64,000 nt of DNA. Source: Frigoriflavimonas asaccharolytica (GTDB lineage: Bacteria > Bacteroidota > Bacteroidia > Flavobacteriales > Weeksellaceae). The stretch's first letter is position 1. The number at the start of each line of letters is the position of its first letter. Positions 1 through 64,000 of this stretch are shown one piece after another. The notes beneath the pieces were generated by a model, which was given only the letters and a program-made list of their open reading frames with translations, was not told the DNA's origin and ran no database searches. The position numbers and the translations under genes were made by a program. The stretch is taken from the NCBI RefSeq assembly GCF_013294015.1, contig NZ_JABSNO010000017.1, forward strand, positions 1-64,000, given 5' to 3'.

Positions 1-145
1 TTTGTACTTCAAAACCTAATGCTTTTAAATCCATACTCTCCACAAAAGCATCTACAAACCGTACAGGATTATCCTGAGAAATCGGATCTTCTAAATTCGT
101 AAAAACCATTTGATTGCGGGCGATTCCAGTGATATGTTGCATCAT
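1..145 (-). CDS. IS1182-type transposase, N-terminal fragment (runs off window)
   Basis: Read on the minus strand from an ATG at 145 (a second in-frame ATG is at 142) this gives about 48 residues with the segment LEDPISQDNPVRFVDAF followed by DLKALGF. This matches the start of IS1182-family DDE transposases (typically L-E-D-x-I-x-x-D-N-P-V-R-x-I-D-A-F), which catalyse insertion-sequence movement. Only the N-terminus is inside the window, so completeness and the catalytic residues cannot be judged. The element end must lie between 146 and about 227; I did not identify its terminal repeat. Confidence 0.7.
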   Translation of the reverse strand, partial: MMQHITGIARNQMVFTNLEDPISQDNPVRFVDAFVESMDLKALGFEVQ

Positions 146-242
146 TAAATATACGAAAATAGAAGCGAATTATTCAAATTATTTCCCTATTTTTGAATAT
201 AATAAACGAAGGTTTTTTCACAGACTGACGTTAGCACCAATT

Positions 243-890
243 ATGACAGAAAACGAACGTATACAATTATCGACAAATGGTTGGACTGAATTCAAAAGTG
301 GTTCTACAGATATTGAACTAATTTCAATCGCATCTGAAATTGGAAATATTCTAAAACATCCAAATGGGCAAGATGTATTTATACTAAAACCAAAATTAAA
401 AAACGAAGCTTCGTATGGAACTTTTAGTAGTAAACACGGATTATCTAATTTTCCATTACACACAGATACAGCATTTTATAAAAATCCAGCAAGGTATATT
501 TTAATGCATTCACTGCAATCAAATAATTGCGAAACAACAATACTTAGAAAAATTGATTTTTGGGATTTGCTAACGGATTTGGATAAAAAAAAGGCAGAAA
601 GAGCAATTTATCTTGTCAAAACTAATCGGGAAAAATTTTATACTTCATTAATTTTTAATCAAAAAAATGAAAGTGGAATTAAATATGATTCCACTTGTAT
701 GTTTCCATTTAATAAATATGCAAAGGAATTTGACGAAATATTTCAGGAAACTATAAAAAAAATTGAGCCAATAAAAATTGAATGGACTGAGGGAAAAACG
801 CTCATTATTGATAACTGGAAAAATCTTCACGGACGAAAATCTGCTGAGGCGGAAACAAATAGAATTTTAAAACGAATTTATATAAACTAA
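243..890 (+). CDS. TauD-like Fe(II)/2-oxoglutarate dioxygenase
   Basis: A 215-residue cytoplasmic protein. H73-T-D75 (in FPLHTDTAFY) is the HxD iron-binding pair, and H196 in NLHGRKS with arginines R207 and R211 fits the distal histidine and the 2-oxoglutarate-binding arginine of the TauD/clavaminate synthase fold. The family oxidises a C-H bond of a small substrate with release of CO2 and succinate; the substrate cannot be told. I chose ATG 243 because the frame upstream of it crosses the repeat boundary at 228-238 and shows no family similarity. It is slightly short for TauD (about 280 residues). The stop is 2 bases before the next start, so the two genes are probably co-transcribed. Confidence 0.75.
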   Translation: MTENERIQLSTNGWTEFKSGSTDIELISIASEIGNILKHPNGQDVFILKPKLKNEASYGTFSSKHGLSNFPLHTDTAFYKNPARYILMHSLQSNNCETTILRKIDFWDLLTDLDKKKAERAIYLVKTNREKFYTSLIFNQKNESGIKYDSTCMFPFNKYAKEFDEIFQETIKKIEPIKIEWTEGKTLIIDNWKNLHGRKSAEAETNRILKRIYIN

Positions 891-892
891 TT

Positions 893-1855
893 ATGAGTTG
901 GGAAAGAGAACCACTGTTTACAAAGGCAAAACTTTATTTTGAGAGAGCCTATGATGAAGATAAAGAAGAGCCATATTTTGGGCTTTGGTGTGCTATGGGT
1001 TTAGAGCTATTAGCTCGATCAGCTGTTTCATTTGTTAGTCCAACATTATTAGCAGAACCTGAAAGAGACCATCAAAACTTGCTTCACGCACTGGGATTGG
1101 GTTCTGCAAAAGCACCAAGAAAATCAATTGCAACTATTAATGTTTTTTCATTATGCCAAAACTTGATTACAGATTTTACAGAAGCTAATTTTAAAATAGC
1201 CTCTGCAATAATAAATCGACGAAATGAAGAAGTTCATTCGGGTTCAGCCGCTTTTGAAGAATATCCTACACAACAATGGATTGCAGGTTTTTATAGGTGC
1301 TGTCAAATACTTTGTACTTTTCAGGGTGAATCTTTAAATTCATTATTTGGAGATGACATTGAAAAAGAAGCTGACTTAATACTTACAGAAGTCGAAGAAA
1401 GCGTAATTGGAAAAACCAAAAGCTTGATTGCGGCTCATAGTAAAGTTTATGAAGGAAAAGAAGCCGAGAAGAAAGAAGAATTAAAAGAAAGTTCAGAAAA
1501 AAATGGAGACCGATTATCTTACCGAGGTTATCATAGAGTAGAATGTCCTTCTTGCAAATGTGTAGCTACCGTTTTCGGTGAGCCTTACGGAAAGCAAAAT
1601 GTAGAAAATAATGAAGATGAAATAATTGTAAGACAATCTATTTTACCAACTAAATTTATTTGTACAGCTTGCGAACTAAAACTAAATGGTTATAGTTCAT
1701 TAAAATCTGCTGGAATTGGAAATCATTACACGCGAAGAAATAAATATAGTCCAGAAGAATATTATGATATGATTAATCCAGATGATTCAGATACTATTAC
1801 TGAGCGGTATAATGAATTAAATCCACCAGAAGATTATGGTTGGAGTAACGAATAA
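893..1855 (+). CDS. Predicted HEPN-like protein with C-terminal zinc ribbon
   Basis: A 320-residue soluble protein not recognised as a named family. Residues 20-165 look all-helical and contain R110-N-E-E-V-H115, which fits the RX4-6H (often RNxxxH) signature of HEPN domains, commonly RNases in toxin and defence systems. Residues 185-205 are charged and helical. From 218 there is C-P-S-C followed by C257-T-A-C260, a likely four-cysteine zinc ribbon. The gene follows the dioxygenase by 2 bases inside the cassette-like segment. HEPN assignment rests on one motif plus predicted helicity; a non-catalytic or DUF4145-like helical protein is the alternative. Confidence 0.5.
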   Translation: MSWEREPLFTKAKLYFERAYDEDKEEPYFGLWCAMGLELLARSAVSFVSPTLLAEPERDHQNLLHALGLGSAKAPRKSIATINVFSLCQNLITDFTEANFKIASAIINRRNEEVHSGSAAFEEYPTQQWIAGFYRCCQILCTFQGESLNSLFGDDIEKEADLILTEVEESVIGKTKSLIAAHSKVYEGKEAEKKEELKESSEKNGDRLSYRGYHRVECPSCKCVATVFGEPYGKQNVENNEDEIIVRQSILPTKFICTACELKLNGYSSLKSAGIGNHYTRRNKYSPEEYYDMINPDDSDTITERYNELNPPEDYGWSNE

Positions 1856-1992
1856 CTGGTGCTAACAGCGGTTTTGCAAGATTGCGAATTTTGTGGTTAA
1901 ATCACGTTTATCTTTCGCAAGAAATTTTATCTTAGCCGAAAGTTCTCGGTAACGAAGTTCGCAACCTCGCAAAGCCACAAAACGTTAACTCC
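1856..1992. repeat. attC-like imperfect inverted repeat
   Basis: The left arm (1858-1888: GGTGCTAAC, then GCGGTTTTGCAAG, then TTGCGAA) pairs imperfectly with the right arm (1959-1992), whose reverse complement begins GGAGTTAACG and ends TTGCGAA. The arms enclose about 70 bases. Outer boxes GCTAAC and GTTAAC resemble the R'' and R' boxes of integron attC sites. It begins directly after the stop codon of the upstream gene, as attC sites do. Confidence 0.55.
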
Positions 1993-2001
1993 AAAAACTC
2001 T

Positions 2002-2036
2002 TTCCCAAAGTCTCAAGTTTTGGGAATTTTTCTTTT
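2002..2036 (+). terminator. Intrinsic terminator after the cassette segment
   Basis: TTCCCAAA (2002-2009) pairs with TTTGGGAA (2019-2026), followed by a T-rich tract. It is placed to stop plus-strand transcription leaving the dioxygenase/HEPN pair. Confidence 0.6.
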
Positions 2037-2342
2037 TAAATTCAAAATTAGATTTTAGATGGCTCGATGTTGCATTATAAACGATCCGGAAACTAGTATG
2101 CAATCAGCTTTTTAAAAAATTGCGCAACTATCATCGCAACGCTGCGTGATATCTTTTAATAGTATAGTCGAGAATCAAAAAACAACCAATTTATACTCAA
2201 GCACGAGCAAAAAAGTGTCATTCACATTCTAATAGATTAAAAAAAGAGTATGAAAGATTTTTCACAAAATCCAAATCATAGCAATAGATAAATAAATTTT
2301 GTCGGATATAAGATTTTCGACTTTGTATTGTAGTTTTGCAAA
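2037..2342. other. Intergenic, no gene seen
   Basis: About 300 AT-rich bases between the terminator and the antiporter. I see no coding signal on either strand. TAGTTTTG at 2331-2338 matches the Bacteroidota -7 element, but it sits only 4 bases before the ATG, so a promoter there would give a leaderless transcript; this is not convincing. Confidence 0.4.
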
Positions 2343-3656
2343 ATGACAAAAACGACTGGCTCATTCACTGCTATTTTACCTTTACTTTTTTTTGTGGGTA
2401 TTTTCTTAGGTTTCGGAATTTATAATGATGATTTCTACGCACTTCCTTCACCTATTGCTGCATTATTTGGAATTGTTGCCTCTTTTCTTTTACTGAAAGG
2501 TAAAATCAATGAGAAAATTGATACTTTTTTAAAAGGTTGTGGTGATGGTAAAATCCTGACCATGTGTATTATTTATCTTTTGGCGGGCGCTTTTGCAACA
2601 GTTTCTAAAGCAACTGGAAGTGTAGATACCATTGTGAATTTAGGTTTAAATTATATTTCCATCGCGTATTTTCCGGCAGGTATTTTTGTGATTGCGGCTT
2701 TTCTCTCTTTTGCTTCTGGAACTTCTGTTGGCTCTATAGTTACTTTAGGACCAATCGTTATAGATTTGGCAGAAAAAAGTGGGTCGCCGTTGGGATTAAT
2801 TGGCGCGGCTTTGTTGTCTGGTTCTATGTTTGGGGACAATTTATCTGTGATATCAGATACCACCATTGCGGCAACACAGAGTTTGGGTTGCGAAATGAAA
2901 GATAAATTTCGGGCAAATTTTAGTTTGGCACTTCCTGCTGCCATTATTGCAATTGGTATTTTAATCGTTATTGGCTTCAACCAAGAAACTTCATCTGTGA
3001 TTATCACCCAAAAAGATTTCAATTTATGGCTTATTCTGCCTTATCTTTTAGTAATTATCCTTTCTATAGTTGGTGTCAACGTCTTTGTTGTATTGTTTTC
3101 AGGTTTAATGTTTGCCGGAATTTTAGGTATTGCCAATGGCACTTTTGGTGTCATGGATTTTGCAAAGAATACTTATGAAGGTTTTACTGGGATGACGGAA
3201 ATCTTCTTACTTTCCCTTCTGACAGGCGGTTTAGCAGCATTGGTAGAAAAAGCTGGCGGAATTAATTTTTTGTTGAGAAACATTAATAAAATTATTAGTT
3301 CAAAGAAAACAGCTTTATTAGGAATTGGTGGTTTGGTGAGTGTGGCTAACTTTTGCGTGGCCAACAATACCATTTCAATATTAATTTCTGGAAAAGTATC
3401 AAAAGAAATTACAGAAAAGTATGGTTTAGAACCCAAAGAATCGGCTTCTATATTAGATATATTTGCTTGCTACGTGCAGGGAATTATTCCTTACGGCGCT
3501 CAAATTTTAATTCTGATTTCATTAAGTAACTTTAAAATGGGCTATTTAGAATTGGTGCAAAATGCTTATTATCTTCACCTTCTGTTAATTATCACCTTAA
3601 TTTCTATTTTCTTTAGAAAAAAATCTCGTCAAGAATTTATTGTTCCCGCTTTATAA
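2343..3656 (+). CDS. nhaC: NhaC-family Na+/H+ antiporter
   Basis: A 437-residue inner-membrane protein with roughly ten to twelve hydrophobic segments. The stretches FASGTSVGSIVTLGP (about 121-137) and GDNLSVISDTTIAATQSLG (about 164-182) are the conserved transport core of the NhaC group within the ion-transporter superfamily. The expected role is exchange of cytoplasmic Na+ for external H+ in sodium and pH homeostasis; substrate preference cannot be read from sequence, and a malate/lactate-type NhaC exchange is possible. It is slightly short for the family. It is convergent with the response regulator, whose stop lies 5 bases away. Confidence 0.8.
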   Translation: MTKTTGSFTAILPLLFFVGIFLGFGIYNDDFYALPSPIAALFGIVASFLLLKGKINEKIDTFLKGCGDGKILTMCIIYLLAGAFATVSKATGSVDTIVNLGLNYISIAYFPAGIFVIAAFLSFASGTSVGSIVTLGPIVIDLAEKSGSPLGLIGAALLSGSMFGDNLSVISDTTIAATQSLGCEMKDKFRANFSLALPAAIIAIGILIVIGFNQETSSVIITQKDFNLWLILPYLLVIILSIVGVNVFVVLFSGLMFAGILGIANGTFGVMDFAKNTYEGFTGMTEIFLLSLLTGGLAALVEKAGGINFLLRNINKIISSKKTALLGIGGLVSVANFCVANNTISILISGKVSKEITEKYGLEPKESASILDIFACYVQGIIPYGAQILILISLSNFKMGYLELVQNAYYLHLLLIITLISIFFRKKSRQEFIVPAL

Positions 3657-3661
3657 TTTAA

Positions 3662-4381
3662 TCAAAGTTTATTATTCTGTATCAATTCAAAAAGTTCTTT
3701 CTTGTAAGTGTCGCCAATAGGAATGTCTTTTTCATTAATGTAAACACTCACAGAATCCGTTTTTGTAATGTGTCGCAAAGAAACGATGAAGGATTTATGT
3801 GTTTTCACAAAGTCAGATTTTGGTAATAAATCTTCAATATTCTTCAGCGTATTGTTGGTAATGATTTGATTTTGAGTTAAATGAATGGCAACGTAATTTT
3901 TTAAACCTTCTATATACAAAATGTCTTTTACATAAACTTTTTCAAAATTATTTTTGCCATCCGTTTTTACAAAGAGATATTCAGAGGTAGTTTTGGGTAT
4001 TTCTAAAGTTGGTTCTGGTGCATTGAAAGTATTTTTAACTTTAAGAACTGCTTCATAAAAACGTTCGAATTCGAAAGGTTTTAGCAAATAATCTACAGCG
4101 TTTACATCATAACTATCCAAGGCAAATTGCGAATAAGCGGTAGTGAAAATGATTTTTGTTTTGCCTTTAATGATTTTCGACAATTGCAAACCGCTCAATT
4201 CCGGCATTTGTATATCTAAAAAGACAAGATCAATTGCATTTTCTTCAATTAATGATAAGGCTTTTAGAGAACTTGTGGAAGTATCTACCAACTCTAAAAA
4301 CGGAATTTTAGCCACATATTTTTCCAGTAATCGTATTGCAGGTGGTTCATCATCTACAATTAAACATTTTAATATTTTCAT
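3662..4381 (-). CDS. LytT-type response regulator with LytTR DNA-binding domain
   Basis: A 239-residue protein. The receiver domain (residues 4-118) has the acidic pair D10/D11, phosphoacceptor D56 in VFLDIQMP, T80/T81 and K101 in LLKPF. After a linker, residues 140-235 form a LytTR DNA-binding domain (features such as LYIEGLKNYVAIH and KTHKSFIV). It should bind direct repeats at target promoters after phosphorylation by the kinase encoded immediately upstream, with which it overlaps by 4 bases (ATGA), implying translational coupling. Confidence 0.9.
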   Translation of the reverse strand: MKILKCLIVDDEPPAIRLLEKYVAKIPFLELVDTSTSSLKALSLIEENAIDLVFLDIQMPELSGLQLSKIIKGKTKIIFTTAYSQFALDSYDVNAVDYLLKPFEFERFYEAVLKVKNTFNAPEPTLEIPKTTSEYLFVKTDGKNNFEKVYVKDILYIEGLKNYVAIHLTQNQIITNNTLKNIEDLLPKSDFVKTHKSFIVSLRHITKTDSVSVYINEKDIPIGDTYKKELFELIQNNKL

Positions 4382-5430
4382 AATTGGTTACTGATAGGTA
4401 GTTTTAGTAAAGTGGTGAATAATCCCTCTTTTTCTTCCGATTCAAAAGTAAAATTTTCCTGGTAAATGGCAAATAATCGGCGTCTTAAATTTTCTTTTCC
4501 AATGCCGTTATGATTATATTTTTCTGAAGTAGAAATAAGGTTTTCAGTGCTTACAATCACTTCTTTGTCTGTTACTTTTAAATCTATTTTCGCTGGATTT
4601 TCTTTGTCACTGATGATGCCATGTTTAAAAATATTTTCTACAAAGTGTATAAGTACCAAAGAAGGAACAACTTGCTCATTTACAGCACCTTCTATATTAT
4701 AATCTAAAAACATGGTGTCCTCAAATCTTTTTCTGTGAAGGTAAATATAATCTTCTATAAATTTAATTTCTTTTTTTAAAGGCATTAATTCTTTTTCTGC
4801 TTCATAGGTCACGTATCTTAATAATTCACATAATCTGTGTATGTCTTTTGCTGTTTCTGGTTGTGAATCTATTAAATCTGTATAGAAAGTATTTAAAGTA
4901 TTAAATAAGAAATGGGGTTCTAATTGTGATTTTAAGAAGTTTAATTCAGCTTTTTTGAAATCCAGTTCCAATTGATAAACCCGCTTTTGGTTCTCTGCAG
5001 AATCATAAAAAATATACATCAAGGTGCTATATAGAATACCTTTTATAGCAAAATATGAATTATCAAAAGTGTAAAATATAAATTTTCTGGACTCTTCAAA
5101 ATAGTTGTGTTTGCCTGTGAAATGGAATAAGATCACTTCTTCCAACAAATACCGGATCTGTCCAAAAATAATTATTAGAATGATGATACCTAAAAAATAT
5201 TTAAAATAGGATTTCTTTTTTAATGTATAAGGGCAGAGCAAATAAAAATTTAAAAAGTAGACTGCAAATGTTGCGGTATAGATGATTATGCGATTAAAAT
5301 TTAGAGGCATCTGAAAATTATTCAGAAATCCTTCTGTTCCACCGTAAAAAAAATCGGCGAAAAGATCCATTAAAACCACAATAAGTATTACGGCTAAATG
5401 AAAGTAACGTTGTTTTTTGACTATTTCCAT
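4378..5430 (-). CDS. LytS-like sensor histidine kinase (His_kinase/PF06580 type)
   Basis: A 350-residue membrane kinase. Four hydrophobic segments (about 11-30, 48-66, 77-92 and 128-143) precede a coiled linker and the phosphoacceptor motif around H173 (EPHFLFNTLN), typical of the LytS/YehU group. The C-terminal part has a short ATPase region (VLIHFVENIFKHGI as N-box, NGIGKENLRRRL as G-box). No separate extracellular sensor domain is visible, so the signal is probably sensed in or near the membrane. It forms an operon with the LytTR regulator. The divergent TonB-receptor gene is a natural candidate target, an inference from position only. Confidence 0.88.
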   Translation of the reverse strand: MEIVKKQRYFHLAVILIVVLMDLFADFFYGGTEGFLNNFQMPLNFNRIIIYTATFAVYFLNFYLLCPYTLKKKSYFKYFLGIIILIIIFGQIRYLLEEVILFHFTGKHNYFEESRKFIFYTFDNSYFAIKGILYSTLMYIFYDSAENQKRVYQLELDFKKAELNFLKSQLEPHFLFNTLNTFYTDLIDSQPETAKDIHRLCELLRYVTYEAEKELMPLKKEIKFIEDYIYLHRKRFEDTMFLDYNIEGAVNEQVVPSLVLIHFVENIFKHGIISDKENPAKIDLKVTDKEVIVSTENLISTSEKYNHNGIGKENLRRRLFAIYQENFTFESEEKEGLFTTLLKLPISNQL

Positions 5431-5631
5431 GGGATAAAATTAGATAAAATACCATTATAGCGCAGCTTTTTCTGACCAAATGGCCAAAACACTACACGAA
5501 AGCATTTTTTAACCTGTAAAACCAGAAAATAGTAATAATTAAAGGTTTCGTGGCCCATTATTCCGGCTTGGTGTAAACTAAAAAAATCGAGAAGTTGTCT
5601 GATTTACATTTGCATCATAAATAATTAACAC

Positions 5632-8031
5632 ATGAAAACAACAATCTCATTTTTCTTATTACTACTAAGTATTTTAAGCTTTGGACAAAGCATTCAAATT
5701 AATGGATCCATCACCGCAGAAAATACAAAGGAACAATTGGCGAGTGCCACGGTTTCAATTTTTAAAGCGGTAGATCATACTTTACAGCAAAGCACGAAGA
5801 CAAATGCTGCCGGACAGTACAAACTAGAAGTTACGACAGCTGAATTTTACATTAAAGTAAATTTAGCGGGTTACAAACCAGTGCAATCAACAATTTTAAA
5901 AAACACGAATACTAACCAAACACAGAATTTTATTTTAGAAGAAAATTTTGTTGCAATTGATGAGGTTGTAGTAATGCAAACCAACAAAATCTTGACTTTA
6001 AAAGGTGATAAGATGATATTTGATATAGACAAAGCAGGTTTTGGAACTGGAAATGATGCGTTAGAAACTTTAACAAAATTGCCTGGCGTTCGCTTAGATA
6101 AAGATGAAAAAGTGGTTTTCAGAGGAAGTAATAATGTGCAAATCATGATCGATGGAAAGCCAGCACTATTGACGGGTGAAGAACTCAAACAATATCTAAA
6201 AACCATGGATGGTGCTAACATCAAAGCAGTGGAAATCATCGCAAATCCGTCGGCTAAATATGATGCTTCTGGAAGTGCGGGAATTTTCAATATTGTACTT
6301 AAGAAATCTGCTGCTAAAGGATTGACTGGCAACATAAAAACATCAGTAGGTTATGCAGAATTTATTAAAAATTATAATGGCATTAATTTATACAACAACA
6401 CAGAGAAATGGAACTTTAAATATGGATTAAGTTATGGTTATACAGAAAGCGTGAATCATAGAAAAATTGATCAAACCATTGTGAATCCTGGTAACACGCT
6501 TTTATTAGAACAAAATAATGATTGGTTACCTGTTTCAAACAGTTACTCAGGTAATTTTGGTGTTGGCCATCAATTAACAAAAAATGCAAACTTGGGTGCT
6601 TCTTTTAATTACAGTATTTACAATAGTGCAGAAGTAACCAATGGCAGAACCAATGAATTTGATAATTCTGTTTATAAGCGATACACCATTTTGAAAACAG
6701 ACGACGATATTTTAAATAAAACCATTATAGGTAACGTGTTCTACAATTTTGCAAGCGATAGTTTGGATACGAAAGTAGATGCGCAAATCAATTTCGCCAA
6801 TTATAACAATACAAGTGAGCGCGAAACTTCTAATTTTTATTTCACCGCAAATACGAATGATATGTACAAAAACGGTGATCAAATAAAATACAATAATCCC
6901 ACAAATTATAATATTTTAAGTGCAAAAGTAGATGTAGAGCACAAGGTAAATGAAGCATTGAATATAGAAACTGGTGCAAAGTACAGCTATGTAAACAATG
7001 ATTATGACATTGATTTAAGAGAGCGGAATTCGTCGGGAATTTACATTCCAAATACCAATAGAAGCAACAGATTAATCTACAAAGAATCTATATTTTCTGG
7101 CTACGGAATCGCTAATTATAAATCTGGCAAATTCGATTTCCAAGCTGGTTTGCGCGCAGAATATATTGATTATAATGCCACTTCGCTTACCTCTGGAACT
7201 TCCAACAAAGACCAATATCTGTCGTTATTTCCCTCTTTTAGTGTAAATGCAAATATGGAAAATAACCAGTACAAATTTTCTTACAGCCGCAGAATACAAA
7301 GACCGCGTTATTTGTACCTAAATCCTTATTACGAATATACTGATACGTACAATGTTTCTGTTGGAAATCCTGATCTTACGCCACAATTTACCAATGCTTT
7401 CGAATTGGTTTGGATTAACAAACAAAAAACATCTCTGTCATTATTTGCTAATTTTTCTACAGATGAAATGTATCAAATCATTAGTTATAATCCAGAAAAT
7501 AAAATTACCACTTTGTATTATGATAACATTGGAAGCTCTAAAAGCATCGGACTTTCTTTTAATAGCAGTTGGAAAGTAAAAAAATATTGGGATATGCAAT
7601 TGAACAGTGAATTATCTTACGGCCAGGCAAAATCTGATTTGGAAGGTTACAAATTTAATGATAGTGGCATTTCTTATTATACAGGTTTAAATCAAACTTT
7701 CAACTTTGGAAAAAACTGGAATGCCACCTGGAATAGTTTTTACAGCCAAAGCGGAAGATATGGCAATTCGACTTTTAAACCTTCTTATGATCTATCTTTT
7801 AGTGTAAGAAAAGATTTTTTAGATAAAAAATTAAGATTGAGTTTAAGCGCACAAAACGTTTTAAAGAAAAGCCAATGGATTCAAGAAACTCAACAAGACA
7901 ATGTAACCACGAACTGGACCAACCGTTGGGAAACAAGAAAATTCACCCTTGCTGCAACATATAATTTTGGAAATGCAAAGAAGAAAGAAGTGAAAGATGG
8001 AGATTTGAGTGATGAGCAAAATAGATTGTAA
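5632..8031 (+). CDS. TonB-dependent receptor-like outer-membrane beta-barrel protein
   Basis: A 799-residue protein. Residues 1-19 are a signal peptide ending SFGQS. A carboxypeptidase-regulatory-like beta domain follows (about 20-105), then a plug-like region (about 110-225) with VVFRGSNNVQIMIDGKPAL and the turn PSAKYDASGSAGIFNIVLK, then a barrel of aromatic beta strands to the C-terminus, as in the outer membrane beta-barrel family PF14905. It lacks a full canonical TonB box that I can recognise. The role is likely uptake or outer-membrane remodelling of an unknown ligand. It is divergent from the two-component pair (about 200 bases apart). TACATTTG at 5605-5612 could be its -7 element. Confidence 0.85.
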   Translation: MKTTISFFLLLLSILSFGQSIQINGSITAENTKEQLASATVSIFKAVDHTLQQSTKTNAAGQYKLEVTTAEFYIKVNLAGYKPVQSTILKNTNTNQTQNFILEENFVAIDEVVVMQTNKILTLKGDKMIFDIDKAGFGTGNDALETLTKLPGVRLDKDEKVVFRGSNNVQIMIDGKPALLTGEELKQYLKTMDGANIKAVEIIANPSAKYDASGSAGIFNIVLKKSAAKGLTGNIKTSVGYAEFIKNYNGINLYNNTEKWNFKYGLSYGYTESVNHRKIDQTIVNPGNTLLLEQNNDWLPVSNSYSGNFGVGHQLTKNANLGASFNYSIYNSAEVTNGRTNEFDNSVYKRYTILKTDDDILNKTIIGNVFYNFASDSLDTKVDAQINFANYNNTSERETSNFYFTANTNDMYKNGDQIKYNNPTNYNILSAKVDVEHKVNEALNIETGAKYSYVNNDYDIDLRERNSSGIYIPNTNRSNRLIYKESIFSGYGIANYKSGKFDFQAGLRAEYIDYNATSLTSGTSNKDQYLSLFPSFSVNANMENNQYKFSYSRRIQRPRYLYLNPYYEYTDTYNVSVGNPDLTPQFTNAFELVWINKQKTSLSLFANFSTDEMYQIISYNPENKITTLYYDNIGSSKSIGLSFNSSWKVKKYWDMQLNSELSYGQAKSDLEGYKFNDSGISYYTGLNQTFNFGKNWNATWNSFYSQSGRYGNSTFKPSYDLSFSVRKDFLDKKLRLSLSAQNVLKKSQWIQETQQDNVTTNWTNRWETRKFTLAATYNFGNAKKKEVKDGDLSDEQNRL

Positions 8032-8051
8032 GCGATGTAAATTTCCACAAA

Positions 8052-8082
8052 AAAACCTTCAGAAAATTCTGAAGGTTTTTTT
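8052..8082. terminator. Bidirectional intrinsic terminator
   Basis: AAAACCTTCAGA (8052-8063) pairs perfectly with TCTGAAGGTTTT (8068-8079), with A and T runs on the two sides. It sits between the convergent TonB-receptor and DUF3467 genes and can serve both. Confidence 0.85.
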
Positions 8083-8102
8083 TAGTAATAAAAAAACTTT
8101 GA

Positions 8103-8423
8103 TTATGCTTGTGGCATTCCGTTGTTTCCTCCTACTACGAAAGGCTCAACTTCTTTCACTTCTCCGTATTGTTGCTCGTAGTTAGTGATGTTTTGTTGCA
8201 ATGCATTCATGATTCTTTTTGCATGGATAGGTGCAAGAATTACTCTTGATCTTACGTTTGCTTGTTGAACTCCCGGCATCATTTGGATAAAATCTACCAC
8301 AAATTCTGATGGAGAATGATTTACTAATGCTAGGTTACAGTATACACCTGCAGCTATCATTTCGTTTAAGTTGATATTAATGTTGTTTGGATCTTGATTT
8401 TGATCTTGATTGTTGTTGTCCAT
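8103..8423 (-). CDS. DUF3467 domain protein
   Basis: A 106-residue acidic soluble protein. After an Asn/Gln-rich start, residues 18-95 carry the DUF3467 pattern: NLALVNHSPSEFVVDFIQMMPG, here seen in pieces VNHSPSEFVVDF and MMPGVQQANVRSRVI, then APIHAKRI and NALQQNI. The function is unknown; family members very often follow rpoC in Bacteroidota, as here, so an accessory link to transcription is often assumed but unproven. It lies 126 bases after rpoC, separated by an inverted repeat, and ends at a strong terminator that closes the rpoBC operon. Confidence 0.88.
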   Translation of the reverse strand: MDNNNQDQNQDPNNININLNEMIAAGVYCNLALVNHSPSEFVVDFIQMMPGVQQANVRSRVILAPIHAKRIMNALQQNITNYEQQYGEVKEVEPFVVGGNNGMPQA

Positions 8424-8458
8424 TACTTAAAATTTTTATTTTGTTTAATATTTTGATT

Positions 8459-8548
8459 TAGATAAAAGATGATAGACCAATAGATAATAGACAGCGCTTT
8501 GAAAGCATTTAAAAATCTATTATCTATCTGTCTATGATCTCAAGTCTT
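8459..8548. repeat. Imperfect inverted repeat between rpoC and DUF3467 gene
   Basis: The left arm AGATAAAAGATGATAGACC then TAGATAATAGACAG (8460-8494) and the right arm (8515-8548), whose reverse complement reads AGACTTGAGATCATAGACAG then ATAGATAATAGATT, would pair into a long hairpin around a GCGCTTTGAAAGC centre. It is built of near-repeats of TAGATAATAGAC. It resembles the repeat upstream of rpoB. Confidence 0.7.
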
Positions 8549-8549
8549 T

Positions 8550-11500
8550 TTAATTATGATCTTCGAATTCTTTTTTAGAACCTACGATTACGTTTTGGTA
8601 GTCTTTCAAACCTGTACCTGCAGGAATTCTATGACCAACGATTACGTTTTCTTTCAAGCCTAAAAGATAATCTACTTTACCTGCAACTGCTGCTTCGTTC
8701 AATACTTTGGTAGTTTCCTGGAAAGATGCTGCAGACATGAAAGATTTGGTTTGCAATGCTGCTCTCGTAATACCTTGTAATACTGGTGTTGCGGTTGCTG
8801 GCAATGCTTCTCTTACTTCCACTAAAGCTTCATCTTCACGTTTCAGTTTAGAGTTTTCATCTCTCAATTCTCTTGCAGTAATCATTTGTCCTTCTTTCAA
8901 TTCTTTAGAATCTCCAGCTGCGGTTACTACTTTCATACCGAAAATACGGTTGTTTTCTACTAAGAAATCCATTTTATGTTCCAAAGCATTTTCTAGGAAT
9001 TGAGTATCTCCTCCATCTACGATGGTTACTTTCGTCATCATTTGTCTTACAATGATTTCAAAATGTTTGTCGTCAATTTTTACACCTTGCAAACGATATA
9101 CTTCTTGTATTTCATTTACTAAGTATTCCTGTACTTCTGTAGGTCCTTTAATTTTCAAGATATCGTCTGGTGTTACAGAACCATCTGATAATGGCGATCC
9201 TGCTCTCACAAAGTCATTTTCTTGTACTAAAATCTGGTTAGATAATTTAACTAAATAAATTTTACGTTCACCAGTTTTTGCTTCTACTATTAGTTCTCGG
9301 TTTCCTCTTTTTATTTTTCCGTAAGAAACTACACCATCAATCTCGGTAACAACCGCTGGATTAGAAGGGTTTCTTGCTTCAAATAATTCCGTTACACGTG
9401 GAAGTCCACCGGTAATATCTCCTGTTTTTGCAGATTTACGAGGGATTTTAATCATGACTTTACCAGACTTGATTTTTTCTCCATCGTTTACCATAAGGTG
9501 GGCTCCAACTGGAAGGTTATATGCTTTGATTTCTTCTCCTTTAGCATCCATTACTTTCAACGTAGGAACGGCTTTCTTGTTACGAGATTCAGAAATTACT
9601 TTTTCTTCATAACCAGTTTGCTCATCTATTTCTAATTGGAAAGAAATACCTTGTACGATATCTTCATATTCAATTTTACCTGCAGTTTCAGCAATAATTA
9701 CCGCATTATAAGGATCCCATCTTGCGATTTCGTCTCCTTTTTTCACGTGATCGCCTGGTTTCACGGCTAAAATAGAACCGTAAGGTACATTGGCAACCAT
9801 TAATGGTGTTCTCAAATCGTTGTCTGCTACCAAACGGAATTCTGTAGATCTGGAAACTACTACTTCGGCTTTTTTGCCAAATTCGTCTTCAGAAGTTACT
9901 GTTCTTACCTCATCCATTTCTACGATACCATCTCGTCTTGCAACGATGCTTGGATTTACAGAAATATTGGTAGAAACTCCACCTTGGTGGAAGGTTCTTA
10001 AGGTCAACTGTGTTCCTGGTTCACCGATGGATTGTGCAGCGATAACACCTACAGCTTCTCCCATGTGAATTGGTTTTCCAGTTGCTAAGTTTCTTCCGTA
10101 GCATTTTGCACAGATTCCTCTTTGCGTTTCACACGTTAATGGGGAACGAACTTCTAGAGAATCGATACCTGCAGCTTCTACTTGTTTTGCAAGAGTTTCA
10201 TTTATCAGTTGATCTGCTTCAAAAATAAGCTCGTCGGTTTCTGGATGATAAACATCGTGTAATGAAACTCTACCTAAAATTCTTTCAGCTAAAGGTTCTA
10301 CGATTTCATCATTTTTCTTCAAGGCAGTTACTTGTGTACCTCTTAAAGTATTACAATCGTCTTCGGTGATGATTACATCTTGTGCAACATCTACCAATCT
10401 TCTTGTTAAATATCCTGCATCGGCAGTTTTCAAAGCCGTATCTGCAAGACCTTTACGAGCACCGTGAGTAGAAATAAAGTATTCCAAAATAGATAAACCT
10501 TCTTTAAAGTTTGCTACAATTGGATTTTCAATAATTTCTGCACCACCTGCACCAGCTTTTTGAGGTTTTGCCATCAAACCACGCATACCAGAAAGCTGAC
10601 GAATCTGCTCTTTGGAACCACGCGCTCCAGAATCTAGCATCATATATACAGAATTGAACCCACCTTGATCGGTTTTCATTCTATTCATAATCATTTCTGT
10701 AAGACCTGCGTTTGTATTTGTCCAAACATCAATAACTTGGTTGTAACGTTCTGTATCTGTGATTAAACCCATATTATAGTTGGCTTTAATTTCATCTACA
10801 GTTGCTACAGCAGTAACGATCATTCCTTTTTTCTCCTCTGGAATTGCGATATCACCTAAAGAGAACGAAAGTCCACCTTTAAATGCGTTTGAATATCCAA
10901 GATCTTTCAAAGCATCTAAGAAAGTAACAGTGGTTGGGAAATCTGTTTCTGCCAAGATATCTCCAATAATGTTTCTTAAAGATTTTTTGGTCAAAAGTTC
11001 ATTTACATAACCTACACCTTCTGGTACGATTTGATTAAATAAAATTCTACCTAAAGAAGTTTCTACTAATCTTAATACCAATTCTCCATTTTCTTTTACA
11101 GGAACTCTACATCTAACTTTTGCATTTAAGGAAACTTTTCCTTCTGCATAAGCTATTTCTGCTTCTTCTGGAGAATAGAATGCAAGACCTTCACCTAAAA
11201 CTTTCATATCTTCTGTAGAAGATAATTCTTTGGTCATAAAGTAAAGACCCAAAACCATATCCTGAGAAGGTACCGTAATTGGAGATCCGTTTGCAGGATT
11301 CAAAATATTTTGAGAACCTAGCATTAGAAGTTGTGCTTCCAAAATTGCTTCTGGACCTAAAGGTAAATGCACCGCCATTTGATCTCCATCAAAATCCGCA
11401 TTAAATGCAGTGGTAACTAAAGGGTGCAATTGGATTGCCTTACCTTCGATCATTTTTGGTTGGAATGCTTGGATACCTAATCTGTGCAAAGTAGGTGCTC

Positions 11501-12815
11501 TGTTTAATAATACTGGGTGACCTTTCAATACGCCTTCCAAGATATCATAAACTACTGGCTCTTTTCTATCGATAATTCTTTTGGCAGATTTTACCGTTTT
11601 CACGATTCCTCTTTCAATTAATTTACGGATAACGAATGGTTTGTATAATTCTGCAGCCATATCTTTTGGAATTCCACACTCGTGCAATTTCAAGTTTGGA
11701 CCTACAACAATTACCGAACGCGCAGAATAATCTACCCTTTTTCCAAGTAAATTCTGACGGAAACGTCCTTGTTTACCTTTCAAACTATCAGAAAGAGATT
11801 TCAATGGTCTGTTGCTTTCAGATTTTACAGCAGAAGATTTTCTGGTGTTATCTAAAAGTGAATCTACAGATTCTTGAAGCATTCTTTTCTCATTTCTAAG
11901 GATTACTTCTGGTGCTTTTATTTCTAAAAGACGCTTCAAACGATTGTTACGGATGATTACTCTTCTGTATAAATCATTTAAATCTGAAGTTGCAAAACGA
12001 CCTCCATCCAATGGAACCAATGGTCTCAATTCTGGTGGTATAATAGGAAGTACACGTAAAACCATCCATTCTGGTCTGTTGATCATACGTGTGTTTGCAC
12101 CTCTCAATGCTTCTACAACGTTCAATCTTTTTAGTGCTTCTGTTCTTCTTTGCTTAGAACCTTCGTTGTGTGCTTTGTGTCTCAATTCGAAAGAAAGTGC
12201 ATCAAGATCTATTCTTTTCAATAGTTCTTCTACAGCTTCCGCACCCATTTTTGCAATGAATTTATTCGGATCTTGATCATCCAGATATTGATTGTCTGCT
12301 GGCAAAGTTTCTAGTACGTCTAGATATTCCTCTTCTGTAAGGAATTCCATTTTTTCGAAATCTTCTCCATCTGCTTTTTTGGCAATACCTTGTTGGATAA
12401 CTACATATCTTTCATAATAAATGACGATATCTAATTTTTTGGAAGGAAGACCTAGAAGGTAACCGATTTTGTTTGGCAAAGAACGGAAGTACCAGATGTG
12501 CGCTACAGGAACTACCAAATTGATATGCCCAATACGCTCTCTTCTTACTTTTTTCTCCGTAACTTCTACACCACATCTATCGCAAACAATACCTTTGTAG
12601 CGGATTCTTTTGTATTTTCCACAAGCACATTCATAATCCTTCACAGGACCGAATATTTTTTCGCAGAAAAGACCATCACGTTCTGGTTTGTGTGTTCTAT
12701 AATTAATGGTTTCCGGTTTGATAACTTCACCTCTGGATTGTTGTAAAATCCCTTCTGGTGATGCTAAACCGATTGTAATTTTAGTAAAATTACTTGATTT
12801 ATTATTTGTTGACAT
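8550..12815 (-). CDS. rpoC: DNA-directed RNA polymerase subunit beta'
   Basis: A 1421-residue catalytic subunit, the normal length for Bacteroidota. Near residue 62 is the zinc-binding cluster CACGKYKR with DRCGVEV. The catalytic Mg2+ motif [13 protein letters not shown] is near 480. The second zinc site ([13 protein letters not shown]) is near 900, and the trigger-loop/bridge region [17 protein letters not shown] follows near 935. Together with beta it forms the active-site cleft. It starts 88 bases after rpoB and is in the same transcription unit. Nothing is truncated. Confidence 0.99.
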
Positions 12816-12832
12816 TTTATTTTTTTAAAGAT

Positions 12833-12903
12833 TAAAAGAACCAAGAACCAAGAGACAAGAGACAAGAAAAAAATCTTGAATCTTGAATCTATTATCTTGT
12901 ATC
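12833..12903. repeat. Imperfect inverted repeat between rpoB and rpoC
   Basis: The left arm AAGAACCAAGAACCAAGAGA with ACAAGAGACAAGA (12837-12868) and the right arm (from 12875), whose reverse complement reads AAGATACAAGATAATAGATT then CAAGATTCAAGA, pair over about 32 positions around an A7 centre. Each arm is itself a chain of 7-base near-repeats (ACCAAGA, GACAAGA). A hairpin in the rpoB-rpoC transcript is expected. It almost fills the 88-base spacer. Confidence 0.7.
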
Positions 12904-15900
12904 TTATTCCTCAAGTCTGATATCTAAACCTAGACCTTGTAATTCATGAAGTAACACGTTGAAAGATTCTGGAATACCTGGTTCTGGCATTGCTTCCCCT
13001 TTCGCTATTGCTTCGTAGGTTTTTGCTCTACCGATTACATCATCAGATTTAACCGTTAATATTTCTCTCAAAATATTTGAGGCTCCAAATGCTTCTAGTG
13101 CCCAAACTTCCATCTCTCCAAAACGCTGTCCACCAAATTGTGCTTTACCACCAAGAGGTTGTTGCGTAATTAAAGAATATGGTCCTATTGAACGAGCGTG
13201 CATTTTATCATCAACCATGTGTCCTAATTTCAACATATATATGATACCAACTGTTGCTGGTTGTGAGAATCTTTCTCCTGTACCACCATCATAAAGATAG
13301 GTGTGACCAAATTGTGGAAGACCTGCTTGTTCTACATAATCTGAAATTTGATCTAAAGATGCACCATCAAAAATTGGCGTTGCAAATTTTAATCCTAATT
13401 TCTGACCTGCCCAACCAAGAACAGTTTCATAAATCTGACCGATATTCATACGAGAAGGTACTCCAAGTGGATTCAATACGATATCTACTGGTGTTCCATC
13501 TAATAAGAATGGCATATCTTCTTCACGAACGATACGAGAAACGATCCCTTTATTTCCGTGACGACCCGCCATTTTATCTCCAACATTTAATTTACGTTTT
13601 TTTGCAACGTAAACTTTTGCTAGTTTCATGATACCTGCAGGCAATTCATCACCGATAGAAATTGCGAATTTCTCACGATTTTTCACTCCTAAAAGATCAT
13701 TATATTTGATTTTATAGTTGTGAATCAATTGCTTGATTAGTTCGTTTTTATCTGCATCTACGGTCCAGTTTGCACCGTTGATATTCATATATTCTTCGAT
13801 AGAAGTCAAGAGTTTTTGTGTGAATTTCACACCTTTACCGATTACTTCTTCTTCAAGATCATTGCTTACACCTTGGGAAGTTTTACCATTCACAAGAATA
13901 TTCAATTTTTCTATCAAAGTATTTCTGAAATCATCAAATCTACCTTTGAAAGAGTTTTCTACTTCTTCCAATTTCAATTTTTCTTCCGCTCTTTTCTTTT
14001 TATCTTTGATGTTACGAGAGAATAATTTTTTATTAATAACAACACCTCTTAAAGAAGAATCTGCTTTTAATGATGCATCTTTCACATCACCTGCTTTATC
14101 TCCAAAGATGGCTCTTAATAATTTTTCTTCTGGCGTAGGATCTGATTCTCCTTTTGGTGTAATTTTCCCGATTAAGATATCACCAGGTTTTACGTCTGCA
14201 CCAATACGGATCATTCCGTTTTCATCTAAATCTTTTGTAGCTTCTTCGGAAACGTTTGGAATATCAGAAGTTAATTCTTCCATACCCAATTTAGTATCTC
14301 TTACTTCTAGAGAATACTCATCGATATGAATAGAGGTAAACCAGTCTTCGCGAACTACTTTTTCATTAATAACGATTGCATCCTCAAAGTTGTACCCTTT
14401 CCATGGCATAAATGCTACAGTCAAGTTTCTACCTAAAGCCAATTCGCCTTTTTCCGTTGCATAACCGTCACAAAGTACTTGTCCTTTTTCTACAATATCC
14501 CCTACTTTTACGTTTGGTCTTAAAGTAATGGTTGTACCTTGATTGGTTTTACGGAATTTAGTTAATTTATACGTTTTTGTAGCAGAATCAAAACTTACGA
14601 TGTCTTCATCTTCAGTTCTTTCATATTTAATGGTAATGCTGTTTGCATCTACATATTCTACAACACCAGTACCTTCTGCGTTGATTAAAATACGAGAATC
14701 TCTAGCAACTTGCTTTTCTAAACCTGTACCAACAATTGGTGCATCTGGACGTAATAATGGAACTGCTTGACGCATCATGTTGGATCCCATCAAGGCTCTA
14801 TTCGCATCATCATGTTCCAAGAAAGGAATTAATGAAGCCGAAATACCAGAAATTTGGTTTGGTGCAATATCTATTAAATCTACTTGATTTGGCTCTACAA
14901 CAGGATAATCTCCATCTAGACGAGCAATTACTCTATCTGTGGTTATTGTCCCGCTTTCTTCCATTTCAACATTCGCTTGTGCGATTACTTTATCTTCTTC
15001 ATCTTCTGCATTTAAGAAAATAGGAGCTGTTTTTAGATCTACTTTTCCGTTGGTTACTTTTCTATACGGAGTTTCTATAAAACCAAGCGAGTTGATTTTT
15101 GCATACAAACCAAGTGAAGAAATCAATCCAATGTTTGGTCCCTCTGGAGTTTCAATTGGGCAAATTCTACCGTAGTGTGTATGGTGAACATCTCGTACCT
15201 CAAAACCTGCTCTTTCTCTAGATAAACCACCAGGTCCTAGAGCGGAAAGTCTACGCTTGTGCGTAATTTCCGATAGTGGATTGGTTTGATCCATAAATTG
15301 AGACAATTGATTCGTTCCGAAGAAGGAATTAATTACCGAGGTTAATGTTTTTGCGTTTACTAAATCTATCGGAGTAAATATCTCGTTATCTCTAACGTTC
15401 ATTCTCTCTCTAATAGTTCTTGCAATTCTAGAAAGACCTACACCAAATTGACCAGCCAATTGCTCGCCAACAGTTTTGATACGTCTATTAGAAAGGTGAT
15501 CAATATCATCTACCTCTGTTTTAGAATTTGCTAGTTCTATTAAATGTTTCACGATGGAAATCAAATCATCTTTTGTAAGAACTTGAACGTCTTCCGCAAT
15601 ATTTAGATTTAATTTTTTGTTCAATCTATATCTTCCTACTTCACCAAGAGAATATCTTTGCTCAGAGAAAAATAATTTATCGATAATACCTCTTGCCGTT
15701 TCTTCGTCGGGCGGATCTGCATTTCTTAATTGTCTATAGATATATTCTACCGCTTCTTTTTCAGAATTGGTTGGATCTTTTTGTAATGTATTTTGGATGA
15801 TAGAAAACTCATTGTTGTTTTCTTTGTGGATCAAAATAGTTTTCACACCAGAATCGATGATCATATCTACATGCTCTTTATCCAAGATGGTTTCTCTATC

Positions 15901-16740
15901 AAGAATGATTTCATTTCTTTCAATAGAAACTACTTCACCGGTGTCTTCATCTACGAAATCTTCAAACCAAGTATTTAATACTCTAGCTGCAAGAGTTCTA
16001 CCTTCTACTTTTTTAAGAGATGCTTTAGAAACTTTCACTTCTTCTGCAAGATCAAAAATCTGAAGAATTTCTTTATCAGATTCATAACCGATTGCTCTTA
16101 ACAATGTAGTTAGAGGTAATTTTTTCTTTCTATCAATGTATGCGTACATTACATTGTTCATATCTGTAGTAAATTCCATCCAAGATCCTTTGAAAGGGAT
16201 AATTCTAGAATAGTACAATTTACTACCATTTGCGTGGTATGTTTGCCCGAAGAAAACACCAGGTGAACGGTGAAGTTGGGTTACGATTACACGTTCTGCA
16301 CCATTGATGATGAAAGAACCAGATGGCGTCATATAAGGAACAGGTCCTAAATAAACATCTTGAATTACCGTTTGGAATTCTTCGTGTTCTGGATCTGTAC
16401 AATACAGTTTTAATCTTGCTTTCAAAGGTACATTATAGGTAAGACCTCTTTCTACACATTCGTCTATAGAATATCTAGGAGAATCTACCAAATAATCTAA
16501 AAATTCTAAAACAAATTGGTTTCTAGAATCTGAAATTGGGAAATTTTCTTGAAAAGTTTTGTGCAGACCTTCTTTGGTTCTGTCTTCTGGCAAAGTATCT
16601 AATTGAAAGAAATCTCGGAAAGATTGCAATTGTACATCCAAGAAATCTGGAGTATCAATGCGACCTATCGCTGTAGAAAAGTTAATCCTTTCAATAGAAT
16701 TACTTTCTTTAGAAGTTGCGGTTGTTTTTGCTTTACTCAT
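12904..16740 (-). CDS. rpoB: DNA-directed RNA polymerase subunit beta
   Basis: A 1278-residue catalytic subunit of normal Bacteroidota length. Visible landmarks are [16 protein letters not shown] in the N-terminal lobe, the rifampicin-pocket region ([17 protein letters not shown] and [20 protein letters not shown]), [10 protein letters not shown], and the C-terminal [20 protein letters not shown] and [20 protein letters not shown]. The rif-pocket residues QFMDQ, H and R-LSALGPGG look wild-type, predicting ordinary rifampicin contact residues. Unusually, rplL is not next upstream: about 42 kb separates them, and this gene appears to have its own promoter at about 17108. Confidence 0.99.
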
Positions 16741-17101
16741 AGTGAGGTAATTAAGAACAATTTTTGGGTTAAAAAATATTTTGATTTAAAAAAATACGGG
16801 AAAATAGACGGATAGATGAGAGACGGATAGATGAGAGACATTGAAACAGTATTTTTGAGATTTTGAAGGTGTTTGAAGCCAACCTCAATTCGTTTATTTG
16901 TCTATTATCTATTATCTTTATGTCTATTATCTAAAGACCTCACTGCAACACCGGTATATCTTTTCACGGAGTAGTGCAAAATATTTATCCTGAAGGAAGA
17001 GAATTTCAAAGGAATCATCAATATACAGCAAAACCCTTTTAAACAAATAAAAGAGTAAATGATTGATTATCAATAATTAATATGTAAAACGGCTTCAAAC
17101 A
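16741..17101 (-). other. Long putative rpoB leader
   Basis: If transcription starts just after the -7 site at 17108-17115, rpoB has a leader of about 360 bases. It contains the inverted repeat at 16801-16942 and otherwise AT-rich sequence without a reading frame that I can support. No known riboswitch or ribosomal-protein leader motif was recognised. Confidence 0.4.
16801..16942. repeat. Inverted repeat of TAGATnAnAGAC units upstream of rpoB
   Basis: The left arm has two direct copies of GACGGATAGATGAGA (from 16807 and 16823). The right arm (16894-16942) reads GTCTATTATCTATTATC then GTCTATTATCTAAAGAC, the complement of TAGATAATAGAC units. The two arms can pair across about 50 bases. Confidence 0.65.
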
Positions 17102-17115
17102 GGACTGCAAAAATA
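17102..17115 (-). promoter_or_regulatory. Putative rpoB promoter (-7 element)
   Basis: On the minus strand TATTTTTG (17115-17108) matches the Bacteroidota TAnnTTTG -7 element and is followed by CAGTCC. The 11-mer TTTTGCAGTCC is identical at the rplK promoter (61401-61408 and the bases after it). The -33 region is only weakly TTG-like. It lies immediately downstream of the module 9 terminator. Confidence 0.5.
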
Positions 17116-17135
17116 CAAAAATTAACTTAAATAAA

Positions 17136-17164
17136 AGAAAAAAAGTCACAATAATTTGTGACTT
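17136..17164 (-). terminator. Terminator of module 9
   Basis: AAGTCACA and TGTGACTT form a perfect 8-bp stem (17143-17150 with 17157-17164), followed on the minus strand by a run of seven T. It isolates the array from rpoB. Confidence 0.85.
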
Positions 17165-17190
17165 TTAAAAAATTTAATAAAAGTATAGTG

Positions 17191-17751
17191 CTATGGTTTC
17201 CAGAAAGACCATTTGCTACCATTGTAAACTGCCAAACGTTTTGCGCCCGCTTTGTTTACATAAACCATCATTCCTGGGGATGGACTTAAGATATTTTGCA
17301 CATCTTCTACCATCGGCAATATCATCGCTTTGGTGGTAGATTCTAGTATCAAAACACCATCTGCAGAACTGCTAGTTGCACCAATAATGGCTTTTGCAGT
17401 TGCACTTTCTGTGGTAGAAGCTGGCTGTTCTGTTGCAAAATTGGCTAAAACTGTGCTGCTGTTTAAATTCGCATTTTGACCACTTAAATCTACCCATCCT
17501 TTTACAGTTCCAGCGTAATATTTTACTCTAGAAGTTAAAGGTGTGCTTGCATCTAAAAGTATTGTACCTTCTGTAGGTGCTGTTGGTATTGTTCTCACAT
17601 AAGGCAAAATAATTCCTTTATTTTGTCCTGTTGCAAAATCTAATAACACAGAAGTATTTATATTTGTAGATCCAGTTGCTCCACCAATTACAACTTGTGC
17701 ATTTGCGCCGCTTATTATTGCTAAAAATAGTGTTGCTATTATTTTTTTCAT
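17191..17751 (-). CDS. Small two-repeat secreted protein, module 9 (S9)
   Basis: A 186-residue secreted protein. Residues 1-19 (MKKIIATLFLAIISGANAQ) are a signal peptide. It holds two copies of one beta-rich unit: residues 34-90 (LLDFATGQNKGIILPYVR to WVDLS) and 132-186 (LILESTTKAMILPMV, then GMMVY, then WSFWKP). The second unit resembles the tail of the large partner encoded 76 bases upstream. It belongs to subtype A with S1, S2 and S6, which start with the same signal peptide. No enzymatic motif is present. A structural or capping role for the large protein is inference. It is the last gene of the array before rpoB. Confidence 0.75.
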   Translation of the reverse strand: MKKIIATLFLAIISGANAQVVIGGATGSTNINTSVLLDFATGQNKGIILPYVRTIPTAPTEGTILLDASTPLTSRVKYYAGTVKGWVDLSGQNANLNSSTVLANFATEQPASTTESATAKAIIGATSSSADGVLILESTTKAMILPMVEDVQNILSPSPGMMVYVNKAGAKRLAVYNGSKWSFWKP

Positions 17752-17784
17752 TTCGTTTAGTTTAAAAATTTATTTAGTAAAATA

Positions 17785-17812
17785 GGGAGGTAATTTTTGC
17801 AAATACTTCCCC
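17785..17812 (-). promoter_or_regulatory. Intercistronic hairpin L9-S9
   Basis: GGGAGGTA (17785-17792) pairs with TACTTCCC (17804-17811) with one mismatch. It ends 34 bases before the S9 start, the same place as in modules 1 and 2. Confidence 0.5.
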
Positions 17813-17827
17813 ATCATACTGTAATTA

Positions 17828-20800
17828 TTATGGACAAGTTGGCGTTACGAAACAACTCCAATCGCTGCCATCATATAATTTAAGACATTTGGCTACGGTA
17901 TCATATACCATCATTCCATCTTGTGGCAGTAAAATATTTGTAATTTCAGTAGTTGTTGCTCTGGTAATTACAAAACCTTTGGTATTAGATTCTAAAACCG
18001 TGTGTGCTGATTTTCTTATCATTGGCCAATTGCCATTTTCTTCGCCAGCTCTTTTTAATAAAGTGATCCCGTGATTGGTTTCTTCTCCTGCGGTTGTAGT
18101 ATTGGGATCATTGTAACAAACGCAATTATTAACTGCGGTATCGGCAGATGTACCAACTCCTTGTCCGGTGGTATTGCTGTATCCTGCAGGCAGAGTGGAG
18201 AATTGCGGTAAACCTACTGCATTTACGCACGTTACACCGGCACAAAGATTAAGCAAAACAGATGTATTGTAAGTTCCACTGGTTGGTGGTGTTGCAGGTG
18301 TAGTTCCGTTTCCACCTTCCAAAGATGGACCCCCAGTTACCAATTGAGAATAGCTAATGGTGGCGCTGCCTTCTTCTGCATCCGGACATCCATCATTATC
18401 AGAATCTAAATCTAAATAATTGGGAATGCCATCTCCATCGGTATCTCTATTGTTACAAACGGTTATGGTGTTTTGTTCAATAGAAATTAAACCTCTATTT
18501 CCACCATTTGTTGCTCCTGCTCCAGCTACATCTGAAAATGCAGTGTAATCCCAAGTGTAAGTGCTGCCATAATTGGAAGCAAATGGCAATGTTCTACCAG
18601 CATTTGCGGGATTAACATTCGTTTGCAATTGCAAGTTGGCATAATATCCATTATCGTACTGTCCTGCTCCACCGCCACTAACTGCTGTTAAATTAAATCT
18701 TGAAAATAAAGGCAGTTGATCTATGTTTTGATAAGTTTTAGAACCTGTAAGTACTGGTAAATTACCAATGGTGGTGCTAAAATTTCCTAGTCTTACTATT
18801 TTTCCTGTACTGATGAAATACCTAAACAAATCATCTATACTTGGAGAAGGACCAGCAGATCCATCTTCAATACCTTGGTTATCTGTTGGTAAACCTGTGT
18901 ATAATGAGGTTGTATTTGGCAAGATGGCGAAATTAGTTCCATCAATGGTAAAGTTTTCCCAAGTATGATCTTGAGAATTCACAATGTTGCTAAAATCGGT
19001 GTAGCTAAAAGGTACATTAAAACTGTTTCCTATAGAAGGAACGGCTGCACCACTTGTTAAACTATAAACCAAATTAAAATTGCCGCCATTGGCTCCAAAA
19101 GTTGCTCCACTCAAAGTAGTATTTAAATTTAAAGTATAAACTGATGTGGTTTCGCAAAAGCCTTCTGCAGTATCTATAATTCCATCATTATCATCATCAA
19201 TATCATCTTCATCAGAAAGACCGTCATTGTCTCTATCTTTTGCTACGACGATGGTTACCGAAGTAGTATCTAATTCTGTAATAGTAATTTTTACTGTTGC
19301 GGTAGAAGAATTACCATCAGCATCTTGCGCGATATACGTAAACTCATCGGTTCCTAAATAGTTGTTATTTGGCGTATAAGTAAAAGTATTATTGGTGTTT
19401 TTTACTACTGTTCCATTGCTTGGTTGGGTGAAATTTCCTATTAGCAAAGCCAAACCTGCCGCTTGGGTATCATTAGTTAAAACATTTAATGCTCTGGCAA
19501 TATTTTTACCAACAGTGTAATTATCACTTCTTGCTGCAACCGCTGCATCTTCAAAACCAGAAAGTGCACTAAAAGCACCACCTGAACCCGCATAAGAAAT
19601 CATTGAGACTTGAACAGGAGCTGTAGCTTCTAAAACGTAGTTAGTACTTACAGATAAAGGGATATTCATTGCAGAATTTCCTGGTAAATTTGGTACTGTG
19701 GTAGCTGTGGCGGTATTAATGGGAATATTAGTAGTAGTGCCATTTGAATTTAAACGTGTTAATACAAGCGTTGATAAGGCATTTGTTTTCATAACTACTC
19801 TTGCAACTGGACCAGTTGCTGCACTCTGAAATCTTATGATACCAGAACCATCATCTCTAATGGGAGCAATTAAGGCAACACCTGTTTCTCCTAAATTGGA
19901 ACCAGAAGTTTGATACAAGTAAACCGGTTCCGTACTTGTAATGCTATGTGCTAAACCTGCACTTCCTGGTAGTGCAATTTCATGTACTTCACCTGCATTT
20001 TTTGTAGCTACTACTGTTCCGTTATGGGTGATTACCGTGTTTGGTTTTGTCGCTATAATTCGAATTCTTTCATTGGTGCTGGTTGCTTTTACTACAGCAT
20101 AAGTTGATCCAATTCTGTGAGTGGGAACTCCTTGATCATATCCATTGTCACCTGCACTTGGCAATGTCACACCAAAAGTACCAGAAGTGAAAGAAATGGG
20201 TTTTGAACTTACTACATGAGCTCCCGAGATGCTCGTTAAAGAAGTAGTAGTTGCAGGTGCACGTACAATATAAGTTTGCCCCGCATTGAGTACAACAGTT
20301 ATAGTTTGTAACAAAGTACCTTTAAATGTCCAAGTTGCACCAGTAGGAACATCAAAAGTTACGGTGGTGTTATCTTGCACAGCCATTACAGAAATAAAAT
20401 CCCCTGTCATATTTGCATCACCAAATAATCGAGTTGCACCAGCCATGCTCCCTGCATAAAAATCATTACCTAAGGCGGCTTGACCTTTAGAAACTAATAA
20501 AGATTGCCAAGCAGCAACATCCTGTGCAACTTGTACCTGCACATCAACATTGGTTACTATTTTCATTCCTTTATTCTCTACAGTATTGTAAAGATGCGAA
20601 ATACCGTGATCTGGTCCTTCTAAGGGATTATTTGTAGTACAATTATCCATTCTAAAGGTAAAAGGAACATTTTTGCTAATCGTAAAGGGTACATCTGCGG
20701 TGGTGAATCCAGGAAAACTTATGATACCAGTAGCGCCTGCAGGATTATTGGTTGAAATGACCATATTTATTCTTGAACCAGCATCTTGCCCACCAGTTTG

Positions 20801-21826
20801 CGGTCTTGGTGGTATGTAGTGAATGGTTGATGCTCCAATATTTTGATATACAGTCACTTGTACGGTTGCCGTATCGGTATGACCATTACCATCATCGATC
20901 TGGTATGTAAAAGTGTCTAAACCTAAATAATCACCAGTTGGTGTGTAAGAAACGGTATTATTAGCATTCACCACCACTACTCCATGATTTGGAGCGGTAA
21001 GGATAGTAACGGTTAAAGGATCACTATTCGGATCGAAATCATTTGAAAGTACATCTAGAGTCGTGCTCGCAGATTGTGCTACTATAAATTTATCATTAGC
21101 AGCAGTAGTCGGTTGCACATTATTATCGATAGCATAAACAAAAGTATCAGTTCCAAAAAAACTAGAATTTGGAGAATAAGTAACGGTTCTATTAGGATTT
21201 ACAACAGCGGTACCTTTTGTAGGAACACCTACTATGAGTACAGCATCAGATAAAATCCCAGTGTCATTTGCAAGAACATTTACGGTCACTGGTTTATTTT
21301 GAAGGGTAGATGCTGTATCTGGAACGAGCACTGCAGCAGCTGTCCATAAGGAAAAATGCTTTAATTTTTCTAATCGGATAGTATTGTTCTGTGTATCAAC
21401 TAAAGAATTTTCGTGAGCTTGCCAAGTTTTTCCATTATCTATAGAAGAGTAAAGAATAAGTTTATTTTCATCAATACCGTTCAATTCCGAATCTTGATAG
21501 TGGAAAACCAATTCTGCTTCCAGATTGGTATTATTTTTTGGGTGAATGCCAACCACTTTACCAATACTATAGAAGTCATTTATTTTTACAGCTTGGGTAG
21601 AAAGTTCCAGTTGCGTTTCGCCTAACTGCGTTCTCGATTGTATAGTTAGCCCAAATTTAGAAAAAGATTTTTTTTCATTTTTACCAATGAAAGTAGTTTC
21701 AGAGGTAAGATTAGGCTTAGTTTTATGGGGTACAACTTGGGCAAATGTAAAACCAGTTGTTAGAAATAAAAAAATGATAAGAACTGCGAAACTTTTATTT
21801 TTAGAATATAGTTGAGATGTTTTCAT
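17828..21826 (-). CDS. Large multidomain surface protein with conserved tail, module 9 (L9)
   Basis: A 1332-residue secreted protein. After a signal peptide (ending TFAQ, about 29) comes a beta domain to about 165 (LILYSSIDNGKTWQ), then two cadherin-like repeats (VLANDTGILSDAV; VLSNDFDPNSDPLTV), then an IgGFc-binding-like region (about 330-755: VMAVQDNTTVTFDVP, LNAGQTYIV, SGAHVVSSKPI), a third cadherin-like repeat (NVLTNDTQAAG), calcium-type thrombospondin 3 motifs (DRDNDGLSDEDD, DTDGDGIPNYLDLDSDNDG) and the shared 100-residue tail (WPMIRKS, KGFVITR, GMMVYDT, CLKLYDG, WSCF, ending PTCP). No type IX secretion C-terminal domain is seen. The body is a close paralogue of L8, but the tail is subtype A. 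Adhesion is likely. Confidence 0.75.
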   Translation of the reverse strand: MKTSQLYSKNKSFAVLIIFLFLTTGFTFAQVVPHKTKPNLTSETTFIGKNEKKSFSKFGLTIQSRTQLGETQLELSTQAVKINDFYSIGKVVGIHPKNNTNLEAELVFHYQDSELNGIDENKLILYSSIDNGKTWQAHENSLVDTQNNTIRLEKLKHFSLWTAAAVLVPDTASTLQNKPVTVNVLANDTGILSDAVLIVGVPTKGTAVVNPNRTVTYSPNSSFFGTDTFVYAIDNNVQPTTAANDKFIVAQSASTTLDVLSNDFDPNSDPLTVTILTAPNHGVVVVNANNTVSYTPTGDYLGLDTFTYQIDDGNGHTDTATVQVTVYQNIGASTIHYIPPRPQTGGQDAGSRINMVISTNNPAGATGIISFPGFTTADVPFTISKNVPFTFRMDNCTTNNPLEGPDHGISHLYNTVENKGMKIVTNVDVQVQVAQDVAAWQSLLVSKGQAALGNDFYAGSMAGATRLFGDANMTGDFISVMAVQDNTTVTFDVPTGATWTFKGTLLQTITVVLNAGQTYIVRAPATTTSLTSISGAHVVSSKPISFTSGTFGVTLPSAGDNGYDQGVPTHRIGSTYAVVKATSTNERIRIIATKPNTVITHNGTVVATKNAGEVHEIALPGSAGLAHSITSTEPVYLYQTSGSNLGETGVALIAPIRDDGSGIIRFQSAATGPVARVVMKTNALSTLVLTRLNSNGTTTNIPINTATATTVPNLPGNSAMNIPLSVSTNYVLEATAPVQVSMISYAGSGGAFSALSGFEDAAVAARSDNYTVGKNIARALNVLTNDTQAAGLALLIGNFTQPSNGTVVKNTNNTFTYTPNNNYLGTDEFTYIAQDADGNSSTATVKITITELDTTSVTIVVAKDRDNDGLSDEDDIDDDNDGIIDTAEGFCETTSVYTLNLNTTLSGATFGANGGNFNLVYSLTSGAAVPSIGNSFNVPFSYTDFSNIVNSQDHTWENFTIDGTNFAILPNTTSLYTGLPTDNQGIEDGSAGPSPSIDDLFRYFISTGKIVRLGNFSTTIGNLPVLTGSKTYQNIDQLPLFSRFNLTAVSGGGAGQYDNGYYANLQLQTNVNPANAGRTLPFASNYGSTYTWDYTAFSDVAGAGATNGGNRGLISIEQNTITVCNNRDTDGDGIPNYLDLDSDNDGCPDAEEGSATISYSQLVTGGPSLEGGNGTTPATPPTSGTYNTSVLLNLCAGVTCVNAVGLPQFSTLPAGYSNTTGQGVGTSADTAVNNCVCYNDPNTTTAGEETNHGITLLKRAGEENGNWPMIRKSAHTVLESNTKGFVITRATTTEITNILLPQDGMMVYDTVAKCLKLYDGSDWSCFVTPTCP

Positions 21827-22150
21827 AATAAGGTTTTTTGACTAGAATTTTTCTATTTTATCGTACTCAAGTTGGGATTGAATTATACCATTTGATTTAA
21901 TTGATTAAATACCATTTATAAAATAGAGTTCTATATCAATTACAAATTCAATTTTAGAAAATAATCATTCAGATTGAATTAGAAGATAGAACGAAGTAAA
22001 AGAATGTTCTTACTTTAATTGTTGATAGTTATTGAACAAGTCTAGAAATTGAGAAAATTTTTGTTTAAAATCAAAACAGATTTTATTATTTAGCATTGAT
22101 TGAAGCCTAAATAAGTTGTGCGTACAATTTAACGCAACTTATTAAAACAA
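21827..22150. other. Intergenic upstream of module 9
   Basis: About 320 AT-rich bases. There is no R-A-P-P protein gene or remnant of one here, unlike modules 1, 5, 6 and 8, and I did not find a clear TAnnTTTG element. Confidence 0.4.
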
Positions 22151-22199
22151 TAAAATACAACGAAAGTCACCTCGTTTTAAAAGTGACTTTTTCGTTGTA
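22151..22199 (-). terminator. Terminator of module 8
   Basis: ACAACGAAAGTCAC (22157-22170) pairs with GTGACTTTTTCGTTGT (22183-22198) with a small bulge; a T-rich tract follows on the minus strand. Confidence 0.75.
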
Positions 22200-22206
22200 A
22201 AATTGG

Positions 22207-22767
22207 CTACGGTTTCCAGAAGCTCCACTTGCTGCCATTAAATACAGCAAGTCTTTTTCCTCCAGCTTTATTAATGTAAACCATCATTCCTGGAGAAGGG
22301 CTTGGAATATTTTGAACATCTGTTACAGTTGGCAGCACCATTGCTTTTGTGGTAGATTCTAAAACCAAGACACCGTCTGCACTACTTGTAGCAGCTCCAA
22401 TAATTGCTTTCGAAGTTGCTAATTCTGGAGCATCCGCAATTGTAGGTTGAAGAGCCATTACATTTAGACTGGTTAAGTTAGCGTCTTGGCCACTCATATC
22501 GAACCAAACAGTACCTGTGTAATATTTCATTCTTGCAGTAGTTGCGGTTGTTGCATCTAAAATAATAGTGCCACCAACTAATGCAGCACCTGTGGGAATT
22601 GCTCTTACATAAGGAACGATAATTCCTTTATTTTGACCTGCTGCAAATTCTAACAAAACCGAAGTTTTATCTGTTGCGGTTCCTACAGCATCACCAATGA
22701 TCACCTGCGCGTTGGCAAGACTTATGGTTAATACTAATGATAATATTGTGAATGTATTTTTAAACAT
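22207..22767 (-). CDS. Small two-repeat secreted protein, module 8 (S8)
   Basis: A 186-residue secreted protein if it starts at MFKNTFTILSL (22767), which gives a signal peptide the same length as in the other S proteins. An in-frame ATG at 22812 adds 15 residues and would restore the usual 76-base spacing and hairpin-to-start distance, so the start is undecided. The two units span about 34-90 (LLEFAAGQNKGIIVPYVR) and 132-186 (LVLESTTKAMVLP, GMMVYINKAGGKRLAVFNG). It is intermediate between subtypes, sharing PTGAALVGGTIILDA with S3/S5 and the INK(A/L)GGKRLAVFNG form with S4. Its partner is L8. Confidence 0.72.
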   Translation of the reverse strand: MFKNTFTILSLVLTISLANAQVIIGDAVGTATDKTSVLLEFAAGQNKGIIVPYVRAIPTGAALVGGTIILDATTATTARMKYYTGTVWFDMSGQDANLTSLNVMALQPTIADAPELATSKAIIGAATSSADGVLVLESTTKAMVLPTVTDVQNIPSPSPGMMVYINKAGGKRLAVFNGSKWSFWKP

Positions 22768-22839
22768 GGTATTTTTATTTTTAATTAGAATTGAATGAAT
22801 TTGTGATTTCATTATTTTAATTTTTTAAATTATTAAAAT

Positions 22840-22871
22840 AGAGAAGATATTTACATAGAAACATCTTCTCT
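22840..22871 (-). promoter_or_regulatory. Intercistronic hairpin L8-S8
   Basis: AGAGAAGAT (22840-22848) pairs perfectly with ATCTTCTCT (22863-22871). The sequence differs from the hairpins of modules 1, 2 and 9 but the position is the same. Confidence 0.6.
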
Positions 22872-22888
22872 ACTCTCAAGTATTCAAT

Positions 22889-25800
22889 TTATGGACATGT
22901 AGCATTATTGAAACAGCTCCAAGCAGTTCCATCGTACACTTTCATACACTTAGATTCGGTATCGAAAGCCATCATTCCTTCTTGTGGAGAAACTATAGCT
23001 GTAATCTCCGCCGTGGTCATTCTGGTAATAACAAATCCTTTGATATTAGATTCTAGAACTGTATGTGCAGAAGTTCTCATCATTGGCCAGTTTCCATTAT
23101 CTTCACCTGCTCTATTTAATAGTGTTACTCCATGTTTAGAATCTACACCTGTTCCTCCTGCTGGATTGTTGTAACAAGCACAAGCATTAATGGCTGGATT
23201 TAATGCAGATCCAATTAATTGACCTGCAGTATTGCTATATCCTGCTGGTAGAGGACTTAATTGAGGTAAACCTTGCGCATTTACACAAGCTGAAGAATCA
23301 TTTTGACACAGGTTAAGCAACACAGATTGATTGTAATAGCCTGATGTAGGTGCAGTTGTTGGTGTAGTTCCATTACCACCTTGCAAAGTACCACCTGCAG
23401 CGACCAATCTAGTTTCAGCTATAGTTGCACTACCTTCTATTGCATCTGGACAACCATCATTATCAGAATCTAAGTCTAAATAATCTGGAATCCCATCTCC
23501 ATCTGTATCTATTGCATTACAGCCAAGGTACACCCCGATTGCTATTCCTTGATGTCCATCTCCTGCAGTGTTGATATCTACAGACAATTTACTTGCACCA
23601 TTGGTTCTAAATAGCGGCGCTGTTACATTAGCTCCATTAATTCCATTCATATTAATTACTTGAGAACCTAAACCTGATACCGCATAATTTGTTCCTGAAC
23701 CAACAGTTTCTAAATTAGTCCAACCCGAACCATTGGTAGTAAATTTCATAGATTCTGGCACAAAAGTACCGCCATTAGCATTTAACGATTCGGCATCTGC
23801 AATTACATAATCTAATAATTTTCCAAGTGCAGGTGCAGCTAAAGTAATTTCTAAATCAAAAGACACATTACTACCTGTAACATCATTATAAATAGCAGGT
23901 TTACTTCCAGTGGGTAAATCATAAGCAACCCATAAATCTGCACCAGGAAATGTTTGCATTGCATTGGCTTTATAACTTGCACCATTTCCAACTACATTAG
24001 AAAAGGTTAAAGTTGCAATATTACCTCCTGGAAGCGTGACATTTTTAGTATCTCCATTTTGTATACCATCTGCTAAAATATCTGCCCATGTGAACCAAAA
24101 AATATTTGGTTTAAAACCACCATTTCCAGATGTAGAGTTTCCATCTAATAAATTTAAACAACTTTGCTCATTTACATCTGTAATTCCATCATTATCATCA
24201 TCAATATCATCTGTATCTGGAACACCATCGCCATCTTCATCTCGTAAAACTGTAACTGATAGCGTAGTTGTATCTAAGGCACTTATAGTAAGAAATACTG
24301 TTGCCGTAGCAGAGTTTCCGTCTGGATCTTGAGCAATATAAGTGAATTGATCCGTCCCTACATAATTAGCATTTGGCGTGTAAGTAAAAGTATTGTTCGG
24401 ATTTTTTACAACCGTTCCATTTGATGGCTGTACGAAATTTCCAATATGCAAAACCAAACCTGCAGCTTGAGAATCATTAGTCAAAACATTTAAAACTCTC
24501 GCAATATTTCTTCCAACAGTGTAATTATCATCTCTTGCTGCAACTAAAGCATCTTCAAAACCAGAAAGTGCACTAAAACCACCACCACTTGAGATAGAAG
24601 TTACCATTGAAACTTGTATAGGAGCAGTAGCTTCTAAAAGATAATTTGTACTAGCGGCTACACTAATATTTAAAACAGATATTCCTGTTATTCCTGGCAC
24701 TGTTGTAGCGGCAGCAGTATTAATCGCAATGTTTGTTGTTGTACCATTTGCATTTAGACGCGTAAGTTTAAGAGTAGGTAAGGCATTCGTTTTAATAACT
24801 ACACGTGTAATTGGTCCAGATGCGGCACTCTGAAAACGTACAATTCCAGATCCATCATCTCTAATCGGCGCTACTAAAGATACTCCCGTTTCTCCGCCTA
24901 CAAGACCTGAAGTTTGGTAAACGTAAATTGGTTCAGTAGCTACAATACTATGTCCTGAATTTGAAGCTCCAGGAACTGCATATTCATATACTTGTCCAGC
25001 ATTTATTGTAGCTGCCACTACACCATCTGTTGTAATTACTGTATTAGGTTTGGTTCCTATTACACGAATTCTTTCATTACCACTAGATGATCTTGCGATT
25101 GCGTAAGATGAACCTATACGATGTGTCGGCACACCTTGATCCCAACCATTTTCACCTGCTCCTGGTGTTGTAACACCAAAAGATCCAGAAGAAAGAGAGA
25201 TAGGTTTTGTACTTACGACGTGAGCACCAGAAATGCTATTTAATGATGTAGTAGTAGCAGGAGCACGCACTATGTAAGTTTCTCCTGCATTAAGAGTGAC
25301 ATTGATAGTTTGTAATGCAGTTCCTGCAAAATTCCAGGTTGCTCCTGTCGGTACATCAAAAGTAACCATTGTATTATCTTGCGTGGCCATAACAGTAATG
25401 AAATCTCCTGTCATAAGAGGATCACCGAACAATCTGAAAGCTCCAGCCATACTCCCTACATAAAAATCTCTACCTAAAGCAGCTTGTCCTTTGGAAGCTA
25501 AGAAAGATTGCCATGGACCAACATCTTGTGCTATTTGTACTTGCACATCTGCATTTGCAACCACTTTAATTCCTTTATTTTCAATAGTATTATACAAATG
25601 CGACATCCCATGATCTGGTCCCTCTAAAGGATTTCCTGTTGTACAATTATCCATTCTAAAATTGAGGGAACCATTTTTAGTCAGTGTAAAAGGTACATCT
25701 GCTGTTGTGAATCCAGGAAAACTAATGACACCTGTGGTTCCAGTAGGACTGTTAGTTGTAATAACTAAATTTATTCTTGAGGTATTATCTTGCCCACCAG

Positions 25801-26809
25801 TTTGTGGTCTTGCTGATAGATAATGAATTTTAGAAGCTCCAGTATCTTGGTAAACTGTTACTTTTACCGTTGCAGAAGCAGTATGTCCATTGCCATCATC
25901 TATTTGATAAGTAAAACTATCTACACCTAAAAAATCGCCAGTTGGTGTATAAGTAACCGTATTATTGGCATTTACAACTACAGTTCCATTGGCAGGAGTA
26001 GTCAAAATCGTTACTGTTAATGGATCACCATTAGGATCAAAATCATTGGAAGCAACATTAAGTACAGTAGCAGTAGATTGTGCTACGATATAACTGTCAT
26101 TGGTTGCCGTAGTTGGTTGTACATTGGTATCTATCGCATAATCAAAAGTATCTGTACCATAAAAAGTAGAAACTGGTGTATAAGTTATGCTTCTATTTGG
26201 ATTTACTACAGCGGATCCATTTGCAGGAACACCAACTAATATTACCGCATCTGCTGGTACGCCAGTATCATTCGCCAATACATTTACAGTAATCGGTTTA
26301 TTCTGAGTAATAGATGCCAAATCTGGTACCAAAACTGCAGCTGCAGTCCATAAAGAAAAATGTTTTAGTTTTTCTAAACGGAGGGTGTTGTTTTTGGTAT
26401 CAATCACAGAATTTTCGTGGGCTTGCCATGTTTTTCCGTTATCTACAGATGAATATAAAATTAATTTATCTTCATCAATACCGTTTAGATCTCTATCATT
26501 ATAATGAAAGACCAATTCTGCTTCTAGATTAGCGTTATTTTGCGGGTGAATACCTACAACTTTGCCGATGCTGTAAAAATTATTTATTTTTACAGGAGTA
26601 TCAGATAGTTCTAGTTGGGTATCGCCTAACTGGGTTTTCGATAGAATCGTAACGCCAAAGGTAGACAAGGATTTTTTCTCATTTTTACCAATAAAGGTTG
26701 TTTGTGAGATGTTTATATTATTTTGTTGTTTTGCGACTTGTGCAAATAAAGAGCTAGTGAATAGCAACGAGAAAGCTGCTACCAATAATCTTGTGTATAA
26801 ATTCTTCAT
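22889..26809 (-). CDS. Large multidomain surface protein with conserved tail, module 8 (L8)
   Basis: A 1306-residue secreted protein with a signal peptide ending SLFAQ (about 24). Domain order matches L9: N-terminal beta domain, cadherin-like repeats (VLANDTGVPADAV; VASNDFDPNGDPLTV; NVLTNDSQAAG), IgGFc-binding-like region (VMATQDNTMVTFDVP, LNAGETYIV, SGAHVVSTKPI) and thrombospondin type 3 motifs (DEDGDGVPDTDDIDDDNDG; DTDGDGIPDYLDLDSDNDG). The segment between the calcium motifs differs from L9 (a probable carbohydrate- or ligand-binding beta domain). The tail has its own subtype: GMMAFDTESKCMKVYDG and FNNATCP. It starts 41 bases after P4 and forms an operon P4-L8-S8. Confidence 0.75.
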   Translation of the reverse strand: MKNLYTRLLVAAFSLLFTSSLFAQVAKQQNNINISQTTFIGKNEKKSLSTFGVTILSKTQLGDTQLELSDTPVKINNFYSIGKVVGIHPQNNANLEAELVFHYNDRDLNGIDEDKLILYSSVDNGKTWQAHENSVIDTKNNTLRLEKLKHFSLWTAAAVLVPDLASITQNKPITVNVLANDTGVPADAVILVGVPANGSAVVNPNRSITYTPVSTFYGTDTFDYAIDTNVQPTTATNDSYIVAQSTATVLNVASNDFDPNGDPLTVTILTTPANGTVVVNANNTVTYTPTGDFLGVDSFTYQIDDGNGHTASATVKVTVYQDTGASKIHYLSARPQTGGQDNTSRINLVITTNSPTGTTGVISFPGFTTADVPFTLTKNGSLNFRMDNCTTGNPLEGPDHGMSHLYNTIENKGIKVVANADVQVQIAQDVGPWQSFLASKGQAALGRDFYVGSMAGAFRLFGDPLMTGDFITVMATQDNTMVTFDVPTGATWNFAGTALQTINVTLNAGETYIVRAPATTTSLNSISGAHVVSTKPISLSSGSFGVTTPGAGENGWDQGVPTHRIGSSYAIARSSSGNERIRVIGTKPNTVITTDGVVAATINAGQVYEYAVPGASNSGHSIVATEPIYVYQTSGLVGGETGVSLVAPIRDDGSGIVRFQSAASGPITRVVIKTNALPTLKLTRLNANGTTTNIAINTAAATTVPGITGISVLNISVAASTNYLLEATAPIQVSMVTSISSGGGFSALSGFEDALVAARDDNYTVGRNIARVLNVLTNDSQAAGLVLHIGNFVQPSNGTVVKNPNNTFTYTPNANYVGTDQFTYIAQDPDGNSATATVFLTISALDTTTLSVTVLRDEDGDGVPDTDDIDDDNDGITDVNEQSCLNLLDGNSTSGNGGFKPNIFWFTWADILADGIQNGDTKNVTLPGGNIATLTFSNVVGNGASYKANAMQTFPGADLWVAYDLPTGSKPAIYNDVTGSNVSFDLEITLAAPALGKLLDYVIADAESLNANGGTFVPESMKFTTNGSGWTNLETVGSGTNYAVSGLGSQVINMNGINGANVTAPLFRTNGASKLSVDINTAGDGHQGIAIGVYLGCNAIDTDGDGIPDYLDLDSDNDGCPDAIEGSATIAETRLVAAGGTLQGGNGTTPTTAPTSGYYNQSVLLNLCQNDSSACVNAQGLPQLSPLPAGYSNTAGQLIGSALNPAINACACYNNPAGGTGVDSKHGVTLLNRAGEDNGNWPMMRTSAHTVLESNIKGFVITRMTTAEITAIVSPQEGMMAFDTESKCMKVYDGTAWSCFNNATCP

Positions 26810-26850
26810 TTAAATTTTTCTAAAATTATATTTTTTTTAACTTGACTTGA

Positions 26851-27450
26851 TTAAATAAAATATAAGGTCGGCGGTGCACGAAGTGAAGAATTTCTATACT
26901 TACCAAACTGCAAGTAGGAAAGTTGGTAGTAACTGTTTATTTTTTTTTCTTGGCAAAAAATAGGGTAAAACGTTTGGTAAAAAAATCTTTTATCATATAA
27001 AGATTTACCTATTGGAACTACTACAGCTAATTTACAAGATTGCAAGCCAACTGGGGTAAGTGAATTTTCATGAAGAAACTGATTTGTAAAAGTAGAAAAA
27101 TGAGCGAATTTATTTTCACGTTGCTTCTCAACTTTTATTTGCTCTGAAATTGCTTTTTCCTTAATCTCTTTTGCAAAAGGTTTCTTATCATTTTCAGAAA
27201 TCACCTCACCTTCTACAATAATAGGTTCTACCTGAATGACCACAGATTTTTCTACTGTTGCACTACTATAAACAATAACGCCTGAAGTTATAGTAATCTG
27301 GTTGGATGTGGAAACAGGAATTTCTTCCGCTTTAAGTTGTACAGAAAAAAGAATGGAGACAAAAGATAAAACCAGCAAAAAAAACCGTAGAGGAAATTCC
27401 CTTTGCGGTTTGTTTTTGTTGAAAATTGAAAAAGATAGATTTTCTACCAT
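26851..27450 (-). CDS. Secreted protein with C-terminal R-A-P-P motif, module 8 (P4)
   Basis: A 199-residue protein of no recognised family. A hydrophobic segment at about 22-40 (FFLLVLSFVSILFSVQLKA) is a signal peptide with a long basic n-region. A short beta stretch (ITITSGVIVYSSA) and a charged Lys/Glu-rich helix (about 80-115) follow, and the protein ends LQFGKYRNSSLRAPPTLYFI. The same overall plan and R-A-P-P-type end occur in P1, P2 and P3, though the bodies share little sequence. It is the first gene of module 8, about 42 bases after a possible promoter. Confidence 0.6.
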   Translation of the reverse strand: MVENLSFSIFNKNKPQREFPLRFFLLVLSFVSILFSVQLKAEEIPVSTSNQITITSGVIVYSSATVEKSVVIQVEPIIVEGEVISENDKKPFAKEIKEKAISEQIKVEKQRENKFAHFSTFTNQFLHENSLTPVGLQSCKLAVVVPIGKSLYDKRFFYQTFYPIFCQEKKINSYYQLSYLQFGKYRNSSLRAPPTLYFI

Positions 27451-27498
27451 ATTTTATTTTTTGCTCAATTTTATTCTCATAAAATTTATTATAATGCT

Positions 27499-27506
27499 TA
27501 AATATA
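27499..27506 (-). promoter_or_regulatory. Possible -7 element for P4
   Basis: Minus strand TATATTTA is a one-base variant of TAnnTTTG, 49 bases before the P4 start. The same octamer precedes P1 at a similar distance. Confidence 0.25.
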
Positions 27507-27854
27507 CGAAATAATATTTGAAAATAGGCGATTATTTCACATTGTTTTAATACATTTTAGCTAATTTCTTATTTTGTCTTAATTTTATGTTAAATAATTG
27601 AGGTACAATTATACAAAATAAATCTTATTCAGAAATAATATTTTTTCAGACAATTTTTTATAAGAATTATCAGGTTTTATTGTATAATTTCGACATGTTG
27701 TGTATTGCAATATCACATTAGTAGTATATGATTAAGAGAACAGCTATCCTTAACCATTGAACTATCTATTAAAGATGATGCAGCAGACTTTGGTATCGGT
27801 GAACCAAAAATACTATTTCGTAAAATAATAGTGAAATGTCATTACATAAGATTA
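27507..27854. other. Intergenic with a possible short coding remnant
   Basis: AT-rich. At about 27733-27852 the plus strand has a frame without stops including IELSIKDDAADFGIGEPKIL, with less biased base use than its surroundings. It has no start codon context and I do not recognise it; it may be the debris of a lost gene. Confidence 0.25.
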
Positions 27855-28088
27855 TTATTTTCTTGGAGGTGGAACTATTTCTCCGTCCAAATATTTTTTA
27901 GGACTTTCAATAGTTTGCACACTATCAACTACTAATTCTTGGCTATATTTTGAAGATTCATGTTTTCTGTTGGTTTCAATTATTTTAATTGTTTGAAGAT
28001 CTTCAGTGCTCAAGATTTCGTCTTCTTGTCTACAAGATACAGCAGAGATTACCAAAAGGGTTGCGATTGCAAGGCTAAATGTTTTCAT
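27855..28088 (-). CDS. Small predicted lipoprotein beside the TPR-AraC regulator
   Basis: A 77-residue protein. Residues 1-19 (MKTFSLAIATLLVISAVSC) are a lipoprotein signal with a plausible lipobox S-A-V-S-C, so the mature protein would be anchored at C19. The rest is polar, rich in charged residues and Thr, and ends DGEIVPPPRK. It matches no named family that I know; similar short secreted proteins beside TPR-AraC genes are common in Chryseobacterium-like genomes (general knowledge, not checked). It is divergent from the regulator, with a 181-base shared control region, so it may be a target or a signal for it. Confidence 0.6.
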   Translation of the reverse strand: MKTFSLAIATLLVISAVSCRQEDEILSTEDLQTIKIIETNRKHESSKYSQELVVDSVQTIESPKKYLDGEIVPPPRK

Positions 28089-28112
28089 AATAATTATATT
28101 TTATTGTTGGAG

Positions 28113-28145
28113 CAAAAGTATCTTATCCTAGACTACTACAGCAAA
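28113..28145 (-). promoter_or_regulatory. Promoter of the small lipoprotein
   Basis: Minus strand TTTG (28145-28142), 21 bases, then TACTTTTG (28120-28113): a good match to the Bacteroidota -33/-7 pair, ending 25 bases before the start codon. Confidence 0.5.
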
Positions 28146-28220
28146 TTTTCGAACTTCTATATCATTAAAAAAGAGTTCTAATTCATTAATTATTTAATTT
28201 TCCGTTTATTTTATTTGCTT

Positions 28221-28228
28221 TATTTTTG
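28221..28228 (+). promoter_or_regulatory. Putative -7 element of the TPR-AraC gene
   Basis: TATTTTTG matches TAnnTTTG and lies 42 bases before the TTG start. No good TTG at -33. Confidence 0.35.
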
Positions 28229-28269
28229 CAATATCAAAATCAGACCTCATCTATAAAAATTTATGTGAA

Positions 28270-29991
28270 TTGAAAAAATTTTTTCTTATTCTATTTGTTA
28301 TCGCAAGTTTTTTCTCTCCCACCAGCAAATTATATTCTCAGAAGTTGATCGTTAAAAATTTGACCTACGAGAAAATTGAGAAAAAAATTGATAGTCTGCA
28401 AGACGATAAAGTTCAAGCTTTAAAATTGATTGATTTTTACATAAAAAAATCTAAAAAAGAAAAAAATGATCAATCTTTGGTTTATGCATATAGATATGCA
28501 AGCAACTATAATGAAATTCCCAAAAATTTTAAATATGCAGATAGCGCCCTTTTAATTGCAAAAAAATCTGAAGATATACAGCTCCTCACAGATGCATACT
28601 TGAATAAGGGGACTATATATATGTATGAAGAATATTATAAAATAGCATTGGACAATATTTTAATGGCCAATAAGTATTCTATGCAATTAAAAGATGATTA
28701 TACGATCAATAAAACCATCTACTTTATCGCCCAAAACAAAATTTACCTCGGTAATTATGAAGATGCAAACAGCGAACTGAAAATATGTTTGGAATATTTT
28801 AAAAAAAACTTGAAAGATAAATCTTCTTTGGGGAAAAACTCTCAAATGTACTATCTCTACTCTATGATGTGCTATTTAGATACCAATTCTAAATTAGGAA
28901 AAAATGCAGAAAACAGTGCTTTAGTAAAAGAGACCATAGAATATCTTAAAAAAAACAAGCTAGAAAAGTATATCCCTTATTTTATATCTATTGAAGGTAC
29001 GGATGCATTCTACAACAACAATTATCCTCTTGCAATTTCTAAACTGCAGAAAGCATTGAACTCCTACGATGACCAGTGGGGACACATCACAGAAATTTAT
29101 TACATCGGTCTGTCTAATTGGAAATTGGGAAAACAAGATGTTGCCGTAAAATACCTAGAAGAGATAGATAAGGAATATGAAAAGAAAAGAAAAATAAGTC
29201 CAGAATTTCGCCCTGCTTATGAACTTCTTATTAAATATAATGATTCTATAGGCAATAAGGATAAGCAATTGGAGTATATTAACAAACTTATGCTTCTTGA
29301 TAAATCTTACATAAAAAACTACACCTACCTCTATTCTAAAATAAATAAGGAATACGATACCCAAAAATTATTGCAAGAAAAAAACCGAATAGAGAGATCT
29401 CTACACAGAACTACGATATTAACGGTGTTACTTCTTATTATAATTTTAATAATTTGTATAGGCGGCTATAAATTTTACGAAGTTCGAAAAACTTATAAAG
29501 TACAATTTAACGATATTTTCAATGGAAATTTCCGGAAAAATAAGACACCTATCACGGTAATATTAGAAGAGCCCGACATTGAAGATGAACCAAAAGTGGA
29601 GGAAATAGAATTCTACAACAAAATACTATCTATAAAACCAAATATGGTAAAGAAGATTCTTACTAAATTAGAAAAATTTGAGGAGGAAAATAAATTTACC
29701 GACGCACAACTTTCTATAAAATCACTTAGCGAAGATTTTGGTACCAACTATGTTTATTTATCCAAGATCGTTAATGTATATCGTGGCAACAATTTTAATA
29801 TTTACATCAACGATTTGCGGTTAGAATATGCGATAGAACTTTTGAAGGAAAAGAAATACCTATATTTAGATATCAAGGAGCTCGCTGCTATTTCTGGTTT
29901 TTCTACACCTAATAGTTTTTCTTCCAATTTTGTGCGCAAATTTAAAATGAAACCATCCTACTTTATCAAACTTCTTAAAAATAAAGTATAG
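28270..29991 (+). CDS. Membrane-bound TPR protein with AraC-type DNA-binding domain
   Basis: A 573-residue protein that begins with TTG: the ATG at 28263 is followed at once by a stop, whereas TTG 28270 opens a signal peptide or anchor (KKFFLILFVIASFFS). Residues 35-365 are helical tetratricopeptide-like repeats predicted in the periplasm. One membrane segment follows at about 378-396 (ILTVLLLIIILIICIGGY), then a cytoplasmic AraC helix-turn-helix domain at about 470-573 (SLSEDFGTNYVYLSKIVN; ELAAISGFSTPNSFSSNF; FKMKPSYF). This architecture is a one-component transmembrane regulator. It is the only plus-strand gene in the 42-kb array, so it is a candidate regulator of some modules. It converges on S7. 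Confidence 0.85.
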   Translation: MKKFFLILFVIASFFSPTSKLYSQKLIVKNLTYEKIEKKIDSLQDDKVQALKLIDFYIKKSKKEKNDQSLVYAYRYASNYNEIPKNFKYADSALLIAKKSEDIQLLTDAYLNKGTIYMYEEYYKIALDNILMANKYSMQLKDDYTINKTIYFIAQNKIYLGNYEDANSELKICLEYFKKNLKDKSSLGKNSQMYYLYSMMCYLDTNSKLGKNAENSALVKETIEYLKKNKLEKYIPYFISIEGTDAFYNNNYPLAISKLQKALNSYDDQWGHITEIYYIGLSNWKLGKQDVAVKYLEEIDKEYEKKRKISPEFRPAYELLIKYNDSIGNKDKQLEYINKLMLLDKSYIKNYTYLYSKINKEYDTQKLLQEKNRIERSLHRTTILTVLLLIIILIICIGGYKFYEVRKTYKVQFNDIFNGNFRKNKTPITVILEEPDIEDEPKVEEIEFYNKILSIKPNMVKKILTKLEKFEEENKFTDAQLSIKSLSEDFGTNYVYLSKIVNVYRGNNFNIYINDLRLEYAIELLKEKKYLYLDIKELAAISGFSTPNSFSSNFVRKFKMKPSYFIKLLKNKV

Positions 29992-30040
29992 TTTATTTCA
30001 TTAATTGATTTTATCTACAAGATTAAAAATTTAGCCTAAA

Positions 30041-30562
30041 TTAAATTCCTGTCCAAAACGACCAAACAGTACCGTTGAAAACTGCAAATTGTTTGGTATT
30101 TGGGTCGTAAACCATCATACCTGGAGAAGGATTAGGAATATTGAGGTGTGCATCTGCTACTATTGGTAAAATCATGGCTTTGTTGGTATCTGATAATACT
30201 AAAATACCTGCAGTAGTATCTGTATTGGCATTAGATCCAATCACAGTTTTGGCAGTAGGCACATCTGTAAGTGCATCTTGCAAAGTGGTATTTGCAAAAC
30301 CATTTCCATCTATGGAAAAATCTTTCCAACTTGCATTTAGCTTTACTTTTATTTTAAAATCTGCAGCATCATAAATTACTGTACCAAGTACTGCATTTGT
30401 TACACTATTTTGAGAGGAAACCCACGGTAGAATAATTCCTTTGTTCCCTGTACCAAATTCTACAGAAACAGAATTATTGGTGGTGGTAGTTTTTCCTATT
30501 GCTACTTGTGAATAGATACTGCTAGATATAAAAAGAGCGATGATTATAATTGATTTGCGCAT
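30041..30562 (-). CDS. Small two-repeat secreted protein, module 7 (S7)
   Basis: A 173-residue secreted protein and the most divergent member of the S family. Signal peptide 1-18 (ending SIYSQ). The internal duplication is clearest here: NKGIILPWVSSQ with GTVIYDAADFK in the first unit, NKAMILPIVADA with GMMVYDPNTKQFAVFNG in the second. It ends SFWTGI, not SFWKP. The spacer to L7 is only 40 bases, lacks the hairpin of the other modules, and no terminator follows before the convergent AraC gene. Confidence 0.72.
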   Translation of the reverse strand: MRKSIIIIALFISSSIYSQVAIGKTTTTNNSVSVEFGTGNKGIILPWVSSQNSVTNAVLGTVIYDAADFKIKVKLNASWKDFSIDGNGFANTTLQDALTDVPTAKTVIGSNANTDTTAGILVLSDTNKAMILPIVADAHLNIPNPSPGMMVYDPNTKQFAVFNGTVWSFWTGI

Positions 30563-30602
30563 TAATTTAAATTTTAAATAATTTATAAAAGATAGAATAT
30601 TT

Positions 30603-32618
30603 CTAAGGACAAGTTTGATTGCTAAGACACTTCCAACCTGCAGAAGTTCCCGTGGTATTTATTTTTAAGCAATCTGCTTGTATATCAAACACCATCATAC
30701 CTTCCACTGGATTGGGAATAGCTATTACTTGCGCTGTAGTTTGTATTCTATTTACTACAAATCCTTTTGTTTTGGCCTCCATTGCAGTCCATCCACTTTG
30801 TCTCACCATTGGCCAATTGCCATTGTCTGCACCAGCTCTAGCTAATGCTGTAATACCATGTTGAGTAGGATATAGATTTCCATCTTTAAGAGCAGGTTTG
30901 TAGCATGCTCCACAGATAGTAACGTTTTTTGAAGTACTAGATATTGTACCATTGCCTCCACTTGTAGCACCATTTGCAGGAAATTCTGTAACAGAAAAAG
31001 AAGTACTAAGACCATTTAAACCTCCCGTAGAATTTTTGATAGAAGCATCTACAGTAGCATTGATAATAGCTACTACTCCACCACCTCCACCTCCACCTGG
31101 GCTTTCAGCTTCATTAGAATTGATCAATTGGTCTCCACCTTTACCTCCGTTTGCTCTTACTACAGCGGCATTTACTATTTCTATGGTTTGTATAAGCACA
31201 GTACCACCACCGCCACCTCCTCCAGGTGCATCATTACCTGCTCCAACAGTATTAAGTGCAGCTTCTCCATTCGCAGTGAATGTACCTGTACCAGAAATTT
31301 TGTTTAAATTCATTACTAGAACTATTCCACCTCCATTTGCTGCTCTTTGATGGGCATTATTATTTCCATCTCCAGCTCCACCGCCACCTCCGAAAAACAG
31401 CTGCTTTTGTATGCCAGAAGTAGTAAGTGGTCTACCGCCAAGTCCGCCCGCAACATCTCTTCTATCTGCTCCCCACGCATCTTGCACTACATTAACAGCA
31501 GGAATACCAGGAGCAATAAAATTTGCTGGGTAAGATGGTCCAATTAAGCAAGCATCCGCATTTACGCTGCTATAACTGTATCCACCTCGACCACCACCAG
31601 CAGAATTTGTGAGTGCGTTTGCATTTGCAATATAATCTGGATCCAATGCCCAAGCACCAGGAATTCCGCAGGTACCAAAACTATTCATCACTCCCGCACC
31701 ACGGAACCAATTTGCTGCAATACCACCATTAGCACCACCTCCACCAGAAGCATTGTGGGCGTTTCCACCACCACCACCATTTGCTGGTGCTCCGCGGCCA
31801 TATCTTCCACCCAAAGCATCATATTCTGAAGAATATCCTGCTATACTTTCACCTTTTTCAGCAGATATATTGGAACTTGTAGTTACAAAATCTGTATAGA
31901 AATTAGCATTAGCACCAGATGTATTATTATCGGTTTCTCCACCTCTAAAACCTGCACTATCTGCATTGATAGTACCATTATTTACTAAATTATTAGATAA
32001 AATAGTATTTATCCCTCCTCTCCGTCTTTCAACTGCTGCTGCATTTGCACCTCCAAAATTTGCAGATCCCCAAGGTACAGTAACTATAGAACCAGTAGCA
32101 GTAACAGTGAGCGTATTATATTGTGGAACTCTTACCACCTGCACATGGTTTGCAATTGCATAAGAATTGGTAACAGCGCAAGATAAATTAATTGTATTTC
32201 CTGCAACGCTTACCACTCTTGCATATTCATAATTACCTGCACCATTGTAAGAAGTTATTGCTCCATAATCAATAGTATTAGTAGTATTTATTATGGCACC
32301 TTGCACTTGGTAAATCATTATTAAATCTCCTGTAGAAAGAGCGTTACTAGAGTATGATGCAGCATTTGAAACAAAACCAGTGAGGTAAGTACTGCCATCT
32401 CTATTTAAATCGGCTATATTTGATACACTAAAGCTGGTAGCACCTGCTGCAATATTAGCCGCAGGTTTTGCATACCTATTTAAAACAGTATTGCTTGTTG
32501 ATAATGTAAGATTGCCATCTTTTCCTGCCTGAGCAAAAAATGTTGAGCAGGTGAATAATACCAAAAAAGCATAAAACTTATGTGCTTTTTTACTACTAAA
32601 AAATAAATATAATTTCAT
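30603..32618 (-). CDS. Large glycine-rich surface protein with conserved tail, module 7 (L7)
   Basis: A 671-residue secreted protein with a signal peptide ending TFFAQ (about 30). The N-terminal part (KDGNLTLSTSNTVLNRYAK, about 34-52) is followed by a beta-rich region and by glycine runs between about 265 and 500 (GGGGGNAHNASGGGGANGG; FFGGGGGAGDGNNNAHQRA; APGGGGGGGTVLIQT), typical of elongated beta-helix-like surface proteins. The tail is the most divergent (GMMVFDIQADCLKIN, KCLSNQTCP) but keeps NWPMVRQS and KGFVVNR. There are no thrombospondin type 3 motifs. A related N-terminal fragment survives as a pseudogene at 47365-47631. Confidence 0.72.
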   Translation of the reverse strand: MKLYLFFSSKKAHKFYAFLVLFTCSTFFAQAGKDGNLTLSTSNTVLNRYAKPAANIAAGATSFSVSNIADLNRDGSTYLTGFVSNAASYSSNALSTGDLIMIYQVQGAIINTTNTIDYGAITSYNGAGNYEYARVVSVAGNTINLSCAVTNSYAIANHVQVVRVPQYNTLTVTATGSIVTVPWGSANFGGANAAAVERRRGGINTILSNNLVNNGTINADSAGFRGGETDNNTSGANANFYTDFVTTSSNISAEKGESIAGYSSEYDALGGRYGRGAPANGGGGGNAHNASGGGGANGGIAANWFRGAGVMNSFGTCGIPGAWALDPDYIANANALTNSAGGGRGGYSYSSVNADACLIGPSYPANFIAPGIPAVNVVQDAWGADRRDVAGGLGGRPLTTSGIQKQLFFGGGGGAGDGNNNAHQRAANGGGIVLVMNLNKISGTGTFTANGEAALNTVGAGNDAPGGGGGGGTVLIQTIEIVNAAVVRANGGKGGDQLINSNEAESPGGGGGGGVVAIINATVDASIKNSTGGLNGLSTSFSVTEFPANGATSGGNGTISSTSKNVTICGACYKPALKDGNLYPTQHGITALARAGADNGNWPMVRQSGWTAMEAKTKGFVVNRIQTTAQVIAIPNPVEGMMVFDIQADCLKINTTGTSAGWKCLSNQTCP

Positions 32619-32662
32619 AAGAAAATTTTTATATCTGAATTTTGTAAATTTAAATAAGTGGA

Positions 32663-32860
32663 TTAAAGGATTTTAATCGGCCGCAAAGTAAACACGAATT
32701 GGCTCCGAATCCAAAATAATAACAATGTTCTATTGATAAAGCCAAATTGTTTGTTGTTTGGATCATTTAACGTCATTTTCATCAACTGTTTTTATATAAT
32801 TGATGGAAACCATCGCCATTACAATGGCAAATTTGCGCGTATTTCGTTAAATCTGTATGC
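32663..32860 (-). pseudogene. Decayed S-type gene fragment upstream of L7
   Basis: On the minus strand one frame gives NTRKFAIVMAMVSINY, comparable to DTNKAMILPIVADAHLN of S7, and the next frame continues NDPNNKQFGFINRTLLLFWI, comparable to YDPNTKQFAVFNGTVWSFWT of S7. A frameshift near 32780 separates the halves. It ends 44 bases before L7. Interpretation as an S remnant is inference from this two-part similarity. Confidence 0.45.
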
Positions 32861-33422
32861 CTCTTTGAGGAAAAAAAGTGTGAATATTAAGTTCATGGAA
32901 TTACAATTTGAAGTATATGATAATTTAACCTTAAAAAAACATACGAAATAGAAAATTAAAAAGTTTAAAGGTAGTATAAATAACATAAGTATACTAATTT
33001 TAACTTAATAGTACAATATTTTACTATTATTGAGCGCATTCATAGATTTAAAGTCATAAGCTTTCCATATTTTTTAGCGGTAAAAAAATAACAATCTGTA
33101 GCAGTGAATTTTTAAAATCATTGCTACTCGAAAAGGCTAAGTTTCGAGAGATATTCATAAATAAAAAAGAACATAAAACTAGCAGATAGTAAAATAACGT
33201 ATAGAGAGATAGCAGAAAAATGAGCTTTAGCCAAAAGCAGTATTTGAATATAGAGATAAGTATTCACAAAATTAAATGTGGAAAATAGAAATGGCTTGGT
33301 ACTTTTTTTTATAACACGATTTGAAGGAAGATAAAATATTTATGCAGTAACTTTTACATAATTTGAAAAAACAAAACACAACTTTTATGTAAATCTAAAT
33401 TAAACTAAAAACTGCATAATTG
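32861..33422. other. Intergenic, mostly featureless AT-rich DNA
   Basis: No supported gene on either strand. It should contain the module 7 promoter, but I found no clean TAnnTTTG element. Confidence 0.35.
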
Positions 33423-33454
33423 CCGCTTTACCTTATAGGTAAGCGGTTTTTTTT
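33423..33454 (+). terminator. Plus-strand terminator without an obvious gene
   Basis: CCGCTTTACC (33423-33432) pairs with GGTAAGCGG (33438-33446) with one bulged T, followed by eight T on the plus strand. No plus-strand gene lies upstream within 3 kb. Confidence 0.55.
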
Positions 33455-33535
33455 GATAAGATTATGATTTTTTCGAATAATTATACTAGCTATTTCTTAA
33501 TACTGTATTATGAAAATTCATATTGACAGGTCATT

Positions 33536-33572
33536 CAAAAAAAAAACCGCCTGCTAAATTAACAGGCGGTTG
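33536..33572 (-). terminator. Terminator of module 6
   Basis: ACCGCCTG (33546-33553) pairs perfectly with CAGGCGGT (33563-33570); a long T run follows on the minus strand, 28 bases after the S6 stop. Confidence 0.85.
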
Positions 33573-33599
33573 TCTTAAGTATTTTAATGTATATATCTT

Positions 33600-34160
33600 T
33601 TACGGTTTCCAAAAAGACCACTTAGCTCCATTGTAAACTGCCAAACGTTTTGCGCCCGCTTTGTTTACGTAAACCATCATTCCTGGTGAAGGACTTAGAA
33701 TATTTTGCACATCTGCTACTATTGGCAAAATCATCGCTTTCGTGGTAGATTCTAATACCAAAACGCCATCTGCAGAACTGCTGGTTGCACCAATGATGGC
33801 TTTTGAGTTTGCTAATTCTGTGATAGAAGCTGGCTGTTCTGTTGCAAAATTGGCTAAAACTGTGCTGCTGTTTAAATTCGCGTTTTGGCCACTTAAATCT
33901 ACCCATCCTTTTACAGCTCCAGCGTAATATTTTACTCTAGATGTTAAAGGTGTGCTTGCATCTAGAAGTATCGTACCTTCTGTAGGTGCTGTCGGGATTG
34001 TTCTTACATAAGGCAAAATAATTCCTTTATTTTGTCCTGTTGCAAAATCTAATAACACAGAGGTATTTATATTTGTAGATCCAGTTGGTCCACCGATGAT
34101 TACTTGTGCATTCGCGCCGTTTATTATTGCTAAAAATAGTGTTGCTATTATTTTTTTCAT
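33600..34160 (-). CDS. Small two-repeat secreted protein, module 6 (S6)
   Basis: A 186-residue secreted protein, subtype A, nearly identical to S9, S2 and S1. Signal peptide 1-19 (MKKIIATLFLAIINGANAQ, one residue different from the others). First unit LLDFATGQNKGIILPYVR; second unit LVLESTTKAMILPIV, GMMVYVNKAGAKRLAVYNG, SFWKP. The near-identity over the whole gene suggests recent duplication or gene conversion among modules 1, 2, 6 and 9. It begins 78 bases after L6. Confidence 0.75.
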   Translation of the reverse strand: MKKIIATLFLAIINGANAQVIIGGPTGSTNINTSVLLDFATGQNKGIILPYVRTIPTAPTEGTILLDASTPLTSRVKYYAGAVKGWVDLSGQNANLNSSTVLANFATEQPASITELANSKAIIGATSSSADGVLVLESTTKAMILPIVADVQNILSPSPGMMVYVNKAGAKRLAVYNGAKWSFWKP

Positions 34161-34190
34161 TGTTTTTATATTTAAGAATTAAAAAGAGAA

Positions 34191-34220
34191 AGACTTTTCA
34201 TCATTAAAAAAGAAAAGCCT
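34191..34220 (-). promoter_or_regulatory. Intercistronic hairpin L6-S6
   Basis: AGACTTTTC (34191-34199) pairs with GAAAAGCCT (34212-34220) with one G-U wobble. It ends 30 bases before the S6 start. Confidence 0.5.
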
Positions 34221-34238
34221 CCCCTTATATTAAAAATA

Positions 34239-37200
34239 TTATGGACAAGTTGGCGTTACGAAACAACTCCAAGTGCTGCCATCATATAATTTAAGACATT
34301 TGGCTACCGTGTCATATACCATCATTCCATCTTGTGGAGATATAATATTTGTAATCTCAGTCGTTGTCGCTCTGGTAATTACAAAACCTTTTGTGTTAGA
34401 TTCTAAGGCTGTGAAACCTGATTTTCTAATCATTGGCCAGTTGCCATTGTCTGCACCTGCTTTTTGTAATAAAGTAATTCCGTGTTTGGTATCTACACCT
34501 GCTGCTGCTGTGTTCGCTGGATCGTAGCAGAAACATGCATTTATAAGGGCGTTTGTGGAAGTTCCAATTCCTTGTCCAGTTCCTGCGATGGTTGGTATAC
34601 CATTAGTTGTAGCTGTGCTTCCTACGGTATTTCCTAGATTTAATAGTACAGACTGATTAAAAGTTCCTGAGGTTGGTGCCGTAGCCGGATTTACTCCATT
34701 TCCACCTTGCAAAGTTCCTGCGGAAGCAACCAAAGAAGTTTTTGGAATGGTAGTATTGCCGCCTTCTGCAGCATCTGGACAACCATCATTATCAGAGTCT
34801 AGGTCTAAAATATTTGGAATACCATCTCCGTCTTTATCACATACCACTTTTATAGGTAACCTAGTATCGTCTAAGATTATTTCACCATTTCCATCACTAT
34901 CGCCATATAAATACATTCTTACTTTGTAAGAACTATTTGGCATCAAAGAAATGACATTTGTAGGGTTTAATGTTCTGATTATATGCAGTGTCCGATTTCC
35001 GAATACAATTGGCCCGGCTATAATTCTGGTGTTCATATCTAGAGCACTTCCATACTGGCGAGTACTAAATACTACTGTGTTTGTTACAAAATTATCATTA
35101 CTAATTCGCACTTCATAATTGAAATTACCTGCTATAGGCAAGCCAGAATCTCTATCTGTCCAATGTGAATATTCAAATCTATCTAAGTACGTTGGCTCTA
35201 CAAAGGCACCTGTAGTAAATGCCCATTGAACGTAATCGTTGTTCGTTATAGCTCCTGCAAGTGTACTTTGATCCGCGCCATTAAATTGTAATGATGTTAC
35301 TAATCCGTAAGCTGTTCCAAGTACCGCTGTATTGGAACCTCCAATACTTTGGCCATCGTTCGAAGCAATATACAAACCATCTGCCCAATCATCTGTACCA
35401 CCAGGTATTGTTATACTACCATTGTTGTTTCCATAGTTCCCGACAGCCGATCCATTGGTAGGACTTGCTGCAGACATTGGCATAGGACATTCAACAGTGT
35501 CTAAAATACCATCATTATCATCATCTAAATCACAGAAATCTGAAATCCCATCACCATCAGAATCTGGATTGGCAGCTGTGATTGCACACGGATCAACGCA
35601 AGCATTGATTGCTGTATTTTGTGAAGATCCTAATGCTTGTCCCGTTCCAGCTAATGTAGGTACACCATTTGTAGTGGGTGTTGTTCCAACTGGACCTGGT
35701 AGATTTCTAATTATTGGTAAATTATATGTTCCACTTGTAGCACCAGAATTTCCTCCTGGCATTGTAGAATTTGTTAAATTTCCATCTAGAAAGCTTCCAC
35801 CTCCTTCTATTGCATCTGGACAACCATCGTTGTCGGAATCTAGATCTAAATAATCTGGGATTCCATCTCCATCGGTATCGTTACATCCTTTTATAAAGAC
35901 GTTGTCTAAAATCCAATCATCTAAGCCAGCAATATGTCTAAATAGTAATGGTGCTGCAACTCCAGGATCTGGTACAAATACACTAACAGTACCCATAATA
36001 TTTTGCACTAAGCTATTTGGTGTACCATAAGCACCATTCATATAAGTAATGGTTACAGGATCAGTTCCTGAAGTTGGATTATAAATGGATGCATAAATAA
36101 TTCCATTAAATTCGACTTGAAAAGTTGCATCATTACCTGGTGAGGCATTTCCGTTACTTGGTCTTAAGTCAAATTTTATTTCTAATTCGCCTGTTAAACT
36201 AAAAGTATTAGGTATCGTTTGACTTAATGTTTGAATGGTGTTATTTTGATCTATAACGACAACACCGGATACAAATTGCCATCCTCCTGAACTTGTCCAG
36301 CCAGTTCCTGCAGCGGAGAAATCTCCGTTAGTAACTGCATTTATTCCTGAACATTCCACAGTATCTAAAATACCATCATTATCATCGTCTAGATCATTAA
36401 TATCTGCTATTCCATCGCCGTCACTGTCTGCGTTTATCGTTATTTTTACGGTAGTGGTAGTACAAACAGTAGATGCATTAACGGAACATAATCTATATTG
36501 TATATTATAAACACCTACGGGTACTGTATTTGCAACAGAAATCTGCCCTGTGCCATTATTTAGGCTTATTCCTGCTGGCCAAGTTCCCACTATCACTACT
36601 GTGGAATTTGCAGAAGTTGCTGGTACGTTATCTATGGTATCGTTTGCTCTTACACTTCCTGTAGAAAAGTTTGTATTGACCACTCCAGAATAGGAATCAG
36701 GTTTTGGAATAACGATATCAGGACAAAGCTCCATAACGAATTCTATACCATCTGCACCACCACCATCAGCACCAATACCTCTAGCTGTAAACGTCAACGT
36801 CGTAAAACCATTTCCGCTGGTATCACTGAAGCCAAGAGTACCTGCTCCAGTTCCCGTTGCATCCGCTGTAGCTTCTGCAGAGGTTGCTCCCGTGATAAAA
36901 GGAGTTCTAAAAATTTTGTTCCCAACTACCTCAAATTGTGGGTTTCCAGAAAGACGCGTCATAGTAACAGATGGCGATGTAAATGTGAACTCTGTAGAAT
37001 TCGTCACACCTGCATCTATTCCCCCTAATCTATCTAAATGCAATTTAAATTCTTTTATAGGTCTGCTGAAAGTTATAGTAAACTGTCTTGTACCTGAATC
37101 TATTGTAGCATCTGTACCAACCTCAGGTGTGGAATCCCAAAAAAACACAAATTCAAGAGAGTTGCTTCCTGCAATACTTGCTGGAGACCAGAAGTTGGTA

Positions 37201-37442
37201 GTATTGAAGGTACCATTTGGCGTATAGCTCATAGCTGTAGGAGATTTTCCTGCCTCCGGAATGTCCTGCGTGGCCATACTTACCGTTACTCCGCTTATTG
37301 TATTACTACGAGGCTCGCCAGTACCTGCAGCTCCATTCCAAGTACCACTTTTTCCAAGGGTACATTGTGCTTGTAAAACTCCACTACCTATAAAAAGCAG
37401 TAAAGTAGCTATTATTAGATTTTTAGTAAATTTATTATTCAT
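34239..37442 (-). CDS. Large multidomain surface protein with conserved tail, module 6 (L6)
   Basis: A 1067-residue secreted protein with a signal peptide ending VLQAQ (about 26). The first 240 residues are a beta domain (VFFWDSTPEVG; TLTFTARGIGADGGGADGI). A putative-Ig-like segment (NGTGQISVANTVPVGVYNI) follows. Then thrombospondin type 3 blocks recur five times (DSDGDGIADINDLDDDNDG; DTDGDGIPDYLDLDSDNDG; DSDGDGISDFCDLDDDNDG; KDGDGIPNILDLDSDNDG), separated by beta domains. These Asp-rich motifs should bind calcium and stiffen the protein. It ends in a subtype A tail (KCLKLYDGSTWSCF, TPTCP), matching its subtype A partner S6. It lies 59 bases after P3. Confidence 0.75.
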   Translation of the reverse strand: MNNKFTKNLIIATLLLFIGSGVLQAQCTLGKSGTWNGAAGTGEPRSNTISGVTVSMATQDIPEAGKSPTAMSYTPNGTFNTTNFWSPASIAGSNSLEFVFFWDSTPEVGTDATIDSGTRQFTITFSRPIKEFKLHLDRLGGIDAGVTNSTEFTFTSPSVTMTRLSGNPQFEVVGNKIFRTPFITGATSAEATADATGTGAGTLGFSDTSGNGFTTLTFTARGIGADGGGADGIEFVMELCPDIVIPKPDSYSGVVNTNFSTGSVRANDTIDNVPATSANSTVVIVGTWPAGISLNNGTGQISVANTVPVGVYNIQYRLCSVNASTVCTTTTVKITINADSDGDGIADINDLDDDNDGILDTVECSGINAVTNGDFSAAGTGWTSSGGWQFVSGVVVIDQNNTIQTLSQTIPNTFSLTGELEIKFDLRPSNGNASPGNDATFQVEFNGIIYASIYNPTSGTDPVTITYMNGAYGTPNSLVQNIMGTVSVFVPDPGVAAPLLFRHIAGLDDWILDNVFIKGCNDTDGDGIPDYLDLDSDNDGCPDAIEGGGSFLDGNLTNSTMPGGNSGATSGTYNLPIIRNLPGPVGTTPTTNGVPTLAGTGQALGSSQNTAINACVDPCAITAANPDSDGDGISDFCDLDDDNDGILDTVECPMPMSAASPTNGSAVGNYGNNNGSITIPGGTDDWADGLYIASNDGQSIGGSNTAVLGTAYGLVTSLQFNGADQSTLAGAITNNDYVQWAFTTGAFVEPTYLDRFEYSHWTDRDSGLPIAGNFNYEVRISNDNFVTNTVVFSTRQYGSALDMNTRIIAGPIVFGNRTLHIIRTLNPTNVISLMPNSSYKVRMYLYGDSDGNGEIILDDTRLPIKVVCDKDGDGIPNILDLDSDNDGCPDAAEGGNTTIPKTSLVASAGTLQGGNGVNPATAPTSGTFNQSVLLNLGNTVGSTATTNGIPTIAGTGQGIGTSTNALINACFCYDPANTAAAGVDTKHGITLLQKAGADNGNWPMIRKSGFTALESNTKGFVITRATTTEITNIISPQDGMMVYDTVAKCLKLYDGSTWSCFVTPTCP

Positions 37443-37501
37443 TTTAATTATTGCTATTTTTTATTTAAAAGATAGTCCTATTAAGACTACATAAGTACAC
37501 T

Positions 37502-38140
37502 TCATGAAATAACAAAAAATGGTGGTGCACGAGATGATGAATTACCGTATTTATGAAATGGTAAATACAGAAATGAGGCATAGAATTTTTGCTTCTCTTT
37601 TTCTTCAAATCCACCGTAAATATGAGAATTTGCAAAAATTGCTTTCTGAAATTTCACGGAAGAAGATATACCATTTCCAATAGCTTCTATATTTCTTTTT
37701 CTAGTGGAAGGGTTTAAATCTGAAGAAATTGGATGGTTGAATGTAGCAAAATGAGCGGTTTCAGCAACATGCTTTTGCTGTTTTTCTAGTGCTTCTTGCT
37801 CTTTTTGTTTTATTTGTTGAATTTCTGATGCTAGAGATTTTTTGCCAAATTTATTAGATTTTTTTTCTGTAGCTGCTATTTTCTCAATTGTATAAGACGC
37901 CTTGATATAGGATGTTTCTTCTTCAATTATCATTTTTGCATTGCCAGCAAGATACACATTTGCAACATTCTTGAGCTCAGCGTTTTCTGTTGAAATAGCT
38001 TTTTTTGCTTCTGCGTTTTTCGCTTCTGTTTTTTTTCCCTGCACAATAATCTTTGCATCGCCTGAAATAAAAATTTGAGCAAAAGACATGGAAAAATTCA
38101 TTAAAAAAAGAAAGGAAAACACTCTTATGGAAGATTTCAT
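37502..38140 (-). CDS. Secreted protein with C-terminal R-A-P-P motif, module 6 (P3)
   Basis: A 212-residue protein of no known family. I chose ATG 38140 because it opens directly into a signal peptide (MKSSIRVFSFLFLMNFSMSF); the frame is open for 51 more codons upstream without sense. Two short beta motifs, IFISGDAKIIVQG (about 23-35) and VYLAGNAKMIIEE (about 63-75), are repeats of one another, and P1 has the related YISGDAVIF. A Lys/Gln/Glu-rich helix, probably coiled coil, spans about 95-130. It ends YGNSSSRAPPFFVIS. The role is unknown; constant position in front of L suggests co-function. Confidence 0.58.
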   Translation of the reverse strand: MKSSIRVFSFLFLMNFSMSFAQIFISGDAKIIVQGKKTEAKNAEAKKAISTENAELKNVANVYLAGNAKMIIEEETSYIKASYTIEKIAATEKKSNKFGKKSLASEIQQIKQKEQEALEKQQKHVAETAHFATFNHPISSDLNPSTRKRNIEAIGNGISSSVKFQKAIFANSHIYGGFEEKEKQKFYASFLYLPFHKYGNSSSRAPPFFVIS

Positions 38141-38425
38141 CCCAAAAACACTTCTAGTATTTTGATTTGTGTAGTCTAACAAACATTTTTTTTTGAATAT
38201 TGCAAGAAGATGCAAATTAGAATAAAAAACGAGAATGAACCTCCGCAGCAAAAGCAACTTGTGAGTAGAGAGGTAAAGCGTTATGCTTTTCATTAAAATT
38301 GTTATTATGTAAATTTACATAAAAATTATGAAGTATAAATAAAATAAAAAAATGTAAGCATTTTTAATACAGCTTATTGCATCAAAGATTGATGTATTTT
38401 TCTTCACATATAAATTTAAATTAAC

Positions 38426-38454
38426 AAAAAAAATCACTCCTTTCGAAGTGACTT
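38426..38454 (-). terminator. Terminator of module 5
   Basis: TCACT (38434-38438) pairs with AGTGA (38447-38451) plus weaker flanking pairs; eight T follow on the minus strand, 23 bases after the S5 stop. Confidence 0.65.
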
Positions 38455-38476
38455 ATTAAATTGTTTCATTAAATTC

Positions 38477-39025
38477 TTACGGTTTCCAAAAACTCCACTT
38501 GCTACCATTGTAAACTGCCAAACGTTTTGCGCCTGCTTTGTTTACATAAACCATCATTCCTGGAGATGGACTTAAGATATTTTGTACATCTGCTACTATT
38601 GGTAAAATCATCGCTTTGGTGGTAGATTCTAATACCAAAACGCCATCTGCAGAACTGCTTGTTGCACCAATGATAGCTTTTGAGTTTGCTGTTTCTGGTG
38701 CTATTGCTGCTGTTGGCTGACTTGTCAAGATTGTGGTTAATACGGCATCTTGCCCGCTCAAATCTACCCAAGTGGTTCCGTTGTAGTATTTCATTCTAGC
38801 TGTTGCAGCTGTAGTTGCATCTAGTATAATGGAACCTGGTACCAAAGCTGCTCCAGTTGGTAGTGTTCTTACATAAGGTACAATGATCCCTTTGTTTTGG
38901 CCGGCTGCAAATTCTAATAAAACAGAGGTTTTTACTGCCGCTGTTCCTGTCGCATCTCCTAAGATTACTTGGGCGTTTATACCACCTACAATCGTGAGTG
39001 CGAGTATCGTTAATATTTTGTTCAT
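38477..39025 (-). CDS. Small two-repeat secreted protein, module 5 (S5)
   Basis: A 182-residue secreted protein, subtype B with S3: both begin MNKILTILAL and share PTGAALVPGSIILDA and WVDLSGQDAVLTT. Signal peptide 1-19 (ending GGINAQ). First unit LLEFAAGQNKGIIVPYVR; second unit LVLESTTKAMILPIV with GMMVYVNKAGAKRLAVYNG. The C-terminal half is almost the same as in subtype A while the N-terminal half differs, so the gene looks mosaic. It starts 79 bases after L5. Confidence 0.75.
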   Translation of the reverse strand: MNKILTILALTIVGGINAQVILGDATGTAAVKTSVLLEFAAGQNKGIIVPYVRTLPTGAALVPGSIILDATTAATARMKYYNGTTWVDLSGQDAVLTTILTSQPTAAIAPETANSKAIIGATSSSADGVLVLESTTKAMILPIVADVQNILSPSPGMMVYVNKAGAKRLAVYNGSKWSFWKP

Positions 39026-39051
39026 TTTATTTTAAATTAATGATTAAAAAT

Positions 39052-39086
39052 GAAGGTATTTGTAACATTTAATTATAAATACCTTC
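39052..39086 (-). promoter_or_regulatory. Intercistronic hairpin L5-S5
   Basis: GAAGGTATTT (39052-39061) pairs perfectly with AAATACCTTC (39077-39086), ending 27 bases before the S5 start. Confidence 0.6.
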
Positions 39087-39104
39087 TTCTAATGTTTTAC
39101 AAGA

Positions 39105-41744
39105 TTACGGGCAAGTTGGCGTTTGGAAACAACTCCATACTGTTCCGTCGTACAATTTCAAACAATTAACGGTGGTATCGTATACCATCATCCCGTCTTG
39201 CGGAGAAACAATGGCGGTAATTTGTGCAGTTGTCATTCTAGTTATTACAAATCCTTTCACGTTCGATTCCAAAACTGTGTGTGCAGATTTTCTTGCCATT
39301 GGCCAATTATCTAGAGAACCTGGACTTTCGCCAGCTCTTTTCAACATTGTAATTCCATGTTTGGCATCTACACCTGTTGCTAAAGTGTTAGAAGGATTGT
39401 AGCAGAAACATGCATTAATCAAGGTGTTTGTAGAAGAACCTAACGTTTGACCCGTAGTATTGCTATATCCTGTAGGTAAGGTAGTAAATTGCGGCAAACC
39501 TTGCGCATTAACGCATGTTGTACAAATATTTTGCAAAACAGCTTGGTTGAAAGTTCCATTTGTAGGTGGTGTTGTAGGATTTACACCATTTCCACCTTGT
39601 AGCTCTCCCGCTGCTGTAAGTAATGACGTTTTTGGAATTTTTGCACCGCCTTCTCCAGCATCTGGGCAACCATCGTTATCTGAATCTAGGTCTAGATGAT
39701 TTGGAATTCCATCGCCATCTATATCGCAAATTCCGATACTATATACAAAATTGTCTATTCCATGTGGATCTCTTGCTGTAGAAACTATTGTTCCACTTTC
39801 TAATCTGTGTACAATTTTAACTTGAGTGATTGGCGTATTTGATATAAAACCAAATGTATCTTCTATATTGTTACCAGCTATTATGGATCCCATAGTTGCA
39901 CCAGCACCATTGCGAAGAGTTAAATCTCCAGATAAATCATCTCCTAGGAAAAAACCATTCACACCGGTAACTACAACTCCATTTACTTGGACTTCGTAAG
40001 TACTTTTAGGGTCTCCACTGGTTAAAGTGTCAAATATATCTACTAAATCAAAACTAAAAGCTTTTACGGGATTTGTAAAATTAACAGTTACCGTATAACT
40101 ATCTCCAGCTACACCAGATTGGTAAGGAAATACAAAAGCTCCAAGTGCACCAGTTCCTGCATTTCCTGAAATAAATACATTATCAGTGGTCGTTCTAAAC
40201 TCGTCATTATTAGTTGGCGTAGCATAGCTCGCCTCATAAGTCATATTACCATTGGCAAATGATACTGTACTTGCAGAAGCTGAACCAGGACCTGTGTTTC
40301 CTGTAGCTGTAAATTCATTGCTATCTAAAACTGCTAATTGAAGACCTTTATTTAATGCTGCTCTTTGGAAACCGGATTCTATATATCCTTGCGCATTCGT
40401 ATTGTTTCCAACAACGAAGACCTCATAGCCATTCGATTGAAAGGTGATAGCATCTGATTGCGGTGCAATAACACCTGCAATAGACGGACATTCTACCGTA
40501 TCTAAAATACCATCATTATCATCATCAATATCATTAATATCAGAAATTCCATCTCCGTCTGTATCTTGTACAACTGTGATATTAACCGTTGCAGTATCAC
40601 AAACTGTTTGATTCGGTAGGCATAATTGATACTGAAATGAAACAGTACCTACAAAATTTGTAGCAGGAGTAAATTGAAAAGTACCATTGGGATTGAATGC
40701 CAAAGTACCACTTGTCGGTCCTGTACCACTTACTAGACTGTAGATAGAATTTGCCGGGGCAGAATCATTTGTTGCTACATTTCCTGAATAAATATTATCT
40801 TTAGGAGCTTCAAAATTATCATTTACTGCATAAGACTGCAGTATGAAAAATTTACCATCACCATGATCTGATGTTGCAGCTGTAATTTGAACTTTGGTAA
40901 CGCTTGAACCTGTAGGAGCAACAGAATCTAAATAAAATAAAGCGATACCGATAGTTCCATTCGTTTCTAAAACACGATCTACCAAATAATAATCTGAATT
41001 AGCATTTGGAACATTCACAGCTCCTACTGTACCTAAACTACTGCTACTACCTGTACCTCCATGTCCAAATAGCGTAGAAGTTGGATTTACAAAAGTTTCT
41101 CCTAGAGATTGCTCTGCACCTCCTCCTGCCGGAATACCAAAAACTTCTATATGAAAACAATTGTTGGCATTTCTTTCTGTGATGGCAATGATACCTCCGC
41201 TATTAGAAGGAATTGCAGGACTATAAAATAATGTTTGCCTTTGCGTAGTGGTATTTGCATGTACTGCAGGAAAATCATTGCAAAGATTTACGCCATTACT
41301 GCTAGATGTAAAATAATAATTTAAATTTTTACTTTGAAAAGCTGATAAAGCCTCAGAGTTCCAAGTTGCGCTACCGTAATCGCCTACGAAAGGAATTGGT
41401 GTAGGTCCACTTCCGTTAATATCACTTAAACCGTTATTTCTTTTAATGGCATTTGCATCATGACCATTAGGTCCCAAATTTGTCAATTGATATCCAGTAG
41501 GAACAGTAAATAAAGAATACACTTTACCATTTACCGTAAAACTTTTTATCGTTGCAGGCAAATTATTATTTGGCGTACCATTAACTATTTGAGAGTCTTC
41601 CCACTGGAATGTTACTCCAGATTGTATACTCGGTGAATTTTGCTGAGCACTCGTAAAAAATAGTGCGAAAAGAAGCAGAAATACTGCGTTTTTCTTTTTT
41701 AGAATATATAATATATTTTGCATTTTTTTAATTTTTTGATTCAA
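39105..41744 (-). CDS. Large multidomain surface protein with conserved tail, module 5 (L5)
   Basis: An 879-residue secreted protein; the signal peptide ends FFTSAQ (about 34), and an inner ATG at 41723 is an alternative start. Residues 40-305 form a beta domain unlike the other L proteins (VTFQWEDSQIVNG; GGIIAITERNANNC). A cadherin/Ig-like repeat follows (GTLAFNPNGTFQFTPATNF), then thrombospondin 3 motifs (DTDGDGISDINDIDDDNDG; DIDGDGIPNHLDLDSDNDG) flanking another beta domain (about 420-680). The tail is subtype B: an insertion before WPM (GESPGSLDNWPM) is shared only with L3, and its partner S5 is likewise subtype B. P2-L5-S5 form one operon. Confidence 0.75.
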   Translation of the reverse strand: MNQKIKKMQNILYILKKKNAVFLLLFALFFTSAQQNSPSIQSGVTFQWEDSQIVNGTPNNNLPATIKSFTVNGKVYSLFTVPTGYQLTNLGPNGHDANAIKRNNGLSDINGSGPTPIPFVGDYGSATWNSEALSAFQSKNLNYYFTSSSNGVNLCNDFPAVHANTTTQRQTLFYSPAIPSNSGGIIAITERNANNCFHIEVFGIPAGGGAEQSLGETFVNPTSTLFGHGGTGSSSSLGTVGAVNVPNANSDYYLVDRVLETNGTIGIALFYLDSVAPTGSSVTKVQITAATSDHGDGKFFILQSYAVNDNFEAPKDNIYSGNVATNDSAPANSIYSLVSGTGPTSGTLAFNPNGTFQFTPATNFVGTVSFQYQLCLPNQTVCDTATVNITVVQDTDGDGISDINDIDDDNDGILDTVECPSIAGVIAPQSDAITFQSNGYEVFVVGNNTNAQGYIESGFQRAALNKGLQLAVLDSNEFTATGNTGPGSASASTVSFANGNMTYEASYATPTNNDEFRTTTDNVFISGNAGTGALGAFVFPYQSGVAGDSYTVTVNFTNPVKAFSFDLVDIFDTLTSGDPKSTYEVQVNGVVVTGVNGFFLGDDLSGDLTLRNGAGATMGSIIAGNNIEDTFGFISNTPITQVKIVHRLESGTIVSTARDPHGIDNFVYSIGICDIDGDGIPNHLDLDSDNDGCPDAGEGGAKIPKTSLLTAAGELQGGNGVNPTTPPTNGTFNQAVLQNICTTCVNAQGLPQFTTLPTGYSNTTGQTLGSSTNTLINACFCYNPSNTLATGVDAKHGITMLKRAGESPGSLDNWPMARKSAHTVLESNVKGFVITRMTTAQITAIVSPQDGMMVYDTTVNCLKLYDGTVWSCFQTPTCP

Positions 41745-41782
41745 TTTTCTTTGAATTTGTTTTATTGTGTGTTGCTATTTTT

Positions 41783-42373
41783 TCAAATAAAATAATTTGG
41801 TGGCGCTCGTAGAGAAAACCATTGCACAACTTTCGTTTGTAGATTAAAAAATTTATTTAAGAATTTATGTTTTTCTAAGCAAAAGGTTCCATCTTCAATA
41901 TTAACCTGAAAAGAACTTTCTTTTATTGAGAATTTTTTACAATTAACAATCGTATTAAATTTTCCAAATTTATATCTGGTTAAAAGATCGTTTTGCAATT
42001 CAGCATCTTTTATATAAAGTAGCGTGCGCAGTGTTTTAGTTTGTAGCTGTTTTGCTTCTTTACCTTTCGTAGCTTTTTTACCATCTGCATTATTAGATTT
42101 TATTTTGGCTTTTTTCGAAGTTTTAGCGATTATTGTTTTTTCAATTCTTTTTATATGAGAGATTGTATCTGCATAATAATAAGATTCTCCAACAATTGTC
42201 ACGTCACTAGAAATTTGAATCCCGTTCTCCTCGGATTGTGGTAATTGTGGGTTTTCTTTTGCCGAATAGGATGATACTGAAAAAATTAAAAAACAGAATG
42301 CGAAAAAGCGTGTAGAAAATCTACGCGATGTAATATTAGAGATTGATGTTAATAAAAGTAAAATTTTTTTCAA
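41783..42373 (-). CDS. Secreted protein with C-terminal R-A-P-P motif, module 5 (P2)
   Basis: A 196-residue protein of no known family. Signal peptide about 1-38 with a basic n-region and core FFAFCFLIFSVSSYS. A short beta motif (IQISSDVTIVG) comes next, then a very basic Lys-rich stretch (about 85-120: AKTSKKAKIKS, KKATKGKEAKQ). The C-terminus is VVQWFSLRAPPNYFI. It is 38 bases before L5 and 44 bases after a good -7 element, so it is the first gene of module 5. Confidence 0.6.
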   Translation of the reverse strand: MKKILLLLTSISNITSRRFSTRFFAFCFLIFSVSSYSAKENPQLPQSEENGIQISSDVTIVGESYYYADTISHIKRIEKTIIAKTSKKAKIKSNNADGKKATKGKEAKQLQTKTLRTLLYIKDAELQNDLLTRYKFGKFNTIVNCKKFSIKESSFQVNIEDGTFCLEKHKFLNKFFNLQTKVVQWFSLRAPPNYFI

Positions 42374-42416
42374 ATTTATTTTATATGGTTATAATTGCGA
42401 ATAATTAATCGCGCCG

Positions 42417-42424
42417 CAAATGTA
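42417..42424 (-). promoter_or_regulatory. Module 5 promoter, -7 element
   Basis: Minus strand TACATTTG matches TAnnTTTG exactly, 44 bases before the P2 start. The -33 element is not clear. Confidence 0.45.
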
Positions 42425-42960
42425 GTAAAAGTATAATAATTGCTAATTTCGTAAATTAGAACCCAATTTATACCATTATTTTTTATAAATTAATAAATAA
42501 ATACGACTAAAATTACAAATAATTCAAAAATGATTAATTATTAAAACAAATGACAAAAAATAAAATATATGCAAAACTCTCTACTTTTTTGGTGTTTTAA
42601 TAATTTGTTCTTTTTTTAAACATTATGTCTCATATTTAGCAACAATTTGTTTATTTGGTTCAACCTATTATTTACTATATAAACCTCATCATTTTTTATA
42701 ATTCAAGAATTTACATCCTTTTAATTATGGAGAAAACCTTAATTAATTAATCTTACCTATGATTGTATTTAAACACGATTATCAATTACTTATAATTAAA
42801 TTTTAAAGGTTTCAATTTTATCAAATTGGTATTTATTAGTATTCTCTTATTTGCTCTTTTGTATTTTGATATTTGCAAGATTCATGCAAGGAACTCTGTA
42901 ATTACCTTTATTTTTGTAGACATATATCTACAAATCAATACATTAGTCTATTTAATGAAA
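42425..42960. other. Intergenic, no gene seen
   Basis: About 540 very AT-rich bases between the S4 terminator and the module 5 promoter. Open frames on the plus strand here have no family signal and extreme AT composition. Confidence 0.4.
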
Positions 42961-42999
42961 CAACAAAAAACCGACTCAGAAGTGAATCGGTTTTTGTTG
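42961..42999 (-). terminator. Terminator of module 4
   Basis: CAACAAAAAACCGA (42961-42974) pairs with TCGGTTTTTGTTG (42987-42999), giving a 13-bp stem whose distal arm ends in a T run on the minus strand. Confidence 0.85.
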
Positions 43000-43053
43000 A
43001 AAAAAGTACTATTATTTCTACTTTTCTATTATCTCAATTGTATTATCTTATCA

Positions 43054-43581
43054 TTACGGAGCCCAATAAGACCATTTTGCTCCATTAAAAACGGCGAGTC
43101 TTTTCCCACCCAATCTGTTTATGTAAACCATCATACCTGGAGATGGATTTGGTACATCTTGCACATTGCTTACAGTAGGTAGAACCATGGCTTTTGTGGC
43201 AGATTCTAAAACCAAGACACCATCTGCTGTACTTGTAGTTGCGCCTATAATACTTTTTCCAGTTTCTGTGATAGATATTGGCTGATCTGCTAAAGCAGCG
43301 GTTACATCTGCATCTTGACCGCTTAAATCTTTCCAAGTACCATTGTAGTATTTCATTCTTGCAGCATTTGGATTGCTTGCATCCAACAAAATGGTTCCTT
43401 CTGTTGGAGCTACAGGCAATACCCGTACATAAGGTAAAATAATACCTTTATTTTGGCCGGCTGCAAATTCCAACAATACGGAAGTTTTTACGGTTGCAGT
43501 TCCTACAGCATCTCCGATGATTACTTGCGCATTTGCAAAACTTATTGTTGCTAAAAATATCGTTAATATTAATTTTTTCAT
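43054..43581 (-). CDS. Small two-repeat secreted protein, module 4 (S4)
   Basis: A 175-residue secreted protein, shorter than the others between its two units. Signal peptide 1-18 (MKKLILTIFLATISFANA). First unit LLEFAAGQNKGIILPYVR with PTEGTILLDAS (as in subtype A); second unit LVLESATKAMVLPTV, GMMVYINRLGGKRLAVFNG (as in S8), ending WSYWAP. It is therefore a mosaic of subtypes. It follows L4 by 75 bases. Confidence 0.75.
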   Translation of the reverse strand: MKKLILTIFLATISFANAQVIIGDAVGTATVKTSVLLEFAAGQNKGIILPYVRVLPVAPTEGTILLDASNPNAARMKYYNGTWKDLSGQDADVTAALADQPISITETGKSIIGATTSTADGVLVLESATKAMVLPTVSNVQDVPNPSPGMMVYINRLGGKRLAVFNGAKWSYWAP

Positions 43582-43609
43582 TGTATATCTTTTTTAAATA
43601 GTTAAATAA

Positions 43610-43640
43610 GAGAAGGTATTTTATAAAAAAACACCTTCTC
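43610..43640 (-). promoter_or_regulatory. Intercistronic hairpin L4-S4
   Basis: GAGAAGGT (43610-43617) pairs perfectly with ACCTTCTC (43633-43640), ending 29 bases before the S4 start. Confidence 0.6.
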
Positions 43641-43656
43641 ATAATATCACATTATA

Positions 43657-46600
43657 TTATGGACAAGCTGGATTTGTGAAACAAGACCAAGCAGCACCAT
43701 TAAATATTTTCAAACATTTATCGGTAGTATCATATACCATCATTCCCTCTTCTGGGTCTGTAATATTAACTAAATTTATTTTAGCAATTCTTGTAATTAC
43801 AAAACCTTTTGTGTTAGATTCTAAAGCTGTGTGTGCAGATTTTCTCACCATTGGCCAGTTGCCATTGTCTGCACCTGCTCTTTGCAGTAAAGTAATACCA
43901 TGCTGAGTATCAGGACCTGTTGCAGTTGTTGCTGGCAAATCATAACAAACATTTGTAGGTTGCCCACAAAGATTACCATCTAAAGTTACCGTTACAAATC
44001 TTGTTACGCAACCTCCCCAATCTATTTTACAAGTGTAAGTACCATCTAAAGTTGGATTAAAATTGGAAACGGAATAAGCATTGGTATTTGAAACTACTAC
44101 TCCAAGCGGATTAGTCCATTCATAACTTGCACCAGCGAACTGTGGTACAGAAACATTATAAGGTGATCCATAACATGGTTGAGCCGCAGAACTCGTAGTA
44201 ATTGTTCCTATAGAATTTAATGTAAAATTGTTGATATCCTGTCCTCCACAAGCATCTACTAACACGAAGTTATAAGCTTCATTTGCAATTAAATTTGGAA
44301 CCACAAGATTTGGAGATGCATTATTAATCACCGTGAAAGTTGAAGCACTTGCAAGTTTATAACTCACTTTAAAAGGCTGAACTCCTACTAAATTCAGATA
44401 AGCTGAACCAGTTGATAGAGGATTTCCACTCGCATCCTCACAGATAATTCCTGTAGCACCGCTAATTTGCGGACCAGTGGTAGAATCTGTAATTGTGACC
44501 ATACTACCTGGTATAAAATAATATTGAGCAGGATCATTACATTTTTGAATGAGCATTCTTGTAGTATAAGTTCCCACTGGAATATCTGTAAAGTTTCCTG
44601 TACTATTAAAATAAACTACAGTACCTGCTAAATTTAATACCTCTATAACTTTCGTATTTCCTCCATTGTAAACAACAGTTGAATTTATTTCTCCACCGCC
44701 AGAGCAAAAAGATCTACCTACAGAAGAAAGTGTTTGTTGCAAAGTGTTTCCTGCAGCTACTAATGTAAGTGGGTAATCTCTTATTATTCCACAATTAATG
44801 GCTCTAAAAACATAATTTCCTGGAACAAGATTAGTCCACGTCCATGTGAAATTGGAATAAGTACCAGCAACACCTACTTGAGAAGGTCCACTAAGAATGG
44901 TTAAATTAGAATTAGCAACATCTGGCATATATCCAGTTATGGTTAAAACTACATTCACCTTATCAACTTCAAAATCACAAACTGTTTTAGGATAACTTTG
45001 AATAGAAACTACTGGGTTTCCTAAATTTTGAGCAGTGGTAACGGTTTTAGTTAATGTATTTCCACAGACGTCTGTAGATGTTACAGTATAAGTACCGAAT
45101 GGTAATTTAGGTGTGGTTACTGTACCACCTTCATTTGCACTTTGTGAATCTACAATCGTATTTCCGCTATTTCTAACCACTACATTCACAGGGAAATTCC
45201 AAAATGTTTGTCCAGAGAAACTTGTTGTTATCACCATTCCTTCATCTGGGCCACATAAAGATGATGTAGGCGTAGATGTAAATTCAAAAATTTCTTTAGT
45301 TACCAAATTATTTGTAGCTATAGTCACTTGGCCACAAGCTGTTGTAGTTTTCACATAATAAGAATGACTAGCAGACATAGTATAAGTAAACGGCGCTCCT
45401 GTATAAATTCCATTGTACAAAATTGCGCCACTCGCATTATCTGCACGTATTTCCAATTGTAATCCGTTTGGCAAATAGCTAGAAATATTCATTCCATTAG
45501 CGGTAGCTTGTGTAGTACTTCCACAAATTGCTTTAGGACTCCAAGTAAAAGCAACTGGACTCACCGTCTCTTTTAAAACTATTCTAAAAGTTTTGAAATT
45601 TCCACAAGCATCTTTTACCCTTACTTGGTATTCTCCAAATGCAGAAACATTTACATTAGGACTATTGCCATAATTGCTTAATGTATCGTCATATGCAGGA
45701 TCTGAAGATAAATATGCAGAATATTGATATGGTGCATTACCACCTGTGATAGAAGAAATATTTACAGTTCCTCCTGGTGCGAATGAAGTACAAACATTAG
45801 ATGATGCTACCACAGCATTACTAATAGGTACGTAACTTTCTGCTACCGTAATATTAGTAGTTTGATATTTTATATTATTATTAAGCGAGCAAACCAGCCT
45901 TACTTTATAATTTCCTGCACTTAAATTTGCAAATGTTGTAGGATCTGTAACAGTAGCTATTTGCTGTATTACAATACCACCACTTAGTAATTGTGCCGCA
46001 ACATTCGTTGTGGAACTGTAGTTTGATACCACTACGGTTCCGTTGCTTGCACAAGTATTTGGAGTTGAAGCGATTGTCGCACTTATTGGATCGATGGTTC
46101 TTGTATACGTTACAAACTGCCCACAAGCATCTTTTATTCTAATTTGATAAGTACCATATGCATTTACAGCTATATTCGCATTACTACCATAAGAACTTGA
46201 AGAATCATTATAATTTGGATTTCCGGAAAGGATTGCTGAATATTGATATGGTGCAGTTCCTCCCGTAATTGGCCCGATACCAAAGGTACCACCATCACTA
46301 TTACTACAATTATTTGTGACAGAAATTGGTGCATTGGTAATAGGAACATAATTTTCTGCAACAGTAATGTTTGTTGTTTGGTACACTCCACTGGTATTGC
46401 TAGAGCAAACCAATTTAATTTGATAATTTCCTGCAGCCAAACCTGTGAAACCTGTAGGATCTGTAGCAACTTTTGTTTCCACTACCGAACCACCATTTAA
46501 TAATTGCACGCTTACACCAGAAGTATCACTAAAACCAGATACCGAAATAGCTCCATTTCCTCCACAAGTATTTGGTGTAGAAGAAACTGCAGCCGAAACA

Positions 46601-47208
46601 GCTGTAATTGATCTTGTATAAGTGATGAAAGTTCCGTTTGCATCTTTTACTCTAACCTGATACGTTCCAAAAGCATTCACATTGATACTAGGATTTGTAC
46701 TGTAAACACTAGAAGCATCTGGATAATTTGGATTAGCAGATAATATTGCAGAATATTGATACGGCGCTGTTCCTCCTGTGACAGTAGAAACCGTAAAATT
46801 TCCACCAGCAGCACTAGAGCAATTTCTAGATGCCGTAACTACGGCGCTACTTAAAGGCGGCGTATTATTCACCGCGACAGTTATATTAGTAGTTTGATAA
46901 ACAATACTACCGTTAAAGGAACAAATTAATCTAACTGTGTAATTTCCAGGAGCAACACCAGTTAAAATTGTAGGCTCTGTTGCGGGTTTTTGCTGCACCG
47001 TTGAAGGTCCGCTCAGTAATTGCACTGTGACAATGGTCGTTGTGCTGAATCCAGATACTGTTATCGTTCCATTATTACTATTCGTATTACTTGCGGGACT
47101 GGATGAAACGGAAGCACTTACCGTATTGGGACATGATTGTGCAAATACGCTGGCATTAATCAGCAGCAGTATTGCAGAAATAAATAAAATTAATCGATTT
47201 TTCTTCAT
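43657..47208 (-). CDS. Large repeat surface protein with conserved tail, module 4 (L4)
   Basis: An 1183-residue secreted protein with a signal peptide ending SVFAQ (about 23). Residues 25-530 are three tandem repeats of about 170 residues; each has a beta unit (GGxGxIxVSGFS-like, VQLLNGGSVVETK, LAAGNYQIKLVCS, YQTTNITVAE) and a second unit (FGIGPITGGTAPYQYSAIL, GTYQIRIKDACG). This resembles SprB-like and other adhesin repeats of gliding Bacteroidota. More Ig-like units reach about 1080 (FVLVDACGGQD; DGTYTCKIDWGGC). There are no thrombospondin 3 motifs. The tail has its own subtype (MVYDTTDKCLKIFNGAAW, FTNPACP). No P gene precedes it. Confidence 0.75.
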   Translation of the reverse strand: MKKNRLILFISAILLLINASVFAQSCPNTVSASVSSSPASNTNSNNGTITVSGFSTTTIVTVQLLSGPSTVQQKPATEPTILTGVAPGNYTVRLICSFNGSIVYQTTNITVAVNNTPPLSSAVVTASRNCSSAAGGNFTVSTVTGGTAPYQYSAILSANPNYPDASSVYSTNPSINVNAFGTYQVRVKDANGTFITYTRSITAVSAAVSSTPNTCGGNGAISVSGFSDTSGVSVQLLNGGSVVETKVATDPTGFTGLAAGNYQIKLVCSSNTSGVYQTTNITVAENYVPITNAPISVTNNCSNSDGGTFGIGPITGGTAPYQYSAILSGNPNYNDSSSSYGSNANIAVNAYGTYQIRIKDACGQFVTYTRTIDPISATIASTPNTCASNGTVVVSNYSSTTNVAAQLLSGGIVIQQIATVTDPTTFANLSAGNYKVRLVCSLNNNIKYQTTNITVAESYVPISNAVVASSNVCTSFAPGGTVNISSITGGNAPYQYSAYLSSDPAYDDTLSNYGNSPNVNVSAFGEYQVRVKDACGNFKTFRIVLKETVSPVAFTWSPKAICGSTTQATANGMNISSYLPNGLQLEIRADNASGAILYNGIYTGAPFTYTMSASHSYYVKTTTACGQVTIATNNLVTKEIFEFTSTPTSSLCGPDEGMVITTSFSGQTFWNFPVNVVVRNSGNTIVDSQSANEGGTVTTPKLPFGTYTVTSTDVCGNTLTKTVTTAQNLGNPVVSIQSYPKTVCDFEVDKVNVVLTITGYMPDVANSNLTILSGPSQVGVAGTYSNFTWTWTNLVPGNYVFRAINCGIIRDYPLTLVAAGNTLQQTLSSVGRSFCSGGGEINSTVVYNGGNTKVIEVLNLAGTVVYFNSTGNFTDIPVGTYTTRMLIQKCNDPAQYYFIPGSMVTITDSTTGPQISGATGIICEDASGNPLSTGSAYLNLVGVQPFKVSYKLASASTFTVINNASPNLVVPNLIANEAYNFVLVDACGGQDINNFTLNSIGTITTSSAAQPCYGSPYNVSVPQFAGASYEWTNPLGVVVSNTNAYSVSNFNPTLDGTYTCKIDWGGCVTRFVTVTLDGNLCGQPTNVCYDLPATTATGPDTQHGITLLQRAGADNGNWPMVRKSAHTALESNTKGFVITRIAKINLVNITDPEEGMMVYDTTDKCLKIFNGAAWSCFTNPACP

Positions 47209-47274
47209 AAAAGTATTTTTGTTTTGTCTTTTGTTTTAAATTGAATATTGAAATATTTTTTATAGCTTCTTTAT

Positions 47275-47631
47275 TAGGTTCCTATTGGCCTATTGATAAC
47301 TGCTAAAAAATTTGGAAGTTTGATTAAACATTTTGAAAGCAAGGTCATTTTATGCCATTTTGCCTTAATTAATAGAATTTTTAGTATTGAAAATGGAATA
47401 TAAATCCTGAGAAAGCATCACCCAATTTCTCATTAAAAGAGTTTGGTTTTCATATAGAGTCTCTTTTGAGACAAAACCTGAAAGATGTAAACTTCGATCT
47501 CCACGGAAGCCGATTATATCCGCGACGAATATGCTTGTTTTATCTGCAGTTCTAGTTGCTGCTGATTTAGCATATCTATTTAAAAATGTATTGGTAAAAG
47601 AAGCGGTCAGATTATTATCTTTTTCAATTTG
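47275..47631 (-). pseudogene. Decayed L7-like module fragment upstream of L4
   Basis: Minus-strand frame 47631-47365 reads EKDNNLTASFTNTFLNRYAK then LSGFVSKETLYEN and SIFNTKNSIN-stop. It lines up with L7 KDGNLTLSTSNTVLNRYAK, LTGFVSNAASYSS and IINTTNTID in the same order and spacing. Start and signal peptide are lost (a stop and a frame change lie just upstream). A weaker trace of an S-type end (FLAVINRP versus RLAVYNGS) follows at 47318-47275. Confidence 0.65.
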
Positions 47632-48170
47632 AGAAAAAAAACACTCAATAATTACCTTTGCTACAATTAGAAAATAAATTTCGATTCATTACTTTACATT
47701 TTACGATGTAGAACTTCTGTATTTTTCATTTAATTAAAAATGAACCAAGTTGACATCTTGATATTAATAAGCTATTATTTAATGTAATTTAATGAACACA
47801 ATAACACAAATTGGCAAAAAATACATCATTTTAATAGATGTACATAAGTATTACCTATTGCAAAGATAGTGTTTATATATAAAAATAAGATAAATACATG
47901 TAGATATTCATCTACTGAAAAAGGTAAAACAAGAATGTAAAATAGTCGTTTAAAATAAAGCAGAACCAACTTTAGAATTTATTTTCGAGACATTCTAATT
48001 GAGAAAATCATGCCTTGAAAGGCGGGACTATCATTCTACAATGATTGTAAATATGAGATTTTATGGCTTAAAAAAAATCAATTTTCATCGATTTTATCAC
48101 CATTATCTTTATTAAATTATATAAACTTATAGGGTTGATTTTCTAATTCCGTATCACCCCTATTTTGTAA
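47632..48170. other. Intergenic, no gene seen
   Basis: About 540 AT-rich bases upstream of the L7-like remnant. I found neither a coding signal nor a clear promoter. Confidence 0.35.
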
Positions 48171-48213
48171 TAAATAAAATGGAACGCATTATAAAATACG
48201 TTCCATTTTTTAG
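48171..48213 (-). terminator. Terminator of module 3
   Basis: AATGGAACG (48178-48186) pairs perfectly with CGTTCCATT (48199-48207); the minus-strand exit is T-rich. It lies about 70 bases after the S3 stop. Confidence 0.7.
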
Positions 48214-48280
48214 TTCAAAATAAAAAGTTACTGTTTTAGCATTTATATTTTGTGAGAGATTTTTGTTAATCAAATAGCTA

Positions 48281-48832
48281 TTAGGGTTTCCAAAAAGACC
48301 ATCTAGCTCCATTGTAAACTGCCAAACGTTTTGCGCCCGCTTTGTTTACATAAACCATCATTCCTGGAGAAGGACTTGGAATATTTTGTACATCTGTTAC
48401 CATTGGTAAAATCATCGCTTTCGTGGTAGATTCTAATACCAATACACCATCTGCAGAACTGCTGGTTGCACCAATGATGGCTTTGGAATTTGTAGTTTCT
48501 GGTGCTAAAGCAATTGTTGGCTGACTTGTTAAAGCTGTTGTCAATACCGCATCTTGCCCACTTAAATCTACCCAAGTTGTACCATTGTAGTATCTCATTC
48601 TAGCTGCAGTGGCTGTTCTTGCATCTAATATAATGGAACCTGGCACAAGAGCTGCTCCTGTAGGAAGGTTTCTTACATAAGGTACAATAATTCCTTTGTT
48701 TTGCCCAGTTGCAAAGTCTAGCAGAACAGATGTATTGTTTGTTCCAGCAGATCCTGTTGCACCGCCAATCACAACTTGTCCATTTAAACTACTGATAAAT
48801 GCGAGTGCTAGGATTGTTAATATTTTGTTCAT
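48281..48832 (-). CDS. Small two-repeat secreted protein, module 3 (S3)
   Basis: A 183-residue secreted protein, subtype B with S5. Signal peptide 1-18 (MNKILTILALAFISSLNG). First unit LLDFATGQNKGIIVPYVR and PTGAALVPGSIILDAR; second unit LVLESTTKAMILPMV, GMMVYVNKAGAKRLAVYNG, ARWSFWKP. It starts 80 bases after L3, whose tail is also subtype B. Confidence 0.75.
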   Translation of the reverse strand: MNKILTILALAFISSLNGQVVIGGATGSAGTNNTSVLLDFATGQNKGIIVPYVRNLPTGAALVPGSIILDARTATAARMRYYNGTTWVDLSGQDAVLTTALTSQPTIALAPETTNSKAIIGATSSSADGVLVLESTTKAMILPMVTDVQNIPSPSPGMMVYVNKAGAKRLAVYNGARWSFWKP

Positions 48833-48858
48833 TTTATTTCAATTTAATTATTAAAAGT

Positions 48859-48896
48859 GAAGATATTAATTACATTTAAGCAAAAATAAATTCTTC
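48859..48896 (-). promoter_or_regulatory. Weak intercistronic hairpin L3-S3
   Basis: GAAGA (48859-48863) can pair with TCTTC (48892-48896) with partial extension. Position (27 bases before the S3 start) matches the other modules, but the stem is poor. Confidence 0.3.
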
Positions 48897-48912
48897 TAAA
48901 TTTTGTAAAATT

Positions 48913-50010
48913 TTATGGGCACGTTGGAGTATTAAAACAGCTCCATGTTGTTCCATCGTATAATTTCAAGCAGTTTAAAGTAGTATCATATACCATCATT
49001 CCGTCTTGTGGAGATGCTATTTGATTTACTTGATTTGTCGTCATTCTAGATATTACCAATCCTTTTGTATTAGATTCCAAAGCAGTGTGTGCGGATTTTC
49101 TTACCATTGGCCAATTGTCTGGAGACGATATGCTTTCGCCAGCCCTTTTCAACAATGTGATGCCGTGTTTAGTGTCTACACCTGCAACAGTACTAGGTAG
49201 ATTACGACACACGCAAAAACTGTTCGTAAGAGCCAAACTTGCAAGGTTTGAAATTGCTCCCATTAAGAAAAAATCATTATTTGTAGTTACTGTAGAGCCA
49301 GGTGATATACAGCAATTGCTATCTGCTGTAAACATATTGACATCAGAAGTTGCAAATATTCTATTTCCCAATACAGTACTAGGCTTTCCGATATTAGTTG
49401 GGGTTGATACTACAATCTCTGTAGCAGCATTTGTTACCACTTGCAAACCTGCAGGTAGTGGCGTGCTAAAACTTGAGAACGCTCCTCCTCCATTATTAAT
49501 TCCGCCGGTAATTGGTGGAAAACAAGATGAAAAACTCGAATTAAAAGTTGAAGTTCCTGCACTACTATTTCCTGAATTTACAGTTAATCCTAAAATGCTA
49601 CATACTGGAGAAAAATTATTTGAATCGCAACCCGCTATAACTGTACCTCCATTGCTTATCCAATTGGTCAATTCTGTAATTTCAGCGGCAGTATAGGAGG
49701 CATTTTGTTCGTAGCCAGACCAATATATTTTAACTCCCGCAGCATTGATTTTTGCTTCCGTAATTGGTGCAGTAATCGTAGTAGTACTTATTGTGTAAGG
49801 GCTATATATTCCATTAGGTCCAAAATTAGCTGGATTTGTTAATTTTGCAACTGCTGCTATAGAAGCACTTCCACCAATATTGTAAGTTCCCGGTTTAGAA
49901 CCAATAATTACATCTTGTGCACTTATATTAAATTGAACAAACAATACTAGGCTTAGCATAAGGATGCTTTTTAGACGCTTTGCAGTCAACGACAAGATTT
50001 TGATATTCAT
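48913..50010 (-). CDS. Short-bodied surface protein with conserved tail, module 3 (L3)
   Basis: A 365-residue secreted protein, the smallest L. The signal peptide has a basic start and ends FNISAQ (about 32). The body (about 33-265) is a single alpha/beta-like domain (KIYWSGYEQNASYTAAEI, LTNWISNGGTVIAGCDSN, FATSDVNMFTADSN), reminiscent of DUF4350/glutamine-amidotransferase-like folds; that resemblance is only by eye. It has no thrombospondin, Ig or cadherin repeats, so L3 shows the tail needs no such spacer. The tail is subtype B (GESISSPDNWPM; NCLKLYDGTTWSCF; TPTCP). No P gene precedes it. Confidence 0.7.
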   Translation of the reverse strand: MNIKILSLTAKRLKSILMLSLVLFVQFNISAQDVIIGSKPGTYNIGGSASIAAVAKLTNPANFGPNGIYSPYTISTTTITAPITEAKINAAGVKIYWSGYEQNASYTAAEITELTNWISNGGTVIAGCDSNNFSPVCSILGLTVNSGNSSAGTSTFNSSFSSCFPPITGGINNGGGAFSSFSTPLPAGLQVVTNAATEIVVSTPTNIGKPSTVLGNRIFATSDVNMFTADSNCCISPGSTVTTNNDFFLMGAISNLASLALTNSFCVCRNLPSTVAGVDTKHGITLLKRAGESISSPDNWPMVRKSAHTALESNTKGLVISRMTTNQVNQIASPQDGMMVYDTTLNCLKLYDGTTWSCFNTPTCP

Positions 50011-50204
50011 TACTTTTACTTTTATATTATCTCTATTATATTTTAAAAAAAAGATTTTTTACTAATTTTCATTGAACTCTGTATTAAAATTTTTATAATA
50101 ATAAATTTAGCCCGATAAAAATGCTAATTTTCATCCAAAATATATTTATAAGTTAGCGGCATTTTTTGCTTCTAAGATTGTTTTTGAAGAATTTTAAAAA
50201 GATG

Positions 50205-50212
50205 CAAAAGTA
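50205..50212 (-). promoter_or_regulatory. Putative -7 element for module 3
   Basis: Minus strand TACTTTTG matches TAnnTTTG, about 195 bases before L3. The -33 element is not clear. Confidence 0.3.
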
Positions 50213-50768
50213 TACAAAAAATCCTTATTGTTCGATTAAAAAGTATCTAAAATTAAATAATATTTCGTCTGTATTATTTTTTTAGTTTTTAGGTTTATTT
50301 ATTTTCAATATTTAAAAAATAAGCTATTAAAAAAGAGTTGATTATTCCAAATTTCGTCTCTTTATTCTAAAATATTTCTCTGAGTTTGCCAAATATTTTA
50401 GAAAATTGAAATTGTTCCATGAGTATATTTTACAAAAAATTACCCTATTTAAAAATGCCCAACTTCATTTTTGTTTCTTTTAAAAGACTGAAAGAAGCAA
50501 ATCGACATTTAACACTAAATAAATCTGGATATTTACAACGTTTTCATTAACTCCCAAAAACTTTTCAATGAAAATTTTTGCTTCAAATGTTCAAAAAGGA
50601 ATTCTATTTGAATTTTATTTTTTGTGATTTTATCGAACAACAATGAAAAAAAACAGAGTATATAAAATATTATTCAATAATTAATTCCTCTATTAAACAA
50701 TTAATAAAATTACTTTCCGATATTTAATTGTGATCGTTTCTTCACAATCACAAATTATATGTCGATTC
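50213..50768. other. Intergenic, no gene seen
   Basis: About 550 very AT-rich bases between the module 3 promoter and the module 2 terminator; no coding or remnant signal found. Confidence 0.4.
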
Positions 50769-50810
50769 AAAAAAAAAGAAGAATAGTTTTACAACGTATT
50801 CTTCTCTTTT
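50769..50810 (-). terminator. Terminator of module 2
   Basis: AGAAGAATA (50777-50785) pairs perfectly with TATTCTTCT (50797-50805); nine T follow on the minus strand. Confidence 0.8.
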
Positions 50811-50862
50811 ATTGTTTAAGAACATTAGTTCTTTAAGATATTATTTTATGGAAACTTTAATA

Positions 50863-51423
50863 TTACGGTTTCCAAAAACTCCACTTGCTACCATTGTAAA
50901 CTGCCAAACGTTTTGCGCCTGCTTTGTTTACATAAACCATCATTCCTGGAGATGGACTTAAGATATTTTGTACATCTGCTACTATTGGTAAAATCATCGC
51001 TTTCGTGGTAGATTCTAATACCAAAACGCCATCTGCAGAACTGCTTGTTGCACCAATGATAGCTTTTGAGTTTGCTAATTCTGTGATAGAAGCTGGCTGT
51101 TCTGTTGCAAAATTGGCTAAAACTGTACTGCTATTTAAATTCGCATTTTGACCACTTAAGTCTACCCATCCTTTCACGGTTCCGGCGTAATATTTTACTC
51201 TAGAGGTTAAAGGTATGCTCGCATCTAGAAGTATCGTACCTTCTGTAGGCGCTGTTGGAATTGTTCTTACATAAGGCAAAATAATTCCTTTATTTAGTCC
51301 TGTTGCAAAATCTAATAATACAGATGTATTTATAGTTGCAGATCCAGTTGGTCCACCAATTACAACTTGTGCATTCGCGCCGCTTATTATTGCTAAAAAT
51401 AGTGTTGCTATTATTTTTTTCAT
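50863..51423 (-). CDS. Small two-repeat secreted protein, module 2 (S2)
   Basis: A 186-residue secreted protein, subtype A. The start MKKIIATLFLAIISGANAQ at 51423 is preferred over an in-frame ATG at 51486 because it reproduces the signal peptide and the 76-base spacing of S1 and S9, and because the longer form would begin inside the spacer hairpin. First unit LLDFATGLNKGIILPYVR; second unit LVLESTTKAMILPIV, GMMVYVNKAGAKRLAVYNG. Its partner L2 has a subtype A tail. Confidence 0.75.
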   Translation of the reverse strand: MKKIIATLFLAIISGANAQVVIGGPTGSATINTSVLLDFATGLNKGIILPYVRTIPTAPTEGTILLDASIPLTSRVKYYAGTVKGWVDLSGQNANLNSSTVLANFATEQPASITELANSKAIIGATSSSADGVLVLESTTKAMILPIVADVQNILSPSPGMMVYVNKAGAKRLAVYNGSKWSFWKP

Positions 51424-51456
51424 TTCGTTTAGTTTAAAAATTAAATTAGTAAAATA

Positions 51457-51483
51457 GGGAAGTATTTTTTGCAAATACTTCCC
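51457..51483 (-). promoter_or_regulatory. Intercistronic hairpin L2-S2
   Basis: GGGAAGTATTT (51457-51467) pairs perfectly over 11 bp with AAATACTTCCC (51473-51483). A T-containing stretch follows, so it could act as a weak terminator, an attenuator or an mRNA end-protecting structure. It ends 34 bases before S2. Confidence 0.65.
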
Positions 51484-51499
51484 CATCGTACGGTAATTA

Positions 51500-53833
51500 T
51501 TATGGACAAGTTGGCGTTACGAAACAACTCCAAGTGCTGCCATCATATAATTTAAGACATTTGGCTACAGTATCATATACCATCATTCCATCTTGTGGAG
51601 ATACAATATTTGTAATTTCAGTAGTTGTCGCTCTGGTAATTACAAAACCTTTTGTGTTAGATTCTAAGGCTGTGAAACCAGATTTTCTAATCATAGGCCA
51701 ATTGCCATTATCGGTTCCTGCTCTTTGCAGCAGTGTAACACCTTGTTTAACGGCTGATCCTGGTGCTGTTTTATTTGCATCGTCGTAGCAGACACAATTT
51801 CCTACAGTTACTAAATTTTTCACAACACTTGTACATCCGCTGGAACTTGTATAAGTATAAATAATGTTGGCGGTACCAGTTGCCCCATAAATAGTTGTTG
51901 CGACACCAGTAACAGAATTAATATTTAATAAGCTTGGCTGATCTGTGCTCCAAACACCATCTAATTGGCCATTAGAGAAAGTGTAGGTATCTGGTACACT
52001 TTTGCTGCTGCAAAGATATGCACCTGCAGGCAAAATTGCAGGTAGCGCTATTGGAGAAGGTGCAAAAGTGACATCATCTATTGCCAAATCGTTTCCTGAA
52101 CCTCCAATGGAATTATTTTTTAGAAAAATTTCTCCAACAGTGGAAGTTGCTGTAAAAGTAAATGTATATTGTTTCCAAATAGTTGTTGAAATATCGCCTG
52201 TATTTATGGAATTTAACAAAACGCCAGTTGCAGCATCTGCAATTCCCATAGTAATATTCGGTCGAATTGGAACATTGGGAGATAAATCTGCAACCCAAAA
52301 TGAAAAATCGTAAGTAGTACCAATGGATAATCCTGTAACAGTCTGCCGAAAAAAATCGTCTGTTGCGTAAGATGCATTGAAAATAGCAAAATATCCATTG
52401 GGTTCCGTAGAAGTATGATTAAGCAATGTTGTATTTCCTGTCCAATTTGCGCTATTTTTTGCTAAACTATAATAACCATCTGATACAAAACCTTGATCTA
52501 AATAATGATAAGAAGTAAAACCACTTATAGCTGGGCCAAAATCAGAAGTACCTTGTCCGAAAGTCAAAATATTATTTATCGAACATAAACTTGGGGAAAC
52601 AATAGAATTTTCTAATGCATTTCCATAAACCACATGAACTACTTCACCTGCAGCTACATTTATTGTTGCGGTAGATGTAGAAACATCACTACTGCTGTTT
52701 GTTGTAGGATCGTAAATTAAAATATTATTATTATTCCATCCCGCGACATCAATTTCTGATAGAGTATATGTTCCTGCTGATACAGGTATCATTATTGAAT
52801 TACCATTGGCAACATTGGTTCGTAATCGTTCATCATCTAACCAAAGCCCACTGTTTAATCTGCTAAATATTGTATGTTTAATGATATCTGCATTTACTTT
52901 ATTAATACCCCAAACTTGATTTCCTACACCAGCTGTTAAACCAGTTAAACCTCTTGATCTAACATTATTGATCCAACCACCTCCAGCTGTGTATTCGAAA
53001 ACCACATTTGTTCCTTCCGAATTGGTAAAGTTGGAGTAGATTGTGCCATCATTACTTACCGCGACATCTTTTTGATACGACCCTATTGTAATCATATCTG
53101 TTAGTGCTGGAATTATGGTAACAGTTGCGGCAGTATTATCTCCAGGAAATTTGTAAACATTTGTGTCATTATTCGATACAAAAACAACTTCTTGATTGGT
53201 TGGTGTAGGATTTATATCTGCTCTTATCGCATTAACAATTGTTGCGGAAGAATACTGAATCCAACTATCTGTAGTGCCCGAACCTGTATATTTATAAATT
53301 TTACCTCCACTTCCTACGGCAACTATAGTTTTACCATCTCCACCAGAAGCAACGTCGACAATTCTGATATTGCTGTGTGCAGTTGGCTCCCAAATTTTCG
53401 AAAAGCTAGTTCCATTATAAATATAAACTGCCCCAATATCATCTGAATAAACTGCAGAATTTGTCCCAATTCCGTCAACAGACCTAGCTGTTACAACAGA
53501 CGTTGCAGTCCAATTAGTTGCATTTACAGCTCTCGTATACAATGTTCCAGTAACATCATGAACGGAACCATTTGAAATCGCATCATTTACTACTGCCCAC
53601 AATTGGCCTTCTCCAGTTCCATGGCTATTTCCCAAATCAAAAGAATTGAGTGCATTGGGTTGATCATTAAGGTTGAATGATTTTATGTTGGTAGCACCTT
53701 GCTTTAAATTAAAAGAAAAATCTACAGATGCTAATTCACTTGTTGCTTTTTTGTGTACATAGATATACCCATTTTGGGCATACAGATTTAGCGTGATTAC
53801 AAACGCTAAAATTAAAATTAATTTATTTTTCAT
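51500..53833 (-). CDS. Large surface protein with beta-propeller-like body and conserved tail, module 2 (L2)
   Basis: A 777-residue secreted protein with a signal peptide ending LNLYAQ (about 20). Residues 25-330 contain recurring units (GQLWAVVNDAI, RSVDGIGTNSAVYSD, IVAVGSGGKIYKYTG, VFVSNNDTNVYKFPG, NQVWGINKVN) suggesting a beta-propeller. Residues about 415-590 form a beta-sandwich of the type often used for carbohydrate binding (GYFAIFNASYATDDFF, YDFSFWVADLSPN, EIFLKNNSIG). An Ig-like unit precedes the tail. There are no thrombospondin 3 motifs. The tail is subtype A. It starts about 70 bases after the module 1 terminator and has no P gene. Confidence 0.75.
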   Translation of the reverse strand: MKNKLILILAFVITLNLYAQNGYIYVHKKATSELASVDFSFNLKQGATNIKSFNLNDQPNALNSFDLGNSHGTGEGQLWAVVNDAISNGSVHDVTGTLYTRAVNATNWTATSVVTARSVDGIGTNSAVYSDDIGAVYIYNGTSFSKIWEPTAHSNIRIVDVASGGDGKTIVAVGSGGKIYKYTGSGTTDSWIQYSSATIVNAIRADINPTPTNQEVVFVSNNDTNVYKFPGDNTAATVTIIPALTDMITIGSYQKDVAVSNDGTIYSNFTNSEGTNVVFEYTAGGGWINNVRSRGLTGLTAGVGNQVWGINKVNADIIKHTIFSRLNSGLWLDDERLRTNVANGNSIMIPVSAGTYTLSEIDVAGWNNNNILIYDPTTNSSSDVSTSTATINVAAGEVVHVVYGNALENSIVSPSLCSINNILTFGQGTSDFGPAISGFTSYHYLDQGFVSDGYYSLAKNSANWTGNTTLLNHTSTEPNGYFAIFNASYATDDFFRQTVTGLSIGTTYDFSFWVADLSPNVPIRPNITMGIADAATGVLLNSINTGDISTTIWKQYTFTFTATSTVGEIFLKNNSIGGSGNDLAIDDVTFAPSPIALPAILPAGAYLCSSKSVPDTYTFSNGQLDGVWSTDQPSLLNINSVTGVATTIYGATGTANIIYTYTSSSGCTSVVKNLVTVGNCVCYDDANKTAPGSAVKQGVTLLQRAGTDNGNWPMIRKSGFTALESNTKGFVITRATTTEITNIVSPQDGMMVYDTVAKCLKLYDGSTWSCFVTPTCP

Positions 53834-53903
53834 ATTTTGTGTTTAAAATATAATTTCGTTATAATTTCGTCAGTATTTTAATGCATTAATGGTAAAACGT
53901 TTA

Positions 53904-53935
53904 AATAAAAAATCCCCGAAATGGGGATTTTTATC
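53904..53935 (-). terminator. Terminator of module 1
   Basis: AAAAATCCCC (53907-53916) pairs perfectly with GGGGATTTTT (53923-53932), T run on the minus strand, about 60 bases after the S1 stop. Confidence 0.85.
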
Positions 53936-53993
53936 CTAAATACGAAGCTTTAGCATTTCTGGTTTTAATACCATTAATAAAAATGCTTCCTCT

Positions 53994-54554
53994 TTACGGT
54001 TTCCAAAAACTCCACTTGCTACCATTGTAAACTGCCAAACGTTTTGCGCCTGCTTTGTTTACATAAACCATCATTCCTGGGGATGGACTTAAGATATTTT
54101 GCACATCTGCTACTATTGGTAATATCATCGCTTTGGTGGTAGATTCTAATACCAAAACACCATCTGCAGTACTGCTTGTTGCTCCAATAATGGCTTTTGC
54201 AGATGCAGTTTCTGTGATAGAAGCTGGCTGTTCTGTTGCAAAATTTGCTAAAACTGTACTGCTGTTTAAATTCGCACTTTGGCCACTTAAATCTACCCAT
54301 CCTTTCACGGTTCCAGCGTAATATTTTACTCTAGATGTTAATGGTGTACTCGCATCTAGAAGTATCGTACCTTCTGTTGGCGCTGTTGGCATTGTTCTTA
54401 CATAAGGTAAAATAATTCCTTTATTTAGTCCTGTTGCAAAATCTAATAATACAGAAGTATTTACAGTTGTAGATCCAGTTGGTCCGCCGATGATTACTTG
54501 TGCATTCGCGCCGCTTATTATTGCTAAAAATAGTGTTGCTATTATTTTTTTCAT
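53994..54554 (-). CDS. Small two-repeat secreted protein, module 1 (S1)
   Basis: A 186-residue secreted protein, subtype A reference for this locus. Signal peptide 1-19; first unit 34-90 (LLDFATGLNKGIILPYVR, PTEGTILLDAS, KGWVDLS); linker 91-131; second unit 132-186 (LVLESTTKAMILPIV, SPSPGMMVYVNKAGAKRL, WSFWKP). The K-G/A-(x)-I-L-P and G-(x)-(I/M)-(L/V) pattern of the two units corresponds to KGFVITR and GMMVYDT of the L tail. No cysteine is present in the mature protein, unlike the L tail. It follows L1 by 76 bases. Confidence 0.75.
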   Translation of the reverse strand: MKKIIATLFLAIISGANAQVIIGGPTGSTTVNTSVLLDFATGLNKGIILPYVRTMPTAPTEGTILLDASTPLTSRVKYYAGTVKGWVDLSGQSANLNSSTVLANFATEQPASITETASAKAIIGATSSTADGVLVLESTTKAMILPIVADVQNILSPSPGMMVYVNKAGAKRLAVYNGSKWSFWKP

Positions 54555-54587
54555 TTTGTTTAGTTTAAAAATTTAATTAGTAAAATA

Positions 54588-54615
54588 GGGAAGTATTTTT
54601 TGCAAATCCTTCCCC
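54588..54615 (-). promoter_or_regulatory. Intercistronic hairpin L1-S1
   Basis: GGGAAGTATTT (from 54588) pairs with AAATCCTTCCC (54605-54615) with one mismatch; same position as in modules 2 and 9. Confidence 0.55.
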
Positions 54616-54630
54616 ATCATACGGTAATTA

Positions 54631-57600
54631 TTATGGACAAGTTGGCGTTACGAAACAACTCCAATTGCTGCCATCATATAATTTAAGACATTTGGCTACG
54701 GTATCATATACCATCATCCCTTCTTGTGGAGATACAATATTACTAATCTGAGTAGTTGTTGCTCTCGTGATTACAAAACCTTTTGTATTAGATTCTAAGG
54801 CTGTGAAACCAGATTTTCTAATCATAGGCCAGTTGCCACTGTCTGCACCAGCTTTTTGTAATAAAGTAATTCCGTGTTTGGTATCTACACCTGCTGCAGT
54901 TTTATTTGCATCATTGTAGCATACCAACAAACAATCGTAAGTATATTCTACTTTGTAAAAATAAGATGCTTTAGTTTTTGACAAACTATTTAAGGTACCA
55001 CCGCCACCTTGAATTGTAATTCCAGTAAATGTTGTAACTGAACTTGGAACAGATCCAACTCCTATAAAATTAGCTAAATTAGCAGTAGAAGTATATGTAT
55101 TACTACTACTATATGTTGTATTAAACGGAAATGTAGTTGTACCAGAAGCAAAAGTTTGACTAGCAGGATAAGTAGGATTTTGTATCGATACAAATTGAGA
55201 AACTGGAGCAGAAAAACCTGCAAAATCAAATGTCAAATCTGAAGCTTGTGAAAATCTTGCTGTTACAGATGCTGCATTTGTATTCGTGATATCAACGTCT
55301 CCATTGAAGGTGATACCATAATCAACTTTTACTGCGGTAAGTTTTCTGCTTGCACCTTCATCAAATTTAGGGATGATGGCACTTCCATTAATTTCAGTTA
55401 ATGAAAATGGTGAATAAAAGTATTGCGTGATTGTATTACCAGTAGAGTTACTAAGACAAATTGTAGAACAAGTGCCAGTATTTGTAATTGTTAAATTTTG
55501 TGCTGCACCACCATTATTAGGTGTAATAATAATTGTAAAATCGCCGGAACCTAAACTGCCATTTAACACTTTTAAATACGTACCATACCCATAATTAATA
55601 TTTGTTGCTGCGCTATTATTCATTAAAGTAATGGTTGCAGGATTTCCACCAAAAGTTGCTGTTACATTATAAGTAGTTGCACCACTTGGTTGCGCTGGAT
55701 CTATCTGAAAAAACATATAATCATCTGCACTATTCTCAAAAGTACCATTATTTGAACATGTAGCAGCTGTAGAAATGCATGAAGTTACTATTACGGTGGA
55801 AACTGTAGATGTTACAGAACCACACGTTCCAGATACAATACTGTAATAATATTTGGTTCCTACTGCAGAAGTAGAGGGAGTATAAGTTGCAGTTGTAGCG
55901 CCAGAAATTAACATACCACCAGTTGCAGTATTGATGGTATTACTGTACCATTGGTAGGATAAAGTTCCTGTTCCAGATGCTGTAACACTTAAGTTGACAG
56001 GTATATTATCTTTGCAAATCGTTTGTATACTTTGTGGTTGTGCAGAAATTGCTGTAGAAGCAGTAACATTAACGGCAGAAACACCCGATGTAGCCGTACC
56101 ACAAGTTCCTGTAACAATTACATAGTAATATATAGTACCAACTACGTTGGTTGGTGGTGTGTACGTAGAAGCACTAGATGTTCCTATTAAAGTACCTCCC
56201 GTTGTAGAATTTGTAGTATTGCGGTATAATGCATAAGAAAGCGTACCAGTACCAGTTGCTGTAATACTTAAATTAGTAGGTGTTGCATTTCTACATAAAG
56301 TTTGTGTAGCAGGTGATGCAGAAACAATTACTGTTGCAGCATTTACAATTACTGTTGCAGTATTGGAAGTTGCACTATTACAAGTTCCAGTTACTACGGC
56401 GTAATAATAAAGAGTACCTGCCGTTGCAGTAGAAGGAGTGTAAGTTGCAGCTGTAGCACCTGTAATCAATGTACCACCTGTTGTACTATTGGTTGTATTT
56501 CTGTACCATTGATAGGTAAGTCCTGGTCCAACTGCAGTAACGCTTAAATTTGTAGGTGCATCATTTTGGCAAACCGTTTGTGTTGGTGTAGGTTGTCCTG
56601 TAATAGTAGTTTTATTCACGGTGACTACAGAAATGGCAGAAGTTGTTGGACTTCCACAAGCACCTGTAACTTGCGCATAATAGTAAAGCGTTCCGTTTAC
56701 AGAATTTGGAGGTGTGTATGTAGAACTTGTAGCACCAGATATCGCAGTACCTGTCGTATTGCTATTTACGGTATTTCTAAACCATTGGTATGTTAAAGTT
56801 CCCGCTCCACTTGCTACAATAGTTAATGGAATGGCAGGTGCAGGATTACAAACTGTTTGATTTGCGGCAGGTTGAATATCTATTACTGGTGCAGGGCAGG
56901 GAATCTTTAATGCATATTCAGCCTCAATTACTAAATCTTGTAACGTAGTAGTAACAATATTCATACTGGTAGAACCAGGAGTGAAATTCCCAGTTAGAAT
57001 ATCAATATCTAAAGCAGAACCAGAAGAACTATTACCAAAATCATTTGGAAAACTAGGAAAACTAGGATCTGAAATGGTGCAAGATTCACCAGCTAATCCT
57101 GGGTCGCCTTGTAAGAATACCGCTGTAAGAGTACCTGCTGTACTTCCTGAATTTGGGACTGCATATCCCGACACATTTGTAGTACTCGTTATCTGATAAA
57201 TACTTACCAATCCATCATACAAATATATTTTTTGAGAAACTCCGGGTGTGGTAGTATAAACCACAGTTAAAGTCCAAGCACGAGCATTCCCCTGTTGCAA
57301 AGCACATGCACTAGGATAAGCTCCATTGATATCTACAGTGTAAGTTCCATTTGGATTTGCTAAAGCCTGCAACTCGGAGGTTACATCTACTTTTTTAGAT
57401 TCATAATTCACTGCGCTTCCATTAACACTTGAGTAAGCAGGTCTTGCAGTTGCATTCAAATTTACAGCAGAAGCTCCCGGTGCTTTAAAAGAAATATTAC
57501 CTAATGGCATGTAAGTATTCAAACCTACATTTTCATATCTAGTCATACCATACCAATGCACATAAGCTTTTACAATCGTAGCTCCTGAAGGAATACTTAA

Positions 57601-57861
57601 TGTTCTAGATGAAGCAGCATCTGTCCCACAGTTGTTAGAAGCTCCTGTTTCTGTAAGTTCCGAATTACCAATTACTTCATAATCATAATCTCCCACAATG
57701 GAGTAATAACTAGAAATTGGTGTATTGTTATTAGATTGACCTTTAATACTAATTGTGCTAAATAGACCTATCGCAAAAACAAGTAAAGCTAAAAATCCTT
57801 TATAACAGACCAAGGATGGACTGGAATAGGATTTTAAATTGTGTGAAAATTTGTTTTTCAT
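54631..57861 (-). CDS. Large Ig-repeat surface protein with conserved tail, module 1 (L1)
   Basis: A 1076-residue secreted protein. A long basic n-region precedes the hydrophobic core (FLALLVFAIGLFSTISI, about 23-39). Residues 50-330 form a beta domain (GDYDYEVIGNSELTETGAS; IVKAYVHWYGM; KIYLYDGLVSIYQI). Four Ig-like repeats of about 88 residues follow (TLTYQWFRNTVNS, LTYQWYRNTTNS, LSYALYRNTTNS, LSYQWYSNTINT, each with YTP and YYYAxVTGxC). Residues about 715-800 form another beta domain, then one more before the subtype A tail (KCLKLYDGSNWSCF). There are no thrombospondin motifs. It lies 393 bases after P1, much further than in other P-L pairs. Confidence 0.75.
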   Translation of the reverse strand: MKNKFSHNLKSYSSPSLVCYKGFLALLVFAIGLFSTISIKGQSNNNTPISSYYSIVGDYDYEVIGNSELTETGASNNCGTDAASSRTLSIPSGATIVKAYVHWYGMTRYENVGLNTYMPLGNISFKAPGASAVNLNATARPAYSSVNGSAVNYESKKVDVTSELQALANPNGTYTVDINGAYPSACALQQGNARAWTLTVVYTTTPGVSQKIYLYDGLVSIYQITSTTNVSGYAVPNSGSTAGTLTAVFLQGDPGLAGESCTISDPSFPSFPNDFGNSSSGSALDIDILTGNFTPGSTSMNIVTTTLQDLVIEAEYALKIPCPAPVIDIQPAANQTVCNPAPAIPLTIVASGAGTLTYQWFRNTVNSNTTGTAISGATSSTYTPPNSVNGTLYYYAQVTGACGSPTTSAISVVTVNKTTITGQPTPTQTVCQNDAPTNLSVTAVGPGLTYQWYRNTTNSTTGGTLITGATAATYTPSTATAGTLYYYAVVTGTCNSATSNTATVIVNAATVIVSASPATQTLCRNATPTNLSITATGTGTLSYALYRNTTNSTTGGTLIGTSSASTYTPPTNVVGTIYYYVIVTGTCGTATSGVSAVNVTASTAISAQPQSIQTICKDNIPVNLSVTASGTGTLSYQWYSNTINTATGGMLISGATTATYTPSTSAVGTKYYYSIVSGTCGSVTSTVSTVIVTSCISTAATCSNNGTFENSADDYMFFQIDPAQPSGATTYNVTATFGGNPATITLMNNSAATNINYGYGTYLKVLNGSLGSGDFTIIITPNNGGAAQNLTITNTGTCSTICLSNSTGNTITQYFYSPFSLTEINGSAIIPKFDEGASRKLTAVKVDYGITFNGDVDITNTNAASVTARFSQASDLTFDFAGFSAPVSQFVSIQNPTYPASQTFASGTTTFPFNTTYSSSNTYTSTANLANFIGVGSVPSSVTTFTGITIQGGGGTLNSLSKTKASYFYKVEYTYDCLLVCYNDANKTAAGVDTKHGITLLQKAGADSGNWPMIRKSGFTALESNTKGFVITRATTTQISNIVSPQEGMMVYDTVAKCLKLYDGSNWSCFVTPTCP

Positions 57862-58254
57862 ATTTGAGTTTTTAAAAATGTTTTGATGTTTATAAGTTTA
57901 GAGAGTAGAATTGCTGCAAGTGTTTGTTTAGAGCAATTGTACTTTAATCCTATAAAAAATAGGATTGTTTGTTTAACTAAAATTTGTCGAAATCTTTGGA
58001 CAGATAAGTAATGCAGAAAATATTTAAGAATCTATTTATTAAAGAAAATTACCATTCAGTATCAAACAATGATTCGTACATGATCTTCCCTTAAGAATCT
58101 ACTGAAGATTTAAGAGAATTACATGCTAAAATTTGAAGGTAAATCTTCTGCAGTGTTTTTTTTGAGAAAATTTGAAATATTAAATTAAAGGTGGCTATAA
58201 AGTTTTGGAAGAGTTGCACAGCAAAACACTTACACCAATTTGATAAATAATAAG
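57862..58254. other. P1-L1 spacer with leader hairpin
   Basis: It is about 390 bases where other P-L spacers are 38-59. No gene is seen. AGTAGAATTGCT (57904-57915) pairs with AGCAATTGTACT (57932-57943) with one mismatch, and AATCCTAT/ATAGGATT (57946-57966) forms a second small hairpin, both shortly before L1. Confidence 0.4.
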
Positions 58255-58836
58255 CTACACCAAAGGTGGAGGACGAGAAAATAGGAATTGTGAAAGTTCT
58301 GCAGTTTTAGAAAATTCTGCATTGTAAATATTTAATAAATAAACATACACTGGAACTGAAAATAAAGTGTAATGATTAGTTACTGTAGTTTTATTGGAAA
58401 AACTAGGGGTAAAAACAGAAATAGTATTATTAAACTTCATAGAAGTAGCAATACTCTGACTAGGTTCTGTTGGTGTAAAAATAAATTTTGACTTTATTTT
58501 TTTATGAGAAATATGAATAGCTGGTTTCTCCTCTATTTTAACAGTTAGCTCTTGCTCCAAAACTTTGAATTCTGAAACTTCTTTTACCAAATCCTTTTCT
58601 TCAGATTTTGGCAATTCTATAACTGTGGATGTTGCGGAAGCGTCAAAAATAACCGCATCACCAGAAATGTAGATAACTCCTTCTACTTGGTCTACAGGTT
58701 TATATCCTATAGCATTTGCACTAAGGAGCTGTGGAATTAAGAAGAGAGCAAATAAGAGAAAAAAGAAAGTTTTAGTAAATAATTTACTACCACTTTTTCT
58801 AAGTCTTACTCCTTCAAAAAAGAGATTTAATTTCAA
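58255..58836 (-). CDS. Secreted protein with C-terminal R-P-P-P motif, module 1 (P1)
   Basis: A 193-residue protein of no known family. Signal peptide core at about 24-41 (FFFLLFALFLIPQLLSANA). A beta motif GVIYISGDAVIFDAS (about 52-66) is close to that of P3. A charged segment follows (about 75-105), and the C-terminus is SQFLFSRPPPLV, a variant of the R-A-P-P end. It is the first gene of the array, 191 bases after the rplL terminator region. Confidence 0.55.
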   Translation of the reverse strand: MKLNLFFEGVRLRKSGSKLFTKTFFFLLFALFLIPQLLSANAIGYKPVDQVEGVIYISGDAVIFDASATSTVIELPKSEEKDLVKEVSEFKVLEQELTVKIEEKPAIHISHKKIKSKFIFTPTEPSQSIATSMKFNNTISVFTPSFSNKTTVTNHYTLFSVPVYVYLLNIYNAEFSKTAELSQFLFSRPPPLV

Positions 58837-58882
58837 GTTTGTTTTGTGTTAAAGTTGAATAAGATGATTATTCAATTTTGCG

Positions 58883-58890
58883 TAAATATA
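58883..58890 (-). promoter_or_regulatory. Possible -7 element for P1
   Basis: Minus strand TATATTTA, 46 bases before P1; same octamer and distance as for P4. One mismatch to TAnnTTTG. Confidence 0.25.
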
Positions 58891-59026
58891 CAAAGTTTTT
58901 TTAAAACTATAAAATTTATTTATAAAATTATTAGTTGTATTTTCTCAATAATGTAATTTTTAACTATTTTAAACTATTTAATTAATAGATAATTAAAAAT
59001 CTACGGGAAATTGAATTTATTTAACC

Positions 59027-59060
59027 AAAAAAAAGACCTTCTCTTGCGAGAAAGTCTTTT
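59027..59060 (-). terminator. Terminator after rplL
   Basis: AAGACCTTCTC (59033-59043) pairs with GAGAAAGTCTT (59048-59058) with one mismatch, and eight T follow on the minus strand. It ends the ribosomal-protein transcript before the array. Confidence 0.85.
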
Positions 59061-59079
59061 AAATTTAAGTGAGAGAGAA

Positions 59080-59448
59080 TTATTTCAATTCTACTTCTGC
59101 ACCAGCATCTTCTAATTGTTTTTTCAAAGCTTCTGCTTCGTCTTTAGAGATTGCTTCTTTGATAGCTGTTGGAGCAGAATCTACCATGTCTTTAGCTTCT
59201 TTCAAGCCTGCACCAGTAAGATCTTTTACCAATTTCACAACTGCTAATTTAGAAGCACCTGCAGCTTTCAAAATTACATCGAATTCTGTTTTTTCTTCAG
59301 CAGCGTCTCCACCACCTGCAGGACCTGCTACTACTGTTGCAGCTGCTGGTTCGATTCCGTACTCATCCTTAAGGATAGTAGCTAATTCGTTTACGTCTTT
59401 TACTGTTAAGTTTACTAGCGATTCCGCTAAATTTTTTAAATCTGACAT
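59080..59448 (-). CDS. rplL: 50S ribosomal protein L7/L12
   Basis: A 122-residue stalk protein of normal length. The N-terminal dimerisation region (about 1-32) is followed by an Ala/Gly/Pro hinge ([17 protein letters not shown]) and the globular C-terminal domain that contacts translation factors ([36 protein letters not shown]). It is 103 bases after rplJ. In most bacteria rpoB follows directly; here a terminator and the array do. Confidence 0.98.
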
Positions 59449-59551
59449 TTTGTAATGTTTTTAGTTTGTTGAACGATTTATTTGAGTTTGTTTTGAGTCT
59501 GTTTTAGCTTCTGGCTATAGACCATCAGCGTTTGGATTTTCAATCCTTTTT

Positions 59552-60139
59552 TTATTCTGCAGCTGGAGTTTCTGCGCTTGCTTCTGGAGCAGCTGCTTCT
59601 TCTGTTGCTGGAGCTTCAGTTGCTACTTCTTCAGTAGTTTCTTCTGCTTTATCAGATGCGTTTTCTTTGTTTTGCAACGCAGAAAGTACATTTCTAATTG
59701 GAGATTGTAGCAATCCGATGATTTCACCAATCATCTCTTCTTTAGATTTGATATTTGCTAGTGTTTCCAATTGATCATCACCTACATATACAACTGAATC
59801 CAAAACCGCAGATTTCAAAGCAGGATATTCCGCTTTTTTTCTGAAGTCTTTCATCAATTTTGCTGGTGCGTTTGCAATTTCGGAAGTCATTACAGCTGTA
59901 TTGCCTTTCAAAGTGGCATATACTTCGGAGTAATCTACTCCTTCCATACTTTCCATTGCTTTTTGCAATAAGGTGTTCTTCACCACTTTCATGGTAATGT
60001 TTCCTTTGAATGCTAATCTTCTGAAATTTGAAGTTTGCAATGCATTCATCCCTTCCAGATTTGCTATATATACATTTTTAGCATCCTGCAAAAGGTCTTT
60101 TATATCTTGTATTACTAATACTTTATCTTCTTTTGTCAT
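59552..60139 (-). CDS. rplJ: 50S ribosomal protein L10
   Basis: A 195-residue protein that anchors L7/L12 dimers on the 23S rRNA stalk base and normally represses its own operon. The core is residues 1-165 (NVYIANLEGMNALQTSNFRR, VVKNTLLQKAME). The end (about 165-195) is an Ala/Glu/Thr/Pro-rich acidic extension common in Bacteroidota. It lies 13 bases after rplA. Confidence 0.97.
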   Translation of the reverse strand: MTKEDKVLVIQDIKDLLQDAKNVYIANLEGMNALQTSNFRRLAFKGNITMKVVKNTLLQKAMESMEGVDYSEVYATLKGNTAVMTSEIANAPAKLMKDFRKKAEYPALKSAVLDSVVYVGDDQLETLANIKSKEEMIGEIIGLLQSPIRNVLSALQNKENASDKAEETTEEVATEAPATEEAAAPEASAETPAAE

Positions 60140-60152
60140 TGTCTTTCAGGTT

Positions 60153-60845
60153 TTAGTTTGCAGATTTAGTATCAATTGATATTCCTGGGCTCATTGTAGA
60201 AGACATATTAATGCTTTTTACATAAATACCTTTCGCTGCTGTTGGTTTCAATTTCATCAATGTAGAGAGCAATTCGCTAGCATTTTCTTTAATCTGCTGA
60301 GCATCAAAAGAAACTTTACCAATTCCTGCATGGATGATACCATACTTATCTACTTTAAAATCAATTTTACCAGCTTTCACTTCTGCAACTGCTTTTCCGA
60401 TGTCCATAGTTACGGTACCAGATTTTGGATTTGGCATCAAACCTCTTGGTCCTAATACTCTACCCAAAGGTCCTAGTTTCCCCATAACTGCTGGCATTGT
60501 AACGATAACGTCTACATCTGTCCAACCGTCTTTAATTTTTTGAAGATACTCGTCTAAACCAACATAATCTGCACCAGCTGCTGTAGCTTCTGCTTCTTTG
60601 TCTGGTGTTACTAATGCAAGTACTTTCACGTCTTTACCTGTACCATGTGGAAGAGATACGACACCTCTTACCATTTGGTTTGCTTTTCTTGGATCTACAC
60701 CCAATCTAACAGCGATATCTACAGAAGCATCAAATTTTGCAATATTTACTTCCTTCACCAAAGCCGAAGCTTCTTCTAGGTTGTACATTTTGTTACTGTC
60801 TATTTTACCAGCCGCTTCTTTTAGTTTTTTTGTCAATTTTGCCAT
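60153..60845 (-). CDS. rplA: 50S ribosomal protein L1
   Basis: A 230-residue rRNA-binding protein of the mobile L1 stalk. The two-domain core is seen in [31 protein letters not shown] and the C-terminal [15 protein letters not shown]. Length is normal. It starts 11 bases after rplK in the same operon. Confidence 0.98.
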
Positions 60846-60856
60846 TGTTCTATGTA

Positions 60857-61300
60857 TTAAGCGTTTTTAGGTTTAGTTCCAGATACTTTTAATCCCATAG
60901 ATCTTGCAGTTCCTGCAACCATTGTTAATGCAGAATCCATTGTGAAACAATTAAGATCTGCCATTTTATCTGTAGCGATCGTTTTAATTTGTTCCCAAGA
61001 AACTGTCCCTACCTTCACACGGTTTGGCTCACCAGAACCTTTAGTCAATTTTGCAGCAGCCATAAGCTGTGCAGCAGCAGGTGGAGTTTTGATTACGAAA
61101 TCAAAAGATTTGTCTTCGTATACGGTAATAGTTACCGGCAAAACCACTCCTGGCTTGTCTTGAGTTCTTCCATTAAATTGTTTACAAAACTCCATAATGT
61201 TCACACCTGCAGAACCTAATGCAGGTCCAACTGGTGGAGATGGGTTTGCAGCTCCTCCTTTTACTTGGAGCTTTACCATTTTAAAGACTTTTTTAGCCAT
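60857..61300 (-). CDS. rplK: 50S ribosomal protein L11
   Basis: A 147-residue protein of normal length. The N-terminal domain has the proline-rich [20 protein letters not shown] and the C-terminal domain binds 23S rRNA at the GTPase centre ([14 protein letters not shown]). First gene of rplKAJL here. The usual upstream neighbours secE and nusG are not next to it; GLPGLI genes are. Confidence 0.98.
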
Positions 61301-61400
61301 TTTAAATATTTTTATTTTAATTAATAAATTTATGAATGTGGAAGCATTAATAAATCCGATAGAATCTGCATCTCATATTTAGACTCTACATTTCGGACTG

Positions 61401-61431
61401 CAAAATTAGGAATATTATTTTGATTGAGCAA
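61401..61431 (-). promoter_or_regulatory. rplK operon promoter
   Basis: Minus strand TTG (61431-61429), 20 bases, then TAATTTTG (61408-61401): a good Bacteroidota -33/-7 pair. It is followed by CAGTCC, giving the same TTTTGCAGTCC as at the rpoB promoter. The leader would be about 95 bases. Confidence 0.6.
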
Positions 61432-61525
61432 GAGGGTTGGAATATTTGTTTTTATTATAAAATTTTAGGGTAAAAAAAAACGCTTAATAAAATTTGTGCT
61501 CATAAAGTAATCACTTCAATTAATA

Positions 61526-61556
61526 AAAAAAAGCTGCATTATGCAGCTTTTTTTTA
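61526..61556 (-). terminator. Terminator after the GLPGLI pair
   Basis: AGCTGCAT and ATGCAGCT (61532-61548) form a perfect stem with A and T runs on the sides, so it may work in both directions. Confidence 0.85.
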
Positions 61557-61587
61557 TAAATCTAATATTGATAATATTAAAAATATA

Positions 61588-62415
61588 TTATTTAAATTCT
61601 ACTTTCTCATCCAATTCTATAGGATTATTATACCTTTTCATTTTGGTTTGAATCTGCTTTTCAACTTCACGATAATCGTTTGCGGTATATTCTTGTCCGT
61701 TCTCACCAACCATTCTTGCATTACCATCTTTATATTCTGGAATAGGATTATTATAATAGTTAAATAGAATTTTTTGCCAATCTAGAAGTTTTATTTCAAA
61801 TTTATTTTTACCTAAATATTTTTCTAAAATATTTTCCTTGTCCACATTATCTAGTAGATTTTTGTTCTCTACAAAAGTAAAATGATAGTCATTTGCATTA
61901 TCATAAACTTCCAAAACTAAACCTGGTAAATCATAAAATATATATGGACCATAAGGTAGTGGAATTTCATTTGTAAACCAAGCTGTCCATTTTCTTCCTC
62001 CATAATTTGTAGTTGCTTTTTGTACACTAAATTTTCCAATTACTTTTTTATCATCAGATAAAATCCATTTTAATTTTATTTTTTTTGGATAATAGTATGT
62101 TGCCATGGACATGCTGTTAATAAAAATATAATCTTCATTTTCTTTCTTAGTAATGATTTTTTTAAAATTTGGATATGCAAATTTGTAAGTATTGTGAGCC
62201 TTATTCAAAGAATCTACTTTTAAATACTCATTGCTGTAGAAAGTGCAACTATTTTTATTAATATCTAAAACTGTTACATCTTTAACTGTTAAACTCGAAT
62301 CTAGTTTCATAGAAACAATAAAAAAGAATCTTTGTGTTTGAGCATTGCAAATTACACAAAAGCATATAAATATTAATGAAAGAAAAAATTTGTTCTTTTT
62401 ATTTATTACAATCAT
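61588..62415 (-). CDS. GLPGLI family protein (second of pair)
   Basis: A 275-residue secreted protein with a signal peptide ending CVICNAQ (about 25). The family signature, an aromatic TAWFT followed by IPLPYGPYIFYDLPGLVLEV, is at about 160-185, with Y-H-F-T-F strands after it. The GLPGLI family is specific to Bacteroidota and has no established function; members are presumed periplasmic or surface proteins. It overlaps the upstream paralogue by 17 bases, so the pair is an operon. Confidence 0.8.
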   Translation of the reverse strand: MIVINKKNKFFLSLIFICFCVICNAQTQRFFFIVSMKLDSSLTVKDVTVLDINKNSCTFYSNEYLKVDSLNKAHNTYKFAYPNFKKIITKKENEDYIFINSMSMATYYYPKKIKLKWILSDDKKVIGKFSVQKATTNYGGRKWTAWFTNEIPLPYGPYIFYDLPGLVLEVYDNANDYHFTFVENKNLLDNVDKENILEKYLGKNKFEIKLLDWQKILFNYYNNPIPEYKDGNARMVGENGQEYTANDYREVEKQIQTKMKRYNNPIELDEKVEFK

Positions 62416-63169
62416 CGCAGTTTAAATTTTTAAATTTGGTTTTATATTTTTCGTCTGTAATATTTAAATTTAACTTATCCTCTAACATTTTAATTTGATT
62501 CTCCAGAACAGTATTGTATTCAGAACGTGTTACAGATTTTGAAAAATCGTATTTACTTGTATAAGATAATATTTCTTTATTAGCTTGATGTACATCTAAC
62601 TGAATATTTACAGCCAGTAAATGTAGCTTTGTCTTATCGCATTTTAATTCTAATATCATTCCATCTAAACCATTAAATTTTAAAGGACCATAAGATGCTG
62701 GGATTTCTTGTGTAAACCATGCCACATAATCATTATCATAGATTGAACAAATCGCTTTTTGGCATTTATAGCCTAAAATAGTTTTAGTTTCGTTAGCAAA
62801 AATCCAATTGAATTTTGGAGAATCTATTATGAGATTTTCAATATTATCATTTATTATATTACCATAAAAGTTCCTTGATTTGCTATCAAAAATTATAAAT
62901 CGCTTTTTATTAGCAATACTATCAATCGAATTTGAGGGGTAAACAATTGATCCATCAGTTTCCCTATTTACTTTTGTATTTTGGTCAATTGATTTTATGA
63001 TATATAAAGATTGTTTATCATTGAAAAAGAGCTCGCCTTCAACATTCTTAATTTTGATATTTTCAATTTGCGCTTCAAAAACAATTTTTCCTTTTAAATT
63101 TTGCGATTTACATGAGAAAAAAAAGGTGAAAATTAAAAATATAAATATTTTTAAATTAATATTTGTCAT
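62399..63169 (-). CDS. GLPGLI family lipoprotein-like protein (first of pair)
   Basis: A 256-residue secreted paralogue of the next gene. The N-terminus (IFIFLIFTFFFSCKSQ) has a possible lipobox F-F-S-C at about 19. The signature region reads YVAWFTQEIPASYGPLKF then GLDGMILEL (about 157-182), a divergent form of G-L-P-G-L-I. The C-terminus has CDDC. It begins only about 15 bases after the hairpin that ends the preceding gene. Confidence 0.75.
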   Translation of the reverse strand: MTNINLKIFIFLIFTFFFSCKSQNLKGKIVFEAQIENIKIKNVEGELFFNDKQSLYIIKSIDQNTKVNRETDGSIVYPSNSIDSIANKKRFIIFDSKSRNFYGNIINDNIENLIIDSPKFNWIFANETKTILGYKCQKAICSIYDNDYVAWFTQEIPASYGPLKFNGLDGMILELKCDKTKLHLLAVNIQLDVHQANKEILSYTSKYDFSKSVTRSEYNTVLENQIKMLEDKLNLNITDEKYKTKFKNLNCDDCNK

Positions 63170-63171
63170 TT

Positions 63172-63204
63172 AAAAAAAAATTAAGCTTCCAAAAAATGGA
63201 AGCT
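63172..63204 (-). terminator. Terminator after the 111-residue gene
   Basis: AGCTTCC (63184-63190) pairs with GGAAGCT (63198-63204); a T-rich run follows on the minus strand directly before the next gene. Confidence 0.65.
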
Positions 63205-63215
63205 GTTAATAAAAT

Positions 63216-63551
63216 TTAAGAAGTACTCATTGTTGGAGCTTGCGGTCCTGTTGTTGGACATGCTACTTCTATCCATTCACTGCAGATTCTATACTCTGTA
63301 GTAGATCCATCTGCATTTTGAACTGTTTTTGTGTTACAAGTTCTATACTCGCATGTAGGCGGTAAGTTTTTATGAGTTATAGTTCTATACTCTACAGATA
63401 CCCTACCTTCTTCCATTGAATTACTTTCTATAGTTTTAATAGAATTTATTTCTTTAGAAGGACCTTCAGAAATTGAAGGATTGCTTGCAACATTAGTTCC
63501 AAAAGACATGCTGCCAACAAGCAATCCCATGGAAAAAAATAATTTGTTCAT
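63216..63551 (-). CDS. Small secreted Cys-containing protein, unknown
   Basis: A 111-residue protein with a signal peptide at about 1-18 (MNKLFFSMGLLVGSMSFG). The mature part has four cysteines (PTCEYRTCNT; YRICSEW; VACPTT) and three E-Y-R-x-(I/C) pieces, VEYRTIT, CEYRTCN and TEYRICS, an internal near-repeat. The C-terminus is Pro/Thr/Ser-rich. It matches no family I recognise. It is upstream of the GLPGLI pair on the same strand, but a hairpin separates them. Confidence 0.55.
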   Translation of the reverse strand: MNKLFFSMGLLVGSMSFGTNVASNPSISEGPSKEINSIKTIESNSMEEGRVSVEYRTITHKNLPPTCEYRTCNTKTVQNADGSTTEYRICSEWIEVACPTTGPQAPTMSTS

Positions 63552-63819
63552 AATAAAAATTTAATTTGTGAACTATAAAAGTAAAACTAAAATTAAAATT
63601 AAAATTATGCAAGTTTTTTCTAATAAATTTTAATTTAATTTTTTTTAGTATAATTGTGTAGTTCTTGCAAATTTTAAAAAATGAATTGAACTTGTAATTA
63701 AATTGTGAAATACATTTTAAATTGTAATCAGATCAAAACTTAAAATTTTTCTTCTTTACATATTTTGGTAACATCTTTGTTGCAACAAAATCAGAATTAT
63801 TAATAATCAAAAAAATAAA

Positions 63820-64000
63820 ATGAAAAGAACAGCAACAGCCGTTTGGAACGGTACCATTAAAGAAGGAAAAGGAAACATCACCACTTCCAGCGAAGTTTTA
63901 AACGAAGCACCTTATTCTTATAATTCAAGATTTAAAGATGGACCGGGAACAAATCCCGAAGAATTAATTGCCTCTGCACACGCAGGATGTTTCACCATGA
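63820..64000 (+). CDS. OsmC family peroxidase-like protein, 5' part
   Basis: The first 60 codons are inside the window. MKRTATAVWNGTIKEGKG is followed by GPGTNPEELIASAHAGCFTM, the OsmC signature whose cysteine (G-C-F) is the peroxidatic residue reducing organic hydroperoxides. The second catalytic cysteine lies outside the window. Confidence 0.88.
   Translation, partial: MKRTATAVWNGTIKEGKGNITTSSEVLNEAPYSYNSRFKDGPGTNPEELIASAHAGCFTM

Follow-up and report, generated by a model that had tools for sequence, protein, structure and literature searches.

Short secreted-type proteins ending in R-(A/G/P)-P-P as probable translation-arrest leaders of surface-type protein genes

The window, by which we mean the whole 64,000-nucleotide stretch of DNA analysed here, contains four short genes whose products (P) look secreted and share a C-terminal end resembling RAPP. 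The question they raise is what reads that end. The first-pass annotation had described P as sharing, apart from this end, a signal peptide, an ISGDA beta motif, a charged helix and little else, with conservation confined to the last residues, and had suggested recognition of the C-terminus by something such as a sorting or assembly factor. The four genes were confirmed on the minus strand at 58255..58836 (P1), 41783..42373 (P5), 37502..38293 (P6) and 26851..27450 (P8), as were their ends, SRPPPLV, LRAPPNYFI, SRAPPFFVIS and LRAPPTLYFI, respectively. The core is RPPP in P1 (58264..58275) and RAPP in P5 (41798..41809), P6 (37520..37531) and P8 (26869..26880), all on the minus strand. Hydrophobic signal-like segments were seen at the four N-termini. 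P1 and P5 require a TTG start, as no ATG lies ahead of the signal-like segment, and P6 has a likelier ATG start (MKSSIRVFSFLFL) at 38140-38138, within the listed open reading frame. The beta motif can be recognised in degenerate form (IYISGDAVI, IQISSDVTI and IFISGDAKI, plus VYLAGNAKM and ITITSGVIV); IYISGDAVI stands 133 residues before the Arg in P1, and P6 has copies 181 and 142 residues before it. Pfam matches in the four P were all below the cut-off, and among 27 family members no Pfam family matched more than one (best E 0.0014).

Every P in the window is directly upstream of an L gene for a large secreted-type protein, also on the minus strand. L1 (54631..57861; Ig_7, choice-of-anchor E and L/S C-terminal domains) follows P1 after a 393-nt spacer, L5 (39105..41744; Big_9 and L/S C-terminal domains) follows P5 after 38 nt, L6 (34239..37442) follows P6 after 59 nt, and L8 (22889..26809) follows P8 after 41 nt. 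Of the nine L genes in the window, five lack a P, and scanning the six frames for R[AGP]PP revealed no P in the other modules. Among stop-closed segments of at least 20 aa, that scan found the motif in four only, namely the four P, 2-5 residues before the end; its presence there is therefore not due to chance.

Judged by sequence, the four P are members of a large family in Chryseobacterium-type bacteria. When 320 genomes of the bacterial family were searched with a profile of P without the last 70 aa, 119 contained relatives. The N-terminal part, beta motif included, is conserved across 10 genera, and some genomes have several paralogues. Conservation is thus not confined to the last residues, and the claim that P have little else in common does not hold. 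When 296 genomes of the order were searched at E 1e-5, 15 matched, each belonging to the same family, the share of the 296 that lies outside this family not being given. No name for the P family was found in the literature on arrest or stalling in Flavobacterium or Chryseobacterium or on RAPP uORFs of Bacteroidota; the supplementary data of PMC12992588 may contain P members.

We fetched 80 P loci among the matches listed, chiefly by E-value. Members used to build the profile were left out, as mostly were matches of an earlier full-length profile and those beyond about E 8e-7; three weaker matches are among the 80, while some of similar strength (such as G313:C5, G153:C8:12919 and G127:C20:8385) were not taken. 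The frames of 73 loci could be read by script. Among the seven uncounted ones, L127 and L172 end, as read by eye, in SIRPPPKESFQ and SIRPPPLF, L120, L145, L147 and L154 were broken or motif-less in the frame read, and L159 was cut by a contig end. Counts of spacers, terminators, C>G excess and next-gene domains were made on a different set of 73 loci, consisting of 69 fetched loci and the window's four; it omits the seven script-unread loci, two motif exceptions, and L158 and L169, which have no usable next gene.

The C-terminal motif was kept among the homologues, in a form broader than RAPP. In 71 of the 73 readable frames the protein ended in R[AGP]PP (67 RPPP, 3 RAPP and 1 RGPP), followed by 1-22 residues, mostly 2-4; when four fetched loci already matched by the earlier full-length profile were set aside, the count was 67/69. 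A further 26 members all carry the core, but these were picked with their ends in view, and the TSPP-ending L066 (GTSPPFSLG) was omitted. Besides TSPP, KPPP and RPPT depart from the pattern, each in one family member. From the earlier search, L062 and L067 are unrelated matches; L049 is broken. No second R[AGP]PP was seen in the 80 P in the frames read, and only 4 of 215 other ORFs of the same loci had the motif near the end, these being P members or P-like. Every one of the six Arg codons and of the four Pro codons occurs at the core, which indicates that selection acts on the amino acids.

Around the core, conservation falls away. In 17 close homologues picked blind to the tail, RPPP was present in 17/17; identity was 0.56 over the preceding 20 residues, 1.0 in the core, and 0.5, 0.27, 0.12, 0.12, 0.49, 0.12, 0.18 and 0 at the eight positions that follow. 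Ten hand-chosen RAPP/RGPP members are alike over about 20 residues before the core, with the consensus KQKFYTSLSYLQFGKYRNSSLR[AG]PP. We also compared 41 non-redundant tails, which were drawn from motif bearers, so that their constant core is not used as a count. The tail was 2-4 residues long in 33 of them, and Phe came first after the core in 12 (and in 12/17 of the close clade). The usual length and some preference for Phe indicate that the tail is not free of constraint.

Taken together, the sequences and their likeness to characterised arrest peptides suggest that P is probably a RAPP-class translation-arrest leader controlling the next gene, whatever the sign of that control. In the best reading, P would act in the manner of SecM, ApdP or CruR, rather than as the carrier of a C-terminal sorting signal. 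Published criteria for arrest peptides list a secretion signal, a conserved RAPP-like motif near the C-terminus, a gap of more than 30 aa between them, and a small ORF without known function before a same-strand gene, and P displays all four. A simple hydropathy script gave 72 of 73 P a hydrophobic N-terminal segment, and the signal is separated from the motif end by 147-334 residues (99 proteins), beyond the 30-aa threshold. A same-strand ORF lies within 1.5 kb of P at 72/73 loci. Spacers range from 38 to 800 nt; by the same script, 66 of the 72 downstream proteins have a hydrophobic N-terminal segment, and the L/S C-terminal domain was found in the next gene at 44/73 loci.

The residues tolerated in the core also point to the ribosome. 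In the published work on RAPP motifs, the Arg is irreplaceable, Ala-to-Gly is fully permissive, and Ala-to-Pro, the state of the proposed arrest site of P1, is partly so in ApdA and ApdP. Other results of that work weigh against the arrest reading: the arrest given by RPPP, the commonest core of P, is only partial in ApdA and, in E. coli, in ApdP; Ser and Asp at position 2 are partly tolerated, neither of which was seen in P; ApcA accepts Ala only; and arrest failed with the majority of the RAPP-like segments that were taken from E. coli and B. subtilis proteins and tested (PMC10987492). The five L genes without a P, the three exceptional ends and the constraint on the tail count against it as well. 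Position 2 of the P core is Ala, Gly or Pro, as arrest motifs allow, and the tail is far less conserved than the core; the ribosome therefore fits better than a sorting factor.

Two rival accounts were weighed against this one. RxPP might be a sorting or assembly signal: once P is exported, a factor in the periplasm or outer membrane would recognise it and bring P together with L and S. P does look secreted, adjoins secreted-type proteins and has a conserved end, and a reader of the C-terminus could explain the tail of mostly 2-4 residues with its partial preference for Phe. However, a tail that varies from 1 to 22 residues and is poorly conserved, the agreement of position 2 with the arrest rules, and the absence of the motif from all other segments of the window, L and S included, make this account improbable. 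That something recognises the end stands from the first-pass annotation, whose refuting condition, a motif not kept among orthologues, did not occur; the sorting or assembly factor named there fits less well. P could instead serve L as a chaperone or structural partner that works through the beta motif, its prolines merely timing the synthesis of P and L through EF-P-sensitive pausing without regulation. The vicinity of P and L and the conservation of the N-terminal part across 10 genera are in line with such a role, but ordinary polyproline pausing does not need the constant Arg, and RAPP/RGPP arrest is reported to be refractory to EF-P. The structure model of P also had no confident fold (mean pLDDT 46, from a shallow alignment), and we consider a structural role very improbable. 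The model of S reached a mean pLDDT of 47; the quality of both models was too low to support a fold search.

For P as an arrest leader, we envisage the following course. Translation would initiate at TTG or GTG in part of the family (22 of 99 P have no other start available, a situation seen in 0 of 73 downstream genes), and the signal-like segment would direct the chain to Sec. With Arg-(Ala/Gly/Pro)-Pro at the end of the chain in the P-site and the last Pro in the A-site, formation of the peptide bond would be blocked, as the motif and the published RAPP work suggest. The signal-like segment, the Lys-rich stretch and the conserved beta motif, some 132-135 residues before the stall, would at that point lie outside the ribosome and could enter the periplasm; export or docking of this part would pull the chain and release the arrest. 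The time that the ribosome dwells at the end of P would then determine how strongly the next gene, a secreted L (or S-type) one, is expressed.

Stalling on SecM turns its downstream gene on. CruR of Bordetella pertussis (DUF2946) is reported to act in the same direction (PMC9426467), and by analogy with both, stalling on P would most likely turn the downstream gene on, perhaps with the mRNA shielded from Rho. The arrest leader might also work with the opposite sign, the stalled ribosome keeping L off until export of P licenses its synthesis. This is a variant of the preferred reading and not an addition to it. In its favour, most downstream products carry a signal-like segment themselves, and it would be sensible to hold them back as long as export is occupied. 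Against this variant stand the direction of SecM and CruR and the position of the downstream start, which at all 73 loci is separated from the proposed A-site codon by 56 nt or more and so lies outside the footprint of a stalled ribosome. We regard it as possible, though the less expected sign.

Several mRNA-level devices were considered and rejected. A SecM-like hairpin switch between P and L was weak and irregular on 18 junctions with spacers of up to 130 nt, where virtual stalling raised the accessibility of the start site from 0.51 to 0.60, and a stall placed 30 nt upstream gave 0.55. Terminator-like hairpins, as an intrinsic terminator would need, were seen in 12 of 73 spacers (3.7 in shuffles); this number is too small for a mechanism of general use. 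An excess of C over G in the last 260 nt characterised 92% of 73 P and 42% of 156 other genes, as might befit a Rho site. However, the excess at third codon positions was no larger than in downstream genes, so that amino-acid composition can explain it.

The spacing within P raises a further possibility. From the beta motif to the Arg, 90% of 87 proteins span 127-143 residues, about 132-135 being typical, while the linker between motif and core is near-random (similarity 0.23, and 0.21 in shuffled sequence). A near-constant span of about 130 residues over such a linker would be enough for both parts of the way: counted from the peptidyl-transferase centre, about 60 residues are taken up by the tunnel and SecYEG, and the remaining 70 or so, if extended (roughly 200-240 Angstrom), would cross the periplasm. 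P might then be a molecular ruler, with which the stalled ribosome tests docking of the beta motif on the outer-membrane export or assembly machinery of L/S and tunes L/S synthesis to outer-membrane capacity. We put this forward tentatively and consider it rather unlikely. We know of no earlier arrest peptide that monitors an outer-membrane step; if true, P would be the first, in a family with a dominant RPPP core.

RAPP arrest peptides have lately been predicted to control many genes beyond Sec, and few cases have been worked out. P offers a clear homologous family, dominated by RPPP, whose members go with one class of surface-type proteins and keep an almost constant distance from motif to putative stall, and hence a directly testable case for a possible coupling of large surface-protein synthesis to export. 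The natural variation in about 100 homologues would show which core residues a working motif tolerates.

Among known systems, SecM of E. coli resembles P in principle, being described as a secreted leader with an Arg-Ala-Gly-Pro stall near its end. It differs in that RAGP stands in the context FxxxxWIxxxxGI and controls secA; the arrest sequence FxxxxWIxxxxGIRAGP is absent from the P tails listed. Compared with the monitors of Sec and YidC (SecM, MifM, VemP, ApdA, ApdP and ApcA), P does not precede secA, secDF or yidC, the next gene having the L/S domain in the window and at 44/73 loci and the rest being judged by sequence ends only. ApdP/ApdA and the RQH family of RAPP-like arrest peptides are the subject of Sakiyama 2021 (PMC7897499), Fujiwara 2024 (PMC10987492) and Morici 2024 (PMC10951233). 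They are, like P, small secreted uORFs in which RAPP/RGPP stands close to the C-terminus and over 30 aa from the signal, with variable sequence before the motif. P differs in that it precedes genes for surface-type proteins, has RPPP as its commonest core with no Gln or His seen at the first place, shares an N-terminal part that is homologous and contains a beta motif, and has several paralogues in some genomes.

Fujiwara 2025 (PMC12992588) describes RAPP/RGPP uORFs of diverse genes, predicted small secreted RAPP proteins that, like P, lie upstream of non-localisation genes. That screen was confined to RAPP and RGPP and analysed downstream genes of predicted function; leaders with RPPP in front of unannotated L/S genes therefore fall outside its design. 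DUF2946, the CruR domain, had no match in the window's P or in 27 members. As described in PMC9426467, CruR nevertheless resembles P in its signal peptide and in a RAPP three residues before the end; it also regulates the gene of a downstream TonB-dependent receptor, and the spacing from its sensor motif to RAPP matters, both of which we liken to P.

The four genes for P, the short secreted-type proteins of the window, lie on the minus strand at 26851 (P8), 37502 (P6), 41783 (P5) and 58255 (P1), confirming the coordinates assigned by the first-pass annotation. A six-frame scan of the whole window, limited to stop-closed segments of at least 20 amino acids, detected R[AGP]PP, the core and proposed arrest site, in exactly four segments, which correspond to these genes. 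The core is followed by 5, 5, 4 and 2 residues, respectively, and the next gene in each case is L, encoding a large secreted-type protein, after spacers of 41, 59, 38 and 393 nt. P1 and P5 require a TTG start, as no ATG precedes the hydrophobic segment. None of the four P had an above-cut-off match in Pfam or NCBIfam. Between rplL and rpoB (the ribosomal and polymerase genes were identified by eye), the window contains nine L genes and nine genes for the companion proteins S; five of the nine L genes lack a preceding P.

Six full-length P proteins, motif included, were used for a first profile (A1), which detected relatives in 41 of the 320 genomes searched in the same family. Because A1 contains the motif, a second profile (A2, 27 rows) was built without the C-terminus, with the last 70 residues cut from each member. 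A2 matched 119 of the 320 genomes, in 10 of 33 genera, at E 0.001 or better. We fetched 80 A2 matches outside its training set and read their frames, 73 of which were readable by script. An R[AGP]PP end was present in 71 of these 73 (67 RPPP, 3 RAPP and 1 RGPP), with 1–22 residues behind the core; without the four of the 80 also found by A1, the count was 67/69. The C-terminal motif is thus conserved among homologues, the check that the first-pass annotation had itself proposed, even with a profile lacking the last 70 residues. The exceptions end in KPPP (locus L139) and RPPT (L176), and in both loci the next ORF showed no clear signal-like segment by script. Outside the 73, L127 (SIRPPPKESFQ) and L172 (SIRPPPLF) were read by eye, and five more of the 80 were uncounted, being broken, cut or without the motif in the frame read. 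One more exception, TSPP (L066), occurred among the A1 matches.

Decayed P copies were observed in L145, L049 and L120; one has an inner stop and a frame ending in RAPG, an ApcA-type core, and two are shortened, running on or adjoining L/S remnants. Additionally, Halpernia humi carries a second P-like ORF (L182:10984-11637), ending in SGRGPPYLLA, downstream of an L-S pair.

At the core, selection acts at the amino-acid level: all six Arg codons are used, and all four Pro codons occur at both final prolines. Of 215 further ORFs at these loci, four carry the motif within their last 26 residues: L127 and L172 themselves, one neighboring P, and an L120 ORF judged to be another P solely from its end. 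As read, the 80 P frames contained no R[AGP]PP at any other place. Among 17 close homologues, chosen on all but the last 75 residues, RPPP was present in all 17, and the mean identity was 0.53 from −60 to −21, 0.56 from −20 to −1 and 1.0 in the core. Behind the core, the identities were 0.5, 0.27, 0.12, 0.12, 0.49, 0.12, 0.18 and 0. The tail is therefore the least conserved part of P, yet not free: Phe comes first behind the core in 12 of the 17, and 33 of 41 tails, non-redundant over the 30 residues preceding the motif, are 2–4 residues long. These 41 also showed weaker preferences for aromatic residues at −2 and at −16/−17. Ten hand-chosen RAPP/RGPP members have about 20 residues ahead of the core in common, with the consensus KQKFYTSLSYLQFGKYRNSSLR[AG]PP.

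Between the hydrophobic core and the Arg lie 147–334 residues, counted from the end of the former (median 161; 99 proteins). The beta motif, about IY(I/V)xxG(A/T)xVxG by eye, lay a median of 132 residues before the Arg (5th–90th percentile, 129–143) in 87 proteins; in these, a simple pattern matched it within 60 residues of the hydrophobic core, and 12 others were missed. This constant length could alternatively derive from shared ancestry with few indels. Among 41 proteins less than 40% identical and with a single motif copy, the distance was 127–161 (median 135, SD 7.6). In similarity, the linker between motif and Arg barely exceeded shuffled sequence (mean pairwise identity 0.23 versus 0.21; 52 proteins). 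L042 and L046 have a longer N-terminal part with the beta motif still at 139, and the nearer of two copies in P6 is at 142. The long L165 protein is off the pattern at 314, with a weak second match at 125.

A same-strand ORF followed within 1.5 kb in 72 of the 73 readable P, and 66 of these 72 had an N-terminal hydrophobic segment. A profile of the C-terminal domain from the window's L and S proteins matched 44 of 73 downstream proteins at E 0.01 (69 fetched loci plus the window's four, excluding the seven unread, both exceptions and two more whose next gene was unusable); 12 of the 29 without a match are cut by the stretch end. By alignment, the C-terminal ~60 amino acids common to S and L form a homologous domain of GMMVY type; two S proteins scanned against Pfam had no above-cut-off match. 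Counting starts between the upstream stop and the hydrophobic peak, TTG or GTG was the sole start available in 22 of 99 P versus 0 of 73 downstream genes, and none of the three start codons was available in 3/99 and 2/73, respectively. Weak initiation would suit a leader role.

The genes rplL and rpoB, usually neighbors, are separated here by about 42 kb of L-S modules (16741-59079). In Kaistella chaponensis (L181), rplL-P-L-S-P-L-S-rpoB is readable in one locus. P-L-S follows rplL in K. antarctica (L180) and H. humi (L182) and runs up to rpoB in Chryseobacterium piscicola (L183); an extra small ORF separates P and L in H. humi and Kaistella sp. L178. Genomes with P loci include Kaistella sp. 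SH40-3. An order-wide profile search at E 1e-5 matched 15 of 296 genomes, all 15 in the same family, and S homologues occur in 269 of the family's 320 genomes (E 1e-8). The S proteins at 17191-17751, 33600-34160, 50863-51486 and 53994-54554 are 92–95% identical, while their L neighbors appear dissimilar along most of the protein, which suggests that S was recently duplicated or underwent gene conversion. Within the array, a plus-strand gene (28270-29991) resembles, by eye, one for a TPR protein that ends in an AraC-type DNA-binding part, and may regulate the modules. The gap between it and P8 (27451-28269) holds a small minus-strand ORF, lipoprotein-like by eye, beginning MKTFSLAIATLLVISAVSC and ending PPPRK. 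The L protein at 30603-32618 scored 181 bits against NF047640 (AgmC, adventurous gliding motility protein, N-terminal domain), below the curated cut-off of 275.

As to how P could act on L, virtual stalling raised start-site accessibility from 0.51 to 0.60 across 18 junctions (0.55 for a control stall 30 nt upstream), so a hairpin switch is weakly supported at best. The P-to-L spacers, 38–800 nt, showed no obvious common RNA element; the Rho-shielding mode shown for CruR (PMC9426467) would fit such spacers. With the core masked, C exceeded G in the last 260 nt of 92% of 73 P versus 42% of 156 other genes. Third codon positions, at C/G 1033/792 in P, show no stronger skew than in the downstream genes (2689/2032), so amino-acid composition may explain this excess. 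Candidate triggers are general Sec export and a partner of the conserved beta motif.

Of the proposed steps, the one best supported by the motif and the family pattern is the predicted stalling of a signal-bearing nascent chain at RxPP; P would then act as an arrest leader. In PMC12992588, mutagenesis of ApdA, ApdP and ApcA found the Arg irreplaceable; in ApdA and ApdP, Gly could fully replace the Ala, and Pro, Ser or Asp could do so in part, while ApcA tolerated Ala alone. Natural P variation matches this tolerance for Ala, Gly and Pro, and neither Ser nor Asp was seen at the second core position among the P read. Since the last Pro codon occupies the A-site of the stalled ribosome (PMC12992588; structures in PMC10951233), residues behind it need not be conserved. 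Apart from a location upstream of sec or yidC, P shows every feature used for arrest-peptide prediction in PMC10987492. Against arrest by P, most RAPP-like segments from ordinary proteins of E. coli and B. subtilis did not arrest in that work, so context matters. The literature searched, in the portions available and excluding supplementary data, contained no description of the P family. PMC12992588 had already predicted arrest peptides of the RAPP class ahead of a variety of genes; its screen used RAPP and RGPP and analyzed only downstream genes with predicted functions. Compared with that class as described there, the P family is RPPP-dominant, paralogous and tied to L/S surface-type proteins and, with the window's four P also lacking an above-cut-off domain match, appears to be new within the known RAPP class.
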